This document shows, piece after piece, positions 1 to 64,000 of a DNA stretch of 64,000 bases (within the stretch, counting starts at the first letter, position 1; each line of letters opens with the position of its first letter). The stretch spans positions 15,852,063 through 15,916,062 of the forward strand of contig NC_133063.1 of assembly GCF_048771995.1 (NCBI RefSeq), in the 5' to 3' direction. The DNA comes from Taeniopygia guttata (lineage: Eukaryota; Chordata; Aves; Passeriformes; Estrildidae). Made by a program: the position numbers and the translations under genes. Under the pieces are notes generated by a model. The model worked only from the letters and a program-made list of their open reading frames with translations, ran no database searches and had not been told where the DNA came from.

Positions 1-450
1 GGCCTGAGCACAGGAAAGGGTCTGGTGATTAAGTCTGATGAGGAGCAGCTGAGGGAGCTGGAGGGGCTGAGAATGGAGAAGAGGAGGCTCAGGGGGGCTT
101 TCTTGTTCTCTACAACTCCCTGACAGAAGTGTGGAGCCACACCCCAGGTGGGGGTCAGGCTCTGCTCCCAGGAAACAAGGGAGAGGACAAGAGGAAATGG
201 CCTCAACTTCTGTCAGGGGGGGGCTTAGATTGGGTATTAAGGACAAATTTCTCCTCTGAAAAGGTTGTTAAGAGTTGTCATGGCTGCCCGTGGAATTAAT
301 GATATTGTCATGTCTGGAGACTCTTATGGAATGTGTGGATGTGGCACCTGGGGACATGGTTTCAAAGTCGACATGTCAATGTCAGGTTTCTGGGTGGACT
401 CTCTACAATCTTAGAGATCTTTTTCAACCTAAACAAGTCCATACTACTGC
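1..450 (+). mobile_element. CR1 LINE 3' end, unit 1
   Basis: This matches the 3' part of avian CR1 as I know it: the gaggagcagctgaggg and gaagaggaggctcagg stretch that encodes the ORF2 C-terminus, the gacaagaggaaatggcctca stretch, the gatgtggcacctggggac segment, and the tail atcttagagatctttttcaa. It is 5'-truncated, as CR1 copies usually are, and probably begins shortly before the unit boundary. Family recognition is from memory. Confidence 0.8.
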
Positions 451-480
451 GATGGGAAGCCACTTTTAACCCAAGGAGTA

Positions 481-766
481 TTTGGTAATGTCATTTCATA
501 AAGTCATTAAAAGGAACTTCACTCTAGTGCTCGAACTTATGCAGCTGCTTTTCTCTTTACTCTCCTCATCTTCACTTCTACCTTCAGCCTCGGGACAGGA
601 GAATTGGCTTTGGTGGGACCAGTGGTAGTGGGAAAGCCTCATGCCAGGGGGTTGTAGGTTGGTTTATTTCTGCCAAGGTTGGAGCTGCATCCAGAAAACG
701 CTGTGATCCCTCCAGTCCTTATTGACACTCTTTGACTGCTCTGAGGTGAGTTGCAGGCCTCAAGAG
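481..766. other. Unrecognised spacer upstream of fragment A
   Basis: This lies between the CR1 tail and fragment A and recurs in every unit. It has a pyrimidine-rich stretch ending ttcagcctcgg near 590, which resembles a splice acceptor but has no partner I can identify. No family was recognised. Confidence 0.4.
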
Positions 767-1150
767 ATGTTGGTCAACCTGAGATGTCTGCAGCTTTTCT
801 GCCGTCTTCTGCTGGGCACAGGCTTTTCCACCTACACCCTGAAGACCATCGTCATGCATCTCCTGAACGGTCTCCCCGTGTCACAATGGCGCAGGAAGTA
901 TTTCTTGCAGCGCATGCGAGATATCAGTGTGAACCTGCGCTGCTCTCTGGAGGAGAAATGCCTTAACCACTTTATCATAGGCAACAAGAGATTGCCTCAG
1001 GAGATTAGCTTGCCCCTGGACATTGCAGCAGCTGAGCCACCCAATCTCTTCCATCAGCTGGCACGGTGTCCAGCTGCCCACTCTCAGGCGATGAGCGAGT
1101 ACCAGGATGTTCGGCGTCAGCTCGCAAGTGTGCTGCTCAATGGCTGCTGA
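767..1150 (+). pseudogene. ITPRIPL1-like 3' fragment A, unit 1
   Basis: An open frame of 127 codons from ATG to TGA. After a few unrelated residues it matches the intact gene B from residue 398 (LRCLQLFCRLL) to the end. The A/B nucleotide match starts at about 777 (B 7501) and continues past the stop to 1482 (B 8210), so it includes a shared 3' flank. It lacks the signal region, transmembrane segment and NTase core, and no promoter like that of gene B lies upstream, so I call it a truncated copy. It differs from B by T instead of N in GFSTYT, V in QDVRRQ, and a C-terminus LLNGC instead of LLIGS. Unlike gene B it has an AATAAA at 1326-1331. Translation from the ATG is not shown. Confidence 0.8.
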
Positions 1151-1493
1151 AAGAGGTGATCATGCGTACAGCTGTGCTTGTGGGCTTCACAGGCAGTAGC
1201 AGAAAACCACCTCACGTCCCCGAGGAAAAGAGAGGGGAACGTGGGATACAGAAAGAGAAGATATAAAGCTTCTGCGCAGCAGCACTCTGCCATCAGCAGC
1301 AGCAACAGTGTTGTTATGAACAAAAAATAAAAATTTAAACTTTTGGGCAATGTTGTTAACAATGTCTGTATAAAAAGGGTTGTTGTTGATACAAGTAACA
1401 AGTTATAATTGGATAAGTAGTTAACAGGCTGTGGTGCAGGCTTGGATGTTGCGGCTACAAAGTAAGGTGATTAGTTGTATTAGAGATCAATAC

Positions 1494-1974
1494 TGTTGTA
1501 TACACCTGAAAGGGGACTGGAACCAGGGAGGAAATGCCAATCTTTGTGGAGGGGGGGCAGAGAAGCTTCTAGAAGTATAACATCGTAGAGCACAGCCACA
1601 GCTTGGATTAAGACTGGAGGAGAGACCAGCCAATAAGAAGCAAGAATCTCAAAATGATTGCACCAGCTTATGGGCCAATCAGCAACAGAAAAAGAAACCG
1701 ATCACAGCACGGATCCTGAGCGCCCCAGTAAGGGAAGAAGAGAGAGACTTTAAAAGGCCTGGGGTGTGTGACACCCAGGTCTTTGCTTGGAGCTGGTATC
1801 CTTAGAAATGCCCCTAGGTGTACAATTACTAAATTGTTGAAACAGTCTCCAGACTAGCTGGAGGCTTTGGCTTCCAGTTGTTCTGTCTGTAATAAACAGG
1901 CTTACTTGTTTGTAATTAACTGGCCTGCTTTTTTTTGTTACTTTGAAGTTTTTGTTGTAAGCCTGTCCATAACA
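1494..1974 (+). mobile_element. LTR-like relic 1, unit 1 (fossil)
   Basis: Probable solo LTR of an avian endogenous retrovirus. It has a TG start and CA end, a CCAAT-type motif (gggccaatcagc), a TATA-like ctttaaaagg, and an AATAAA (gtaataaacagg) followed by a T-rich stretch. I found no convincing target-site duplication, so the ends are approximate. No coding parts lie next to it. Confidence 0.5.
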
Positions 1975-2639
1975 GGGTTGTCTTGGCAGTCTCCCCAGCA
2001 CAGCATCCAGAGATGACTACCGTGTGGAGGCCCAGAGAAGCTGACTTCCATTGCAGGGCGGATTGTGGTGATGGACTCCCCTTGCCCCTGGCTGCACTAC
2101 AATCTGAGAAACCCTCATTAGGCCTAAGCCTTGACAAACTCCATTTATATTAAGCTCCTTTTGAATGTATCAGAAACATTATTTGTTCCCAGGAACTAAC
2201 AGGTGTCTAATTAGCGCAATTTTTTTTTCTTTTTTTTTTAATGAACAGCCTTGGAAAATTATTTTTCTTTGCTGATTTATTTTTCTTTGCTGACTTTTTT
2301 TGACTAAGAACCCAAGTGGAATAATATTCTTGTTGACAAACCTTCAAACAAAGTTACAGAGAAAAGACCTGAATGATGGAACAGTCCTATGACTAAATCC
2401 CACTCTGTTGCAACTGTAAAGTGTCCAAAGGGAGACCTTTTGAGCTCTTGATTCTCAGAATATAAGGGAGCAATGAGTGAGTCTCTAACATTGATAATTG
2501 TATGGCAGTGGAGCCAACCAGGAACTGTTGGTAATAGCCAAGGACTGCTGGTATTAAAATGCTGTGAGAAAGACCAAGATATGGCTGGAGAAGGGGGGCC
2601 AGGCGGAAACAGGGCAGCACTTTTCAGTGAGAAAGAGCC
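1975..2639. other. Unrecognised spacer with T-rich run
   Basis: There is no gene or family I recognise here. It holds a T-rich run at about 2220-2240 whose length varies between units, and a short direct repeat of tttttctttgctga near 2260-2295. It may be internal remains of the flanking LTR-type element, but nothing in it proves that. Equivalent stretches follow LTR-like relic 1 in every unit. Confidence 0.35.
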
Positions 2640-3225
2640 ACAGCACAGTACAGCATAAGCACAAGAATAAGGCCAAGAAGAGAGCGTGGACTATAGAGTA
2701 GGATTAAGACCCTCAAAAAGCACCAAAGCCCTCTGCCCCATGTCCAGGAAGGCCTGAAAGAAAAGACTGTACATGGTAATTAATTGACATAGAAAGTGGG
2801 AAACCTGTGTTTAGGGCAGAGAAACCTGTCGATAAAAAGGTAACCCCCAAGCCTGGAAAGTGCCCTCAGGACCCTGGACATCTCATAGACCAGACCAGCA
2901 CAGCTGGATTGATGCTGAACTCAGGATTATTGCCGGGATTGGCACTGCAGCCAGGATTGACATTCCATTAACTGGATCAACACTGGAACCAGGACGGGTG
3001 TTCTTTTTTTGTCTCTCTTTTCTTCTTTGTCTTTTTCTTTCTCTCTTTCTTTAATTCATCTCTCCCTCTTTTTCTTCTCTTCCCTTTAACCCTACCCCTT
3101 TATCCACAACCCACTGCCTTGTGCTCATGTCAGGGGACTAACATATTGATTTCCAAGCCCAGTGTGTAGTTAGGTAATAAAGTTTTCTGATTGTGGACCC
3201 CCTGACTTTTGTTACTCATTTGTGT
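2640..3225 (+). mobile_element. LTR-like relic 2, unit 1 (fossil)
   Basis: Possible retroviral LTR. It has a TATA-like gataaaaagg near 2831, a long pyrimidine tract at about 3003-3110, and AATAAA at 3176-3181 followed by ttttctgattgtggacccc, a layout like the R-U5 part of some avian ERV LTRs. The outer ends are uncertain. Confidence 0.4.
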
Positions 3226-4039
3226 CGCAAATCTTCAGCGCTTCCTTCCCCTTAAGCATGGGTCGTCACACTTCAGCGGCTACGAAGATGGCTTTCATCC
3301 CCCTTTCCTCTAACACTGTCACAGCCAGGGTGACCATTTTAGATGGACCCAGAAATTCTTGCTGGCAGCTGCAGCTGGTCAGGGACCGTGCAAGAGGCAT
3401 CGCTAAGATTCCTCCTTGTGTTCACTGGGGTCTGTATGGAGGAGCTACCCATCCTTAGACACTGCCTGGGCAAAATCTGACACAGACCCGAGCATGCAGG
3501 ACATGGAGAAGGCACTGCTCAATCAGCAGGGGGAATTGCTGCCACACCTTTCCTCTAGAGTAAAAGCACACTTGGACACTGTCTGCCATCCCTTTTGTGA
3601 GACAATCTATTCCCTCTGTGAGCTTCACTCGGTCTCTAAGGGATCACTGAGCCAGGATGATCACACTGGTGGATAATGCTCTAAGGAATGAAAGGAAATC
3701 TCTTGATCAGTCACACAAAGTCATACTCATGGTGCACCTCAACTTCTTAGCTGCAAATGGAGACATCATAGGGAAGAGCTGAACAAGCCCAGAAAATTCT
3801 GGAAGTACACACTGAAAGTAGCTTTTTGACATGAGTACTGTGGGAGCCAACTAGGAAAAGTGCCCTCCTAGACCTGGAGTTTGTCTGTAGAGATGTTCTT
3901 GTGGGTGAAGTGGTGATTGATGCTGTCTTGGGCACAGTAATCAAGAAGTGCTTGAGTAAAAAAAATCTTAGGTGTTATGGAAAAAACTGTCCGCAGAGCT
4001 ACTCCCAAGGGTTGTAGGAGAGCAAGCTCAGGAACTAAT
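3226..4039. other. Unrecognised 0.8-kb spacer, possible element interior
   Basis: This lies between LTR-like relics 2 and 3 in every unit. Only short open stretches are present and I recognise no domain. Its position between two LTR-like segments makes decayed retroelement interior plausible but unproven. Confidence 0.35.
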
Positions 4040-4520
4040 TAAGAAGGGCCCCTGAGCATGTAGTTTGAAGGGCATTGATGTCCACAAATGCTTGTCCTTT
4101 TTATTATAAACACTTCTATAAGAGCACAAGTCTGATGAAAGAGGGCTGAGGGAAGTGGGGTGTGGAGGCTGGTGGGCCAAGAGGGAAAGAATCCACACAC
4201 TCCCCTGGAGGGAAAACCTCTCAAGCCATACCCACTTAGGTTGAGGATAAAGGCTTCTCCCAGCATGCCTTGTTGTGACATGCAGATTTAATGTATCCCA
4301 TTGGCCCTTCCCCCTCACTCCACCCCTGTGCCCTCATCCCGTTGGCCCTAGTGTTCTGTCCCGCCCCTCAAGATCCCTGTGTAAATCCCTGCTTTCCCAG
4401 CCTGAGTGGCTCTTTGTCCCTGGACCATCTCAAGGAAGAAGCTCAATAAAGGCTCACCTTGGAAGTCCCCACAAAGACCCCGTCTCTTCTTCTGCGTCGC
4501 CCGGATCATAAAAGAGCTGA
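4040..4520 (+). mobile_element. LTR-like relic 3, unit 1 (fossil)
   Basis: The most LTR-like segment in the unit. A C-rich promoter-like stretch (cccgttggccctagtg) leads to AATAAA at 4445-4450, then a U5-like stretch with ccccgtctcttcttctgcg and gcccggatca. The layout resembles gammaretrovirus-type (ERV1-like) LTRs. The ends are approximate. Confidence 0.5.
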
Positions 4521-4610
4521 AATCACCCGGTGTGAGCACAGACGGCGAGGTGTTTTATGAGACTTCTTCAGAAAGGTCATGGCACTCAGAACACTGCCCG
4601 CTGCAATAGT

Positions 4611-5748
4611 GGGGGTGTTTAGCAGAGAGAAAAAGCGCCTCAGAGGGACCTTACAGTTCCCTACAGCTCCCTGAAGGGAGGTTGTAGCCGGGTGGGGATT
4701 GATTTCTTCTCCCAGGTGTGGCAGGGCATCTCATTCTGCTCAAGAGCTGATCTGTGGTTTGTTACCTGGACAGGTAATTCAAACAGGAATAACAGTCTTG
4801 CAGTGAATTCTTTTGCCACTGTGGGGCTAACAGTGGGCTGGCATCTCCCAGCTGCCAAGAAACATCTTACTGTTAAAGTGAGAGCTGGAAAGACAAGCTG
4901 GATTTCTCACTGACAGGCACCTCACTTTATAACTCTAAAAAGCCATACCAAACTTTCACAAAGCAGAAATTTTCTATACATTTCTCTGGAAATGTGTGGT
5001 GTTTCTCTTGTGGACAAGGACACTTGTTTTGCAATTACTGCTGAGGAGGTTAAGTGAAAGACATCCAAATAATTATCATCATCATCACTGTGGTGTGTAA
5101 GATTTGACTCCTGTTTCTTTGACAAGCTTTCCTATAGATACCTTCATGTTGTACATTGTTTGTTATGGTTTAATCTACGTCTAGTACCTTTTAGTTTTAT
5201 ACTGAGTAGTAAGTAACTCCGAGATCTTTCATCTATTATCTCTTGTTTATTTAATAAATAATTCATTTTATAAATAGATTTGATCTTTAGAACTTGCGGG
5301 CCAGAGTGATTTCTTAAACATGAACTGTTGACAAAATCTTTGGCTAACAATGGGCATGTCTGAACATCCCACTTGTCCAGTGACACAAGGAAACAAGCAA
5401 TAAGAACAAGGAAAATGACCTCACGTTGCATCAGATATAGATGTTTAGGTTGGATTTTAGAAAAACTGCTTTCATCAAAAGTACTATCAAGTGTGGAAAG
5501 TGGCTGCCTAGGGAAATAGCTGAGTCCCCACTCTTGAAGGGATTGAAAAGGCATGGAATATTTGAGGACTCAATTTCTTAAAGGAGTAGGCAGTGTTAGG
5601 TTCGCGGTCCCACTGTGGGATCTTCAGGGACTTTTTCAACCACTCTGATTCTGAGATTTGAGTGTAGCTCAACCCGTGAGGAGTCAAAGCTTAGACTCAA
5701 TGATCCTCAAGGGCGCCTTCCAACAGGGATATCTATGAGATTGTGAGT
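4611..5748 (+). mobile_element. CR1 LINE 3' end split by 671-bp insertion, unit 1
   Basis: CR1 sequence runs from gggggtgtttagc to ttcttctcccagg (4611-4716) and resumes at aaacaagcaataagaac (5391) through gatgtttaggttgg and ggctgcctagggaaa to the tail ctctgattctgagat near 5658. Between them lies a 671-bp insertion (4717-5387) that begins TGTGG, ends GACACA and is flanked by agg on both sides. A second, short CR1-type tail (gactcaatgatcctcaag to about 5748) follows and probably belongs to another CR1 subfamily. The intact gene's promoter begins about 170 bp further on. Confidence 0.7.
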
Positions 5749-5918
5749 GGAAGGCAGATGAAAATAAATCCAAAAGAGAGAACAATGGGAGTTATTTGAA
5801 GAAGCTTCCCTCAAAAGCAGCCTTAAGCAGTGCACCAGGGCCTTTCTGAGTTCCTGAGGGAGGAGTTGGCTGAGGGGACAAAGGGTGGGGTTGGCTGGTC
5901 TGTGATGCGCTCTGGCAC

Positions 5919-6311
5919 CTGTGACATCACAGGGGACGTGTCACAGAGGGGGAAGCAATAAAAGGCCCCAGCAGGTTAACGCTGGCCCTCTATTGCTTGG
6001 GCAAGCGGTGAGTACACACACGGCGGGGAGGCTGGGCTGGGGACAAGGGCTGGGGCAGAAACGCTGCAACCGGGGCTGGCTTCTCCCCCTGCAGGCAGGG
6101 ACAGCCCCTCATGGGAGAGCCTTGGGCAGGCCACAGGGCTGCTGCTGCTGCTGCAGCTCCAGGGGCACTGGGATAGCCCTTGCTGCCTGCCAGCTGTCTG
6201 GGGCCCTGTCCTTCCTGCACCCAGAACCCTGAGCATCCTGTCCTCCCTGCAGCAAGCAGTAGTTCCCGCCCTCCCTTCCCCACTCAAGGCCTTCTCTCCC
6301 TCCTCCTGCAG
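5919..6311 (+). promoter_or_regulatory. Promoter, exon 1 and 5'-UTR intron of gene B, unit 1
   Basis: A perfect inverted repeat CTGTGACA / TGTCACAG (5919-5926 and 5939-5946) contains CRE-like TGACATCA. It is followed by the TATA-like aataaaagg at 5957-5965, which predicts a start near 5988. A short first exon would end at 6007 before a strong donor, GTGAGT (6008). The likely acceptor is cctcctgcag, ending at 6311 three bases before the Kozak-like ATG. Weaker acceptors end at 6094 and 6252. The intron holds (CTG)5 at 6139-6153. This gene model is inferred from signals only. Confidence 0.65.
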
Positions 6312-6314
6312 ACC

Positions 6315-7874
6315 ATGGATCCAGTCGTGTTCCTGTTCGCGCTCTTGCAAGGTCTCATCCAGTACCCGCCGCCCGTGGGTGATGGTTTGGATGAGGAAAC
6401 ACATTGGCGCATGGAAGCGCGTGCAAAGTACTTGGAATGGGAGAGGCTTCGGCTGGAGCAGCAGGTGGAGCAGCTCTCCCAGAAGAAGATGCCACACTTG
6501 CAGCTCTTAGCTGTTGCTGTGCTCCTGGCCCTGGTCTTGGTGCTGTGGATTATTGGGTGGAAAAGCAGCCTGAGGAGAGAGGAGAATGAAGAAGAAAACC
6601 ATGGTGCAAATGAAGAGGAAGTTGGCAATGTTGCTGGAAATGAAGATGACAATGATGGAAATGATGTTGTCAATGGGGCTGCACTTGCAGAAAACAACAA
6701 TGACAATGATGTTGCAAATGTAGTCCAAGAAGAAGAAGACAATGTTGACGATCGTGTTGGACAAGATATAATGGAGCGCATAGAGGGGCCTGTAGAGGAC
6801 CTGCAGAGAGTCTGTGAGTGGATAACTGACCTGATGGACGATTATACAATTTACTTTGGGCATGTCTTGTTTGACAGTTTCTACCCAGTCCTGCACCGAC
6901 CCATCGGGGTGGGCAGTGCCTTTGAAGGTTGGAGTCCCTGGGAGCAGGATGTCGTGTACCGTGTGCTCATACCCATGACTCCTCCCCGAGGCCACAGCTT
7001 CCACCTGGAGCTGGACGGTGAGGGGCAGAGGCACGTGAGGAACTTCCGTGTCCGCGTGCAGCTGGAGTGCACCTGCACGAGGCAGCAGCAGGGTGAGAAC
7101 ATGCTGTGCTTCCTGCACAACCCCGAGGAGGAGCTGAGGAGCAATCAGGATCCCAGCCTCCTAGACACCCTGTGCACCGACTCCTACCTGGACGTGCAGA
7201 AAACTGCCCGCTGGTTCCAGCAACTGGTGAAAGCAATCATGCCACCTTTGCCTCAGTTACAAAACCGGAATTTAATCCCGCTGCCCTCCACACACTCCTG
7301 CCAATTCAAGGCGATCAGTGGCGGAGAAAGCTTCAGGATTGAGATCCTGTTCGGGGTGCGGAGAGGTGGCTCTGACATATTCGTGAGCAGCCAGCCTAGG
7401 GAAACACGCACCCCGAGCACTCTATGGCCTGAGACTTATGCTGTGGCAGAGGTGAAGTTCTTCATGCACATTGCCAGGAAGGCCCCCCCCGACAGTTTGC
7501 ACCTGAGATGTCTGCAGCTTTTCTGCTGCCTTCTGCTGGGCACAGGCTTTTCCAACTACACCCTGAAGACCATCGTCATGCATCTCCTGAACGGTCTCCC
7601 CGTGTCACAATGGCGCAGGAAGTATTTCTTGCAGCGCATGCGAGATATCAGTGTGAACCTGCGCTGCTCTCTGGAGGAGAAATGCCTTAACCACTTTATC
7701 ATAGGCAACAAGAGATTGCCTCAGGAGATTAGCTTGCCCCTGGACATTGCAGCAGCTGAGCCACCCAATCTCTTCCATCAGCTGGCACGGTGTCCAGCTG
7801 CCCACTCTCAGGCGATGAGCGAGTACCAGGATATTCGGCGTCAGCTCGCAAGTGTGCTGCTCATTGGCTCATGA
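6315..7874 (+). CDS. ITPRIPL1: ITPRIPL1-like membrane protein (gene B), unit 1
   Basis: 519 residues in one coding exon; human ITPRIPL1 is similar in length (about 555). The start is the first ATG after the acceptor, in an ACCATGG context. Seen in order: a hydrophobic N-terminus (about 3-16, possible signal peptide), a charged helical stretch (about 27-58), one transmembrane segment (about 62-82), an acidic Asn/Asp-rich linker (about 88-148), and a Mab-21-type domain (about 165-510). The domain has IGVGSAFEGW (197-206), QDVVYRVLIP (211-220), LDVQKTARWF (292-301), HFIIGNKRLP (460-469) and LFHQLARCPAAHSQA (486-500), all with close counterparts in human ITPRIPL1. The family is known for IP3-receptor-interacting relatives, and human ITPRIPL1 has been reported as a CD3-epsilon ligand on cell surfaces. 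The function of this amplified avian form is not shown. The unit 1 copy alone has C405, and shares V357 with unit 5. Confidence 0.93.
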   Translation: MDPVVFLFALLQGLIQYPPPVGDGLDEETHWRMEARAKYLEWERLRLEQQVEQLSQKKMPHLQLLAVAVLLALVLVLWIIGWKSSLRREENEEENHGANEEEVGNVAGNEDDNDGNDVVNGAALAENNNDNDVANVVQEEEDNVDDRVGQDIMERIEGPVEDLQRVCEWITDLMDDYTIYFGHVLFDSFYPVLHRPIGVGSAFEGWSPWEQDVVYRVLIPMTPPRGHSFHLELDGEGQRHVRNFRVRVQLECTCTRQQQGENMLCFLHNPEEELRSNQDPSLLDTLCTDSYLDVQKTARWFQQLVKAIMPPLPQLQNRNLIPLPSTHSCQFKAISGGESFRIEILFGVRRGGSDIFVSSQPRETRTPSTLWPETYAVAEVKFFMHIARKAPPDSLHLRCLQLFCCLLLGTGFSNYTLKTIVMHLLNGLPVSQWRRKYFLQRMRDISVNLRCSLEEKCLNHFIIGNKRLPQEISLPLDIAAAEPPNLFHQLARCPAAHSQAMSEYQDIRRQLASVLLIGS

Positions 7875-8210
7875 AAGAGGTGATCATGCGTACAGCTGTG
7901 CTTGTGGGCTTCACAGGCAGTAGCAGAAAACTACCTCACGTCCCCGAGGAAAAGAGAGGGGAAGGAACGTGGGATACAGAAAGAGAAGATATAAAGCTTC
8001 TGCGCAGCAGCACTCTGCCATCAGCAGCAGCAACAGTGTTGTTATGAACAAAAAAAGCAAATTTAAACTTTTGGGCAATGTTGTTAACAATGTCTGTATA
8101 AAAAGGGTTGTTGTTGATACAAGTAACAAGTTATAATTGGATAAGTAGTTAACAGGCTGAGGTGCAGGCTTGGATGTTGTGGCTACAAAGTAAGGTGATT
8201 AGTTGTATTA
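7875..8210 (+). other. 3' flank of gene B, shared with fragment A
   Basis: This sequence after the gene B stop matches the sequence after the fragment A stop up to agttgtatta. It differs by a ggaa insertion near 7962 and by aaaaaaagcaaattt where most A copies have an AATAAA. No canonical polyadenylation hexamer was seen here. The nearest downstream AATAAA on this strand that I noticed is at 9704-9709, followed by a GT-rich stretch. The same holds in all five units. Confidence 0.6.
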
Positions 8211-8649
8211 CGCTGTGGCAGAGGCTGAGTTCTTCAAGTACATTGCCAGGCAGGCCCCCCCTGACAGCTCGCACCTCAAATGCCTTTAGTTCTTCTCCCA
8301 TCTTGTTCTGGGCTTCAGCTTCTCCACCTACACCATGAAGACCATTGTCATGCACCTGCTCATTGCCATGCCCGTGTCATCGTGGAGCAGGGGACATCTC
8401 CGGGAGCGACTGACGGATATCAGGGACAGCCTGCATATATGTTTGTGACAAAAATGCCTCCAGCACTTCATTGTGGGTAACCGGAGGTTTCCTCAGGACA
8501 TCAATTTACCCCCAGATGTAAGAATGGGTAGGACATACAGTCTCTTCCATCACCTGGCGCAGCAGCCGGCTGCCCACACCCAGGCAATGCGGGATTACTG
8601 GGTGCTGCACAAGACGTTCAAAAGGATCGCTCTCGGAGAGGATGACTGA
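8211..8649 (+). pseudogene. Decayed ITPRIPL1-like 3' fragment C, unit 1
   Basis: This begins abruptly at cgctgtggcagagg, equivalent to about residue 375 of gene B, and runs to the original TGA. The encoded pieces (AEAEFFKYIARQAPPDSSHLKC, split as AEAEFFKYIARQ and APPDSSHLKC; STYTMKTIVMHLL; QHFIVGNRRFPQ; LFHHLAQQPAAH) are clearly related to gene B but much more diverged than fragment A, so it comes from an older paralogue. An in-frame TGA after LHICL occurs in every unit. Unit 1 alone also has a TAG at 8287-8289 where the others have CAG. The sequence to about 8750 resembles the gene B 3' flank at low identity. Confidence 0.8.
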
Positions 8650-9890
8650 AGGAAGGGCAGGAGCCATGGCCAAGTGCACAGAGCAGTGCTTGTGCTGCTC
8701 GCAGCTGGCAGCAGACAACCACCTCCTAGCACAAATTTGGTGCTAAGGAGAAGAGGATGCGTGCAAAGGCTCTGGAGAAGGTCCAACAGCCTCTGCTGGC
8801 ACCTCAGAAAGTGGACTGCCACGGGAGGGTTTATTCTACTTCTTTGTATCATTTCACTTTCCAAAAAAGGCACCCAGCTGTCATTGAGCCCTGCTCTACA
8901 TGCTGAGCTAAAGTCTCCAAACCCCACCTGCAATATGCAGTTCTTCCCAGCCTTTGAGGAGAGCTAAAATTTCAAGCATGAAAAAAAGTGGGAATCTGGG
9001 ACAGAAAAAGAAAACTAGAAATGGGGCAAAAAAGAATATGAGGAAAAACTGGCACTGGTGACCCGGGATGAGTCAATGGATGGAGCCTCTCCATGTCCCT
9101 GGAAGAGACACCTTTATGTCAACATTAGACCACATGTGTTGGAGCTGACATGAAATTTTATCTATAGCAGAATCAAGGTTTTTGTTTCATAGATAGATCT
9201 ATTGTGTATGCCTGTTATATTCGATAAAGTTTATGAATTATCATATCTACTAGTAAAATACGATAAATCAAAACAATATAGTAACATAAATAATATCAAA
9301 ATATGAAATATGGAGTTACATCAGGATAAAAAGTGATTTTAAAGAGTTGCATATGTAATTTCGTTTAAATAGTAACAGTAGAAGACATATTTATTGTCAG
9401 TGTCTGTTGTGACACATATTGTTGCTCATAGTCCCTTTATGTCTGGAAGGTTTTTCATAAAATAGATATATTTATTACATATATAGCATACATATGATAT
9501 ATACTTGCTGTATACATTAAATATGAATATAACTCTGTAATATATATTCTATATCATATGCCTATAATAGATTACATGCATGATATAAATTTTATACAGA
9601 TGTAAAGCCATATCCAGTCTTGCTATCTGTTGCAACCCATATCCCCGCTCTAGAGTTAATGCATTTATAAGTAGCAAACTGGAAAACGCTTTGCTCTGGT
9701 GTCAATAAAAGGCAATTTGTGCAGAATCTGGAGTGTGCAAGACTTTATTGATGTCAGCCAGGCCTATAGTAGTGGTAAATGTCACGGGCTGTGAATCTGG
9801 GCTCATGAGCATGACTCCTTGAACTCAACCAAACTCAGAGTGGTGAATTATCTCTAGCCGAAATTAAGCCAAGCCACCCCCAGCCCCTCT
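8650..9890. other. Fragment C flank and AT-rich tract
   Basis: 8650 to about 8970 looks like 3' flank of fragment C. From about 9160 to 9620 the sequence is strongly AT-rich, with repeated tata, atatat and catatg motifs and many short self-complementary stretches. An AATAAA at 9704-9709 with a GT-rich stretch after it is the best candidate distal polyadenylation signal downstream of gene B. No gene was seen. The same stretch follows fragment C in units 2-5. Confidence 0.5.
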
Positions 9891-10215
9891 GATCACAGAA
9901 TCCCAGAATGCCTTGGCTTGGAAGGGTGCTTAGAAATTGTCTTGTCCCAGCCCTGCTGCCAAGGGCAGGGACACCTTCCGCTAGGCCAGGTTGCTCCAAG
10001 GCCCATCCAAGCTGGCCTGGAACACAGCCAGGGATGGGGCAGCCACAGCTCCTGTGGGCAGCGTGGGCCAGAGGCTCAGCAGCCTCAGAGAGCAGAAGTC
10101 CTTGCACAGCTCCAGCCTAAGGCTGCCCTCTGTCAGTGGGAAGCCACTGGCCCTGGCGCTGTCCCTCCAGGCCCTTGCCAACAGCCCCTGTGCCGGTCTC
10201 TCACGGCTCCCGTGC
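9891..10215 (-). mobile_element. CR1 LINE 3' end, minus strand, unit 1
   Basis: Reading up the plus strand, the start gatcacagaatcccagaatg is the reverse complement of the CR1 terminal octamer repeat. It is followed by gggcagggacaccttccgct, ggttgctccaagg and gggatggggcagccacagct, all typical of CR1 in reverse. It fades near 10215 into the GC-rich block. It is moderately diverged. Confidence 0.8.
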
Positions 10216-10759
10216 AGGGACCCAAAGGCCGCAGGAGGGTGCCCCTGGAGAAGCCCTTGGAGAGCGCAGGGGCCAGGAATGCCGCCATGAGGGCAGCAAG
10301 CAGGGCCTGGCCTGCCTGTCCCTGCAGGAGGGCACAGGGCGGGCGCTGAGGCCCTGCCAGCTGGAGCTGGGAGCTCTGCAGCGCGGCCGGCAGAGAGCCG
10401 TGGGCTCCCGCAGCTCTGCAGCCCTCACGGCTGAGGCAGCTGCCCGGGCACAGCCGGCCGGGGACACGCGGCCCGCCCGGGGCCACCCGCAGGGGGACCC
10501 TGCTCTGGGGCCAGCCCAGGCCGCAGCAGGGAGCACCCCAAGGGGCAGTGCCCGGGCAGGGAACGGCTCTGCCCGGGGACAGGGCTCCGGGAGCAGGGCA
10601 GCAGGGCCGGAGGTGCCGGGCACAGAGAGCGAGGGACACAGTGGTGTAGTAACAGCCTGGCTGCCTTGGGGCCTACACAACAGGCTGACAGGGCACAGAC
10701 AGGCAGAAACTCCCATCCTCTTTGCATCCTGGGGCCAGACTGTGCCTGGATGCATCCTG
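10216..10759. other. GC- and CpG-rich block between two CR1 pieces
   Basis: This is a GC-rich stretch, densest at about 10380-10600 (gccggccggggacacg, gcggcccgcccgg). It lies where the middle of CR1 ORF2 would be expected if the flanking pieces were one element, but it does not read as CR1. Long frames exist on both strands, as expected from GC richness; the longest plus frame (240 codons) has no ATG at its start. No function was recognised. The block recurs in units 2-5. Confidence 0.45.
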
Positions 10760-11365
10760 AGACCTACCCTGACTCAGGTGCAGCACCTCATACTTGATCT
10801 TTTTAAACCACATGAGACTGCTATGGTTCCACTCCTCAAGCACATCACATCTCTTTAGTAGTCATTCCATTCTTCAGGTGTGTCAGCTGCTGCTTGGTGA
10901 CATCAGCAAACCTGCTGAGGATACCTCTGTGTACAGGATTAATGAAGATATTAATAGACATTGCTCAGAGAACAGAACTTTGAGGTCCATCCTGACTCTT
11001 AGCTGTTGATCTCTGGAAGCACCATGCATGCAATTTCTTATCCATCCAACAGTCCAGGCACCAAATCCACCTCTCTCAAATTTAGGGAGAATGTTTTGGG
11101 GATCATGTCAAAGGCTTTACGGTAGTCCAGATAAACGACACCTGTAGCCTTCCCCTTGTCCCTTCATGTACTCGATCCATCATTGAAGGCCACTGCGTAG
11201 GTCGGGCAAGACTCACCCTCGGCTGTCCCAAATCACCTCCCTGTTCTCCATGTGCCTTAGCATAGCTTCAAGGAGGATGTGTTCCGTGATCTTCCGAGGC
11301 ACTGACATGAGGCTGATGGGTTGGTCATTTCCAGAGTGTTCCTTCCTACCCTTTTTTAGAATGGG
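10760..11365 (-). mobile_element. CR1 LINE reverse-transcriptase fragment, unit 1
   Basis: On the minus strand the pieces read TPILKKGRKEHSGNDQPISL, then LLEAMLRHMENREVI (about 11220-11265), YLDYRKAFD (about 11108-11134) and, in other frames, NIFIN and LSRFADVTK. These match the CR1 ORF2 order TPIFKKG, LRHMEN, YLDFSKAFD and LSKFADDTK. Frame changes and stops show the LINE fragment is dead. It is cut at 11365 by the next LTR-like relic. Confidence 0.85.
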
Positions 11366-11640
11366 TGTAGTGGGTTCACCTTGGCTGAATGCCAGGTGGT
11401 CACTAAGCCACTCCATCACACTCCCTTTCCTAGTGTGACAGGGGAGAGCACATAAAATGGAAAACAAGTAGTCAGTTGAGATAAGGCTGTTAATTGAAGT
11501 GAAAAAATTGAGTTTGTGCATGCAGAAGTAAAGGAGAAAAAACATTTATTCTCTACTTCTCATAGACGAGCAATGTTCAGCCACTTCCCGGGAAGCAGCA
11601 ATTTCTCTATTCTCTTGTCTTCTTGTTCCCTATGAGATAC
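11366..11640. mobile_element. LTR-like relic 4 inside CR1, unit 1 (fossil)
   Basis: This starts tgtagtgggttcaccttgg, with aggtggtcactaagccactc and gttcagccacttcccgggaa further on. All three resemble a common avian endogenous-retrovirus LTR as I recall it. It begins exactly where the CR1 reading stops, so it probably inserted into the CR1. The right end is not resolved. Confidence 0.5.
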
Positions 11641-12178
11641 TGGGCCTATTGTACCACACACCTTAACGGAGCAGAGTGATACTTCATAAAGAGAGATCTG
11701 TTCTGCTTAGAAACCCAGCCATGAGTGGCCTCTAGCTGGAGCCAGAGGTTTATGTATTCCACTCTGGCCCTGGAGAATCATAACAAGTGAATGGCTGCGG
11801 ACGCACTTCCCCTCTCCAGAACATCAGTCTTCCCTTGTTAAAGCACCCTGAGCAGGGGAAGAGGGAAACAACCATTTCCAACTGTTTGGCTAGCCCAAAT
11901 CATACGCACCGATGAATAAAGGATGGGAATTGCTCACAAAGTACTTGCTGACTTTCTCTACTCCCCTCTAGCAGCAGTTTCTTTAGTATGGTGACTTCTT
12001 CTTTTGTGAGGGTGATGCAAAAGGGAAGTAAACAAGCAGAGCCAGCAATCAGACTGCAAGTTAGGTCACTGCAAAGAAAAGGGGTTAATCTTTCACTCAG
12101 AGCAAGAAAGGGTTAGATAAAAACATGCCTGTGTGGAGTGTGGAATGCTGCAACAGGTCCCAAAGCAGTGGTGGCAAA
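11641..12178. other. Unrecognised spacer before the next unit
   Basis: I recognise no gene here. The left part may be the rest of LTR-like relic 4. The last 60 bp or so (gtgtggagtgtggaatgctg onward) probably already belong to the CR1 3' end that opens the next unit. The same stretch closes units 2-5. Confidence 0.4.
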
Positions 12179-12628
12179 GGCCTGAGCACAGGAAAGGGTC
12201 TGGTGATTAAGTCTGATGAGGAGCAGCTGAGGGAGCTGGAGGGGCTGAGAATGGAGAAGAGGAGGCTCAGGGGGGCTTTCTTGTTCTCTACAACTCCCTG
12301 ACAGAAGTGTGGAGCCACACCCCAGGTGGGGGTCAGGCTCTGCTCCCAGGAAACAAGGGAGAGGACAAGAGGAAATGGCCTCAACTTCTGTCAGGGGGGG
12401 GCTTAGATTGGGTATTAAGGACAAATTTCTCCTCTGAAAAGGTTGTTAAGAGTTGTCATGGCTGCCCGTGGAATTAATGATATTGTCATGTCTGGAGACT
12501 CTTATGGAATGTGTGGATGTGGCACCTGGGGACATGGTTTCAAAGTCGACTTGTCAATGTCAGGTTTGTGGGTGGACTCTCTACAATCTTAGAGATCTTT
12601 TTCAACCTAAACAAGTCCATACTACTGC
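12179..12628 (+). mobile_element. CR1 LINE 3' end, unit 2
   Basis: Copy of the CR1 3' end at 1-450. It carries gacttgtcaatg and gtttgtggg where units 1 and 4 have gacatgtcaatg and gtttctggg. The element's left part may reach back to about 12120. Confidence 0.8.
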
Positions 12629-12944
12629 GATGGGAAGCCACTTTTAACCCAAGGAGTATTTGGTAATGTCATTTCATAAAGTCATTAAAAGGAACTTCAC
12701 TCTAGTGCTCGAACTTATGCAGCTGCTTTTCTCTTTACTCTCCTCATCTTCACTTCTACCTTCAGCCTCGGAACAGGAGAATTGGCTTTGGTGGGACCAG
12801 TGGTAGTGGGAAAGCCTCATGCCAGGGGGTTGTAGGTTGGTTTATTTCTGCCAAGGTTGGAGCTGCATCCAGAAAACGCTGTGATCCCTCCAGTCCTTAT
12901 TGACACTCTTTGACTGCTCTGAGGTGAGTTGCAGGCTGCAAGAG

Positions 12945-13328
12945 ATGTTGGTCAACCTGAGATGTCTGCAGCTTTTCTGCCGTCTTCTGCTGGGCACAGG
13001 CTTTTCCACCTACACCCTGAAGACCATCGTCATGCATCTCCTGAACGGTCTCCCCGTGTCACAATGGCGCAGGAAGTATTTCTTGCAGCGCATGCGAGAT
13101 ATCAGTGTGAACCTGCGCTGCTCTCTGGAGGAGAAATGCCTTAACCACTTTATCATAGGCAACAAGAGATTGCCTCAGGAGATTAGCTTGCCCCTGGACA
13201 TTGCAGCAGCTGAGCCACCCAATCTCTTCCATCAGCTGGCACGGTATCCAGCTGCCCACTCTCGGGCGATGAGCGAGTACCAGGATGTTCGGCGTCAGCT
13301 CGCAAGTGTGCTGCTCAATGGCTGCTGA
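12945..13328 (+). pseudogene. ITPRIPL1-like 3' fragment A, unit 2
   Basis: Copy of fragment A with all 127 codons open. Residue variants are LARYP (shared with unit 5) and AHSRAM (also in gene B of units 4 and 5). An AATAAA is present in the 3' flank (aataaatattt, about 13505). The A/B-shared homology ends at 13660. Confidence 0.8.
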
Positions 13329-13671
13329 AAGAGGTGATCATGCGTACAGCTGTGCTTGTGGGCTTCACAGGCAGTAGCAGAAAACCACCTCACGTCCCCG
13401 AGGAAAAGAGAGGGGAACGTGGGATACAGAAAGAGAAGATATAAAGCTTCTGCGCAGCAGCACTCTGCCATCATCAGCAGCTACAGTGTTGTTATGAACA
13501 AAAAATAAATATTTAAACTTTTGGGCAATGTTGTTAACAATGTCTGTATAAAAAGGATTGTTGTTGATACAAGTAACAAGTTATAATTGGATAAGTAGTT
13601 AACAGGCTGTGGTGCAGGCTTGGATGTTGTGGCTACAAAGTAAGGTGATTAGTTGTATTAGAGATCAATAC

Positions 13672-14152
13672 TGTTGTATACACCTGAAAGGGGACTGGAA
13701 CCAGGGAGGAAATGCCAATCTTTGTGGAGGGGGGGCAGAGAAGCTTCTAGAAGTATAACATCGTAGAGCACAGCCACAGCTTGGATTAAGACTGGAGGAG
13801 AGACCAGCCAATAAGAAGCAAGAATCTCAAAATGATTGCACCAGCTTATGGGCCAAGCAGCAACAGAAAAAGAAACCGATCACAGCACGGATCCTGAGTG
13901 CCCCAGTAAGGGAAGAAGAGAGAGACTTTAAAAGGCCTGGGGTGTGTGACACCCAGGTCTTTGCTTGGAGCTGGTATCCTTAGAAATGCCCCTAGGTGTA
14001 CAATTACTAAATTGTTGAAACAGTCTCCAGACTAGCTGGAGGCTTTGGCTTCCAGTTGTTCTGTCTGTAATAAACAGGCTTACTTGTTTGTAATTAACTG
14101 GCCTGCTTTTTTTTGTTACTTTGAAGTTTTCGTTGTAAGCCTGTCCATAACA
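13672..14152 (+). mobile_element. LTR-like relic 1, unit 2 (fossil)
   Basis: Copy of the LTR-like segment at 1494-1974, multiplied with the tandem unit rather than inserted independently. Confidence 0.5.
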
Positions 14153-14817
14153 GGGTTGTCTTGGCAGTCTCCCCAGCACAGCATCCAGAGATGACTACCG
14201 TGTGGAGGCCCAGAGAAGCTGACTTCCATTGCAGGGCGGATTGTGGTGATGGACTCCCCTTGCCCCTGGCTGCACTACAATCTGAGAAACCCTCATTAGG
14301 CCTAAGCCTTGACAAACTCCATTTATATTAAGCTCCTTTTGAATGTATCAGAAACATTATTTGTTCCCAGGAACTAACAGGTGTCTAATTAGCGCAATTT
14401 TTTTTCTTTTTTTTTTTAATGAACAGCCTTGGAAAATTATTTTTCTTTGCTGATTTATTTTTCTTTGCTGACTTTTTTTGACTAAGAACCCAAGTGGAAT
14501 AATATTCTTGTTGACAAACCTTCAAACAAAGTTACAGAGAAAAGACCTGAATGATGGAACAGTCCTATGACTAAATCCCACTCTGTTGCAACTGTAAAGT
14601 CTCCAAAGGGAGACCTTTTGAGCTCTTGATTCTCAGAATATAAGGGAGCAATGAGTGAGTCTCTAACATTGATAATTGTATGGCAGTGGAGCCAACCAGG
14701 AACTGTTGGTAATAGCCAAGGACTGCTGGTATTAAAATGCTGTGAGAAAGACCAAGATATGGCTGGAGAAGGGGGGCCAGGCGGAAATAGGGCAGCACTT
14801 TTCAGTGAGAAAGAGCC

Positions 14818-15403
14818 ACAGCACAGTACAGCATAAGCACAAGAATAAGGCCAAGAAGAGAGCGTGGACTATAGAGTAGGATTAAGACCCTCAAAAAGCA
14901 CCAAAGCCCTCTGCCCCATGTCCAGGAAGGCCTGAAAGAAAAGACTGTACATGGTAATTAATTGACATAGAAAGTGGGAAACCTGTGTTTAGGGCAGAGA
15001 AACCTGTCGATAAAAAGGTAACCCCCAAGCCTGGAAAGTGCCCTCAGGACCCTGGACATCTCATAGACCAGACCAGCACAGCTGGATTGATGCTGAACTC
15101 AGGATTATTGCCGGGATTGGCACTGCAGCCAGGATTGACATTCCATTAACTGGATCAACACTGGAACCAGGACGGGTGTTCTTTTTTTGTCTCTCTTTTC
15201 TTCTTTGTCTTTTTCTTTCTCTCTTTCTTTAATTCATCTCTCCCTCTTTTTCTTCTCTTCCCTTTAACCCTACCCCTTTATCCACAACCCACTGCCTTGT
15301 GCTCATGTCAGGGGACTAACATATTGATTTCCAAGCCCAGTGTGTAGTTAGGTAATAAAGTTTTCTGATTGTGGACCCCCTGACTTTTGTTACTCATTTG
15401 GAT
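14818..15403 (+). mobile_element. LTR-like relic 2, unit 2 (fossil)
   Basis: Copy of the segment at 2640-3225; AATAAA at 15354. Confidence 0.4.
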
Positions 15404-16219
15404 CGCAAATCTTCAGTGCTTCCTTCCCCTTAAGCATGGGTCGTCACACTTCAGCGGCTACGAAGATGGCTTTCATCCCCCTTTCCTCTAACACTGTCAC
15501 AGCCAGGGTGACCATTTTAGATGGACCCAGAAATTCTTGCTGGCAGCTGCAGCTGGTCAGGGACCATGCAAGAGGCATCGCTAAGATTCCTCCTTGTGTT
15601 CACTGGGGTCTGTATGGAGGAGCTACCCATCCTTAGACACTGCCTGGGCAAAATCTGACACAGACCCGAGCATGCAGGACATGGAGAAGGCACTGCTCAA
15701 TCAGCAGGGGGAATTGCTGCCACACCTTTCCTCTAGAGTAAAAGCACACTTGGACACTGTCTGCCATCCCTTTTGTGAGACAATCTATTCCCTCTGTGAG
15801 CTTCACTCGGTCTCTAAGGGATCACTGAGCCAGGATGATGACACTGGTGGACAATGCTCTAAGGAATGAAAGGAAATCTCTTGATCAGTCACACAAAGTC
15901 ATACTCATGGTGCACCTCAACTTCTTAGCTGCAAATGGAGACATCATAGGGAAGAGCTGAACAAGCCCAGAAAATTCTGGAAGTACACACTGAAAGTAGC
16001 TTTTTGACATGGGTACTGTGGGAGCCAACTAGGAAAAGTGCCCTCCTAGACCTGGAGTTTGTCTGTAGAGATGTTCTTGTGGGTGAAGTGGTGATTGATT
16101 GCTGTCTTGGGCACAGTAATCAAGAAGTGCTTGAGTAAAAAAAATCTTAGGTGTTATGGAAAAAACTGTCCGCAGAGCTACTCCCAAGGGTTGTAGGAGA
16201 GCAAGCTCAGGAACTAATT

Positions 16220-16700
16220 AAGAAGGGCCCCTGAGCATGTAGTTTGAAGGGCATTGATGTCCACAAATGCTAGTCCTTTTTATTAGAAACACTTCTATAA
16301 GAGCACAAGTCTGATGAAAGAGGGCTGAGGGAAGTGGGGTGTGGAGGCTGGTGGGCCAAGAGGGAAAGAATCCACAGCACTCCCCTGGAGGGAAAACCTC
16401 TCAAGCCATACCCACTTAGGTTGAGGATAAAGGCTTCTCCCAGCATGCCTTGTTGTGACATGCAGATTTAATGTATCCCATTGGCCCTTCCCTCTCACTC
16501 CACCCCTGTGCCCTCATCCCGTTGGCCCTAGTGTTCTGTCCCGCCCCTCAAGATCCCTGTGTAAATCCCTGCTTTCCCAGCCTGAGTGGCTCTTTGTCCC
16601 TGGACCATCTCAAGGAAGAAGCTCAATAAAGGCTCACCTTGGAAGTCCCCACAAAGACCCCGTCTCTTCTTCTGCGTCGCCCGGATCATAAAAGAGCTGA
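16220..16700 (+). mobile_element. LTR-like relic 3, unit 2 (fossil)
   Basis: Copy of the segment at 4040-4520; AATAAA at 16625. Confidence 0.5.
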
Positions 16701-16790
16701 AATCACCCGGTGTGAGCAAAGACGGCGAGGTGTTTTGTGAGGCTTCTTCAGAAAGGTCATGGCACGCAGAACACTGCCCGCTGCAATAGT

Positions 16791-17928
16791 GGGGGTGTTT
16801 AGCAGAGAGAAAAAGCGCCTCAGAGGGACCTTACAGTTCCCTACAGCTCCCTGAAGGGAGGTTGTAGCCGGGTGGGGATTGATTTCTTCTCCCAGGTGTG
16901 GCAGGGCATCTCATTCTGCTCAAGAGCTGATCTGTGGTTTGTTACCTGGACAGGTAATTCAAACAGGAATAACAGTCTTGCAGTGAATTCTTTTGCCACT
17001 GTGGGGCTAACAGCGGGCTGGCATCTCCCAGCTGCCAAGAAACATCTTACTCTTAAAGTGAGAGCTGGAAAGACAAGCTGGATTTCTCACTGACAGGCAC
17101 CTCACTTTATAACTCTAAAAAGCCATACCAAACTTTCACAAAGCAGAAATTTTCTATACATTTCTCTGGAAATGTGTGGTGTTTCTCTTGTGGACAAGGA
17201 CACTTGTTTTGCAATTACTGCTGAGGAGGTTAAGTGAAAGACATCCAAATAATTATCATCATCATCACTGTGGTGTGTAAGATTTGACTCCTGTTTCTTT
17301 GACAAGCTTTCATATAGATACCTTCATGTTGTACATTGTTTGTTATGGTTTAATCTACGTCTAGTACCTTTTAGTTTTATACTGAGTAGTAAGTAACTCC
17401 GAGATCTTTCATCTATTATCTCTTGTTTATTTAATAAATAATTCATTTTATAAATAGATTTGATCTTTAGAACTTGCGGGCCAGAGTGATTTCTTAAACA
17501 TGAACTGTTGACAAAATCTTTGGCTAACAATGGGCATGTCTGAACATCCCACTTGTCCAGTGACACAAGGAAACAAGCAATAAGAACAAGGAAAATGACC
17601 TCACGTTGCATCAGATATAGATGTTTAGATTGGATTTTAGAAAAACTGCTTTCATCAAAAGTACTATCAAGTGTGGAAAGTGGCTGCCTAGGGAAATAGC
17701 TGAGTCCCCACTCTTGAAGGGATTGAAAAGGCATGGAATATTTGAGGACTCAATTTCTTAAAGGAGTAGGCAGTGTTAGGTTCGCGGTCCCACTGTGGGA
17801 TCTTCAGGGACTTTTTCAACCACTCTGATTCTGAGATTTGAGTGTAGCTCAACCCGTGAGGAGTCAAAGCTTAGACTCAATGATCCTCAAGGGCGCCTTC
17901 CAACAGGGATATCTATGAGATTGTGAGT
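16791..17928 (+). mobile_element. CR1 LINE 3' end split by insertion, unit 2
   Basis: Copy of the nested structure at 4611-5748, with the insertion at 16897-17567. Confidence 0.7.
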
Positions 17929-18098
17929 GGAAGGCAGATGAAAATAAATCCAAAAGAGAGAACAATGGGAGTTATTTGAAGAAGCTTCCCTCAAAAGCAG
18001 CCTTAAGCAGTGCACCAGGGCCTTTCTGAGTTCCTGAGGGAGGAGTTGGCTGAGGGGACAAAGGGTGGGGTTGGCTGGTCTGTGATGCGCTCTGGCAC

Positions 18099-18494
18099 CT
18101 GTGACATCACAGGGGACGTGTCACAGAGGGGGAAGCAATAAAAGGCCCCAGCAGGTTAACGCTGGCCCTCTATTGCTTGGGCAAGCGGTGAGTACACACA
18201 CGGCGGGGAGGCTGGGCTGGGGACAAGGGCTGGGGCAGAAACGCTGCAACCGGGGCTGGCTTCTCCCCCTGCAGGCAGGGACAGCCCCTCATGGGAGAGC
18301 CTTGGGCAGGCCACAGGGCTGCTGCTGCTGCTGCTGCAGCTCCAGGGGCACTGGGATAGCCCTTGCTGCCTGCCAGCTGTCTGGGGCCCTGTCCTTCCTG
18401 CGCCCAGAACCCTGAGCATCCTGTCCTCCCTGCAGCAAGCAGTAGTTCCCGCCCTCCCTTCCCCACTCAAGGCCTTCTCTCCCTCCTCCTGCAG
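18099..18494 (+). promoter_or_regulatory. Promoter, exon 1 and 5'-UTR intron of gene B, unit 2
   Basis: Same signals as unit 1: inverted repeat at 18099-18126, TATA-like motif at 18137-18145, donor at 18188, acceptor ending at 18494. The intron holds (CTG)6 at 18319-18336. Confidence 0.65.
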
Positions 18495-18497
18495 ACC

Positions 18498-20057
18498 ATG
18501 GATCCAGTCGTGTTCCTGTTCGCGCTCTTGCAAGGTCTCATCCAGTACCCGCCGCCCGTGGGTGATGGTTTGGATGAGGAAACACATTGGCGCATGGAAG
18601 CGCGTGCAAAGTACTTGGAATGGGAGAGGCTTCGGCTGGAGCAGCAGGTGGAGCAGCTCTCCCAGAAGAAGATGCCACACTTGCAGCTCTTAGCTGTTGC
18701 TGTGCTCCTGGCCCTGGTCTTGGTGCTGTGGATTATTGGGTGGAAAAGCAGCCTGAGGAGAGAGGAGAATGAAGAAGAAAACCATGGTGCAAATGAAGAG
18801 GAAGTTGGCAATGTTGCTGGAAATGAAGATGACAATGATGGAAATGATGTTGTCAATGGGGCTGCACTTGCAGAAAACAACAATGACAATGATGTTGCAA
18901 ATGTAGTCCAAGAAGAAGAAGACAGTGTTGACGATCGTGTTGGACAAGATATAATGGAGCGCATAGAGGGGCCTGTAGAGGACCTGCAGAGAGTCTGTGA
19001 GTGGATAACTGACCTGATGGACGATTATACAATTTACTTTGGGCATGTCTTGTTTGACAGTTTCTACCCAGTCCTGCACCGACCCATCGGGGTGGGCAGT
19101 GCCTTTGAAGGTTGGAGTCCCTGGGAGCAGGATGTCGTGTACCGTGTGCTCATACCCATGACTCCTCCCCGAGGCCACAGCTTCCACCTGGAGCTGGACG
19201 GTGAGGGGCAGAGGCACGTGAGGAACTTCCGTGTCCGCGTGCAGCTGGAGTGCACCTGCACGAGGCAGCAGCAGGGTGAGAACATGCTGTGCTTCCTGCA
19301 CAACCCCGAGGAGGAGCTGAGGAGCAATCAGGATCCCAGCCTCCTAGACACCCTGTGCACCGACTCCTACCTGGACGTGCAGAAAACTGCCCGCTGGTTC
19401 CAGCAACTGGTGAAAGCAATCATGCCACCTTTGCCTCAGTTACAAAACCGGAATTTAATCCCACTGCCCTCCACACACTCCTGCCAATTCAAGGCGATCA
19501 GTGGCGGAGAAAGCTTCAGGATTGAGATCCTGTTGGGGGTGCGGAGAGGTGGCTCTGACATATTCGCGAGCAGCCAGCCTAGGGAAACACGCACCCCAAG
19601 CACTCTATGGCCTGAGACTTATGCTGTGGCAGAGGTGAAGTTCTTCATGCACATTGCCAGGAAGGCCCCCCCCGACAGTTTGCACCTGAGATGTCTGCAG
19701 CTTTTCTGCCGCCTTCTGCTGGGCACAGGCTTTTCCAACTACACCCTGAAGACCATCGTCATGCATCTCCTGAACGGTCTCCCCGTGTCACAATGGTGCA
19801 GGAAGTATTTCTTGCAGCGCATGCGAGATATCAGTGTGAACCTGCGCTGCTCTCTGGAGGAGAAATGCCTTAACCACTTTATCATAGGCAACAAGAGATT
19901 GCCTCAGGAGATTAGCTTGCCCCTGGACATTGCAGCAGCTGAGCCACCCAATCTCTTCCATCAGCTGGCACGGTGTCCAGCTGCCCACTCTCAGGCGATG
20001 AGCGAGTACCAGGATATTCGGCGTCAGCTCGCAAGTGTGCTGCTCATTGGCTCATGA
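18498..20057 (+). CDS. ITPRIPL1: ITPRIPL1-like membrane protein (gene B), unit 2
   Basis: Second intact 519-residue copy with the domain order of the unit 1 protein. Private residues are S143 in the acidic linker, L346 in the ILLGVRRGG strand and C434 (SQWCRK). The R434-to-C change falls in a stretch that is constant in all other B and A copies, so this may be the least constrained intact copy in the window. No stop or frameshift is present, and promoter and splice signals are kept. Confidence 0.92.
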   Translation: MDPVVFLFALLQGLIQYPPPVGDGLDEETHWRMEARAKYLEWERLRLEQQVEQLSQKKMPHLQLLAVAVLLALVLVLWIIGWKSSLRREENEEENHGANEEEVGNVAGNEDDNDGNDVVNGAALAENNNDNDVANVVQEEEDSVDDRVGQDIMERIEGPVEDLQRVCEWITDLMDDYTIYFGHVLFDSFYPVLHRPIGVGSAFEGWSPWEQDVVYRVLIPMTPPRGHSFHLELDGEGQRHVRNFRVRVQLECTCTRQQQGENMLCFLHNPEEELRSNQDPSLLDTLCTDSYLDVQKTARWFQQLVKAIMPPLPQLQNRNLIPLPSTHSCQFKAISGGESFRIEILLGVRRGGSDIFASSQPRETRTPSTLWPETYAVAEVKFFMHIARKAPPDSLHLRCLQLFCRLLLGTGFSNYTLKTIVMHLLNGLPVSQWCRKYFLQRMRDISVNLRCSLEEKCLNHFIIGNKRLPQEISLPLDIAAAEPPNLFHQLARCPAAHSQAMSEYQDIRRQLASVLLIGS

Positions 20058-20393
20058 AAGAGGTGATCATGCGTACAGCTGTGCTTGTGGGCTTCACAGG
20101 CAGTAGCAGAAAACTACTTCACGTCCCCGAGGAAAAGAGAGGGGAAGGAACGTGGGATACAGAAAGAGAAGATATAAAGCTTCTGCGCAGCAGCACTCTG
20201 CCATCAGCAGCAGCTACAGTGTTGTTATGAACAAAAAAAGCAAATTTAAACTTTTGGGCAATGTTGTTAACAATGTCTGTATAAAAAGGGTTGTTGTTGA
20301 TACAAGTAACAAGTTATAATTGGATATGTAGTTAACAGGCTGTGGTGCAGGCTTGGATGTTGTGGCTACAAAGTAAGGTGATTAGTTGTATTA

Positions 20394-20832
20394 CGCTGTG
20401 GCAGAGGCTGAGTTCTTCAAGTACATTGCCAGGCAGGCCCCCCCTGACAGCTCGCACCTCAAATGCCTTCAGTTCTTCTCCCATCTTGTTCTGGGCTTCA
20501 GCTTCTCCACCTACACCATGAAGACCATTGTCATGCACCTGCTCATTGCCATGCCCGTGTCATCGTGGAGCAGGGGACATCTCCGGGAGCGACTGACGGA
20601 TATCAGGGACAGCCTGCATATATGTTTGTGACAAAAATGCCTCCAGCACTTCATTGTGGGTAACCGGAGGTTTCCTCAGGACATCAATTTACCCCCAGAT
20701 GTAAGAATGGGTAGGACATACAATCTCTTCCATCACCTGGCGCAGCAGCCGGCTGCCCACACCCAGGCAATGCGGGATTACCGGGTGCTGCACAAGACGT
20801 TCAAAAGGATCGCTCTCGGAGAGGATGACTGA
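20394..20832 (+). pseudogene. Decayed ITPRIPL1-like 3' fragment C, unit 2
   Basis: Copy of fragment C with only the shared internal TGA. It has rtYNLFHH where unit 1 has a Ser codon. Confidence 0.8.
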
Positions 20833-22073
20833 AGGAAGGGCAGGAGCCATGGCCAAGTGCACAGAGCAGTGCTTGTGCTGCTCGCAGCTGGCAGCAGACA
20901 ACCACCTCCTAGCACAAATTTGGTGCTAAGGAGAAGAGGATGCGTGCAAAGGCTCTGGAGAAGGTCCAACAGCCTCTGCTGGCACCTCAGAAAGTGGACT
21001 GCCACGGGAGGGTTTATTCTACTTCTTTGTATCATTTCACTTTCCAAAAAAGGCACCCAGCTGTCATTGAGCCCTGCTCTACATGCTGAGCTAAAGTCTC
21101 CAAACCCCACCTGCAATATGCAGTTCTTCCCAGCCTTTGAGGAGAGCTAAAATTTCAAGCATGAAAAAAAGTGGGAATCTGGGACAGAAAAAGAAAACTA
21201 GAAATGGGGCAAAAAAGAATATGAGGAAAAACTGGCACTGGTGACCCGGGATGAGTCAATGGATGGAGCCTCTCCATGTCCCTGGAAGAGACACCTTTAT
21301 GTCAACATTAGACCACGTGTGTTGGAGCTGACATGAAATTTTATCTATAGCAGAATCAAGGTTTTTGTTTCATAGATAGATCTATTGTGTATGCCTGTTA
21401 TATACTATAAAGTTTATGAATTATCATATCTACTAGTAAAATACGATAAATCAAAACAATATAGTAACATAAATAATATCAAAATATGAAATATGGAGTT
21501 ACATCAGGATAAAAAGTGATTTTAAAGAGTTGCATATGTAATTTCGTTTAAATAGTAACAGTAGAAGACATATTTATTGTCAGTGTCTGTTGTGACACAT
21601 ATTGTTGCTCATAGTCCCTTTATGTCTGGAAGGTTTTTCATAAAATAGATATATTTATTACATATATAGCATACATATGATATATACTTGCTGTATACAT
21701 TAAATATGAATATAACTCTGCAATATATATTCTATATCATATGCCTATCATAGATTACATGCGTGATATAAATTTTATACAGATGTAAAGCCATATCCAG
21801 TCTTGCTATCTGTTGCAACCCATATTCCCGCTCTAGAGTTAATGCATTTATAAGTAGCAAACTGGAAAACGCTTTGCTCTGGTGTCAATAAAAGGCAATT
21901 TGTGCAGAATCTGGAGTGTGCAAGACTTTATTGATGTCAGCCAGGCCTATAGTAGTGGTAAATGTCACGGGCTGTGAATCTGGGCTCATGAGCATGACTC
22001 CTTGAACTCAACCAAACTCAGAGTGGTGAATTATCTCTAGCCGAAATTAAGCCAAGCCACCCCCAGCCCCTCT

Positions 22074-22398
22074 GATCACAGAATCCCAGAATGCCTTGGC
22101 TTGGAAGGGTGCTTAGAAATTGTCTTGTCCCAGCCCTGCTGCCAAGGGCAGGGACACCTTCCGCTAGGCCAGGTTGCTCCAAGGCCCATCCAAGCTGGCC
22201 TGGAACACAGCCAGGGATGGGGCAGCCACAGCTCCTGTGGGCAGCGTGGGCCAGAGGCTCAGCAGCCTCAGAGAGCAGAAGTCCTTGCACAGCTCCAGCC
22301 TAAGGCTGCCCTCTGTCAGTGGGAAGCCACTGGCCCTGGCGCTGTCCCTCCAGGCCCTTGCCAACAGCCCCTGTGCCGGTCTCTCACGGCTCCCGTGC
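22074..22398 (-). mobile_element. CR1 LINE 3' end, minus strand, unit 2
   Basis: Copy of the reversed CR1 3' end at 9891-10215. Confidence 0.8.
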
Positions 22399-22942
22399 AG
22401 GGACCCAAAGGCCGCAGGAGGGTGCCCCTGGAGAAGCCCTTGGAGAGCGCAGGGGCCAGGAATGCCGCCGTGAGGGCAGCAAGCAGGGCCTGGCCTGCCT
22501 GTCCCTGCGGGAGGGCACAGGGCGGGCGCTGAGGCCCTGCCAGCTGGAGCTGGGAGCTCTGCAGCGCGGCCGGCAGAGAGCCGTGGGCTCCCGCAGCTCT
22601 GCAGCCCTCACGGCTGAGGCAGCTGCCCGGGCACAGCCGGCCGGGGACACGCGGCCCGCCCGGGGCCACCCGCAGGGGGACCCTGCTCTGGGGCCAGCCC
22701 AGGCCGCAGCAGGGAGCACCCCAAGGGGCAGTGCCCGGGCAGGGAACGGCTCTGCCCGGGGACAGGGCTCCGGGAGCAGGGCAGCAGGGCCGGAGGTGCC
22801 GGGCACAGAGAGCGAGGGACACAGTGGTGTAGTAACAGCCTGGCTGCCTTGGGGCCTACACAACAGGCTGACAGGGCACAGACAGGCAGAAACTCCCATC
22901 CTCTTTGCATCCTGGGGCCAGACTGTGCCTGGATGCATCCTG

Positions 22943-23548
22943 AGACCTACCCTGACTCAGGTGCAGCACCTCATACTTGATCTTTTTAAACCACATGAGA
23001 CTGCTATGGTTCCACTCCTCAAGCACATCACATCTCTTTAGTAGTCATTCCATTCTTCAGGTGTGTCAGCTGCTGCTTGGTGACATCAGCAAACCTGCTG
23101 AGGATACCTCTGTGTACAGGATTAATGAAGATATTAATAGACATTGCTCAGAGAACAGAACTTGGAGGTCCATCCTGACTCTTAGCTGTTGATCTCTGGA
23201 AGCACCATGCATGCAATTTCTTATCCATCCAACAGTCCAGGCACCAAATCCACCTCTCTCAAATTTAGGGAGAATGTTTTGGGGATCATGTCAAAGGCTT
23301 TACAGTAGTCCAGATAAACGACACCTGTAGCCTTCCCCTTGTCCCTTCATGTACTCGATCCATCATTGAAGGCCACTGCGTAGGTCGGGCAAGACTCACC
23401 CTCGGCTGTCCCAAATCACCTCCCTGTTCTCCATGTGCCTTAGCATAGCTTCAAGGAGGATGTGTTCCGTGATCTTCCGAGGCACTGACATGAGGCTGAT
23501 GGGTTGGTCATTTCCAGAGTGTTCCTTTCTACCCTTTTTTAGAATGGG
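22943..23548 (-). mobile_element. CR1 LINE reverse-transcriptase fragment, unit 2
   Basis: Copy of the RT fragment at 10760-11365, with a W variant (NRTWRS) in an overlapping plus frame that marks units 2 and 3. Confidence 0.85.
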
Positions 23549-23823
23549 TGTAGTGGGTTCACCTTGGCTGAATGCCAGGTGGTCACTAAGCCACTCCATC
23601 ACACTCCCTTTCCTAGTGTGACAGGGGAGAGAACATAAAATGGAAAACAAGTAGTCAGTTGAGATAAGGCTGTTAATTGAAGTGAAAAAATTGAGTTTGT
23701 GCATGCAGAAGTAAAGGAGAGAAAACATTTATTCTCTACTTCTCATAGACGAGCAATGTTCAGCCACTTCCCGGGAAGCAGCAATTTCTCTATTCTCTTG
23801 TCTTCTTGTTCCCTATGAGATAC
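23549..23823. mobile_element. LTR-like relic 4, unit 2 (fossil)
   Basis: Copy of the LTR-like segment at 11366-11640. Confidence 0.5.
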
Positions 23824-24361
23824 TGGGCCTATTGTACCACACACCTTAACGGAGCAGAGTGATACTTCATAAAGAGAGATCTGTTCTGCTTAGAAACCCA
23901 GCCATGAGTGGCCTCTAGCTGGAGCCAGAGGTTTACGTATTCCACTCTGGCCCTGGAGAATCATAACGAGTGAATGGCTGCGGACGCACTTCCCCTCTCC
24001 AGAACATCAGTCTTCCCTTGTTAAAGCACCCTGAGCAGGGGAAGAGGGAAACAACCATTTCCAACTGTTTGGCTAGCCCAAATCATACGCACCGATGAAT
24101 AAAGGATGGGAATTGCTCACAAAGTACTTGCTGACTTTCTCTACTCCCCTCTAGCAGCAGTTTCTTTAGTATGGTGACTTCTTCTTTTGTGAGGGTGATG
24201 CAAAAGGGAAGTAAACAAGCAGAGCCAGCAATCAGACTGCAAGTTAGGTCACTGCAAAGAAAAGGGGTTAATCTTTCACTCAGAGCAAGAAAGGGTTAGA
24301 TAAAAACATGCCTGTGTGGAGTGTGGAATGCTGCAACAGGTCCCAAAGCAGTGGTGGCAAA

Positions 24362-24811
24362 GGCCTGAGCACAGGAAAGGGTCTGGTGATTAAGTCTGAT
24401 GAGGAGCAGCTGAGGGAGCTGGAGGGGCTGAGAATGGAGAAGAGGAGGCTCAGGGGGGCTTTCTTGTTCTCTACAACTCCCTGACAGAAGTGTGGAGCCA
24501 CACCCCAGGTGGGGGTCAGGCTCTGCTCCCAGGAAACAAGGGAGAGGACAAGAGGAAATGGCCTCAACTTCTGTCAGGGGGGGGCTTAGATTGGGTATTA
24601 AGGACAAATTTCTCCTCTGAAAAGGTTGTTAAGAGTTGTCATGGCTGCCCGTGGAATTAATGATATTGTCATGTCTGGAGACTCTTATGGAATGTGTGGA
24701 TGTGGCACCTGGGGACATGGTTTCAAAGTCGACTTGTCAATGTCAGGTTTGTGGGTGGACTCTCTACAATCTTAGAGATCTTTTTCAACCTAAACAAGTC
24801 CATACTACTGC
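24362..24811 (+). mobile_element. CR1 LINE 3' end, unit 3
   Basis: Copy of the CR1 3' end at 1-450, with the same gtttgtggg variant as unit 2. Confidence 0.8.
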
Positions 24812-25127
24812 GATGGGAAGCCACTTTTAACCCAAGGAGTATTTGGTAATGTCATTTCATAAAGTCATTAAAAGGAACTTCACTCTAGTGCTCGAACTTA
24901 TGCAGCTGCTTTTCTCTTTACTCTCCTCATCTTCACTTCTACCTTCAGCCTCGGAACAGGAGAATTGGCTTTGGTGGGACCAGTGGTAGTGGGAAAGCCT
25001 CATGCCAGGGGGTTGTAGGTTGGTTTATTTCTGCCAAGGTTGGAGCTGCATCCAGAAAACGCTGTGATCCCTCCAGTCCTTATTGACACTCTTTGACTGC
25101 TCTGAGGTGAGTTGCAGGCTGCAAGAG

Positions 25128-25511
25128 ATGTTGGTCAACCTGAGATGTCTGCAGCTTTTCTGCCGTCTTCTGCTGGGCACAGGCTTTTCCACCTACACCC
25201 TGAAGACCATCGTCATGCATCTCCTGAACGGTCTCCCCGTGTCACAATGGCGCAGGAAGTATTTCTTGCAGCGCATGCGAGATATCAGTGTGAACCTGCG
25301 CTGCTCTCTGGAGGAGAAATGCCTTAACCACTTTATCATAGGCAACAAGAGATTGCCTCAGGAGATTAGCTTGCCCCTGGACATTGCAGCAGCTGAGCCA
25401 CCCAATCTCTTCCATCAGCTGGCACGGTGTCCAGCTGCCCACTCTCAGGCGATGAGCGAGTACCAGGATGTTCGGCGTCAGCTCGCAAGTGTGCTGCTCA
25501 ATGGCTGCTGA
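25128..25511 (+). pseudogene. ITPRIPL1-like 3' fragment A, unit 3
   Basis: Copy of fragment A with its frame open. The coding part is A-type (FSTYT, QDV, LLNGC). Downstream at about 25683 the 3' flank carries the gene-B-type aaaaaaagcaaattt in place of the A-type aaaaaataaaaattt. It still lacks the 4-bp ggaa insertion seen behind gene B, so the exchange tract would be short. Shared homology ends at 25843. Confidence 0.8.
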
Positions 25512-25854
25512 AAGAGGTGATCATGCGTACAGCTGTGCTTGTGGGCTTCACAGGCAGTAGCAGAAAACCACCTCACGTCCCCAAGGAAAAGAGAGGGGAA
25601 TGTGGGATACAGAAAGAGAAGATATAAAGCTTCTGCGCAGCAGCACTCTGCCATCATCAGCAGCTACAGTGTTGTTATGAACAAAAAAAGCAAATTTAAA
25701 CTTTTGGGCAATGTTGTTAACAATGTCTGTATAAAAAGGGTTGTTGTTGATACAAGTAACAAGTTATAATTGGATAAGTAGTTAACAGGCTGTGGTGCAG
25801 GCTTGGATGTTGTGGCTACAAAGTAAGGTGATTAGTTGTATTAGAGATCAATAC

Positions 25855-26335
25855 TGTTGTATACACCTGAAAGGGGACTGGAACCAGGGAGGAAATGCCA
25901 ATCTTTGTGGAGGGGGGGCAGAGAAGCTTCTAGAAGTATAACATCGTAGAGCACAGCCACAGCTTGGATTAAGACTGGAGGAGAGACCAGCCAATAAGAA
26001 GCAAGAATCTCAAAATGATTGCACCAGCTTATGGGCCAATCAGCAACAGAAAAAGAAACCGATCACAGCACGGATCCTGAGCGCCCCAGTAAGGGAAGAA
26101 GAGAGAGACTTTAAAAGGCCTGGGGTGTGTGACACCCAGGTCTTTGCTTGGAGCTGGTATCCTTAGAAATGCCCCTAGGTGTACAATTACTAAATTGTTG
26201 AAACAGTCTCCAGACTAGCTGGAGGCTTTGGCTTCCAGTTGTTCTGTCTGTAATAAACAGGCTTACTTGTTTGTAATTAACTGGCCTGCTTTTTTTTGTT
26301 ACTTTGAAGTTTTCGTTGTAAGCCTGTCCATAACA
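25855..26335 (+). mobile_element. LTR-like relic 1, unit 3 (fossil)
   Basis: Copy of the LTR-like segment at 1494-1974, at the same place in the unit. Confidence 0.5.
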
Positions 26336-26999
26336 GGGTTGTCTTGGCAGTCTCCCCAGCACAGCATCCAGAGATGACTACCGTGTGGAGGCCCAGAGAA
26401 GCTGACTTCCATTGCAGGGCGGATTGTGGTGATGGACTCCCCTTGCCCCTGGCTGCACTACAATCTGAGAAACCCTCATTAGGCCTAAGCCTTGACAAAC
26501 TCCATTTATATTAAGCTCCTTTTGAATGTATCAGAAACATTATTTGTTCCCAGGAACTAACAGGTGTCTAATTAGCGCAATTTTTTTTCTTTTTTTTTTA
26601 ATGAACAGCCTTGGAAAATTATTTTTCTTTGCTGATTTATTTTTCTTTGCTGACTTTTTTTGACTAAGAACCCAAGTGGAATAATATTCTTGTTGACAAA
26701 CCTTCAAACAAAGTTACAGAGAAAAGACCTGAATGATGGAACATTCCTATGACTAAATCCCACTCTGTTGCAACTGTAAAGTGTCCAAAGGGAGACCTTT
26801 TGAGCTCTTGATTCTCAGAATATAAGGGAGCAATGAATGAGTCTCTAACATTGATAATTGTATGGCAGTGGAGCCAACCAGGAACTGTTGGTAATAGCCA
26901 AGGACTGCTGGTATTAAAATGCTGTGAGAAAGACCAAGATATGGCTGGAGAAGGGGGGCCAGGCGGAAATAGGGCAGCACTTTTCAGTGAGAAAGAGCC

Positions 27000-27585
27000 A
27001 CAGCACAGTACAGCATAAGCACAAGAATAAGGCCAAGAAGAGAGCGTGGACTATAGAGTAGGATTAAGACCCTCAAAAAGCACCAAAGCCCTCTGCCCCA
27101 TGTCCAGGAAGGCCTGAAAGAAAAGACTGTACATGGTAATTAATTGACATAGAAAGTGGGAAACCTGTGTTTAGGGCAGAGAAACCTGTCGATAAAAAGG
27201 TAACCCCCAAGCCTGGAAAGTGCCCTCAGGACCCTGGACATCTCATAGACCAGACCAGCACAGCTGGATTGATGCTGAACTCAGGATTATTGCCGGGATT
27301 GGCACTGCAGCCAGGATTGACATTCCATTAACTGGATCAACACTGGAACCAGGACGGGTGTTCTTTTTTTGTCTCTCTTTTCTTCTTTGTCTTTTTCTTT
27401 CTCTCTTTCTTTAATTCATCTCTCCCTCTTTTTCTTCTCTTCCCTTTAACCCTACCCCTTTATCCACAACCCACTGCCTTGTGCTCATGTCAGGGGACTA
27501 ACATATTGATTTCCAAGCCCAGTGTGTAGTTAGGTAATAAAGTTTTCTGATTGTGGACCCCCTGACTTTTGTTACTCATTTGGAT
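27000..27585 (+). mobile_element. LTR-like relic 2, unit 3 (fossil)
   Basis: Copy of the segment at 2640-3225; AATAAA at 27536. Confidence 0.4.
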
Positions 27586-28400
27586 CGCAAATCTTCAGCG
27601 CTTCCTTCCCCTTAAGCATGGGTCGTCACACTTCAGCGGCTACGAAGATGGCTTTCATCCCCCTTTCCTCTAACACTGTCACAGCCAGGGTGACCATTTT
27701 AGATGGACCCAGAAATTCTTGCTGGCAGCTGCAGCTGGTCAGGGACCATGCAAGAGGCATCGCTAAGATTCCTCCTTGTGTTCACTGGGGTCTGTATGGA
27801 GGAGCTACCCATCCTTAGACACTGCCTGGGCAAAATCTGACACAGACCCGAGCATGCAGGACATGGAGAAGGCACTGCTCAATCAGCAGGGGGAATTGCT
27901 GCCACACCTTTCCTCTAGAGTAAAAGCACACTTGGACACTGTCTGCCATCCCTTTTGTGAGACAATCTATTCCCTCTGTGAGCTTCACTCAGTCTCTAAG
28001 GGATCACTGAGCCAGGATGATCACACTGGTGGATAATGCTCTAAGGAATGAAAGGAAATCTCTTGATCAGTCACACAAAGTCATACTCATGGTGCACCTC
28101 AACTTCTTAGCTGCAAATGGAGACATCATAGGGAAGAGCTGAACAAGCCCAGAAAATTCTGGAAGTACACATTGAAAGTAGCTTTTTGACATGGGTACTG
28201 TGGGAGCCAACTAGGAAAAGTGCCCTCCTAGACCTGGAGTTTGTCTGTAGAGATGTTCTTGTGGGTGAAGTGGTGATTGATGCTGTCTTGGGCACAGTAA
28301 TCAAGAAGTGCTTGAGTAAAAAAAATCTTAGGTGTTATGGAAAAAACTGTCCGCAGAGCTACTCCCAAGGGTTGTAGGAGAGCAAGCTCAGGAACTAATT

Positions 28401-28881
28401 AAGAAGGGCCCCTGAGCATGTAGTTTGAAGGGCATTGATGTCCACAAATGCTAGTCCTTTTTATTAGAAACACTTCTATAAGAGCACAAGTCTGATGAAA
28501 GAGGGCTGAGGGAAGTGGGGTGTGGAGGCTGGTGGGCCAAGAGGGAAAGAATCCACAGCACTCCCCTGGAGGGAAAACCTCTCAAGCCATACCCACTTAG
28601 GTTGAGGATAAAGGCTTCTCCCAGCATGCCTTGTTGTGACATGCAGATTTAATGTATCCCATTGGCCCTTCCCCCTCACTCCACCCCTGTGCCCTCATCC
28701 CGTTGGCCCTAGTGTTCTGTCCCGCCCCTCAAGATCCCTGTGTAAATCCCTGCTTTCCCAGCCTGAGTGGCTCTTTGTCCCTGGACCATCTCAAGGAAGA
28801 AGCTCAATAAAGGCTCACCTTGGAAGTCCCCACAAAGACCCCGTCTCTTCTTCTGCGTCGCCCGGATCATAAAAGAGCTGA
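28401..28881 (+). mobile_element. LTR-like relic 3, unit 3 (fossil)
   Basis: Copy of the segment at 4040-4520; AATAAA at 28806. Confidence 0.5.
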
Positions 28882-28971
28882 AATCACCCGGTGTGAGCAA
28901 AGACGGCGAGGTGTTTTGTGAGGCTTCTTCAGAAAGGTCATGGCACGCAGAACACTGCCCGCTGCAATAGT

Positions 28972-30109
28972 GGGGGTGTTTAGCAGAGAGAAAAAGCGCC
29001 TCAGAGGGACCTTACAGTTCCCTACAGCTCCCTGAAGGGAGGTTGTAGCCGGGTGGGGATTGATTTCTTCTCCCAGGTGTGGCAGGGCATCTCATTCTGC
29101 TCAAGAGCTGATCTGTGGTTTGTTACCTGGACAGGTAATTCAAACAGGAATAACAGTCTTGCAGTGAATTCTTTTGCCACTGTGGGGCTAACAGTGGGCT
29201 GGCATCTCCCAGCTGCCAAGAAACATCTTACTGTTAAAGTGAGAGCTGGAAAGACAAGCTGGATTTCTCACTGACAGGCACCTCACTTTATAACTCTCAA
29301 AAGCCATACCAAACTTTCACAAAGCAGAAATTTTCTATACATTTCTCTGGAAATGTGTGGTGTTTCTCTTGTGGACAAGGACACTTGTTTTGCAATTACT
29401 GCTGAGGAGGTTAAGTGAAAGACATCCAAATAATTATCATCATCATCACTGTGGTGTGTAAGATTTGACTCCTGTTTCTTTGACAAGCTTTCCTATAGAT
29501 ACCTTCATGTTGTACATTGTTTGTTATGGTTTAATCTACGTCTAGTACCTTTTAGTTTTATACTGAGTAGTAAGTAACTCCGAGATCTTTCATCTATTAT
29601 CTCTTGTTTATTTAATAAATAATTCATTTTATAAATAGATTTGATCTTTAGAACTTGCGGGCCAGAGTGATTTCTTAAACATGAACTGTTGACAAAATCT
29701 TTGGCTAACAATGGGCATGTCTGAACATCCCACTTGTCCAGTGACACAAGGAAACAAGCAATAAGAACAAGGAAAATGACCTCACGTTGCATCAGATATA
29801 GATGTTTAGATTGGATTTTAGAAAAACTGCTTTCATCAAAAGTACTATCAAGTGTGGAAAGTGGCTGCCTAGGGAAATAGCTGAGTCCCCACTCTTGGAG
29901 GGATTGAAAAGGCATGGAATATTTGAGGACTCAATTTCTTAAAGGAGTAGGCAGTGTTAGGTTCGCGGTCCCACTGTGGGATCTTCAGGGACTTTTTCAA
30001 CCACTCTGATTCTGAGATTTGAGTGTAGCTCAACCCGTGAGGAGTCAAAGCTTAGACTCAATGATCCTCAAGGGCGCCTTCCAACAGGGATATCTATGAG
30101 ATTGTGAGT
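28972..30109 (+). mobile_element. CR1 LINE 3' end split by insertion, unit 3
   Basis: Copy of the nested structure at 4611-5748, with the insertion at 29078-29748. Confidence 0.7.
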
Positions 30110-30279
30110 GGAAGGCAGATGAAAATAAATCCAAAAGAGAGAACAATGGGAGTTATTTGAAGAAGCTTCCCTCAAAAGCAGCCTTAAGCAGTGCACCAGG
30201 GCCTTTCTGAGTTCCTGAGGGAGGAGTTGGCTGAGGGGACAAAGGGTGGGGTTGGCTGGTCTGTGATGCGCTCTGGCAC

Positions 30280-30675
30280 CTGTGACATCACAGGGGACGT
30301 GTCACAGAGGGGGAAGCAATAAAAGGCCCCAGCAGGTTAACGCTGGCCCTCTATTGCTTGGGCAAGCGGTGAGTACACACACGGCGGGGAGGCTGGGCTG
30401 GGGACAAGGGCTGGGGCAGAAACGCTGCAACCGGGGCTGGCTTCTCCCCCTGCAGGCAGGGACAGCCCCTCATGGGAGAGCCTTGGGCAGGCCACAGGGC
30501 TGCTGCTGCTGCTGCTGCAGCTCCAGGGGCACTGGGATAGCCCTTGCTGCCTGCCAGCTGTCTGGGGCCCTGTCCTTCCTGCGCCCAGAACCCTGAGCAT
30601 CCTGTCCTCCCTGCAGCAAGCAGTAGTTCCCGCCCTCCCTTCCCCACTCAAGGCCTTCTCTCCCTCCTCCTGCAG
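30280..30675 (+). promoter_or_regulatory. Promoter, exon 1 and 5'-UTR intron of gene B, unit 3
   Basis: Same signals as unit 1: inverted repeat at 30280-30307, TATA-like motif at 30318-30326, donor at 30369, acceptor ending at 30675. The intron holds (CTG)6 at 30500-30517. Confidence 0.65.
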
Positions 30676-30678
30676 ACC

Positions 30679-32238
30679 ATGGATCCAGTCGTGTTCCTGT
30701 TCGCGCTCTTGCAAGGTCTCATCCAGTACCCGCCGCCCGTGGGTGATGGTTTGGATGAGGAAACACATTGGCGCATGGAAGCGCGTGCAAAGTACTTGGA
30801 ATGGGAGAGGCTTCGGCTGGAGCAGCAGGTGGAGCAGCTCTCCCAGAAGAAGATGCCACACTTGCAGCTCTTAGCTGTTGCTGTGCTCCTGGCCCTGGTC
30901 TTGGTGCTGTGGATTATTGGGTGGAAAAGCAGCCTGAGGAGAGAGGAGAATGAAGAAGAAAACCATGGTGCAAATGAAGAGGAAGTTGGCAATGTTGCTG
31001 GAAATGAAGATGACAATGATGGAAATGATGTTGTCAATGGGGCTGCACTTGCAGAAAACAACAATGACAATGATGTTGCAAATGTAGTCCAAGAAGAAGA
31101 AGACAATGTTGACGATCGTGTTGGACAAGATATAATGGAGCGCATAGAGGGGCCTGTAGAGGACCTGCAGAGAGTCTGTGAGTGGATAACTGACCTGATG
31201 GACGATTATACAATTTACTTTGGGCATGTCTTGTTTGACAGTTTCTACCCAGTCCTGCACCGACCCATCGGGGTGGGCAGTGCCTTTGAAGGTTGGAGTC
31301 CCTGGGAGCAGGATGTCGTGTACCGTGTGCTCATACCCATGACTCCTCCCCGAGGCCACAGCTTCCACCTGGAGCTGGACGGTGAGGGGCAGAGGCACGT
31401 GAGGAACTTCCGTGTCCGCGTGCAGCTGGAGTGCACCTGCACGAGGCAGCAGCAGGGTGAGAACATGCTGTGCTTCCTGCACAACCCCGAGGAGGAGCTG
31501 AGGAGCAATCAGGATCCCAGCCTCCTAGACACCCTGTGCACCGACTCCTACCTGGACGTGCAGAAAACTGCCCGCTGGTTCCAGCAACTGGTGAAAGCAA
31601 TCATGCCACCTTTGCCTCAGTTACAAAACCGGAATTTAATCCCGCTGCCCTCCACACACTCCTGCCAATTCAAGGCGATCAGTGGCGGAGAAAGCTTCAG
31701 GATTGAGATCCTGTTCGGGGTGCGGAGAGGTGGCTCTGACATATTCGCGAGCAGCCAGCCTAGGGAAACACGCACCCCAAGCACTCTATGGCCTGAGACT
31801 TATGCTGTGGCAGAGGTGAAGTTCTTCATGCACATTGCCAGGAAGGCCCCCCCCGACAGTTTGCACCTGAGATGTCTGCAGCTTTTCTGCCGCCTTCTGC
31901 TGGGCACAGGCTTTTCCAACTACACCCTGAAGACCATCGTCATGCATCTCCTGAACGGTCTCCCCGTGTCACAATGGCGCAGGAAGTATTTCTTGCAGCG
32001 CATGCGAGATATCAGTGTGAACCTGCGCTGCTCTCTGGAGGAGAAATGCCTTAACCACTTTATCATAGGCAACAAGAGATTGCCTCAGGAGATTAGCTTG
32101 CCCCTGGACATTGCAGCAGCTGAGCCACCCAATCTCTTCCATCAGCTGGCACGGTGTCCAGCTGCCCACTCTCAGGCGATGAGCGAGTACCAGGATATTC
32201 GGCGTCAGCTCGCAAGTGTGCTGCTCATTGGCTCATGA
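30679..32238 (+). CDS. ITPRIPL1: ITPRIPL1-like membrane protein (gene B), unit 3
   Basis: Third intact copy, 519 residues. At every variable site it has the commonest or a shared residue (T29, N143, P159, F346, A357, R405, N414, R434, Q499), so it is the best local stand-in for the array consensus. It differs from the unit 1 protein at only two residues (357 and 405). Confidence 0.93.
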   Translation: MDPVVFLFALLQGLIQYPPPVGDGLDEETHWRMEARAKYLEWERLRLEQQVEQLSQKKMPHLQLLAVAVLLALVLVLWIIGWKSSLRREENEEENHGANEEEVGNVAGNEDDNDGNDVVNGAALAENNNDNDVANVVQEEEDNVDDRVGQDIMERIEGPVEDLQRVCEWITDLMDDYTIYFGHVLFDSFYPVLHRPIGVGSAFEGWSPWEQDVVYRVLIPMTPPRGHSFHLELDGEGQRHVRNFRVRVQLECTCTRQQQGENMLCFLHNPEEELRSNQDPSLLDTLCTDSYLDVQKTARWFQQLVKAIMPPLPQLQNRNLIPLPSTHSCQFKAISGGESFRIEILFGVRRGGSDIFASSQPRETRTPSTLWPETYAVAEVKFFMHIARKAPPDSLHLRCLQLFCRLLLGTGFSNYTLKTIVMHLLNGLPVSQWRRKYFLQRMRDISVNLRCSLEEKCLNHFIIGNKRLPQEISLPLDIAAAEPPNLFHQLARCPAAHSQAMSEYQDIRRQLASVLLIGS

Positions 32239-32574
32239 AAGAGGTGATCATGCGTACAGCTGTGCTTGTGGGCTTCACAGGCAGTAGCAGAAAACTACTT
32301 CACGTCCCCGAGGAAAAGAGAGGGGAAGGAACGTGGGATACAGAAAGAGAAGATATAAAGCTTCTGCGCAGCAGCACTCTGCCATCAGCAGCAGCAACAG
32401 TGTTGTTATGAACAAAAAAAGCAAATTTAAACTTTTGGGCAATGTTGTTAACAATGTCTGTATAAAAAGGGTTGTTGTTGATACAAGTAACAAGTTATAA
32501 TTGGATATGTATTTAACAGGCTGAGGTGCAGGCTTGGATGTTGTGGCTACAAAGTAAGGTGATTAGTTGTATTA

Positions 32575-33013
32575 CGCTGTGGCAGAGGCTGAGTTCTTCA
32601 AGTACATTGCCAGGCAGGCCCCCCCTGACAGCTCGCACCTCAAATGCCTTCAGTTCTTCTCCCATCTTGTTCTGGGCTTCAGCTTCTCCACCTACACCAT
32701 GAAGACCATTGTCATGCACCTGCTCATTGCCATGCCCGTGTCATCGTGGAGCAGGGGACATCTCCGGGAGCGACTGACGGATATCAGGGACAGCCTGCAT
32801 ATATGTTTGTGACAAAAATGCCTCCAGCACTTCATTGTGGGTAACCGGAGGTTTCCTCAGGACATCAATTTACCCCCAGATGTAAGAATGGGTAGGACAT
32901 ACAATCTCTTCCATCACCTGGCGCAGCAGCCGGCTGCCCACACCCAGGCAATGCGGGATTACCGGGTGCTGCACAAGACGTTCAAAAGGATCGCTCTCGG
33001 AGAGGATGACTGA
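32575..33013 (+). pseudogene. Decayed ITPRIPL1-like 3' fragment C, unit 3
   Basis: Copy of fragment C with only the shared internal TGA. Its sequence is close to unit 2. Confidence 0.8.
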
Positions 33014-34254
33014 AGGAAGGGCAGGAGCCATGGCCAAGTGCACAGAGCAGTGCTTGTGCTGCTCGCAGCTGGCAGCAGACAACCACCTCCTAGCACAAAT
33101 TTGGTGCTAAGGAGAAGAGGATGCGTGCAAAGGCTCTGGAGAAGGTCCAACAGCCTCTGCTGGCACCTCAGAAAGTGGACTGCCACGGGAGGGTTTATTC
33201 TACTTCTTTGTATCATTTCACTTTCCAAAAAAGGCACCCAGCTGTCATTGAGCCCTGCTCTACATGCTGAGCTAAAGTCTCCAAACCCCACCTGCAATAT
33301 GCAGTTCTTCCCAGCCTTTGAGGAGAGCTAAAATTTCAAGCATGAAAAAAAGTGGGAATCTGGGACAGAAAAAGAAAACTAGAAATGGGGCAAAAAAGAA
33401 TATGAGGAAAAACTGGCACTGGTGACCCGGGATGAGTCAATGGATGGAGCCTCTCCATGTCCCTGGAAGAGACACCTTTATGTCAACATTAGACCACGTG
33501 TGTTGGAGCTGACATGAAATTTTATCTATAGCAGAATCAAGGTTTTTGTTTCATAGATAGATCTATTGTGTATGCCTGTTATATACTATAAAGTTTATGA
33601 ATTATCATATCTACTAGTAAAATACGATAAATCAAAACAATATAGTAACATAAATAATATCAAAATATGAAATATGGAGTTACATCAGGATAAAAAGTGA
33701 TTTTAAAGAGTTGCATATGTAATTTCGTTTAAATAGTAACAGTAGAAGACATATTTATTGTCAGTGTCTGTTGTGACACATATTGTTGCTCATAGTCCCT
33801 TTATGTCTGGAAGGTTTTTCATAAAATAGATATATTTATTACATATATAGCATACATATGATATATACTTGCTGTATACATTAAATATGAATATAACTCT
33901 GTAATATATATTCTATATCATATGCCTATAATAGATTACATGCGTGATATAAATTTTATACAGATGTAAAGCCATATCCAGTCTTGCTATCTGTTGCAAC
34001 CCATATTCCCGCTCTAGAGTTAATGCATTTATAAGTAGCAAACTGGAAAACGCTTTGCTCTGGTGTCAATAAAAGGCAATTTGTGCAGAATCTGGAGTGT
34101 GCAAGACTTTATTGATGTCAGCCAGGCCTATAGTAGTGGTAAATGTCACGGGCTGTGAATCTGGGCTCATGAGCATGACTCCTTGAACTCAACCAAACTC
34201 AGAGTGGTGAATTATCTCTAGCCGAAATTAAGCCAAGCCACCCCCAGCCCCTCT

Positions 34255-34579
34255 GATCACAGAATCCCAGAATGCCTTGGCTTGGAAGGGTGCTTAGAAA
34301 TTGTCTTGTCCCAGCCCTGCTGCCAAGGGCAGGGACACCTTCCGCTAGGCCAGGTTGCTCCAAGGCCCATCCAAGCTGGCCTGGAACACAGCCAGGGATG
34401 GGGCAGCCACAGCTCCTGTGGGCAGCGTGGGCCAGAGGCTCAGCAGCCTCAGAGAGCAGAAGTCCTTGCACAGCTCCAGCCTAAGGCTGCCCTCTGTCAG
34501 TGGGAAGCCACTGGCCCTGGCGCTGTCCCTCCAGGCCCTTGCCAACAGCCCCTGTGCCGGTCTCTCACGGCTCCCGTGC
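34255..34579 (-). mobile_element. CR1 LINE 3' end, minus strand, unit 3
   Basis: Copy of the reversed CR1 3' end at 9891-10215. Confidence 0.8.
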
Positions 34580-35123
34580 AGGGACCCAAAGGCCGCAGGA
34601 GGGTGCCCCTGGAGAAGCCCTTGGAGAGCGCAGGGGCCAGGAATGCCGCCATGAGGGCAGCAAGCAGGGCCTGGCCTGCCTGTCCCTGCGGGAGGGCACA
34701 GGGCGGGCGCTGAGGCCCTGCCAGCTGGAGCTGGGAGCTCTGCAGCGCGGCCGGCAGAGAGCCGTGGGCTCCCGCAGCTCTGCAGCCCTCACGGCTGAGG
34801 CAGCTGCCCGGGCACAGCCGGCCGGGGACACGCGGCCCGCCCGGGGCCACCCGCAGGGGGACCCTGCTCTGGGGCCAGCCCAGGCCGCAGCAGGGAGCAC
34901 CCCAAGGGGCAGTGCCCGGGCAGGGAACGGCTCTGCCCGGGGACAGGGCTCCGGGAGCAGGGCAGCAGGGCCGGAGGTGCCGGGCACAGAGAGCGAGGGA
35001 CACAGTGGTGTAGTAACAGCCTGGCTGCCTTGGGGCCTACACAACAGGCTGACAGGGCACAGACAGGCAGAAACTCCCATCCTCTTTGCATCCTGGGGCC
35101 AGACTGTGCCTGGATGCATCCTG

Positions 35124-35729
35124 AGACCTACCCTGACTCAGGTGCAGCACCTCATACTTGATCTTTTTAAACCACATGAGACTGCTATGGTTCCACTCCT
35201 CAAGCACATCACATCTCTTTAGTAGTCATTCCATTCTTCAGGTGTGTCAACTGCTGCTTGGTGACATCAGCAAACCTGCTGAGGATACCTCTGTGTACAG
35301 GATTAATGAAGATATTAATAGACATTGCTCAGAGAACAGAACTTGGAGGTCCATCCTGACTCTTAGCTGTTGATCTCTGGAAGCACCATGCATGCAATTT
35401 CTTATCCATCCAACAGTCCAGGCACCAAATCCACCTCTCTCAAATTTAGGGAGAATGTTTTGGGGATCATGTCAAAGGCTTTACGGTAGTCCAGATAAAC
35501 GACACCTGTAGCCTTCCCCTTGTCCCTTCATGTACTCGATCCATCATTGAAGGCCACTGCGTAGGTCGGGCAAGACTCACCCTCGGCTGTCCCAAATCAC
35601 CTCCCTGTTCTCCATGTGCCTTAGCATAGCTTCAAGGAGGATGTGTTCCGTGATCTTCCGAGGCACTGACATGAGGCTGATGGGTTGGTCATTTCCAGAG
35701 TGTTCCTTTCTACCCTTTTTTAGAATGGG
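35124..35729 (-). mobile_element. CR1 LINE reverse-transcriptase fragment, unit 3
   Basis: Copy of the RT fragment at 10760-11365. Confidence 0.85.
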
Positions 35730-36004
35730 TGTAGTGGGTTCACCTTGGCTGAATGCCAGGTGGTCACTAAGCCACTCCATCACACTCCCTTTCCTAGTGT
35801 GACAGGGGAGAGAACATAAAATGGAAAACAAGTAGTCAGTTGAGATAAGGCTGTTAATTGAAGTGAAAAAATTGAGTTTGTGCATGCAGAAGTAAAGGAG
35901 AAAAAACATTTATTCTCTACTTCTCATAGACGAGCAATGTTCAGCCACTTCCCGGGAAGCAGCAATTTCTCTATTCTCTTGTCTTCTTGTTCCCTATGAG
36001 ATAC
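35730..36004. mobile_element. LTR-like relic 4, unit 3 (fossil)
   Basis: Copy of the LTR-like segment at 11366-11640. Confidence 0.5.
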
Positions 36005-36542
36005 TGGGCCTATTGTACCACACACCTTAACGGAGCAGAGTGATACTTCATAAAGAGAGATCTGTTCTGCTTAGAAACCCAGCCATGAGTGGCCTCTAGC
36101 TGGAGCCAGAGGTTTACGTATTCCACTCTGGCCCTGGAGAATCATAACGAGTGAATGGCTGCGGACGCACTTCCCCTCTCCAGAACATCAGTCTTCCCTT
36201 GTTAAAGCACCCTGAGCAGGGGAAGAGGGAAACAACCATTTCCAACTGTTTGGCTAGCCCAAATCATACGCACCGATGAATAAAGGATGGGAATTGCTCA
36301 CAAAGTACTTGCTGACTTTCTCTACTCCCCTCTAGCAGCAGTTTCTTTAGTATGGTGACTTCTTCTTTTGTGAGGGTGATGCAAAAGGGAAGTAAACAAG
36401 CAGAGCCAGCAATCAGACTGCAAGTTAGGTCACTGCAAAGAAAAGGGGTTAATCTTTCACTCAGAGCAAGAAAGGGTTAGATAAAAACATGCCTGTGTGG
36501 AGTGTGGAATGCTGCAACAGGTCCCAAAGCAGTGGTGGCAAA

Positions 36543-36992
36543 GGCCTGAGCACAGGAAAGGGTCTGGTGATTAAGTCTGATGAGGAGCAGCTGAGGGAGC
36601 TGGAGGGGCTGAGAATGGAGAAGAGGAGGCTCAGGGGGGCTTTCTTGTTCTCTACAACTCCCTGACAGAAGTGTGGAGCCACACCCCAGGTGGGGGTCAG
36701 GCTCTGCTCCCAGGAAACAAGGGAGAGGACAAGAGGAAATGGCCTCAACTTCTGTCAGGGGGGGGCTTAGATTGGGTATTAAGGACAAATTTCTCCTCTG
36801 AAAAGGTTGTTAAGAGTTGTCATGGCTGCCCGTGGAATTAATGATATTGTCATGTCTGGAGACTCTTATGGAATGTGTGGATGTGGCACCTGGGGACATG
36901 GTTTCAAAGTCGACATGTCAATGTCAGGTTTCTGGGTGGACTCTCTACAATCTTAGAGATCTTTTTCAACCTAAACAAGTCCATACTACTGC
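36543..36992 (+). mobile_element. CR1 LINE 3' end, unit 4
   Basis: Copy of the CR1 3' end at 1-450, with the gacatgtcaatg and gtttctggg variants shared only with unit 1. Confidence 0.8.
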
Positions 36993-37308
36993 GATGGGAA
37001 GCCACTTTTAACCCAAGGAGTATTTGGTAATGTCATTTCATAAAGTCATTAAAAGGAACTTCACTCTAGTGCTCGAACTTATGCAGCTGCTTTTCTCTTT
37101 ACTCTCCTCATCTTCACTTCTACCTTCAGCCTCGGGACAGGAGAATTGGCTTTGGTGGGACCAGTGGTAGTGGGAAAGCCTCATGCCAGGGGGTTGTAGG
37201 TTGGTTTATTTCTGCCAAGGTTGGAGCTGCATCCAGAAAACGCTGTGATCCCTCCAGTCCTTATTGACACTCTTTGACTGCTCTGAGGTGAGTTGCAGGC
37301 CTCAAGAG

Positions 37309-37692
37309 ATGTTGGTCAACCTGAGATGTCTGCAGCTTTTCTGCCGTCTTCTGGTGGGCACAGGCTTTTCCACCTACACCCTGAAGACCATCGTCATGCA
37401 TCTCCTGAACGGTCTCCCCGTGTCACAATGGCGCAGGAAGTATTTCTTGCAGCGCATGCGAGATATCAGTGTGAACCTGCGCTGCTCTCTGGAGGAGAAA
37501 TGCCTTAACCACTTTATCATAGGCAACAAGAGATTGCCTCAGGAGATTAGCTTGCCCCTGGACATTGCAGCAGCTGAGCCACCCAATCTCTTCCATCAGC
37601 TGGCACGGTGTCCAGCTGCCCACTCTCAGGCGATGAGCGAGTACCAGGATGTTCGGCGTCAGCTCGCAAGTGTGCTGCTCAATGGCTGCTGA
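37309..37692 (+). pseudogene. ITPRIPL1-like 3' fragment A, unit 4
   Basis: Copy of fragment A with its frame open. It has a private L-to-V change (RLLVGTG) and the caggcctcaag upstream variant shared with unit 1. AATAAA is present in the 3' flank. Shared homology ends at 38024. Confidence 0.8.
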
Positions 37693-38035
37693 AAGAGGTG
37701 ATCATGCGTACAGCTGTGCTTGTGGGCTTCACAGGCAGTAGCAGAAAACCACCTCACGTCCCCGAGGAAAAGAGAGGGGAATGTGGGATACAGAAAGAGA
37801 AGATATAAAGCTTCTGCGCAGCAGCACTCTGCCATCAGCAGCAGCAACAGTGTTGTTATGAACAAAAAATAAAAATTTAAACTTTTGGGCAATGTTGTTA
37901 ACAATGTCTGTATAAAAAGGGTTGTTGTTGATACAAGTAACAAGTTATAATTGGATATGTAGTTAACAGGCTGTGGTGCAGGCTTGGATGTTGTGGCTAC
38001 AAAGTAAGGTGATTAGTTGTATTAGAGATCAATAC

Positions 38036-38517
38036 TGTTGTATACACCTGAAAGGGGACTGGAACCAGGGAGGAAATGCCAATCTTTGTGGAGGGGGGGC
38101 AGAGAAGCTTTTAGAAGTATAACATCGTAGAGCACAGCCACAGCTTGGATTAAGACTGGAGGAGAGACCAGCCAATAAGAAGCAAGAATCTCAAAATGAT
38201 TGCACCAGCTTATGGGCCAATCAGCAACAGAAAGAGAAACCGATCACAGCACGGATCCTGAGCGCCCCAGTAAGGGAAGAAGAGAGAGACTTTAAAAGGC
38301 CTGGGGTGTGTGACACCCAGGTCTTTGCTTGGAGCTGGTATCCTTAGAAATGCCCCTAGGTGTACAATTACTAAATTGTTGAAACAGTCTCCAGACTAGC
38401 TGGAGGCTTTGGCTTCCAGTTGTTCTGTCTGTAATAAACAGGCTTACTTGTTTGTAATTAACTGGCCTGCTTTTTTTTTGTTACTTTGAAGTTTTCGTTG
38501 TAAGCCTGTCCATAACA
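38036..38517 (+). mobile_element. LTR-like relic 1, unit 4 (fossil)
   Basis: Copy of the LTR-like segment at 1494-1974, at the same place in the unit, with a slightly longer T run near its right end. Confidence 0.5.
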
Positions 38518-39183
38518 GGGTTGTCTTGGCAGTCTCCCCAGCACAGCATCCAGAGATGACTACCGTGTGGAGGCCCAGAGAAGCTGACTGCCATTGCAGG
38601 GCGGATTGTGGTGATGGACTCCCGTTGCCCCTGGCTGCACTACAATCTGAGAAACCCTCATTAGGCCTAAGCCTTGACAAACTCCATTTATATTAAGCTC
38701 CTTTTGAATGTATCAGAAACATTATTTGTTCCCAGGAACTAACAGGTGTCTAATTAGCGCAATTTTTTTTTCTTTTTTTTTTTAATGAACAGCCTTGGAA
38801 AATTATTTTTCTTTGCTGATTTATTTTTCTTTGCTGACTTTTTTTGACTAAGAACCCAAGTGGAATAATATTCTTGTTGACAAACCTTCAAACAAAGTTA
38901 CAGAGAAAAGACCTGAATGATGGAACATTCCTATGACTAAATCCCACTCTGTTGCAACTGTAAAGTGTCCAAAGGGAGACCTTTTGAGCTCTTGATTCTC
39001 AGAATATAAGGGAGCAATGAGTGAGTCTCTAACATTGATAATTGTATGGCAGTGGAGCCAACCAGGAACTGTTGGTAATAGCCAAGGACTGCTGGTATTA
39101 AAATGCTGTGAGAAAGACCAAGATATGGCTGGAGAAGGGGGGCCAGGCGGAAATAGGGCAGCACTTTTCAGTGAGAAAGAGCC

Positions 39184-39769
39184 ACAGCACAGTACAGCAT
39201 AAGCACAAGAATAAGGCCAAGAAGAGAGCGTGGACTATAGAGTAGGATTAAGACCCTCAAAAAGCACCAAAGCCCTCTGCCCCATGTCCAGGAAGGCCTG
39301 AAAGAAAAGACTGTACATGGTAATTAATTGACATAGAAAGTGGGAAACCTGTGTTTAGGGCAGAGAAACCTGTCGATAAAAAGGAAACCCCCAAGCCTGG
39401 AAAGTGCCCTCAGGACCCTGGACATCTCATAGACCAGACCAGCACAGCTGGATTGATGCTGAACTCAGGATTATTGCCGGGATTGGCACTGCAGCCAGGA
39501 TTGACATTCCATTAACTGGATCAACACTGGAACCAGGACGGGTGTTCTTTTTTTGTCTCTCTTTTCTTCTTTGTCTTTTTCTTTCTCTCTTTCTTTAATT
39601 CATCTCTCCCTCTTTTTCTTCTCTTCCCTTTAACCCTACCCCTTTATCCACAACCCACTGCCTTGTGCTCATGTCAGGGGACTAACATATTGATTTCCAA
39701 GCCCAGTGTGTAGTTAGGTAATAAAGTTTTCTGATTGTGGACCCCCTGACTTTTGTTACTCATTTGGAT
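39184..39769 (+). mobile_element. LTR-like relic 2, unit 4 (fossil)
   Basis: Copy of the segment at 2640-3225; AATAAA at 39720. Confidence 0.4.
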
Positions 39770-40583
39770 CGCAAATCTTCAGCGCTTCCTTCCCCTTAAG
39801 CATGGGTCGTCACACTTCAGCGGCTACGAAGATGGCTTTCATCCCCCTTTCCTCTAACACTGTCACAGCCAGGGTGACCATTTTAGATGGACCCAGAAAT
39901 TCTTGCTGGCAGCTGCAGCTGGTCAGGGACCATGCAAGAGGCATCGCTAAGATTCCTCCTTGTGTTCACTGGGGTCTGTATGGAGGAGCTACCCATCCTT
40001 AGACACTGCCTGGGCAAAATCTGACACAGACCCGAGCATGCAGGACATGGAGAAGGCACTGCTCAATCAGCAGGGGGAATTGCTGCCACACCTTTCCTCT
40101 AGAGTAAAAGCACACTTGGACACTGTCTGCCATCCCTTTTGTGAGACAATCTATTCCCTCTGTGAGCTTCACTCAGTCTCTAAGGGATCACTGAGCCAGG
40201 ATGATCACACTGGTGGATAATGCTCTAAGGAATGAAAGGAAATCTCTTGATCAGTCACACAAAGTCATACTCATGGTGCACCTCAACTTCTTAGCTGCAA
40301 ATGGAGACATCATAGGGAAGAGCTGAACAAGCCCAGAAAATTCTGGAAGTACACATTGAAAGTAGCTTTTTGACATGGGTACTGTGGGAGCCAACTAGGA
40401 AAAGTGCCCTCCTAGACCTGGAGTTTGTCTGTAGAGATGTTCTTGTGGGTGAAGTGGTGATTGATGCTGTCTTGGGCACAGTAATCAAGAAGTGCTTGAG
40501 TAAAAAAATCTTAGGTGTTATGGAAAAAACTGTCCGCAGAGCTACTCCCAAGGGTTGTAGGAGAGCAAGCTCAGGAACTAATT

Positions 40584-41064
40584 AAGAAGGGCCCCTGAGC
40601 ATGTAGTTTGAAGGGCATTGATGTCCACAAATGCTAGTCCTTTTTATTAGAAACACTTCTATAAGAGCACAAGTCTGATGAAAGAGGGCTGAGGGAAGTG
40701 GGGTGTGGAGGCTGGTGGGCCAAGAGGGAAAGAATCCACAGCACTCCCCTGGAGGGAAAACCTCTCAAGCCATACCCACTTAGGTTGAGGATAAAGGCTT
40801 CTCCCAGCATGCCTTGTTGTGACATGCAGATTTAATGTATCCCATTGGCCCTTCCCTCTCACTCCACCCCTGTGCCCTCATCCCGTTGGCCCTAGTGTTC
40901 TGTCCCGCCCCTCAAGATCCCTGTGTAAATCCCTGCTTTCCCAGCCTGAGTGGCTCTTTGTCCCTGGACCATCTCAAGGAAGAAGCTCAATAAAGGCTCA
41001 CCTTGGAAGTCCCCACAAAGACCCCGTCTCTTCTTCTGCGTCGCCCGGATCATAAAAGAGCTGA
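40584..41064 (+). mobile_element. LTR-like relic 3, unit 4 (fossil)
   Basis: Copy of the segment at 4040-4520; AATAAA at 40989. Confidence 0.5.
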
Positions 41065-41154
41065 AATCACCCGGTGTGAGCACAGACGGCGAGGTGTTTT
41101 GTGAGGCTTCTTCAGAAAGGTCATGGCACTCAGAACACTGCCCGCTGCAATAGT

Positions 41155-42292
41155 GGGGGTGTTTAGCAGAGAGAAAAAGCGCCTCAGAGGGACCTTACAG
41201 TTCCCTACAGCTCCCTGAAGGGAGGTTGTAGCCGGGTGGGGATTGATTTCTTCTCCCAGGTGTGGCAGGGCATCTCATTCTGCTCAAGAGCTGATCTGTG
41301 GTTTGTTACCTGGACAGGTAATTCAAACAGGAATAACAGTCTTGCAGTGAATTCTTTTGCCACTGTGGGGCTAACAGTGGGCTGGCATCTCCCAGCTGCC
41401 AAGAAACATCTTACTGTTAAAGTGAGAGCTGGAAAGACAAGCTGGATTTCTCACTGACAGGCACCTCACTTTATAACTCTAAAAAGCCATACCAAACTTT
41501 CACAAAGCAGAAATTTTCTATACATTTCTCTGGAAATGTGTGGTGTTTCTCTTGTGGACAAGGACACTTGTTTTGCAATTACTGCTGAGGAGGTTAAGTG
41601 AAAGACATCCAAATAATTATCATCATCATCACTGTGGTGTGTAAGATTTGACTCCTGTTTCTTTGAGAAGCTTTCATATAGATACCTACATGTTGTACAT
41701 TGTTTGTTATGGTTTAATCTACGTCTAGTACCTTTTAGTTTTATACTGAGTAGTAAGTAACTCCGAGATCTTTCATCTATTATCTCTTGTTTATTTAATA
41801 AATAATTCATTTTATAAATAGATTTGATCTTTAGAACTTGCGGGCCAGAGTGATTTCTTAAACATGAACTGTTGACAAAATCTTTGGCTAACAATGGGCA
41901 TGTCTGAACATCCCACTTGTCCAGTGACACAAGGAAACAAGCAATAAGAACAAGGAAAATGACCTCACGTTGCATCAGATATAGATGTTTAGATTGGATT
42001 TTAGAAAAACTGCTTTCACCAAAAGTACTATCAAGTGTGGAAAGTGGCTGCCTAGGGAAATAGCTGAGTCCCCACTCTTGGAGGGATTGAAAAGGCATGG
42101 AATATTTGAGGACTCAATTTCTTAAAGGAGTAGGCAGTGTTAGGTTCGCGGTCCCACTGTGGGATCTTCAGGGACTTTTTCAACCATTCTGATTCTGAGA
42201 TTTGAGTGTAGCTCAACCCGTGAGGAGTCAAAGCTTAGACTCAATGATCCTCAAGGGCGCCTTCCAACAGGGATATCTATGAGATTGTGAGT
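41155..42292 (+). mobile_element. CR1 LINE 3' end split by insertion, unit 4
   Basis: Copy of the nested structure at 4611-5748, with the insertion at 41261-41931. Small changes near 41668-41690 open a longer minus-strand reading frame here, which I regard as chance. Confidence 0.7.
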
Positions 42293-42462
42293 GGAAGGCA
42301 GATGAAAATAAATCCAAAAGAGAGAACAATGGGAGTTATTTGAAGAAGCTTCCCTCAAAAGCAGCCTTAAGCAGTGCACCAGGGCCTTTCTGAGTTCCTG
42401 AGGGAGGAGTTGGCTGAGGGGACAAAGGGTGGGGTTGGCTGGTCTGTGATGCGCTCTGGCAC

Positions 42463-42858
42463 CTGTGACATCACAGGGGACGTGTCACAGAGGGGGAAGC
42501 AATAAAAGGCCCCAGCAGGTTAACGCTGGCCCTCTATTGCTTGGGCAAGCGGTGAGTACACACACGGCGGGGAGGCTGGGCTGGGGACAAGGGCTGGGGC
42601 AGAAACGCTGCAACCGGGGCTGGCTTCTCCCCCTGCAGGCAGGGACAGCCCCTCATGGGAGAGCCTTGGGCAGGCCACAGGGCTGCTGCTGCTGCTGCTG
42701 CAGCTCGAGGGGCACTGGGATAGCCCTTGCTGCCTGCCAGCTGTCTGGGGCCCTGTCCTTCCTGCGCCCAGAACCCTGAGCATCCTGTCCTCCCTCCAGC
42801 AAGCAGTAGTTCCCGCCCTCCCTTCCCCACTCAAGGCCTTCTCTCCCTCCTCCTGCAG
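42463..42858 (+). promoter_or_regulatory. Promoter, exon 1 and 5'-UTR intron of gene B, unit 4
   Basis: Same signals as unit 1: inverted repeat at 42463-42490, TATA-like motif at 42501-42509, donor at 42552, acceptor ending at 42858. The intron holds (CTG)6 at 42683-42700. One alternative acceptor (ccctccag) differs from units 1-3 (ccctgcag). Confidence 0.65.
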
Positions 42859-42861
42859 ACC

Positions 42862-44421
42862 ATGGATCCAGTCGTGTTCCTGTTCGCGCTCTTGCAAGGT
42901 CTCATCCAGTACCCGCCGCCCGTGGGTGATGGTTTGGATGAGGAAGCACATTGGCGCATGGAAGCGCGTGCAAAGTACTTGGAATGGGAGAGGCTTCGGC
43001 TGGAGCAGCAGGTGGAGCAGCTCTCCCAGAAGAAGATGCCACACTTGCAGCTCTTAGCTGTTGCTGTGCTCCTGGCCCTGGTCTTGGTGCTGTGGATTAT
43101 TGGGTGGAAAAGCAGCCTGAGGAGAGAGGAGAATGAAGAAGAAAACCATGGTGCAAATGAAGAGGAAGTTGGCAATGTTGCTGGAAATGAAGATGACAAT
43201 GATGGAAATGATGTTGTCAATGGGGCTGCACTTGCAGAAAACAACAATGACAATGATGTTGCAAATGTAGTCCAAGAAGAAGAAGACAATGTTGACGATC
43301 GTGTTGGACAAGATATAATGGAGCGCATAGAGGGGCCTGTAGAGGACCTGCAGAGAGTCTGTGAGTGGATAACTGACCTGATGGACGATTATACAATTTA
43401 CTTTGGGCATGTCTTGTTTGACAGTTTCTACCCAGTCCTGCACCGACCCATCGGGGTGGGCAGTGCCTTTGAAGGTTGGAGTCCCTGGGAGCAGGATGTC
43501 GTGTACCGTGTGCTCATACCCATGACTCCTCCCCGAGGCCACAGCTTCCACCTGGAGCTGGACGGTGAGGGGCAGAGGCACGTGAGGAACTTCCGTGTCC
43601 GCGTGCAGCTGGAGTGCACCTGCACGAGGCAGCAGCAGGGTGAGAACATGCTGTGCTTCCTGCACAACCCCGAGGAGGAGCTGAGGAGCAATCAGGATCC
43701 CAGCCTCCTAGACACCCTGTGCACCGACTCCTACCTGGACGTGCAGAAAACTGCCCGCTGGTTCCAGCAACTGGTGAAAGCAATCATGCCACCTTTGCCT
43801 CAGTTACAAAACCGGAATTTAATCCCGCTGCCTTCCACACACTCCTGCCAATTCAAGGCGATCAGTGGCGGAGAAAGCTTCAGGATTGAGATCCTGTTCG
43901 GGGTGCGGAGAGGTGGCTCTGACATATTCGCGAGCAGCCAGCCTAGGGAAACACGCACCCCAAGCACTCTATGGCCTGAGACTTATGCTGTGGCAGAGGT
44001 GAAGTTCTTCATGCACATTGCCAGGAAGGCCCCCCCCGACAGTTTGCACCTGAGATGTCTGCAGCTTTTCTGCCGCCTTCTGCTGGGCACAGGCTTTTCC
44101 ACCTACACCCTGAAGACCATCGTCATGCATCTCCTGAACGGTCTCCCCGTGTCACAATGGCGCAGGAAGTATTTCTTGCAGCGCATGCGAGATATCAGTG
44201 TGAACCTGCGCTGCTCTCTGGAGGAGAAATGCCTTAACCACTTTATCATAGGCAACAAGAGATTGCCTCAGGAGATTAGCTTGCCCCTGGACATTGCAGC
44301 AGCTGAGCCACCCAATCTCTTCCATCAGCTGGCACGGTGTCCAGCTGCCCACTCTCGGGCGATGAGCGAGTACCAGGATATTCGGCGTCAGCTCGCAAGT
44401 GTGCTGCTCATTGGCTCATGA
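42862..44421 (+). CDS. ITPRIPL1: ITPRIPL1-like membrane protein (gene B), unit 4
   Basis: Fourth intact copy, 519 residues. It has A29 (shared with unit 5), T414 and R499. T414 (GFSTYT) is the residue found in all fragment A copies and in no other gene B here, which suggests a short conversion tract from a fragment A. R499 also occurs in fragment A of units 2 and 6. Domains and start are as in unit 1. Confidence 0.93.
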   Translation: MDPVVFLFALLQGLIQYPPPVGDGLDEEAHWRMEARAKYLEWERLRLEQQVEQLSQKKMPHLQLLAVAVLLALVLVLWIIGWKSSLRREENEEENHGANEEEVGNVAGNEDDNDGNDVVNGAALAENNNDNDVANVVQEEEDNVDDRVGQDIMERIEGPVEDLQRVCEWITDLMDDYTIYFGHVLFDSFYPVLHRPIGVGSAFEGWSPWEQDVVYRVLIPMTPPRGHSFHLELDGEGQRHVRNFRVRVQLECTCTRQQQGENMLCFLHNPEEELRSNQDPSLLDTLCTDSYLDVQKTARWFQQLVKAIMPPLPQLQNRNLIPLPSTHSCQFKAISGGESFRIEILFGVRRGGSDIFASSQPRETRTPSTLWPETYAVAEVKFFMHIARKAPPDSLHLRCLQLFCRLLLGTGFSTYTLKTIVMHLLNGLPVSQWRRKYFLQRMRDISVNLRCSLEEKCLNHFIIGNKRLPQEISLPLDIAAAEPPNLFHQLARCPAAHSRAMSEYQDIRRQLASVLLIGS

Positions 44422-44757
44422 AAGAGGTGATCATGCGTACAGCTGTGCTTGTGGGCTTCACAGGCAGTAGCAGAAAACTACCTCACGTCCCCGAGGAAAA
44501 GAGAGGGGAAGGAACGTGGGATACAGAAAGAGAAGATATAAAGCTTCTGCGCAGCAGCACTCTGCCATCAGCAGCAGCAACAGTGTTGTTATGAACAAAA
44601 AAAGCAAATTTAAACTTTTGGGCAATGTTGTTAACAATGTCTGTATAAAAAGGGTTGTTGTTGATACAAGTAACAAGTTATAATTGGATATGTAGTTAAC
44701 AGGCTGTGGTGCAGGCTTGGATGTCGCGGCTACAAAGTAAGGTGATTAGTTGTATTA

Positions 44758-45196
44758 CGCTGTGGCAGAGGCTGAGTTCTTCAAGTACATTGCCAGGCAG
44801 GCCCCCCCTGACAGCTCGCACCTCAAATGCCTTCAGTTCTTCTCCCATCTTGTTCTGGGCTTCAGCTTCTCCACCTACACCATGAAGACCATTGTCATGC
44901 ACCTGCTCATTGCCATGCCCGTGTCATCGTGGAGCAGGGGACATCTCCGGGAGCGACTGACGGATATCAGGGACAGCCTGCATATATGTTTGTGACAAAA
45001 ATGCCTCCAGCACTTCATTGTGGGTAACCGGAGGTTTCCTCAGGACATCAATTTACCCCCAGATGTAAGAATGGGTAGGACATACAGTCTCTTCCATCAC
45101 CTGGCGCAGCAGCCGGCTGCCCACACCCAGGCAATGCGGGATTACCGGGTGCTGCACAAGACGTTCAAAAGGATCGCTCTCGGAGAGGATGACTGA
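44758..45196 (+). pseudogene. Decayed ITPRIPL1-like 3' fragment C, unit 4
   Basis: Copy of fragment C with only the shared internal TGA. The Ser codon variant (acatacagtctc) is shared with units 1 and 5. Confidence 0.8.
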
Positions 45197-46437
45197 AGGA
45201 AGGGCAGGAGCCATGGCCAAGTGCACAGAGCAGTGCTTGTGCTGCTCGCAGCTGGCAGCAGACAACCACCTCCTAGCACAAATTTGGTGCTAAGGAGAAG
45301 AGGATGCGTGCAAAGGCTCTGGAGAAGGTCCAACAGCCTCTGCTGGCACCTCAGAAAGTGGACTGCCACGGGAGGGTTTATTCTACTTCTTTGTATCATT
45401 TCACTTTCCAAAAAAGGCACCCAGCTGTCATTGAGCCCTGCTCTACATGCTGAGCTAAAGTCTCCAAACCCCACCTGCAATATGCAGTTCTTCCCAGCCT
45501 TTGAGGAGAGCTAAAATTTCAAGCATGAAAAAAAGTGGGAATCTGGGACAGAAAAAGAAAACTAGAAATGGGGCAAAAAAGAATATGAGGAAAAACTGGC
45601 ACTGGTGACCCGGGATGAGTCAATGGATGGAGCCTCTCCATGTCCCTGGAAGAGACACCTTTATGTCAACATTAGACCACGTGTGTTGGAGCTGACATGA
45701 AATTTTATCTATAGCAGAATCAAGGTTTTTGTTTCATAGATAGATCTATTGTGTATGCCTGTTATATACTATAAAGTTTATGAATTATCATATCTACTAG
45801 TAAAATACGATAAATCAAAACAATATAGTAACATAAATAATATCAAAATATGAAATATGGAGTTACATCAGGATAAAAAGTGATTTTAAAGAGTTGCATA
45901 TGTAATTTCGTTTAAATAGTAACAGTAGAAGACATATTTATTGTCAGTGTCTGTTGTGACACATATTGTTGCTCATAGTCCCTTTATGTCTGGAAGGTTT
46001 TTCATAAAATAGATATATTTATTACATATATAGCATACATATGATATATACTTGCTGTATACATTAAATATGAATATAACTCTGTAATATATATTCTATA
46101 TCATATGCCTATAATAGATTACATGCGTGATATAAATTTTATACAGATGTAAAGCCATATCCAGTCTTGCTATCTGTTGCAACCCATATTCCCGCTCTAG
46201 AGTTAATGCATTTATAAGTAGCAAACTGGAAAACCCTTTGCTCTGGTGTCAATAAAAGGCAATTTGTGCAGAATCTGGAGTGTGCAAGACTTTATTGATG
46301 TCAGCCAGGCCTATAGTAGTGGTAAATGTCACGGGCTGTGAATCTGGGCTCATGAGCATGACTCCTTGAACTCAACCAAACTCAGAGTGGTGAATTATCT
46401 CTAGCCGAAATTAAGCCAAGCCACCCCCAGCCCCTCT

Positions 46438-46762
46438 GATCACAGAATCCCAGAATGCCTTGGCTTGGAAGGGTGCTTAGAAATTGTCTTGTCCCAGCCC
46501 TGCTGCCAAGGGCAGGGACACCTTCCGCTAGGCCAGGTTGCTCCAAGGCCCATCCAAGCTGGCCTGGAACACAGCCAGGGATGGGGCAGCCACAGCTCCT
46601 GTGGGCAGCGTGGGCCAGAGGCTCAGCAGCCTCAGAGAGCAGAAGTCCTTGCACAGCTCCAGCCTAAGGCTGCCCTCTGTCAGTGGGAAGCCACTGGCCC
46701 TGGCGCTGTCCCTCCAGGCCCTTGCCAACAGCCCCTGTGCCGGTCTCTCACGGCTCCCGTGC
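46438..46762 (-). mobile_element. CR1 LINE 3' end, minus strand, unit 4
   Basis: Copy of the reversed CR1 3' end at 9891-10215. Confidence 0.8.
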
Positions 46763-47306
46763 AGGGACCCAAAGGCCGCAGGAGGGTGCCCCTGGAGAAG
46801 CCCTTGGAGAGTGCAGGGGCCAGGAATGCCGCCATGAGGGCAGCAAGCAGGGCCTGGCCTGCCTGTCCCTGCAGGAGGGCACAGGGCGGGCGCTGAGGCC
46901 CTGCCAGCTGGAGCTGGGAGCTCTGCAGCACGGCCGGCAGAGAGCCGTGGGCTCCCGCAGCTCTGCAGCCCTCACGGCTGAGGCAGCTGCCCGGGCACAG
47001 CCGGCCGGGGACACGCGGCCCGCCCGGGGCCACCCGCAGGGGGACCCTGCTCTGGGGCCAGCCCAGGCCGCAGCAGGGAGCACCCCAAGGGGCAGTGCCC
47101 GGGCAGGGAACGGCTCTGCCCGGGGACAGGGCTCCGGGAGCAGGGCAGCAGGGCCGGAGGTGCCGGGCACAGAGAGCGAGGGACACAGTGGTGTAGTAAC
47201 AGCCTGGCTGCCTTGGGGCCTACACAACAGGCTGACAGGGCACAGACAGGCAGAAACTCCCATCCTCTTTGCATCCTGGGGCCAGACTGTGCCTGGATGC
47301 ATCCTG

Positions 47307-47912
47307 AGACCTACCCTGACTCAGGTGCAGCACCTCATACTTGATCTTTTTAAACCACATGAGACTGCTATGGTTCCACTCCTCAAGCACATCACATCTC
47401 TTTAGTAGTCATTCCATTCTTCAGGTGTGTCAGCTGCTGCTTGGTGACATCAGCAAACCTGCTGAGGATACCTCTGTGTACAGGATTAATGAAGATATTA
47501 ATAGACATTGCTCAGAGAACAGAACTTTGAGGTCCATCCTGACTCTTAGCTGTTGATCTCTGGAAGCACCATGCATGCAATTTCTTATCCATCCAACAGT
47601 CCAGGCACCAAATCCACCTCTCTCAAATTTAGGGAGAATGTTTTGGGGATCATGTCAAAGGCTTTACGGTAGTCCAGATAAATCACACCTGTAGCCTTCC
47701 CCTTGTCCCTTCATGTACTCGATCCATCATTGAAGGCCACTGCGTAGGTCGGGCAAGACTCACCCTCGGCTGTCCCAAATCACCTCCCTGTTCTCCATGT
47801 GCCTTAGCATAGCTTCAAGGAGGATGTGTTCCGTGATCTTCCGAGGCACTGACATGAGGCTGATGGGTTGGTCATTTCCAGAGTGTTCCTTTCTACCCTT
47901 TTTTAGAATGGG
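47307..47912 (-). mobile_element. CR1 LINE reverse-transcriptase fragment, unit 4
   Basis: Copy of the RT fragment at 10760-11365, with ataaatcacacc where the others have ataaacgacacc. Confidence 0.85.
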
Positions 47913-48187
47913 TGTAGTGGGTTCACTTTGGCTGAATGCCAGGTGGTCACTAAGCCACTCCATCACACTCCCTTTCCTAGTGTGACAGGGGAGAGCACAT
48001 AAAATGGAAAACAAGTAGTCAGTTGAGATAAGGCTGTTAATTGAAGTGAAAAAATTGAGTTTGTGCATGCAGAAGTAAAGGAGAGAAAACATTTATTCTC
48101 TACTTCTCATAGACGAGCAATGTTCAGCCACTTCCCGGGAAGCAGCAATTTCTCTATTCTCTTGTCTTCTTGTTCCCTATGAGATAC
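47913..48187. mobile_element. LTR-like relic 4, unit 4 (fossil)
   Basis: Copy of the LTR-like segment at 11366-11640. Confidence 0.5.
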
Positions 48188-48725
48188 TGGGCCTATTGTA
48201 CCACACACCTTAACGGAGCAGAGTGATACTTCATAAAGAGAGATCTGTTCTGCTTAGAAACCCAGCCATGAGTGGCCTCTAGCTGGAGCCAGAGGTTTAC
48301 GTATTCCACTCTGGCCCTGGAGAATCATAACAAGTGAATGGCTGCGGACGCACTTCCCCTCTCCAGAACATCAGTCTTCCCTTGTTAAAGCACCCTGAGC
48401 AGGGGAAGAGGGAAACAACCATTTCCAACTGTTTGGCTAGCCCAAATCATACGCACCGATGAATAAAGGATGGGAATTGCTCACAAAGTACTTGCTGACT
48501 TTCTCTACTCCCCTCTAGCAGCAGTTTCTTTAGTATGGTGACTTCTTCTTTTGTGAGGGTGATGCAAAAGGGAAGTAAACAAGCAGAGCCAGCAATCAGA
48601 CTGCAAGTTAGGTCACTGCAAAGAAAAGGGGTTAATCTTTCACTCAGAGCAAGAAAGGGTTAGATAAAAACATGCCTGTGTGGAGTGTGGAATGCTGCAA
48701 CAGGTCCCAAAGCAGTGGTGGCAAA

Positions 48726-49176
48726 GGCCTGAGCACAGGAAAGGGTCTGGTGATTAAGTCTGATGAGGAGCAGCTGAGGGAGCTGGAGGGGCTGAGAATG
48801 GAGAAGAGGAGGCTCAGGGGGGCTTTCTTGTTCTCTACAACTCCCTGACAGAAGTGTGGAGCCACACCCTAGGTGGGGGTCAGGCTCTGCTCCCAGGAAA
48901 CAAGGGAGAGGACAAGAGGAAATGGCCTCAACTTCTGTCAGGGGGGGGGCTTAGATTGGGTATTAAGGACAAATTTCTCCTCTGAAAAGGTTGTTAAGAG
49001 TTGTCATGGCTGCCCGTGGAATTAATGATATTGTCATGTCTGGAGACTCTTATGGAATGTGTGGATGTGGCACCTGGGGACATGGTTTCAAAGTCGCCTT
49101 GTCAATGTCAGGTTTGTGGGTGGACTCTCTACAATCTTAGAGATCTTTTTCAACCTAAACAAGTCCATACTACTGC
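48726..49176 (+). mobile_element. CR1 LINE 3' end, unit 5
   Basis: Copy of the CR1 3' end at 1-450. It has one extra G in the G run near 48941, a cctagg for cccagg change near 48868, and a private gtcgcc variant. Confidence 0.8.
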
Positions 49177-49492
49177 GATGGGAAGCCACTTTTAACCCAA
49201 GGAGTATTTGGTAATGTCATTTCATAAAGTCATTAAAAGGAACTTCACTCTAGTGCTCGAACTTATGCAGCTGCTTTTCTCTTTACTCTCCTCATCTTCA
49301 CTTCTACCTTCAGCCTCGGGACAGGAGAATTGGCTTTGGTGGGACCAGTGGTAGTGGGAAAGCCTCATGCCAGGGGGTTGTAGGTTGGTTTATTTCTGCC
49401 AAGGTTGGAGCTGCATCCAGAAAACGCTGTGATCCCTCCAGTCCTTATTGACACTCTTTGACTGCTCTGAGGTGAGTTGCAGGCTGCAAGAG

Positions 49493-49876
49493 ATGTTGGT
49501 CAACCTGAGATGTCTGCAGCTTTTCTGCCGCCTTCTGCTGGGCACAGGCTTTTCCACCTACACCCTGAAGACCATCGTCATGCATCTCCTGAACGGTCTC
49601 CCCGTGTCACAATGGCGCAGGAAGTATTTCTTGCGGCACCTGCGAGATATCAGTGTGAACCTGCGCTGCTCTCTGGAGGAGAAATGCCTTAACCACTTTA
49701 TCATAGGCAACAAGAGATTGCCTCAGGAGATTAGCTTGCCCCTGGACATTGCAGCAGCTGAGCCACCCAATCTCTTCCATCAGCTGGCACGGTATCCAGC
49801 TGCCCACTCTCAGGCGATGAGCGAGTACCAGGATGTTCGGCGTCAGCTCGCAAGTGTGCTGCTCAATGGCTGCTGA
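49493..49876 (+). pseudogene. ITPRIPL1-like 3' fragment A, unit 5
   Basis: Copy of fragment A with its frame open. It carries a cluster of changes giving FLRHLRDIS instead of FLQRMRDIS, shared with unit 6 only, plus LARYP shared with unit 2. The clustered changes suggest conversion from a copy outside the window. AATAAA is present. Shared homology ends at 50208. Confidence 0.8.
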
Positions 49877-50219
49877 AAGAGGTGATCATGCGTACAGCTG
49901 TGCTTGTGGGCTTCACAGGCAGTAGCAGAAAACCACCTCACGTCCCCGAGGAAAAGAGAGGGGAATGTGGGATACAGAAAGAGAAGATATAAAGCTTCTG
50001 TGCAGCAGCACTCTGCCATCATCAGCAGCTACAGTGTTGTTATGAACAAAAAATAAAAATTTAAACTTTTGGGCAATGTTGTTAACAATGTCTGTATAAA
50101 AAGGGTTGTTGTTGATACAAGTAACAAGTTATAATTGGATAAGTAGTTAACAGGCTGTGGTGCAGGCTTGGATGTTGTGGCTACAAAGTAAGGTGATTAG
50201 TTGTATTAGAGATCAATAC

Positions 50220-50699
50220 TGTTGTATACACCTGAAAGGGGACTGGAACCAGGGAGGAAATGCCAATCTTTGTGGAGGGGGGGCAGAGAAGCTTCTAGAA
50301 GTATAACATCGTAGAGCACAGCCACAGCTTGGATTAAGACTGGAGGAGAGACCAGCCAATAGGAAGCAAGAATCTCAAAATGATTGCACCAGCTTATGGG
50401 CCAATCAGCAACAGAAAGAGAAACCGATCACAGCACGGATCCTGAGCGCCCCAGTAAGGGAAGAAGAGAGAGACTTTAAAAGGCCTGGGGTGTGTGACAC
50501 CCAGGTCTTTGCTTGGAGCTGGTATCCTTAGAAATGCCCCTAGGTGTACAATTACTAAATTGTTGAAACAGTCTCCAGACTAGCTGGAGGCTTTGGCTTC
50601 CAGTTGTTCTGTCTGTAATAAACAGGCTTACTTGTTTGTAATTAACTGGCCTGCTTTTTTTGTTACTTTGAAGTTTTCGTTGTAAGCCTGTCCATAACA
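50220..50699 (+). mobile_element. LTR-like relic 1, unit 5 (fossil)
   Basis: Copy of the LTR-like segment at 1494-1974, at the same place in the unit, with a slightly shorter T run near its right end. Confidence 0.5.
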
Positions 50700-51363
50700 G
50701 GGTTGTCTTGGCAGTCTCCCCAGCACAGCATCCAGAGATGACTACCGTGTGGAGGCCCAGAGAAGCTGACTTCCATTGCAGGGCGGATTGTGGTGATGGA
50801 CTCCCCTTGCCCCTGGCTGCACTACAATCTGAGAAACCCTCATTAGGCCTAAGCCTTGACAAACTCCATTTATATTAAGCTCCTTTTGAATGTATCAGAA
50901 ACATTATTTGTTCCCAGGAACTAACAGGTGTCTAACTAGTGCAATTTTTTTTCTTTTTTTTTTAATGAACAGCCTTGGAAAATTATTTTTCTTTGCTGAT
51001 TTATTTTTCTTTGCTGACTTTTTTTGACTAAGAACCCAAGTGGAATAATATTCTTGTTGACAAACCTTCAAACAAAGTTACAGAGAAAAGACCTGAATGA
51101 TGGAACATTCCTATGACTAAATCCCACTCTGTTGCAACTGTAAAGTGTCCAAAGGGAGACCTTTTGAGCTCTTGATTCTCAGAATATAAGGGAGCAATGA
51201 GTGAGTCTCTAACATTGATAATTGTATGGCAGTGGAGCCAACCAGGAACTGTTGGTAATAGCCAAGGACTGCTGGTATTAAAATGCTGTGAGAAAGACCA
51301 AGATATGGCTGGAGAAGGGGGGCCAGGCGGAAATAGGGCAGCACTTTTCAGTGAGAAAGAGCC

Positions 51364-51949
51364 ACAGCACAGTACAGCATAAGCACAAGAATAAGGCCAA
51401 GAAGAGAGCGTGGACTATAGAGTAGGATTAAGACCCTCAAAAAGCACCAAAGCCCTCTGCCCCATGTCCAGGAAGGCCTGAAAGAAAAGACTGTACATGG
51501 TAATTAATTGACATAGAAAGTGGGAAACCTGTGTTTAGGGCAGAGAAACCTGTCGATAAAAAGGTAACCCCCAAGCCTGGAAAGTGCCCTCAGGACCCTG
51601 GACATCTCATAGACCAGACCAGCACAGCTGGATTGATGCTGAACTCAGGATTATTGCCGGGATTGGCACTGCAGCCAGGATTGACATTCCATTAACTGGA
51701 TCGACACTGGAACCAGGACGGGTGTTCTTTTTTTGTCTCTCTTTTCTTCTTTGTCTTTTTCTTTCTCTCTTTCTTTAATTCATCTCTCCCTCTTTTTCTT
51801 CTCTTCCCTTTAACCCTACCCCTTTATCCACAACCCACTGCCTTGTGCTCATGTCAGGGGACTAACATATTGATTTCCAAGCCCAGTGTGTAGTTAGGTA
51901 ATAAAGTTTTCTGATTGTGGACCCCCTGACTTTTGTTACTCATTTGGAT
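51364..51949 (+). mobile_element. LTR-like relic 2, unit 5 (fossil)
   Basis: Copy of the segment at 2640-3225; AATAAA at 51900. Confidence 0.4.
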
Positions 51950-52763
51950 CGCAAATCTTCAGCGCTTCCTTCCCCTTAAGCATGGGTCGTCACACTTCAG
52001 CGGCTACGAAGATGGCTTTCATCCCCCTTTCCTCTAACACTGTCACAGCCAGGGTGACCATTTTAGATGGACCCAGAAATTCTTGCTGGCAGCTGCAGCT
52101 GGTCAGGGACCATGCAAGAGGCATCGCTAAGATTCCTCCTTGTGTTCACTGGGGTCTGTATGGAGGAGCTACCCATCCTTAGACACTGCCTGGGCAAAAT
52201 CTGACACAGACCCGAGCATGCAGGACATGGAGAAGGCACTGCTCAATCAGCAGGGGGAATTGCTGCCACACCTTTCCTCTAGAGTAAAAGCACACTTGGA
52301 CACTGTCTGCCATCCCTTTTGTGAGACAATCTATTCCCTCTGTGAGCTTCACTCAGTCTCTAAGGGATCACTGAGCCAGGATGATGACACTGGTGGATAA
52401 TGCTCTAAGGAATGAAAGGAAATCTCTTGATCAGTCACACAAAGTCATACTCATGGTGCACCTCAACTTCTTAGCTGCAAATGGAGACATCACAGGGAAG
52501 AGCTGAACAAGCCCAGAAAATTCTGGAAGTACACACTGAAAGTAGCTTTTTGACATGGGTACTGTGGGAGCCAACTAGGAAAAGTGCCCTCCTAGACCTG
52601 GAGTTTGTCTGTAGAGATGTTCTTGTGGGTGAAGTGGTGATTGATGCTGTCTTGGGCACAGTAATCAAGAAGTGCTTGAGTAAAAAAATCTTAGGTGTTA
52701 TGGAAAAAACTGTCCGCAGAGCTACTCCCAAGGGTTGTAGGAGAGCAAGCTCAGGAACTAATT

Positions 52764-53244
52764 AAGAAGGGCCCCTGAGCATGTAGTTTGAAGGGCATTG
52801 ATGTCCACAAATGCTAGTCCTTTTTATTAGAAACACTTCTATAAGAGCACAAGTCTGATGAAAGAGGGCTGAGGGAAGTGGGGTGTGGAGGCTGGTGGGC
52901 CAAGAGGGAAAGAATCCACAGCACTCCCCTGGAGGGAAAACCTCTCAAGCCATACCCACTTAGGTTGAGGATAAAGGCTTCTCCCAGCATGCCTTGTTGT
53001 GACATGCAGATTTAATGTATCCCATTGGCCCTTCCCTCTCACTCCACCCCTGTGCCCTCATCCCGTTGGCCCTAGTGTTCTGTCCCGCCCCTCAAGATCC
53101 CTGTGTAAATCCCTGCTTTCCCAGCCTGAGTGGCTCTTTGTCCCTGGACCATCTCAAGGAAGAAGCTCAATAAAGGCTCACCTTGGAAGTCCCCACAAAG
53201 ACCCCGTCTCTTCTTCTGCGTCGCCCGGATCATAAAAGAGCTGA
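52764..53244 (+). mobile_element. LTR-like relic 3, unit 5 (fossil)
   Basis: Copy of the segment at 4040-4520; AATAAA at 53169. Confidence 0.5.
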
Positions 53245-53334
53245 AATCACCCGGTGTGAGCACAGACGGCGAGGTGTTTTGTGAGGCTTCTTCAGAAAGG
53301 TCATGGCACTCAGAACACTGCCCGCTGCAATAGT

Positions 53335-54472
53335 GGGGGTGTTTAGCAGAGGGAAAAATCGCCTCAGAGGGACCTTACAGTTCCCTACAGCTCCCTGAAG
53401 GGAGGTTGTAGCCGGGTGGGGATTGATTTCTTCTCCCAGGTGTGGCAGGGCATCTCATTCTGCTCAAGAGCTGATCTGTGGTTTGTTACCTGGACAGGTA
53501 ATTCAAACAGGAATAAGAGTCTTGCAGTGAATTCTTTTGCCACTGTGGGGCTAACAGCGGGCTGGCATCTCCCAGCTGCCAAGAAACATCTTACTGTTAA
53601 AGTGAGAGCTGGAAAGACAAGCTGGATTTCTCACTGACAGGCACCTCACTTTATAACTCTAAAAAGCCATACCAAACTTTCACAAAGCAGAAATTTTCTA
53701 TACATTTCTCTGGAAATGTGTGGTGTTTCTCTTGTGGACAAGGACACTTGTTTTGCAATTACTGCTGAGGAGGTTAAGTGAAAGACATCCAAATAATTAT
53801 CATCATCATCACTGTGGTGTGTAAGATTTGACTCCTGTTTCTTTGACAAGCTTTCATATAGATACCTTCATGTTGTACATTGTTTGTTATGGTTTAATCT
53901 ACGTCTAGTACCTTTTAGTTTTATACTGAGTAGTAAGTAACTCCGAGATCTTTCATCTATTATCTCTTGTTTATTTAATAAATAATTCATTTTATAAATA
54001 GATTTGATCTTTAGAACTTGCGGGCCAGAGTGATTTCTTAAACATGAACTGTTGACAAAATCTTTGGCTAACAATGGGCATGTCTGAACATCCCACTTGT
54101 CCAGTGACACAAGGAAACAAGCAATAAGAACAAGGAAAATGACCTCACGTTGCATCAGATATAGATGTTTAGATTGGATTTTAGAAAAACTGCTTTCATC
54201 AAAAGTACTATCAAGTGTGGAAAGTGGCTGCCTAGGGAAATAGCTGAGTCCCCACTCTTGGAGGGATTGAAAAGGCATGGAATATTTGAGGACTCAATTT
54301 CTTAAAGGAGTAGGCAGTGTTAGGTTCGCGGTCCCACTGTGGGATCTTCAGGGACTTTTTCAACCACTCTGATTCTGAGATTTGAGTGTAGCTCAACCCG
54401 TGAGGAGTCAAAGCTTAGACTCAATGATCCTCAAGGGCGCCTTCCAACAGGGATATCTATGAGATTGTGAGT
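53335..54472 (+). mobile_element. CR1 LINE 3' end split by insertion, unit 5
   Basis: Copy of the nested structure at 4611-5748, with the insertion at 53441-54111. Confidence 0.7.
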
Positions 54473-54642
54473 GGAAGGCAGATGAAAATAAATCCAAAAG
54501 AGAGAACAATGGGAGTTATTTGAAGAAGCTTCCCTCAAAAGCAGCCTTAAGCAGTGCACCAGGGCCTTTCTGAGTTCCTGAGGGAGGAGTTGGCTGAGGG
54601 GACAAAGGGTGGGGTTGGCTGGTCTGTGATGCGCTCTGGCAC

Positions 54643-55038
54643 CTGTGACATCACAGGGGACGTGTCACAGAGGGGGAAGCAATAAAAGGCCCCAGCAGGT
54701 TAACGCTGGCCCTCTATTGCTTGGGCAAGCGGTGAGTACACACACGGCGGGGAGGCTGGGCTGGGGACAAGGGCTGGGGCAGAAACGCTGCAACCGGGGC
54801 TGGCTTCTCCCCCTGCAGGCAGGGACAGCCCCTCATGGGAGAGCCTTGGGCAGGCCACAGGGCTGCTGCTGCTGCTGCTGCAGCTCCAGGGGCACTGGGA
54901 TAGCCCTTGCTGCCTGCCAGCTGTCTGGGGCCCTGTCCTTCCTGCGCCCAGAACCCTGAGCATCCTGTCCTCCCTCCAGCAAGCAGTAGTTCCCGCCCTC
55001 CCTTCCCCACTCAAGGCCTTCTCTCCCTCCTCCTGCAG
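54643..55038 (+). promoter_or_regulatory. Promoter, exon 1 and 5'-UTR intron of gene B, unit 5
   Basis: Same signals as unit 1: inverted repeat at 54643-54670, TATA-like motif at 54681-54689, donor at 54732, acceptor ending at 55038. The intron holds (CTG)6 at 54863-54880, and the ccctccag variant is shared with unit 4. Confidence 0.65.
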
Positions 55039-55041
55039 ACC

Positions 55042-56601
55042 ATGGATCCAGTCGTGTTCCTGTTCGCGCTCTTGCAAGGTCTCATCCAGTACCCGCCGCC
55101 CGTGGGTGATGGTTTGGATGAGGAAGCACATTGGCGCATGGAAGCGCGTGCAAAGTACTTGGAATGGGAGAGGCTTCGGCTGGAGCAGCAGGTGGAGCAG
55201 CTCTCCCAGAAGAAGATGCCACACTTGCAGCTCTTAGCTGTTGCTGTGCTCCTGGCCCTGGTCTTGGTGCTGTGGATTATTGGGTGGAAAAGCAGCCTGA
55301 GGAGAGAGGAGAATGAAGAAGAAAACCATGGTGCAAATGAAGAGGAAGTTGGCAATGTTGCTGGAAATGAAGATGACAATGATGGAAATGATGTTGTCAA
55401 TGGGGCTGCACTTGCAGAAAACAACAATGACAATGATGTTGCAAATGTAGTCCAAGAAGAAGAAGACAATGTTGACGATCGTGTTGGACAAGATATAATG
55501 GAGCGCATAGAGGGGACTGTAGAGGACCTGCAGAGAGTCTGTGAGTGGATAACTGACCTGATGGACGATTATACAATTTACTTTGGGCATGTCTTGTTTG
55601 ACAGTTTCTACCCAGTCCTGCACCGACCCATCGGGGTGGGCAGTGCCTTTGAAGGTTGGAGTCCCTGGGAGCAGGATGTCGTGTACCGTGTGCTCATACC
55701 CATGACTCCTCCCCGAGGCCACAGCTTCCACCTGGAGCTGGACGGTGAGGGGCAGAGGCACGTGAGGAACTTCCGTGTCCGCGTGCAGCTGGAGTGCACC
55801 TGCACGAGGCAGCAGCAGGGTGAGAACATGCTGTGCTTCCTGCACAACCCCGAGGAAGAGCTGAGGAGCAATCAGGATCCCAGCCTCCTAGACACCCTGT
55901 GCACCGACTCCTACCTGGACGTGCAGAAAACTGCCCGCTGGTTCCAGCAACTGGTGAAAGCAATCATGCCACCTTTGCCTCAGTTACAAAACCGGAATTT
56001 AATCCCGCTGCCCTCCACACACTCCTGCCAATTCAAGGCGATCAGTGGCGGAGAAAGCTTCAGGATTGAGATCCTGTTCGGGGTGCGGAGAGGTGGCTCT
56101 GACATATTCGTGAGCAGCCAGCCTAGGGAAACACGCACCCCAAGCACTCTATGGCCTGAGACTTATGCTGTGGCAGAGGTGAAGTTCTTCATGCACATTG
56201 CCAGGAAGGCCCCCCCCGACAGTTTGCACCTGAGATGTCTGCAGCTTTTCTGCCGCCTTCTGCTGGGCACAGGCTTTTCCAACTACACCCTGAAGACCAT
56301 CGTCATGCATCTCCTGAACGGTCTCCCCGTGTCACAATGGCGCAGGAAGTATTTCTTGCAGCGCATGCGAGATATCAGTGTGAACCTGCGCTGCTCTCTG
56401 GAGGAGAAATGCCTTAACCACTTTATCATAGGCAACAAGAGATTGCCTCAGGAGATTAGCTTGCCCCTGGACATTGCAGCAGCTGAGCCACCCAATCTCT
56501 TCCATCAGCTGGCACGGTGTCCAGCTGCCCACTCTCGGGCGATGAGCGAGTACCAGGATATTCGGCGTCAGCTCGCAAGTGTGCTGCTCATTGGCTCATG
56601 A
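55042..56601 (+). CDS. ITPRIPL1: ITPRIPL1-like membrane protein (gene B), unit 5
   Basis: Fifth intact copy, 519 residues. It has A29 and R499 as in unit 4, V357 as in unit 1, and a private T159 (EGTVED) just before the Mab-21-type domain. The mixture of unit 1-like and unit 4-like residues fits exchange among units. Domains, start and splice signals are as in unit 1. Confidence 0.93.
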   Translation: MDPVVFLFALLQGLIQYPPPVGDGLDEEAHWRMEARAKYLEWERLRLEQQVEQLSQKKMPHLQLLAVAVLLALVLVLWIIGWKSSLRREENEEENHGANEEEVGNVAGNEDDNDGNDVVNGAALAENNNDNDVANVVQEEEDNVDDRVGQDIMERIEGTVEDLQRVCEWITDLMDDYTIYFGHVLFDSFYPVLHRPIGVGSAFEGWSPWEQDVVYRVLIPMTPPRGHSFHLELDGEGQRHVRNFRVRVQLECTCTRQQQGENMLCFLHNPEEELRSNQDPSLLDTLCTDSYLDVQKTARWFQQLVKAIMPPLPQLQNRNLIPLPSTHSCQFKAISGGESFRIEILFGVRRGGSDIFVSSQPRETRTPSTLWPETYAVAEVKFFMHIARKAPPDSLHLRCLQLFCRLLLGTGFSNYTLKTIVMHLLNGLPVSQWRRKYFLQRMRDISVNLRCSLEEKCLNHFIIGNKRLPQEISLPLDIAAAEPPNLFHQLARCPAAHSRAMSEYQDIRRQLASVLLIGS

Positions 56602-56937
56602 AAGAGGTGATCATGCGTACAGCTGTGCTTGTGGGCTTCACAGGCAGTAGCAGAAAACCACCTCATGTCCCCGAGGAAAAGAGAGGGGAAGGAACGTGGG
56701 ATACAGAAAGAGAAGATATAAAGCTTCTGCGCAGCAGCACTCTGCCATCAGCAGCAGCAACAGTGTTGTTATGAACAAAAAAAGCAAATTTAAACTTTTG
56801 GGCAATGTTGTTAACAATGTCTGTATAAAAAGGGTTGTTGTTGATACAAGTAACAAGTTATAATTGGATAAGTAGTTAACAGGCTGTGGTGCAGGCTTGG
56901 ATGTTGTGGCTACAAAGTAAGGTGATTAGTTGTATTA

Positions 56938-57376
56938 CGCTGTGGCAGAGGCTGAGTTCTTCAAGTACATTGCCAGGCAGGCCCCCCCTGACAGCTCGCA
57001 CCTCAAATGCCTTCAGTTCTTCTCCCATCTTGTTCTGGGCTTCAGCTTCTCCACCTACACCATGAAGACCATTGTCATGCACCTGCTCATTGCCATGCCC
57101 GTGTCATCGTGGAGCAGGGGACATCTCCGGGAGCGACTGACGGATATCAGGGACAGCCTGCATATATGTTTGTGACAAAAATGCCTCCAGCACTTCATTG
57201 TGGGTAACCGGAGGTTTCCTCAGGACATCAATTTACCCCCAGATGTAAGAATGGGTAGGACATACAGTCTCTTCCATCACCTGGCGCAGCAGCCGGCTGC
57301 CCACACCCAGGCAATGCGGGATTACCGGGTGCTGCACAAGACGTTCAAAAGGATCGCTCTCGGAGAGGATGACTGA
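56938..57376 (+). pseudogene. Decayed ITPRIPL1-like 3' fragment C, unit 5
   Basis: Copy of fragment C with only the shared internal TGA. The Ser codon variant is as in units 1 and 4. Confidence 0.8.
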
Positions 57377-58617
57377 AGGAAGGGCAGGAGCCATGGCCAA
57401 GTGCACAGAGCAGTGCTTGTGCTGCTCGCAGCTGGCAGCAGACAACCACCTCCTAGCACAAATTTGGTGCTAAGGAGAAGAGGATGCGTGCAAAGGCTCT
57501 GGAGAAGGTCCAACAGCCTCTGCTGGCACCTCAGAAAGTGGACTGCCACGGGAGGGTTTATTCTACTTCTTTGTATCATTTCACTTTCCAAAAAAGGCAC
57601 CCAGCTGTCATTGAGCCCTGCTCTACATGCTGAGCTAAAGTCTCCAAACCCCACCTGCAATATGCAGTTCTTCCCAGCCTTTGAGGAGAGCTAAAATTTC
57701 AAGCATGAAAAAAAGTGGGAATCTGGGACAGAAAAAGAAAACTAGAAATGGGGCAAAAAAGAATATGAGGAAAAACTGGCACTGGTGACCCGGGATGAGT
57801 CAATGGATGGAGCCTCTCCATGTCCCTGGAAGAGACACCTTTATGTCAACATTAGACCACGTGTGTTGGAGCTGACATGAAATTTTATCTATAGCAGAAT
57901 CAAGGTTTTTGTTTCATAGATAGATCTATTGTGTATGCCTGTTATATACTATAAAGTTTATGAATTATCATATCTACTAGTAAAATACGATAAATCAAAA
58001 CAATATAGTAACATAAATAATATCAAAATATGAAATATGGAGTTACATCAGGATAAAAAGTGATTTTAAAGAGTTGCATATGTAATTTCGTTTAAATAGT
58101 AACAGTAGAAGACATATTTATTGTCAGTGTCTGTTGTGACACATATTGTTGCTCATAGTCCCTTTATGTCTGGAAGGTTTTTCATAAAATAGATATATTT
58201 ATTACATATATAGCATACATATGATATATACTTGCTGTATACATTAAATATGAATATAACTCTGTAATATATATTCTATATCATATGCCTATAATAGATT
58301 ACATGCGTGATATAAATTTTATACAGATGTAAAGCCATATCCAGTCTTGCTATCTGTTGCAACCCATATTCCCGCTCTAGAGTTAATGCATTTATAAGTA
58401 GCAAACTGGAAAACCCTTTGCTCTGGTGTCAATAAAAGGCAATTTGTGCAGAATCTGGAGTGTGCAAGACTTTATTGATGTCAGCCAGGCCTATAGTAGT
58501 GGTAAATGTCACGGGCTGTGAATCTGGGCTCATGAGCATGACTCCTTGAACTCAACCAAACTCAGAGTGGTGAATTATCTCTAGCCGAAATTAAGCCAAG
58601 CCACCCCCAGCCCCTCT

Positions 58618-58942
58618 GATCACAGAATCCCAGAATGCCTTGGCTTGGAAGGGTGCTTAGAAATTGTCTTGTCCCAGCCCTGCTGCCAAGGGCAGGGACA
58701 CCTTCCGCTAGGCCAGGTTGCTCCAAGGCCCATCCAAGCTGGCCTGGAACACAGCCAGGGATGGGGCAGCCACAGCTCCTGTGGGCAGCGTGGGCCAGAG
58801 GCTCAGCAGCCTCAGAGAGCAGAAGTCCTTGCACAGCTCCAGCCTAAGGCTGCCCTCTGTCAGTGGGAAGCCACTGGCCCTGGCGCTGTCCCTCCAGGCC
58901 CTTGCCAACAGCCCCTGTGCCGGTCTCTCACGGCTCCCGTGC
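58618..58942 (-). mobile_element. CR1 LINE 3' end, minus strand, unit 5
   Basis: Copy of the reversed CR1 3' end at 9891-10215. Confidence 0.8.
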
Positions 58943-59486
58943 AGGGACCCAAAGGCCGCAGGAGGGTGCCCCTGGAGAAGCCCTTGGAGAGCGCAGGGGC
59001 CAGGAATGCCGCCATGAGGGCAGCAAGCAGGGCCTGGCCTGCCTGTCCCTGCGGGAGGGCACAGGGCGGGCGCTGAGGCCCTGCCAGCTGGAGCTGGGAG
59101 CTCTGCAGCGCGGCCGGCAGAGAGCCGTGGGCTCCCGCAGCTCTGCAGCCCTCACGGCTGAGGCAGCTGCCCGGGCACAGCCGGCCGGGGACATGCGGCC
59201 CGCCCGGGGCCACCCGCAGGGGGACCCTGCTCTGGGGCCAGCCCAGGCCGCAGCAGGGAGCACCCCAAGGGGCAGTGCCCGGGCAGGGAACGGCTCTGCC
59301 CGGGGACAGGGCTCCGGGAGCAGGGCAGCAGGGCCGGAGGTGCCGGGCACAGAGAGCGAGGGACACAGTGGTGTAGTAACAGCCTGGCTGCCTTGGGGCC
59401 TACACAACAGGCTGACAGGGCACAGACAGGCAGAAACTCCCATCCTCTTTGCATCCTGGGGCCAGACTGTGCCTGGATGCATCCTG

Positions 59487-60092
59487 AGACCTACCCTGAC
59501 TCAGGTGCAGCACCTCATACTTGATCTTTTTAAACCACATGAGACTGCTATGGTTCCACTCCTCAAGCACATCACATCTCTTTAGTAGTCATTCCATTCT
59601 TCAGGTGTGTCAGCTGCTGCTTGGTGACATCAGCAAACCTGCTGAGGATACCTCTGTGTACAGGATTAATGAAGATATTAATAGACATTGCTCAGAGAAC
59701 AGAACTTTGAGGTCCATCCTGACTCTTAGCTGTTGATCTCTGGAAGCACCATGCATGCAATTTCTTATCCATCCAACAGTCCAGGCACCAAATCCACCTC
59801 TCTCAAATTTAGGGAGAATGTTTTGGGGATCATGTCAAAGGCTTTACGGTAGTCCAGATAAACGACACCTGTAGCCTTCCCCTTGTCCCTTCATGTACTC
59901 GATCCATCATTGAAGGCCACTGCGTAGGTCGGGCAAGACTCACCCTCGGCTGTCCCAAATCACCTCCCTGTTCTCCATGTGCCTTAGCATAGCTTCAAGG
60001 AGGATGTGTTCCGTGATCTTCCGAGGCACTGACATGAGGCTGATGGGTTGGTCATTTCCAGAGTGTTCCTTTCTACCCTTTTTTAGAATGGG
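59487..60092 (-). mobile_element. CR1 LINE reverse-transcriptase fragment, unit 5
   Basis: Copy of the RT fragment at 10760-11365. Confidence 0.85.
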
Positions 60093-60367
60093 TGTAGTGG
60101 GTTCACCTTGGCTGAATGCCAGGTGGTCACTAAGCCACTCCATCACACTCCCTTTCCTAGTGTGACAGGGGAGAGCACATAAAATGGAAAACAAGTAGTC
60201 AGTTGAGATAAGGCTGTTAATTGAAGTGAAAAAATTGAGTTTGTGCATGCAGAAGTAAAGGAGAGAAAACATTTATTCTCTACTTCTCATAGACGAGCAA
60301 TGTTCAGCCACTTCCCGGGAAGCAGCAATTTCTCTATTCTCTTGTCTTCTTGTTCCCTATGAGATAC
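60093..60367. mobile_element. LTR-like relic 4, unit 5 (fossil)
   Basis: Copy of the LTR-like segment at 11366-11640. Confidence 0.5.
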
Positions 60368-60905
60368 TGGGCCTATTGTACCACACACCTTAACGGAGCA
60401 GAGTGATACTTCATAAAGAGAGATCTGTTCTGCTTAGAAACCCAGCCATGAGTGGCCTCTAGCTGGAGCCAGAGGTTTACGTATTCCACTCTGGCCCTGG
60501 AGAATCATAACAAGTGAATGGCTGCGGACGCACTTCCCCTCTCCAGAACATCAGTCTTCCCTTGTTAAAGCACCCTGAGCAGGGGAAGAGGGAAACAACC
60601 ATTTCCAACTGTTTGGCTAGCCCAAATCATACGCACCGATGAATAAAGGATGGGAATTGCTCACAAAGTACTTGCTGACTTTCTCTACTCCCCTCTAGCA
60701 GCAGTTTCTTTAGTATGGTGACTTCTTCTTTTGTGAGGGTGATGCAAAAGGGAAGTAAACAAGCAGAGCCAGCAATCAGACTGCAAGTTAGGTCACTGCA
60801 AAGAAAAGGGGTTAATCTTTCACTCAGAGCAAGAAAGGGTTAGATAAAAACATGCCTGTGTGGAGTGTGGAATGCTGCAACAGGTCCCAAAGCAGTGGTG
60901 GCAAA

Positions 60906-61355
60906 GGCCTGAGCACAGGAAAGGGTCTGGTGATTAAGTCTGATGAGGAGCAGCTGAGGGAGCTGGAGGGGCTGAGAATGGAGAAGAGGAGGCTCAGGGG
61001 GGCTTTCTTGTTCTCTACAACTCCCTGACAGAAGTGTGGAGCCACACCCCAGGTGGGGGTCAGGCTCTGCTCCCAGGAAACAAGGGAGAGGACAAGAGGA
61101 AATGGCCTCAACTTCTGTCAGGGGGGGGCTTAGATTGGGTATTAAGGACAAATTTCTCCTCTGAAAAGGTTGTTAAGAGTTGTCATGGCTGCCCGTGGAA
61201 TTAATGATATTGTCATGTCTGGAGACTCTTATGGAATGTGTGGATGTGGCACCTGGGGACATGGTTTCAAAGTCGACTTGTCAATGTCAGGTTTGTGGGT
61301 GGACTCTCTACAATCTTAGAGATCTTTTTCAACCTAAACAAGTCCATACTACTGC
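60906..61355 (+). mobile_element. CR1 LINE 3' end, unit 6
   Basis: Copy of the CR1 3' end at 1-450, with the gtttgtggg variant as in units 2, 3 and 5. Confidence 0.8.
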
Positions 61356-61671
61356 GATGGGAAGCCACTTTTAACCCAAGGAGTATTTGGTAATGTCATT
61401 TCATAAAGTCATTAAAAGGAACTTCACTCTAGTGCTCGAACTTATGCAGCTGCTTTTCTCTTTACTCTCCTCATCTTCACTTCTACCTTCAGCCTCGGAA
61501 CAGGAGAATTGGCTTTGGTGGGACCAGTGGTAGTGGGAAAGCCTCATGCCAGGGGGTTGTAGGTTGGTTTATTTCTGCCAAGGTTGGAGCTGCATCCAGA
61601 AAACGCTGTGATCCCTCCAGTCCTTATTGACACTCTTTGACTGCTCTGAGGTGAGTTGCAGGCTGCAAGAG

Positions 61672-62055
61672 ATGTTGGTCAACCTGAGATGTCTGCAGCT
61701 TTTCTGCCGCCTTTTGCTGGGCACAGGCTTTTCCACCTACACCCTGAAGACCATCGTCATGCGCCTCCTGAACGGTCTCCCCGTGTCACAATGGCGCAGG
61801 AAGTATTTCTTGCGGCACCTGCGAGATATCAGTGTGAACCTGCGCTGCTCTCTGGAGGAGAAATGCCTTAACCACTTTATCATAGGCAACAAGAGATTGC
61901 CTCAGGAGATTAGCTTGCCCCTGGACATTGCAGCAGCTGAGCCACCCAATCTCTTCCATCAGCTGGCACGGTGTCCAGCTGCCCACTCTCGGGCGATGAG
62001 CGAGTACCAGGATATTCGGCGTCAGCTCGCAAGTGTGCTGCTCAATGGCTGCTGA
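61672..62055 (+). pseudogene. ITPRIPL1-like 3' fragment A, unit 6
   Basis: Copy of fragment A with its frame open. It has the FLRHLRDIS cluster as in unit 5, a private H-to-R change (VMRLLNG), AHSRAM, and QDI, which is the residue typical of gene B. It therefore mixes A-type and B-type variants. AATAAA is present. Shared homology ends at 62387. Confidence 0.8.
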
Positions 62056-62398
62056 AAGAGGTGATCATGCGTACAGCTGTGCTTGTGGGCTTCACAGGCA
62101 GTAGCAGAAAACCACCTCACGTCCCCGAGGAAAAGAGAGGGGAATGTGGGATACAGAAAGAGAAGATATAAAGCTTCTGCGCAGCAGCACTCTGCCATCA
62201 TCAGCAGCTACAGTGTTGTTATGAACAAAAAATAAAAATTTAAACTTTTGGGCAATGTTGTTAACAATGTCTGTATAAAAAGGGTTGTTGTTGATACAAG
62301 TAACAAGTTATAATTGGATAAGTAGTTAACAGGCTGTGGTGCAGGCTTGGATGTTGTGGCTACAAAGTAAGGTGATTAGTTGTATTAGAGATCAATAC

Positions 62399-62879
62399 TG
62401 TTGTATACACCTGAAAGGGGACTGGAACCAGGGAGGAAATGCCAATCTTTGTGGAGGGGGGGCAGAGAAGCTTCTAGAAGTATAATATCATAGAGCACAG
62501 CCACAGCTTGGATTAAGACTGGAGGAGAGACCAGCCAATAAGAAGCAAGAATCTCAAAATGATTGCACCAGCTTATGGGCCAATCAGCAACAGAAAGAGA
62601 AACCGATCACAGCACGGATCCTGAGCGCCCCAGTAAGGGAAGAAGAGAGAGACTTTAAAAGGCCTGGGGTGTGTGACACCCAGGTCTTTGCTTGGAGCTG
62701 GTATCCTTAGAAATGCCCCTAGGTGTACAATTACTAAATTGTTGAAACAGTCTCCAGACTAGCTGGAGGCTTTGGCTTCCAGTTGTTCTGTCTGTAATAA
62801 ACAGGCTTACTTGTTTGTAATTAACTGGCCTGCTTTTTTTTGTTACTTTGAAGTTTTCGTTGTAAGCCTGTCCATAACA
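62399..62879 (+). mobile_element. LTR-like relic 1, unit 6 (fossil)
   Basis: Copy of the LTR-like segment at 1494-1974, at the same place in the unit. Confidence 0.5.
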
Positions 62880-63543
62880 GGGTTGTCTTGGCAGTCTCCC
62901 CAGCACAGCATCCAGAGATGACTACCGTGTGGAGGCCCAGAGAAGCTGACTTCCATTGCAGGGCGGATTGTGGTGATGGACTCCCCTTGCCCCTGGCTGC
63001 ACTACAATCTGAGAAACCCTCATTAGGCCTAAGCCTTGACAAACTCCATTTATATTAAGCTCCTTTTGAATGTATCAGAAACATTATTTGTTCCCAGGAA
63101 CTAACAGGTGTCTAATTAGCGCAATTTTTTTTCTTTTTTTTTTAATGAACAGCCTTGGAAAATTATTTTTCTTTGCTGATTTATTTTTCTTTGCTGACTT
63201 TTTTTGACTAAGAACCCAAGTGGAATAATATTCTTGTTGACAAACCTTCAAACAAAGTTACAGAGAAAAGACCTGAATGATGGAACATTCCTATGACTAA
63301 ATCCCACTCTGTTGCAACTGTAAAGTGTCCAAAGGGAGACCTTTTGAGCTCTTGATTCTCAGAATATAAGGGAGCAATGAGTGAGTCTCTAACATTGATA
63401 ATTGTATGGCAGTGGAGCCAACCAGGAACTGTTGGTAATAGCCAAGGACTGCTGGTATTAAAATGCTGTGAGAAAGACCAAGATATGGCTGGAGAAGGGG
63501 GGCCAGGCGGAAATAGGGCAGCACTTTTCAGTGAGAAAGAGCC

Positions 63544-64000
63544 ACAGCACAGTACAGCATAAGCACAAGAATAAGGCCAAGAAGAGAGCGTGGACTATAG
63601 AGTAGGATTAAGACCCTCAAAAAGCACCAAAGCCCTCTGCCCCATGTCCAGGAAGGCCTGAAAGAAAAGACTGTACATGGTAATTAATTGACATAGAAAG
63701 TGGGAAACCTGTGTTTAGGGCAGAGAAACCTGTCGATAAAAAGGTAACCCCCAAGCCTGGAAAGTGCCCTCAGGACCCTGGACATCTCATAGACCAGACC
63801 AGCACAGCTGGATTGATGCTGAACTCAGGATTATTGCCGGGATTGGCACTGCAGCCAGGATTGACATTCCATTAACTGGATCGACACTGGAACCAGGACG
63901 GGTGTTCTTTTTTTGTCTCTCTTTTCTTCTTTGTCTTTTTCTTTCTCTCTTTCTTTAATTCATCTCTCCCTCTTTTTCTTCTCTTCCCTTTAACCCTACC
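63544..64000 (+). mobile_element. LTR-like relic 2, unit 6, cut by window end (fossil)
   Basis: Left part of the same LTR-like segment. The window ends in its pyrimidine tract. Confidence 0.4.

What the first reader, a model, noticed from the sequence alone, without database searches (positions are those of the whole stretch)
1..64000. A 12.2-kb macrosatellite in which every full unit carries an intact ITPRIPL1-like gene
Five complete units and part of a sixth repeat head to tail at spacings of 12178, 12183, 12181, 12183 and 12180 bp. Each full unit keeps an open 519-codon gene with promoter and splice signals. Tandem arrays of this unit size are usually non-coding or decayed. Here the gene has been kept open while its fragments A and C sit beside it. 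The array leaves the window on both sides, so it could be far larger. A copy-number-dependent dose of a membrane Mab-21 protein, or germline or sex-chromosome amplification, are possible explanations, but they are inference.
Basis: partly seen in the sequence, partly recalled or inferred. Interest (0 to 1): 0.8.

Follow-up and report, generated by a model that had tools for sequence, protein, structure and literature searches.

The report
Amplified chimeric finch gene array
One zebra finch chromosome, very probably the Z sex chromosome, carries 25 near-identical tandem copies of a gene pieced together from two related genes, in two opposed blocks that match a smaller array elsewhere in the genome; gene arrays of this kind are known, but this one shows the steps by which such an array arises.

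Summary
The window is zebra finch, contig C40 (82.2 Mb, very probably chrZ), 15,852,063-15,916,062. It is a true 12.18-kb tandem array, 99.2-99.5% identical. It is bounded: a minus arm with 10 gene copies (15,566,899-15,688,621), an ~84-kb spacer, and a plus arm with 15 (15,772,497-15,949,724). All 25 full copies found are open. The unit is colinear at about 95% with an 11.4-kb unit on contig C7, where 11 gene copies stand. The C40 gene is a chimera: codons 1 to ~300 from one paralogue (C-type), the rest from another (A-type); the displaced C-type 3' end remains as fragment C. Two odd spacings record unequal exchange through the shared A segment. Openness within the array is weak evidence of constraint: variants look near neutral and zero stops has P about 0.26. 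The wider finch family does keep its frame. Gene-bearing macrosatellites, and zebra finch chrZ amplicons with ITPRIPL1-like copies, are already in print. Best reading: a young, probably Z-linked ampliconic array of a chimeric, fast-changing ITPRIPL1-like gene; function unproven.

The parts
1..64000 (+). Part of the plus arm of the array: five full 12.18-kb units and a partial sixth (C40:15852063-15916062)
6315..7874 (+). Gene B, copy 1, 519 codons, chimeric (C-type codons 1 to ~300, A-type to the end)
18498..20057 (+). Gene B, copy 2
30679..32238 (+). Gene B, copy 3
42862..44421 (+). Gene B, copy 4
55042..56601 (+). Gene B, copy 5
5695..6314 (+). Promoter-side flank, probable non-coding first exon and short intron of gene B (TATA-like about 5957, donor after 6007, acceptor to 6311); 5695 is also where array units part from the older 5' flank kept by edge copy L019
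   Evidence: no RNA seen; splice reading inferred
7215..8208 (+). A-type segment of gene B: C-terminal ~220 codons and 3' UTR (start known only to about 100 bases)
777..1482 (+). Fragment A: truncated A-type 3' end, open but without the 5' part; further copies at 12955-13660, 25138-25843, 37319-38024, 49503-50208, 61682-62387
8209..8649 (+). Fragment C: displaced C-type 3' end, with internal stops by reading of the sequence; further copies start near 20392, 32573, 44756, 56936
11288..11289 (.). Unit position at which both ends of the minus arm break off (C40:15566899-15688621, ten units)

Best explanation
This is an ampliconic gene array, very probably of the Z chromosome. Read from the sequence: a unit with an ITPRIPL1-like gene also stands as a tandem array on contig C7 (very probably chromosome 5); the edge gene of the C40 plus arm and its upstream flank, with a piece of a two-pore potassium channel gene, are matched by the flank of the C7 array at 97%; on C40 the gene's 3' end is that of a second paralogue, so the gene is a chimera; the chimera-bearing unit fills two arms in opposite orientation, which carry products of unequal exchange at the repeated 0.7-kb A segment. 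Inferred: that copying went from C7 to C40; that C40 is the Z; that the protein is a single-pass membrane protein with a Mab-21/cGAS-like fold; that it is expressed, most likely in the male gonad or germ line, where copy number would set its dose, as for other sex-linked amplified genes. Whether it acts like its mammalian namesake (a CD3-epsilon ligand, highly expressed in testis) is a guess.
For: Array and bounds. 25 of 25 full copies open, 18 distinct proteins and 23 distinct CDS. Colinearity with the C7 unit: 94.8% over an 11.8-kb alignment, 96.0% over 9.9 kb outside gene B. Chimera: in 100-base bins gene B is 93-100% identical to dispersed copy L026 up to about codon 300 and 56-86% from there to the stop; the N-part groups with zebra finch and Lonchura C-type proteins (supports 0.977, 0.786, 1.0), the C-part with Haemorhous P0036 and Zosterops P0069 (0.868, 0.747). 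Unequal exchange: one gap of 6.73 kb and one of 17.63 kb, both with a junction in the A/B repeat. Arms evolve apart: mean differences per 4.56 kb 8.1 within minus, 16.2 within plus, 18.3 between (24 copies, L019 left out). Edge copy L019 keeps a 5' flank shared with 3 of 5 dispersed C40 copies fetched and with the C7 edge. Fold: the 50 Foldseek rows listed are MiD51, MiD49, cGAS, a cGAS-like receptor and MB21D2 entries, one titled after a Drp1-receptor complex (model weak). Human ITPRIPL1 highly expressed in testis: abstract and passages of PMC13365830. chrZ amplicons with ITPRIP-like and KCNK16-like copies: section 6 of PMC13060935.
Confidence: 0.66

Rival explanations
1. A selectively neutral satellite: the same history, but the gene is a passenger too young to have decayed, with no product that matters. 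(Rival about function; shares the structural history.)
For: Near-neutral variant ratio, no lower diversity in the CDS, chance probability of an intact array about 0.26; 8% departures at conserved sites; the region would fall within the Z inversion block given in an older assembly's coordinates (PMC5043542 passages; Z assignment inferred).
Against: In the wider zebra finch family the frame is kept: 1 stop where about 6.8 are expected (8 sequences, P 0.009) and 3 of 3 coding indels in frame against 0 of 7 (or 1 of 9) nearby non-coding ones (6 sequences). Uncorrected Nei-Gojobori ratios are below 1: 0.57 pooled over array pairs. The only CDS indel seen among array copies is 3 bp.
Confidence: 0.3
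2. Copy-number amplification under positive selection for dose (sexual conflict, sperm competition or testis immune privilege), with adaptive change in the chimeric protein. (A stronger form of the best explanation.)
For: Faster change at conserved sites, omega near 1 with frame kept in the family, amplification on a probable Z, testis expression of human ITPRIPL1 (PMC13365830) and of other zebra finch Z amplicon genes (PMC13060935).
Against: Omega does not significantly exceed 1 in any set tested; no expression or copy-number polymorphism data.
Confidence: 0.3
3. Assembly duplication or mis-joined haplotypes.
For: Highly similar units are prone to assembly error; other Z amplicons of this bird needed model sequences (PMC13060935).
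Against: 23 distinct CDS of 25; arm-specific variation; three adjacent copies sharing a 3-bp deletion; two complementary exchange junctions. The four chrZ gaps named in that paper coincide with PAK3L arrays.
Confidence: 0.04

Closest known systems
Zebra finch chrZ PAK3L ampliconic arrays, cluster 8 (PMC13060935, preprint; section 6 and passages read)
   Same: Same bird, very probably same chromosome; [quoted passage not shown]
   Different: Its resolved arrays are led by PAK3L, with units of median 268 and 59 kb; here the unit is 12.2 kb, its only long ORF is the ITPRIPL1-like gene, the arms are opposed and the gene is a chimera. The parts read do not describe this array
Gene-bearing human macrosatellites and sex-linked arrays: CT47, CT45, GAGE, TSPY, RS447/USP17, D4Z4 (PMC2588610, PMC3599962, passages read)
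   Same: Kilobase-scale head-to-tail units, each with a gene, highly alike, several on X or Y
   Different: Unrelated genes; germline expression (CT47) and copy-number polymorphism are reported there and untested here
Contig C7 (very probably chromosome 5) ITPRIPL1-like array of the same genome
   Same: Colinear unit, same gene family, 11 copies, mostly 11.4 kb apart
   Different: In the copies examined the gene keeps its own C-type 3' end; 1 of 11 copies has a stop
crowSat1, 14-kb crow satellite (PMC6115840, one passage)
   Same: Songbird tandem repeat of similar unit size
   Different: Sequence not held here, so relationship untested; called a suspected heterochromatin component, no gene mentioned in the passage
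Mammalian ITPRIPL1 (CD3L1)
   Same: Name given to the bird proteins in databases; [quoted passage not shown]
   Different: Orthology and CD3 binding untested; in birds a multi-copy family

Membership tests
Macrosatellite | Head-to-tail units of kilobases, high identity, many copies | tested here: met
Macrosatellite | Copy number varies between individuals | not testable with these tools
   one assembly, no reads
Sex-chromosome ampliconic gene array | Lies on a sex chromosome | tested here: inconclusive
   C40 length equals that of the NCBI zebra finch contig, 82,218,670; last but one of 41 contigs; has the ITPRIPL1-like and K2P pair reported for chrZ; the DMRT1 request did not complete
Sex-chromosome ampliconic gene array | Multiple near-identical copies with open frames | tested here: met
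   25 of 25 open
Sex-chromosome ampliconic gene array | Germline or gonad expression | not testable with these tools
   no expression data held
ITPRIPL1-like / Mab-21 family | Homology over full length to proteins annotated ITPRIPL1-like | tested here: met
   694 proteins at E <= 0.001 among 7996 scored, 120 listed, many with 99-100% of the query covered
ITPRIPL1-like / Mab-21 family | Pfam Mab-21 and Mab-21_C above curated cut-off | tested here: not met
   14.9 and 14.3 bits against 24.1 for the array protein; 49 of 51 aligned members match Mab-21_C at E <= 0.01, the array protein not
ITPRIPL1-like / Mab-21 family | Mab-21/cGAS-like nucleotidyltransferase fold | tested here: inconclusive
   Foldseek rows for MiD51 and cGAS at E 9e-8 to 2e-4, but model pLDDT 53.7
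PAK3L cluster 8 amplicon of zebra finch chrZ | PAK3L kinase genes in the unit | tested here: inconclusive
   the window's only ORFs of 250 aa or more are the five ITPRIPL1-like genes; no search for short kinase exons was made

The most novel reading that the evidence does not exclude
A chimeric ITPRIPL1-like gene, made by recombination between two paralogues, was carried from an autosomal array to the Z and amplified as a male-dose gene; its two opposed arms and the dispersed copies in both orientations along the same chromosome (27.5, 63.6, 63.8, 68.8, 76.1, 76.6 Mb) also supply the repeats through which the known polymorphic Z inversions, which affect sperm, arise.
Probability: 0.1. Interest if true: 0.75.

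Novelty: new member of a known kind. Interest (0 to 1): 0.45.

Why it matters
If expressed, this is a clear case in which the steps of ampliconic gene birth can be read in one genome: related array on another chromosome, copied edge, chimera, amplification in two arms, and exchange products still visible. It adds another gene-led amplicon to what is very probably the zebra finch Z, whose inversions are studied for their effect on sperm, and gives copy-specific variants with which to ask whether copy number matters.

Tried and rejected
Considered and set aside: a purely non-coding satellite (25 of 25 open frames); an open-ended array (bounds found); strong constraint on the array gene; fragment A as donor of the whole A-type part of gene B (B carries A-type-like sequence upstream of the point where A begins). 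Codon-model tests: the null was run at kappa fixed to 2.0, which inflated the statistic (six sets, 2.19 to 12.84); four of the six were repeated with kappa profiled (2.50, 1.12, 0.05, 0.38). The other two, codons 1-300 of all copies (4.08) and of the array (2.19), were not repeated. Searches ended in script errors after printing part of their output; what one search printed before that is reported in the full report. In one search two of nine non-coding indel events (111 and 733 bases) were dropped as products of a short slice; with them the contrast is 3 of 3 against 1 of 9. In the same alignment the two C7 entries were one and the same gene. The stop count uses 8 sequences (5 dispersed C40 copies and 3 of 11 C7 copies), those that had been fetched, not a random draw; of those left out, one C7 copy has a TAG and one C40 copy at 76.6 Mb lacks a stretch. 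The genome search scores only the best candidates, so counts are lower bounds. Rfam on 1-12400 and tRNA search of the window gave nothing; PDB by sequence gave nothing for the gene. Literature: ITPRIPL1 with tandem repeat and bird (0 papers), with zebra finch, with birds (title on another gene), 'trisphosphate receptor-interacting protein-like' with birds and copies (on layer hens, listing only); macrosatellite with passerine (only a table count); one search was badly posed and gave nothing of use. The original crow paper and the PAK3-like kinase paper were not held.
Full report
What was checked. The window holds a 12.18-kb head-to-tail array at 99.16-99.53% identity, with an open 519-codon gene per full unit, fragment A upstream and fragment C downstream, as the finding says. 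[quoted passage not shown] The window's own genome has 41 contigs and 1.14 Gb; the window lies on C40, also 82,218,670 bases, at 15,852,063-15,916,062. Contig order (karyotype recalled: 39 autosomes, Z, W) and a preprint that reports ITPRIP-like and KCNK16-like duplicates on the zebra finch chrZ (PMC13060935, section 6) make C40 very probably the Z, and C7 chromosome 5. The direct test, placing DMRT1, did not complete.

Extent. The gene search gave 92 matches in the genome (83 of 196 candidates scored, so a lower bound). Of these 25 are near-identical full copies between 15.57 and 15.95 Mb on C40: 10 on the minus strand and 15 on the plus strand. Flanks fetched and compared with the unit bound a minus arm at 15,566,899-15,688,621, with both ends at unit position 11289 (121.7 kb, ten units), and a plus arm at 15,772,497-15,949,724 (177.2 kb). 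About 84 kb lie between. All 25 copies are open (519 codons in 22, 518 in 3). The two arms total about 299 kb.

Origin. On C7 at 59.98-60.09 Mb there are 11 gene copies, mostly 11.4 kb apart, 10 of them without a stop. One C7 unit is colinear with the C40 unit over an 11.8-kb alignment at 94.8%. Outside gene B the identity is 96.0% over 9.9 kb. The units differ in length by about 0.77 kb, at the gene's 3' end. In bins of 100 bases the C40 gene is 91-100% identical to dispersed copies L026 and L030 up to about codon 300; against L026 it then falls to 86, 82, 80, 74 and 61%. The 3' part is of another type, that of fragment A. In trees from a protein alignment of 51 members the N-part groups with zebra finch and Lonchura proteins (supports 0.977, 0.786 and 1.0) and the C-part with Haemorhous P0036 and Zosterops P0069 (0.868 and 0.747). 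The gene is thus a chimera. Fragment C, which follows it directly, is the C-type 3' end that it lost, and carries stops (by reading). Proteins with either type of C-terminus exist in other songbirds. The first copy of the plus arm, L019, keeps a 5' flank shared with 3 of the 5 dispersed C40 copies fetched and with the edge of the C7 array; upstream of it C40 and the C7 flank are 97% identical over 3.4 kb, with a stretch that matches two-pore potassium channels. So DNA at the edge of one array was copied to the other chromosome. That the direction was C7 to C40 is inferred from the chimera being found only on C40.

Turnover. Two spacings depart from 12.18 kb: 6.73 kb between L019 and the next gene and 17.63 kb between L025 and L001. 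Aligned to the unit, both have a junction inside the 0.7-kb stretch that A and B share, one lacking and one having extra about 5.45 kb, as unequal exchange at that repeat would leave. Three adjacent plus-arm copies (L022-L024) share a 3-bp deletion. Mean differences per 4.56 kb are 8.1 within the minus arm, 16.2 within the plus arm and 18.3 between arms (24 copies, L019 left out).

Is the gene kept by selection? Within the array it is not demonstrated: 25 replacement and 12 silent variants in 25 copies, 27 and 10 expected under a mutation-biased neutral model (P 0.28); no stop in 37 changes has a chance probability of 0.26; the CDS has 21.8 variable sites per kb, the 5' and 3' flanks 14.0 and 19.4 (24 copies). 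A codon model gives omega 0.6 (grid range 0.4-1.0) for the array and 0.9 (0.7-1.2) for C-type copies; with kappa profiled, omega of 1 is not rejected in 4 of 4 sets. Two more sets were tested only at a fixed kappa of 2.0, one of them above the usual threshold (4.08). Simple Nei-Gojobori ratios, which ignore mutation bias, are lower: 0.57 pooled over all array pairs, and 0.57 to 0.72 for codons 1-394 between one array copy and five dispersed copies. The family in this genome keeps its frame: over the C-type tree about 6.8 stops are expected and 1 is seen (8 sequences; P 0.009), and 3 of 3 coding indels are multiples of three against 0 of 7 nearby non-coding ones, or 1 of 9 with two dropped events. 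Across the 51 proteins about 200 positions are over 90% conserved; the array protein departs at 16 of 200, the dispersed C40 type P0002 at 6 of 200, Lonchura P0003 at 3 of 199 (Fisher P 0.046 and 0.004). So the family looks like a real, constrained gene family, and the amplified chimera like its fast-changing offshoot, by relaxation or by adaptation.

What it may do. By inspection the protein has a hydrophobic N-terminus, a charged stretch, one transmembrane-like segment, an acidic linker and a C-terminal domain. Pfam Mab-21 models stay under their cut-offs and the AlphaFold2 model is weak (pLDDT 53.7), but the 50 Foldseek rows listed are MiD51, MiD49, cGAS, a cGAS-like receptor and MB21D2 entries, one of them titled after a Drp1-receptor complex. 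Human ITPRIPL1 is described as a CD3 ligand highly expressed in testis (abstract and passages of PMC13365830). The chrZ preprint says that genes of its amplicons tend to be expressed in testis (PMC13060935, passages). On this basis the most likely role, if any, is in the male gonad, but this is inference.

Known or new. Gene-bearing tandem arrays are well known (PMC2588610 and PMC3599962, passages), and zebra finch chrZ amplicons with ITPRIPL1-like members are in print as a preprint (section 6 of PMC13060935; figure legend). The parts read do not describe this 12.2-kb two-armed array, its chimeric gene or the C7 array; the searches brought no other account. Bird sequence collections at DNA level were not available to me. 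It is rated a new member of a known kind.

A bolder reading. The array arms and the dispersed copies lie in both orientations along C40. The ends of polymorphic Z inversions of this species could not be mapped and were thought to lie in sequence missing from the older assembly, such as repeats (PMC5043542, passages), and the chrZ preprint notes that inversions appear to colocalise with the ampliconic arrays. That these units help to make the inversions is possible and untested.

Noticed in passing
G000:C3:51966069-51992342: Six copies at about 4.96-kb spacing of a distant ITPRIPL1-like frame (49% identity), each with one TAG inside.
   Followed up: no
protein list: Large near-identical ITPRIPL1-like clusters in other songbirds: Agelaius 53 member sequences (73.9-Mb contig), Zonotrichia 35 (74.5 Mb), Haemorhous 21 (77.2 Mb); pigeon proteins with consecutive locus tags. 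Repeated amplification is suggested.
   Followed up: partly
L032:7359-8051 and 3598-4056 (minus strand): Stretches like exons of a two-pore potassium channel beside the plus arm. A 76-residue piece of the first matches such channels in the PDB and lies in DNA 97% identical to the C7 array flank; the second was judged by eye.
   Followed up: partly
L031:5200-5980 and L037:3100-3430: Minisatellite-like repeats in the spacer between the two arms, seen as repetitive reading frames.
   Followed up: no
G000:C7:60023298-60036123: One spacing of 12.8 kb among the 11.4-kb spacings of the C7 array.
   Followed up: no
window 1326 against 7875-8374: Fragment A keeps an AATAAA; no AATAAA or ATTAAA lies within 500 bp after the gene's stop in 25 of 25 array copies, so a transcript, if any, may end beyond fragment C.
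   Followed up: partly
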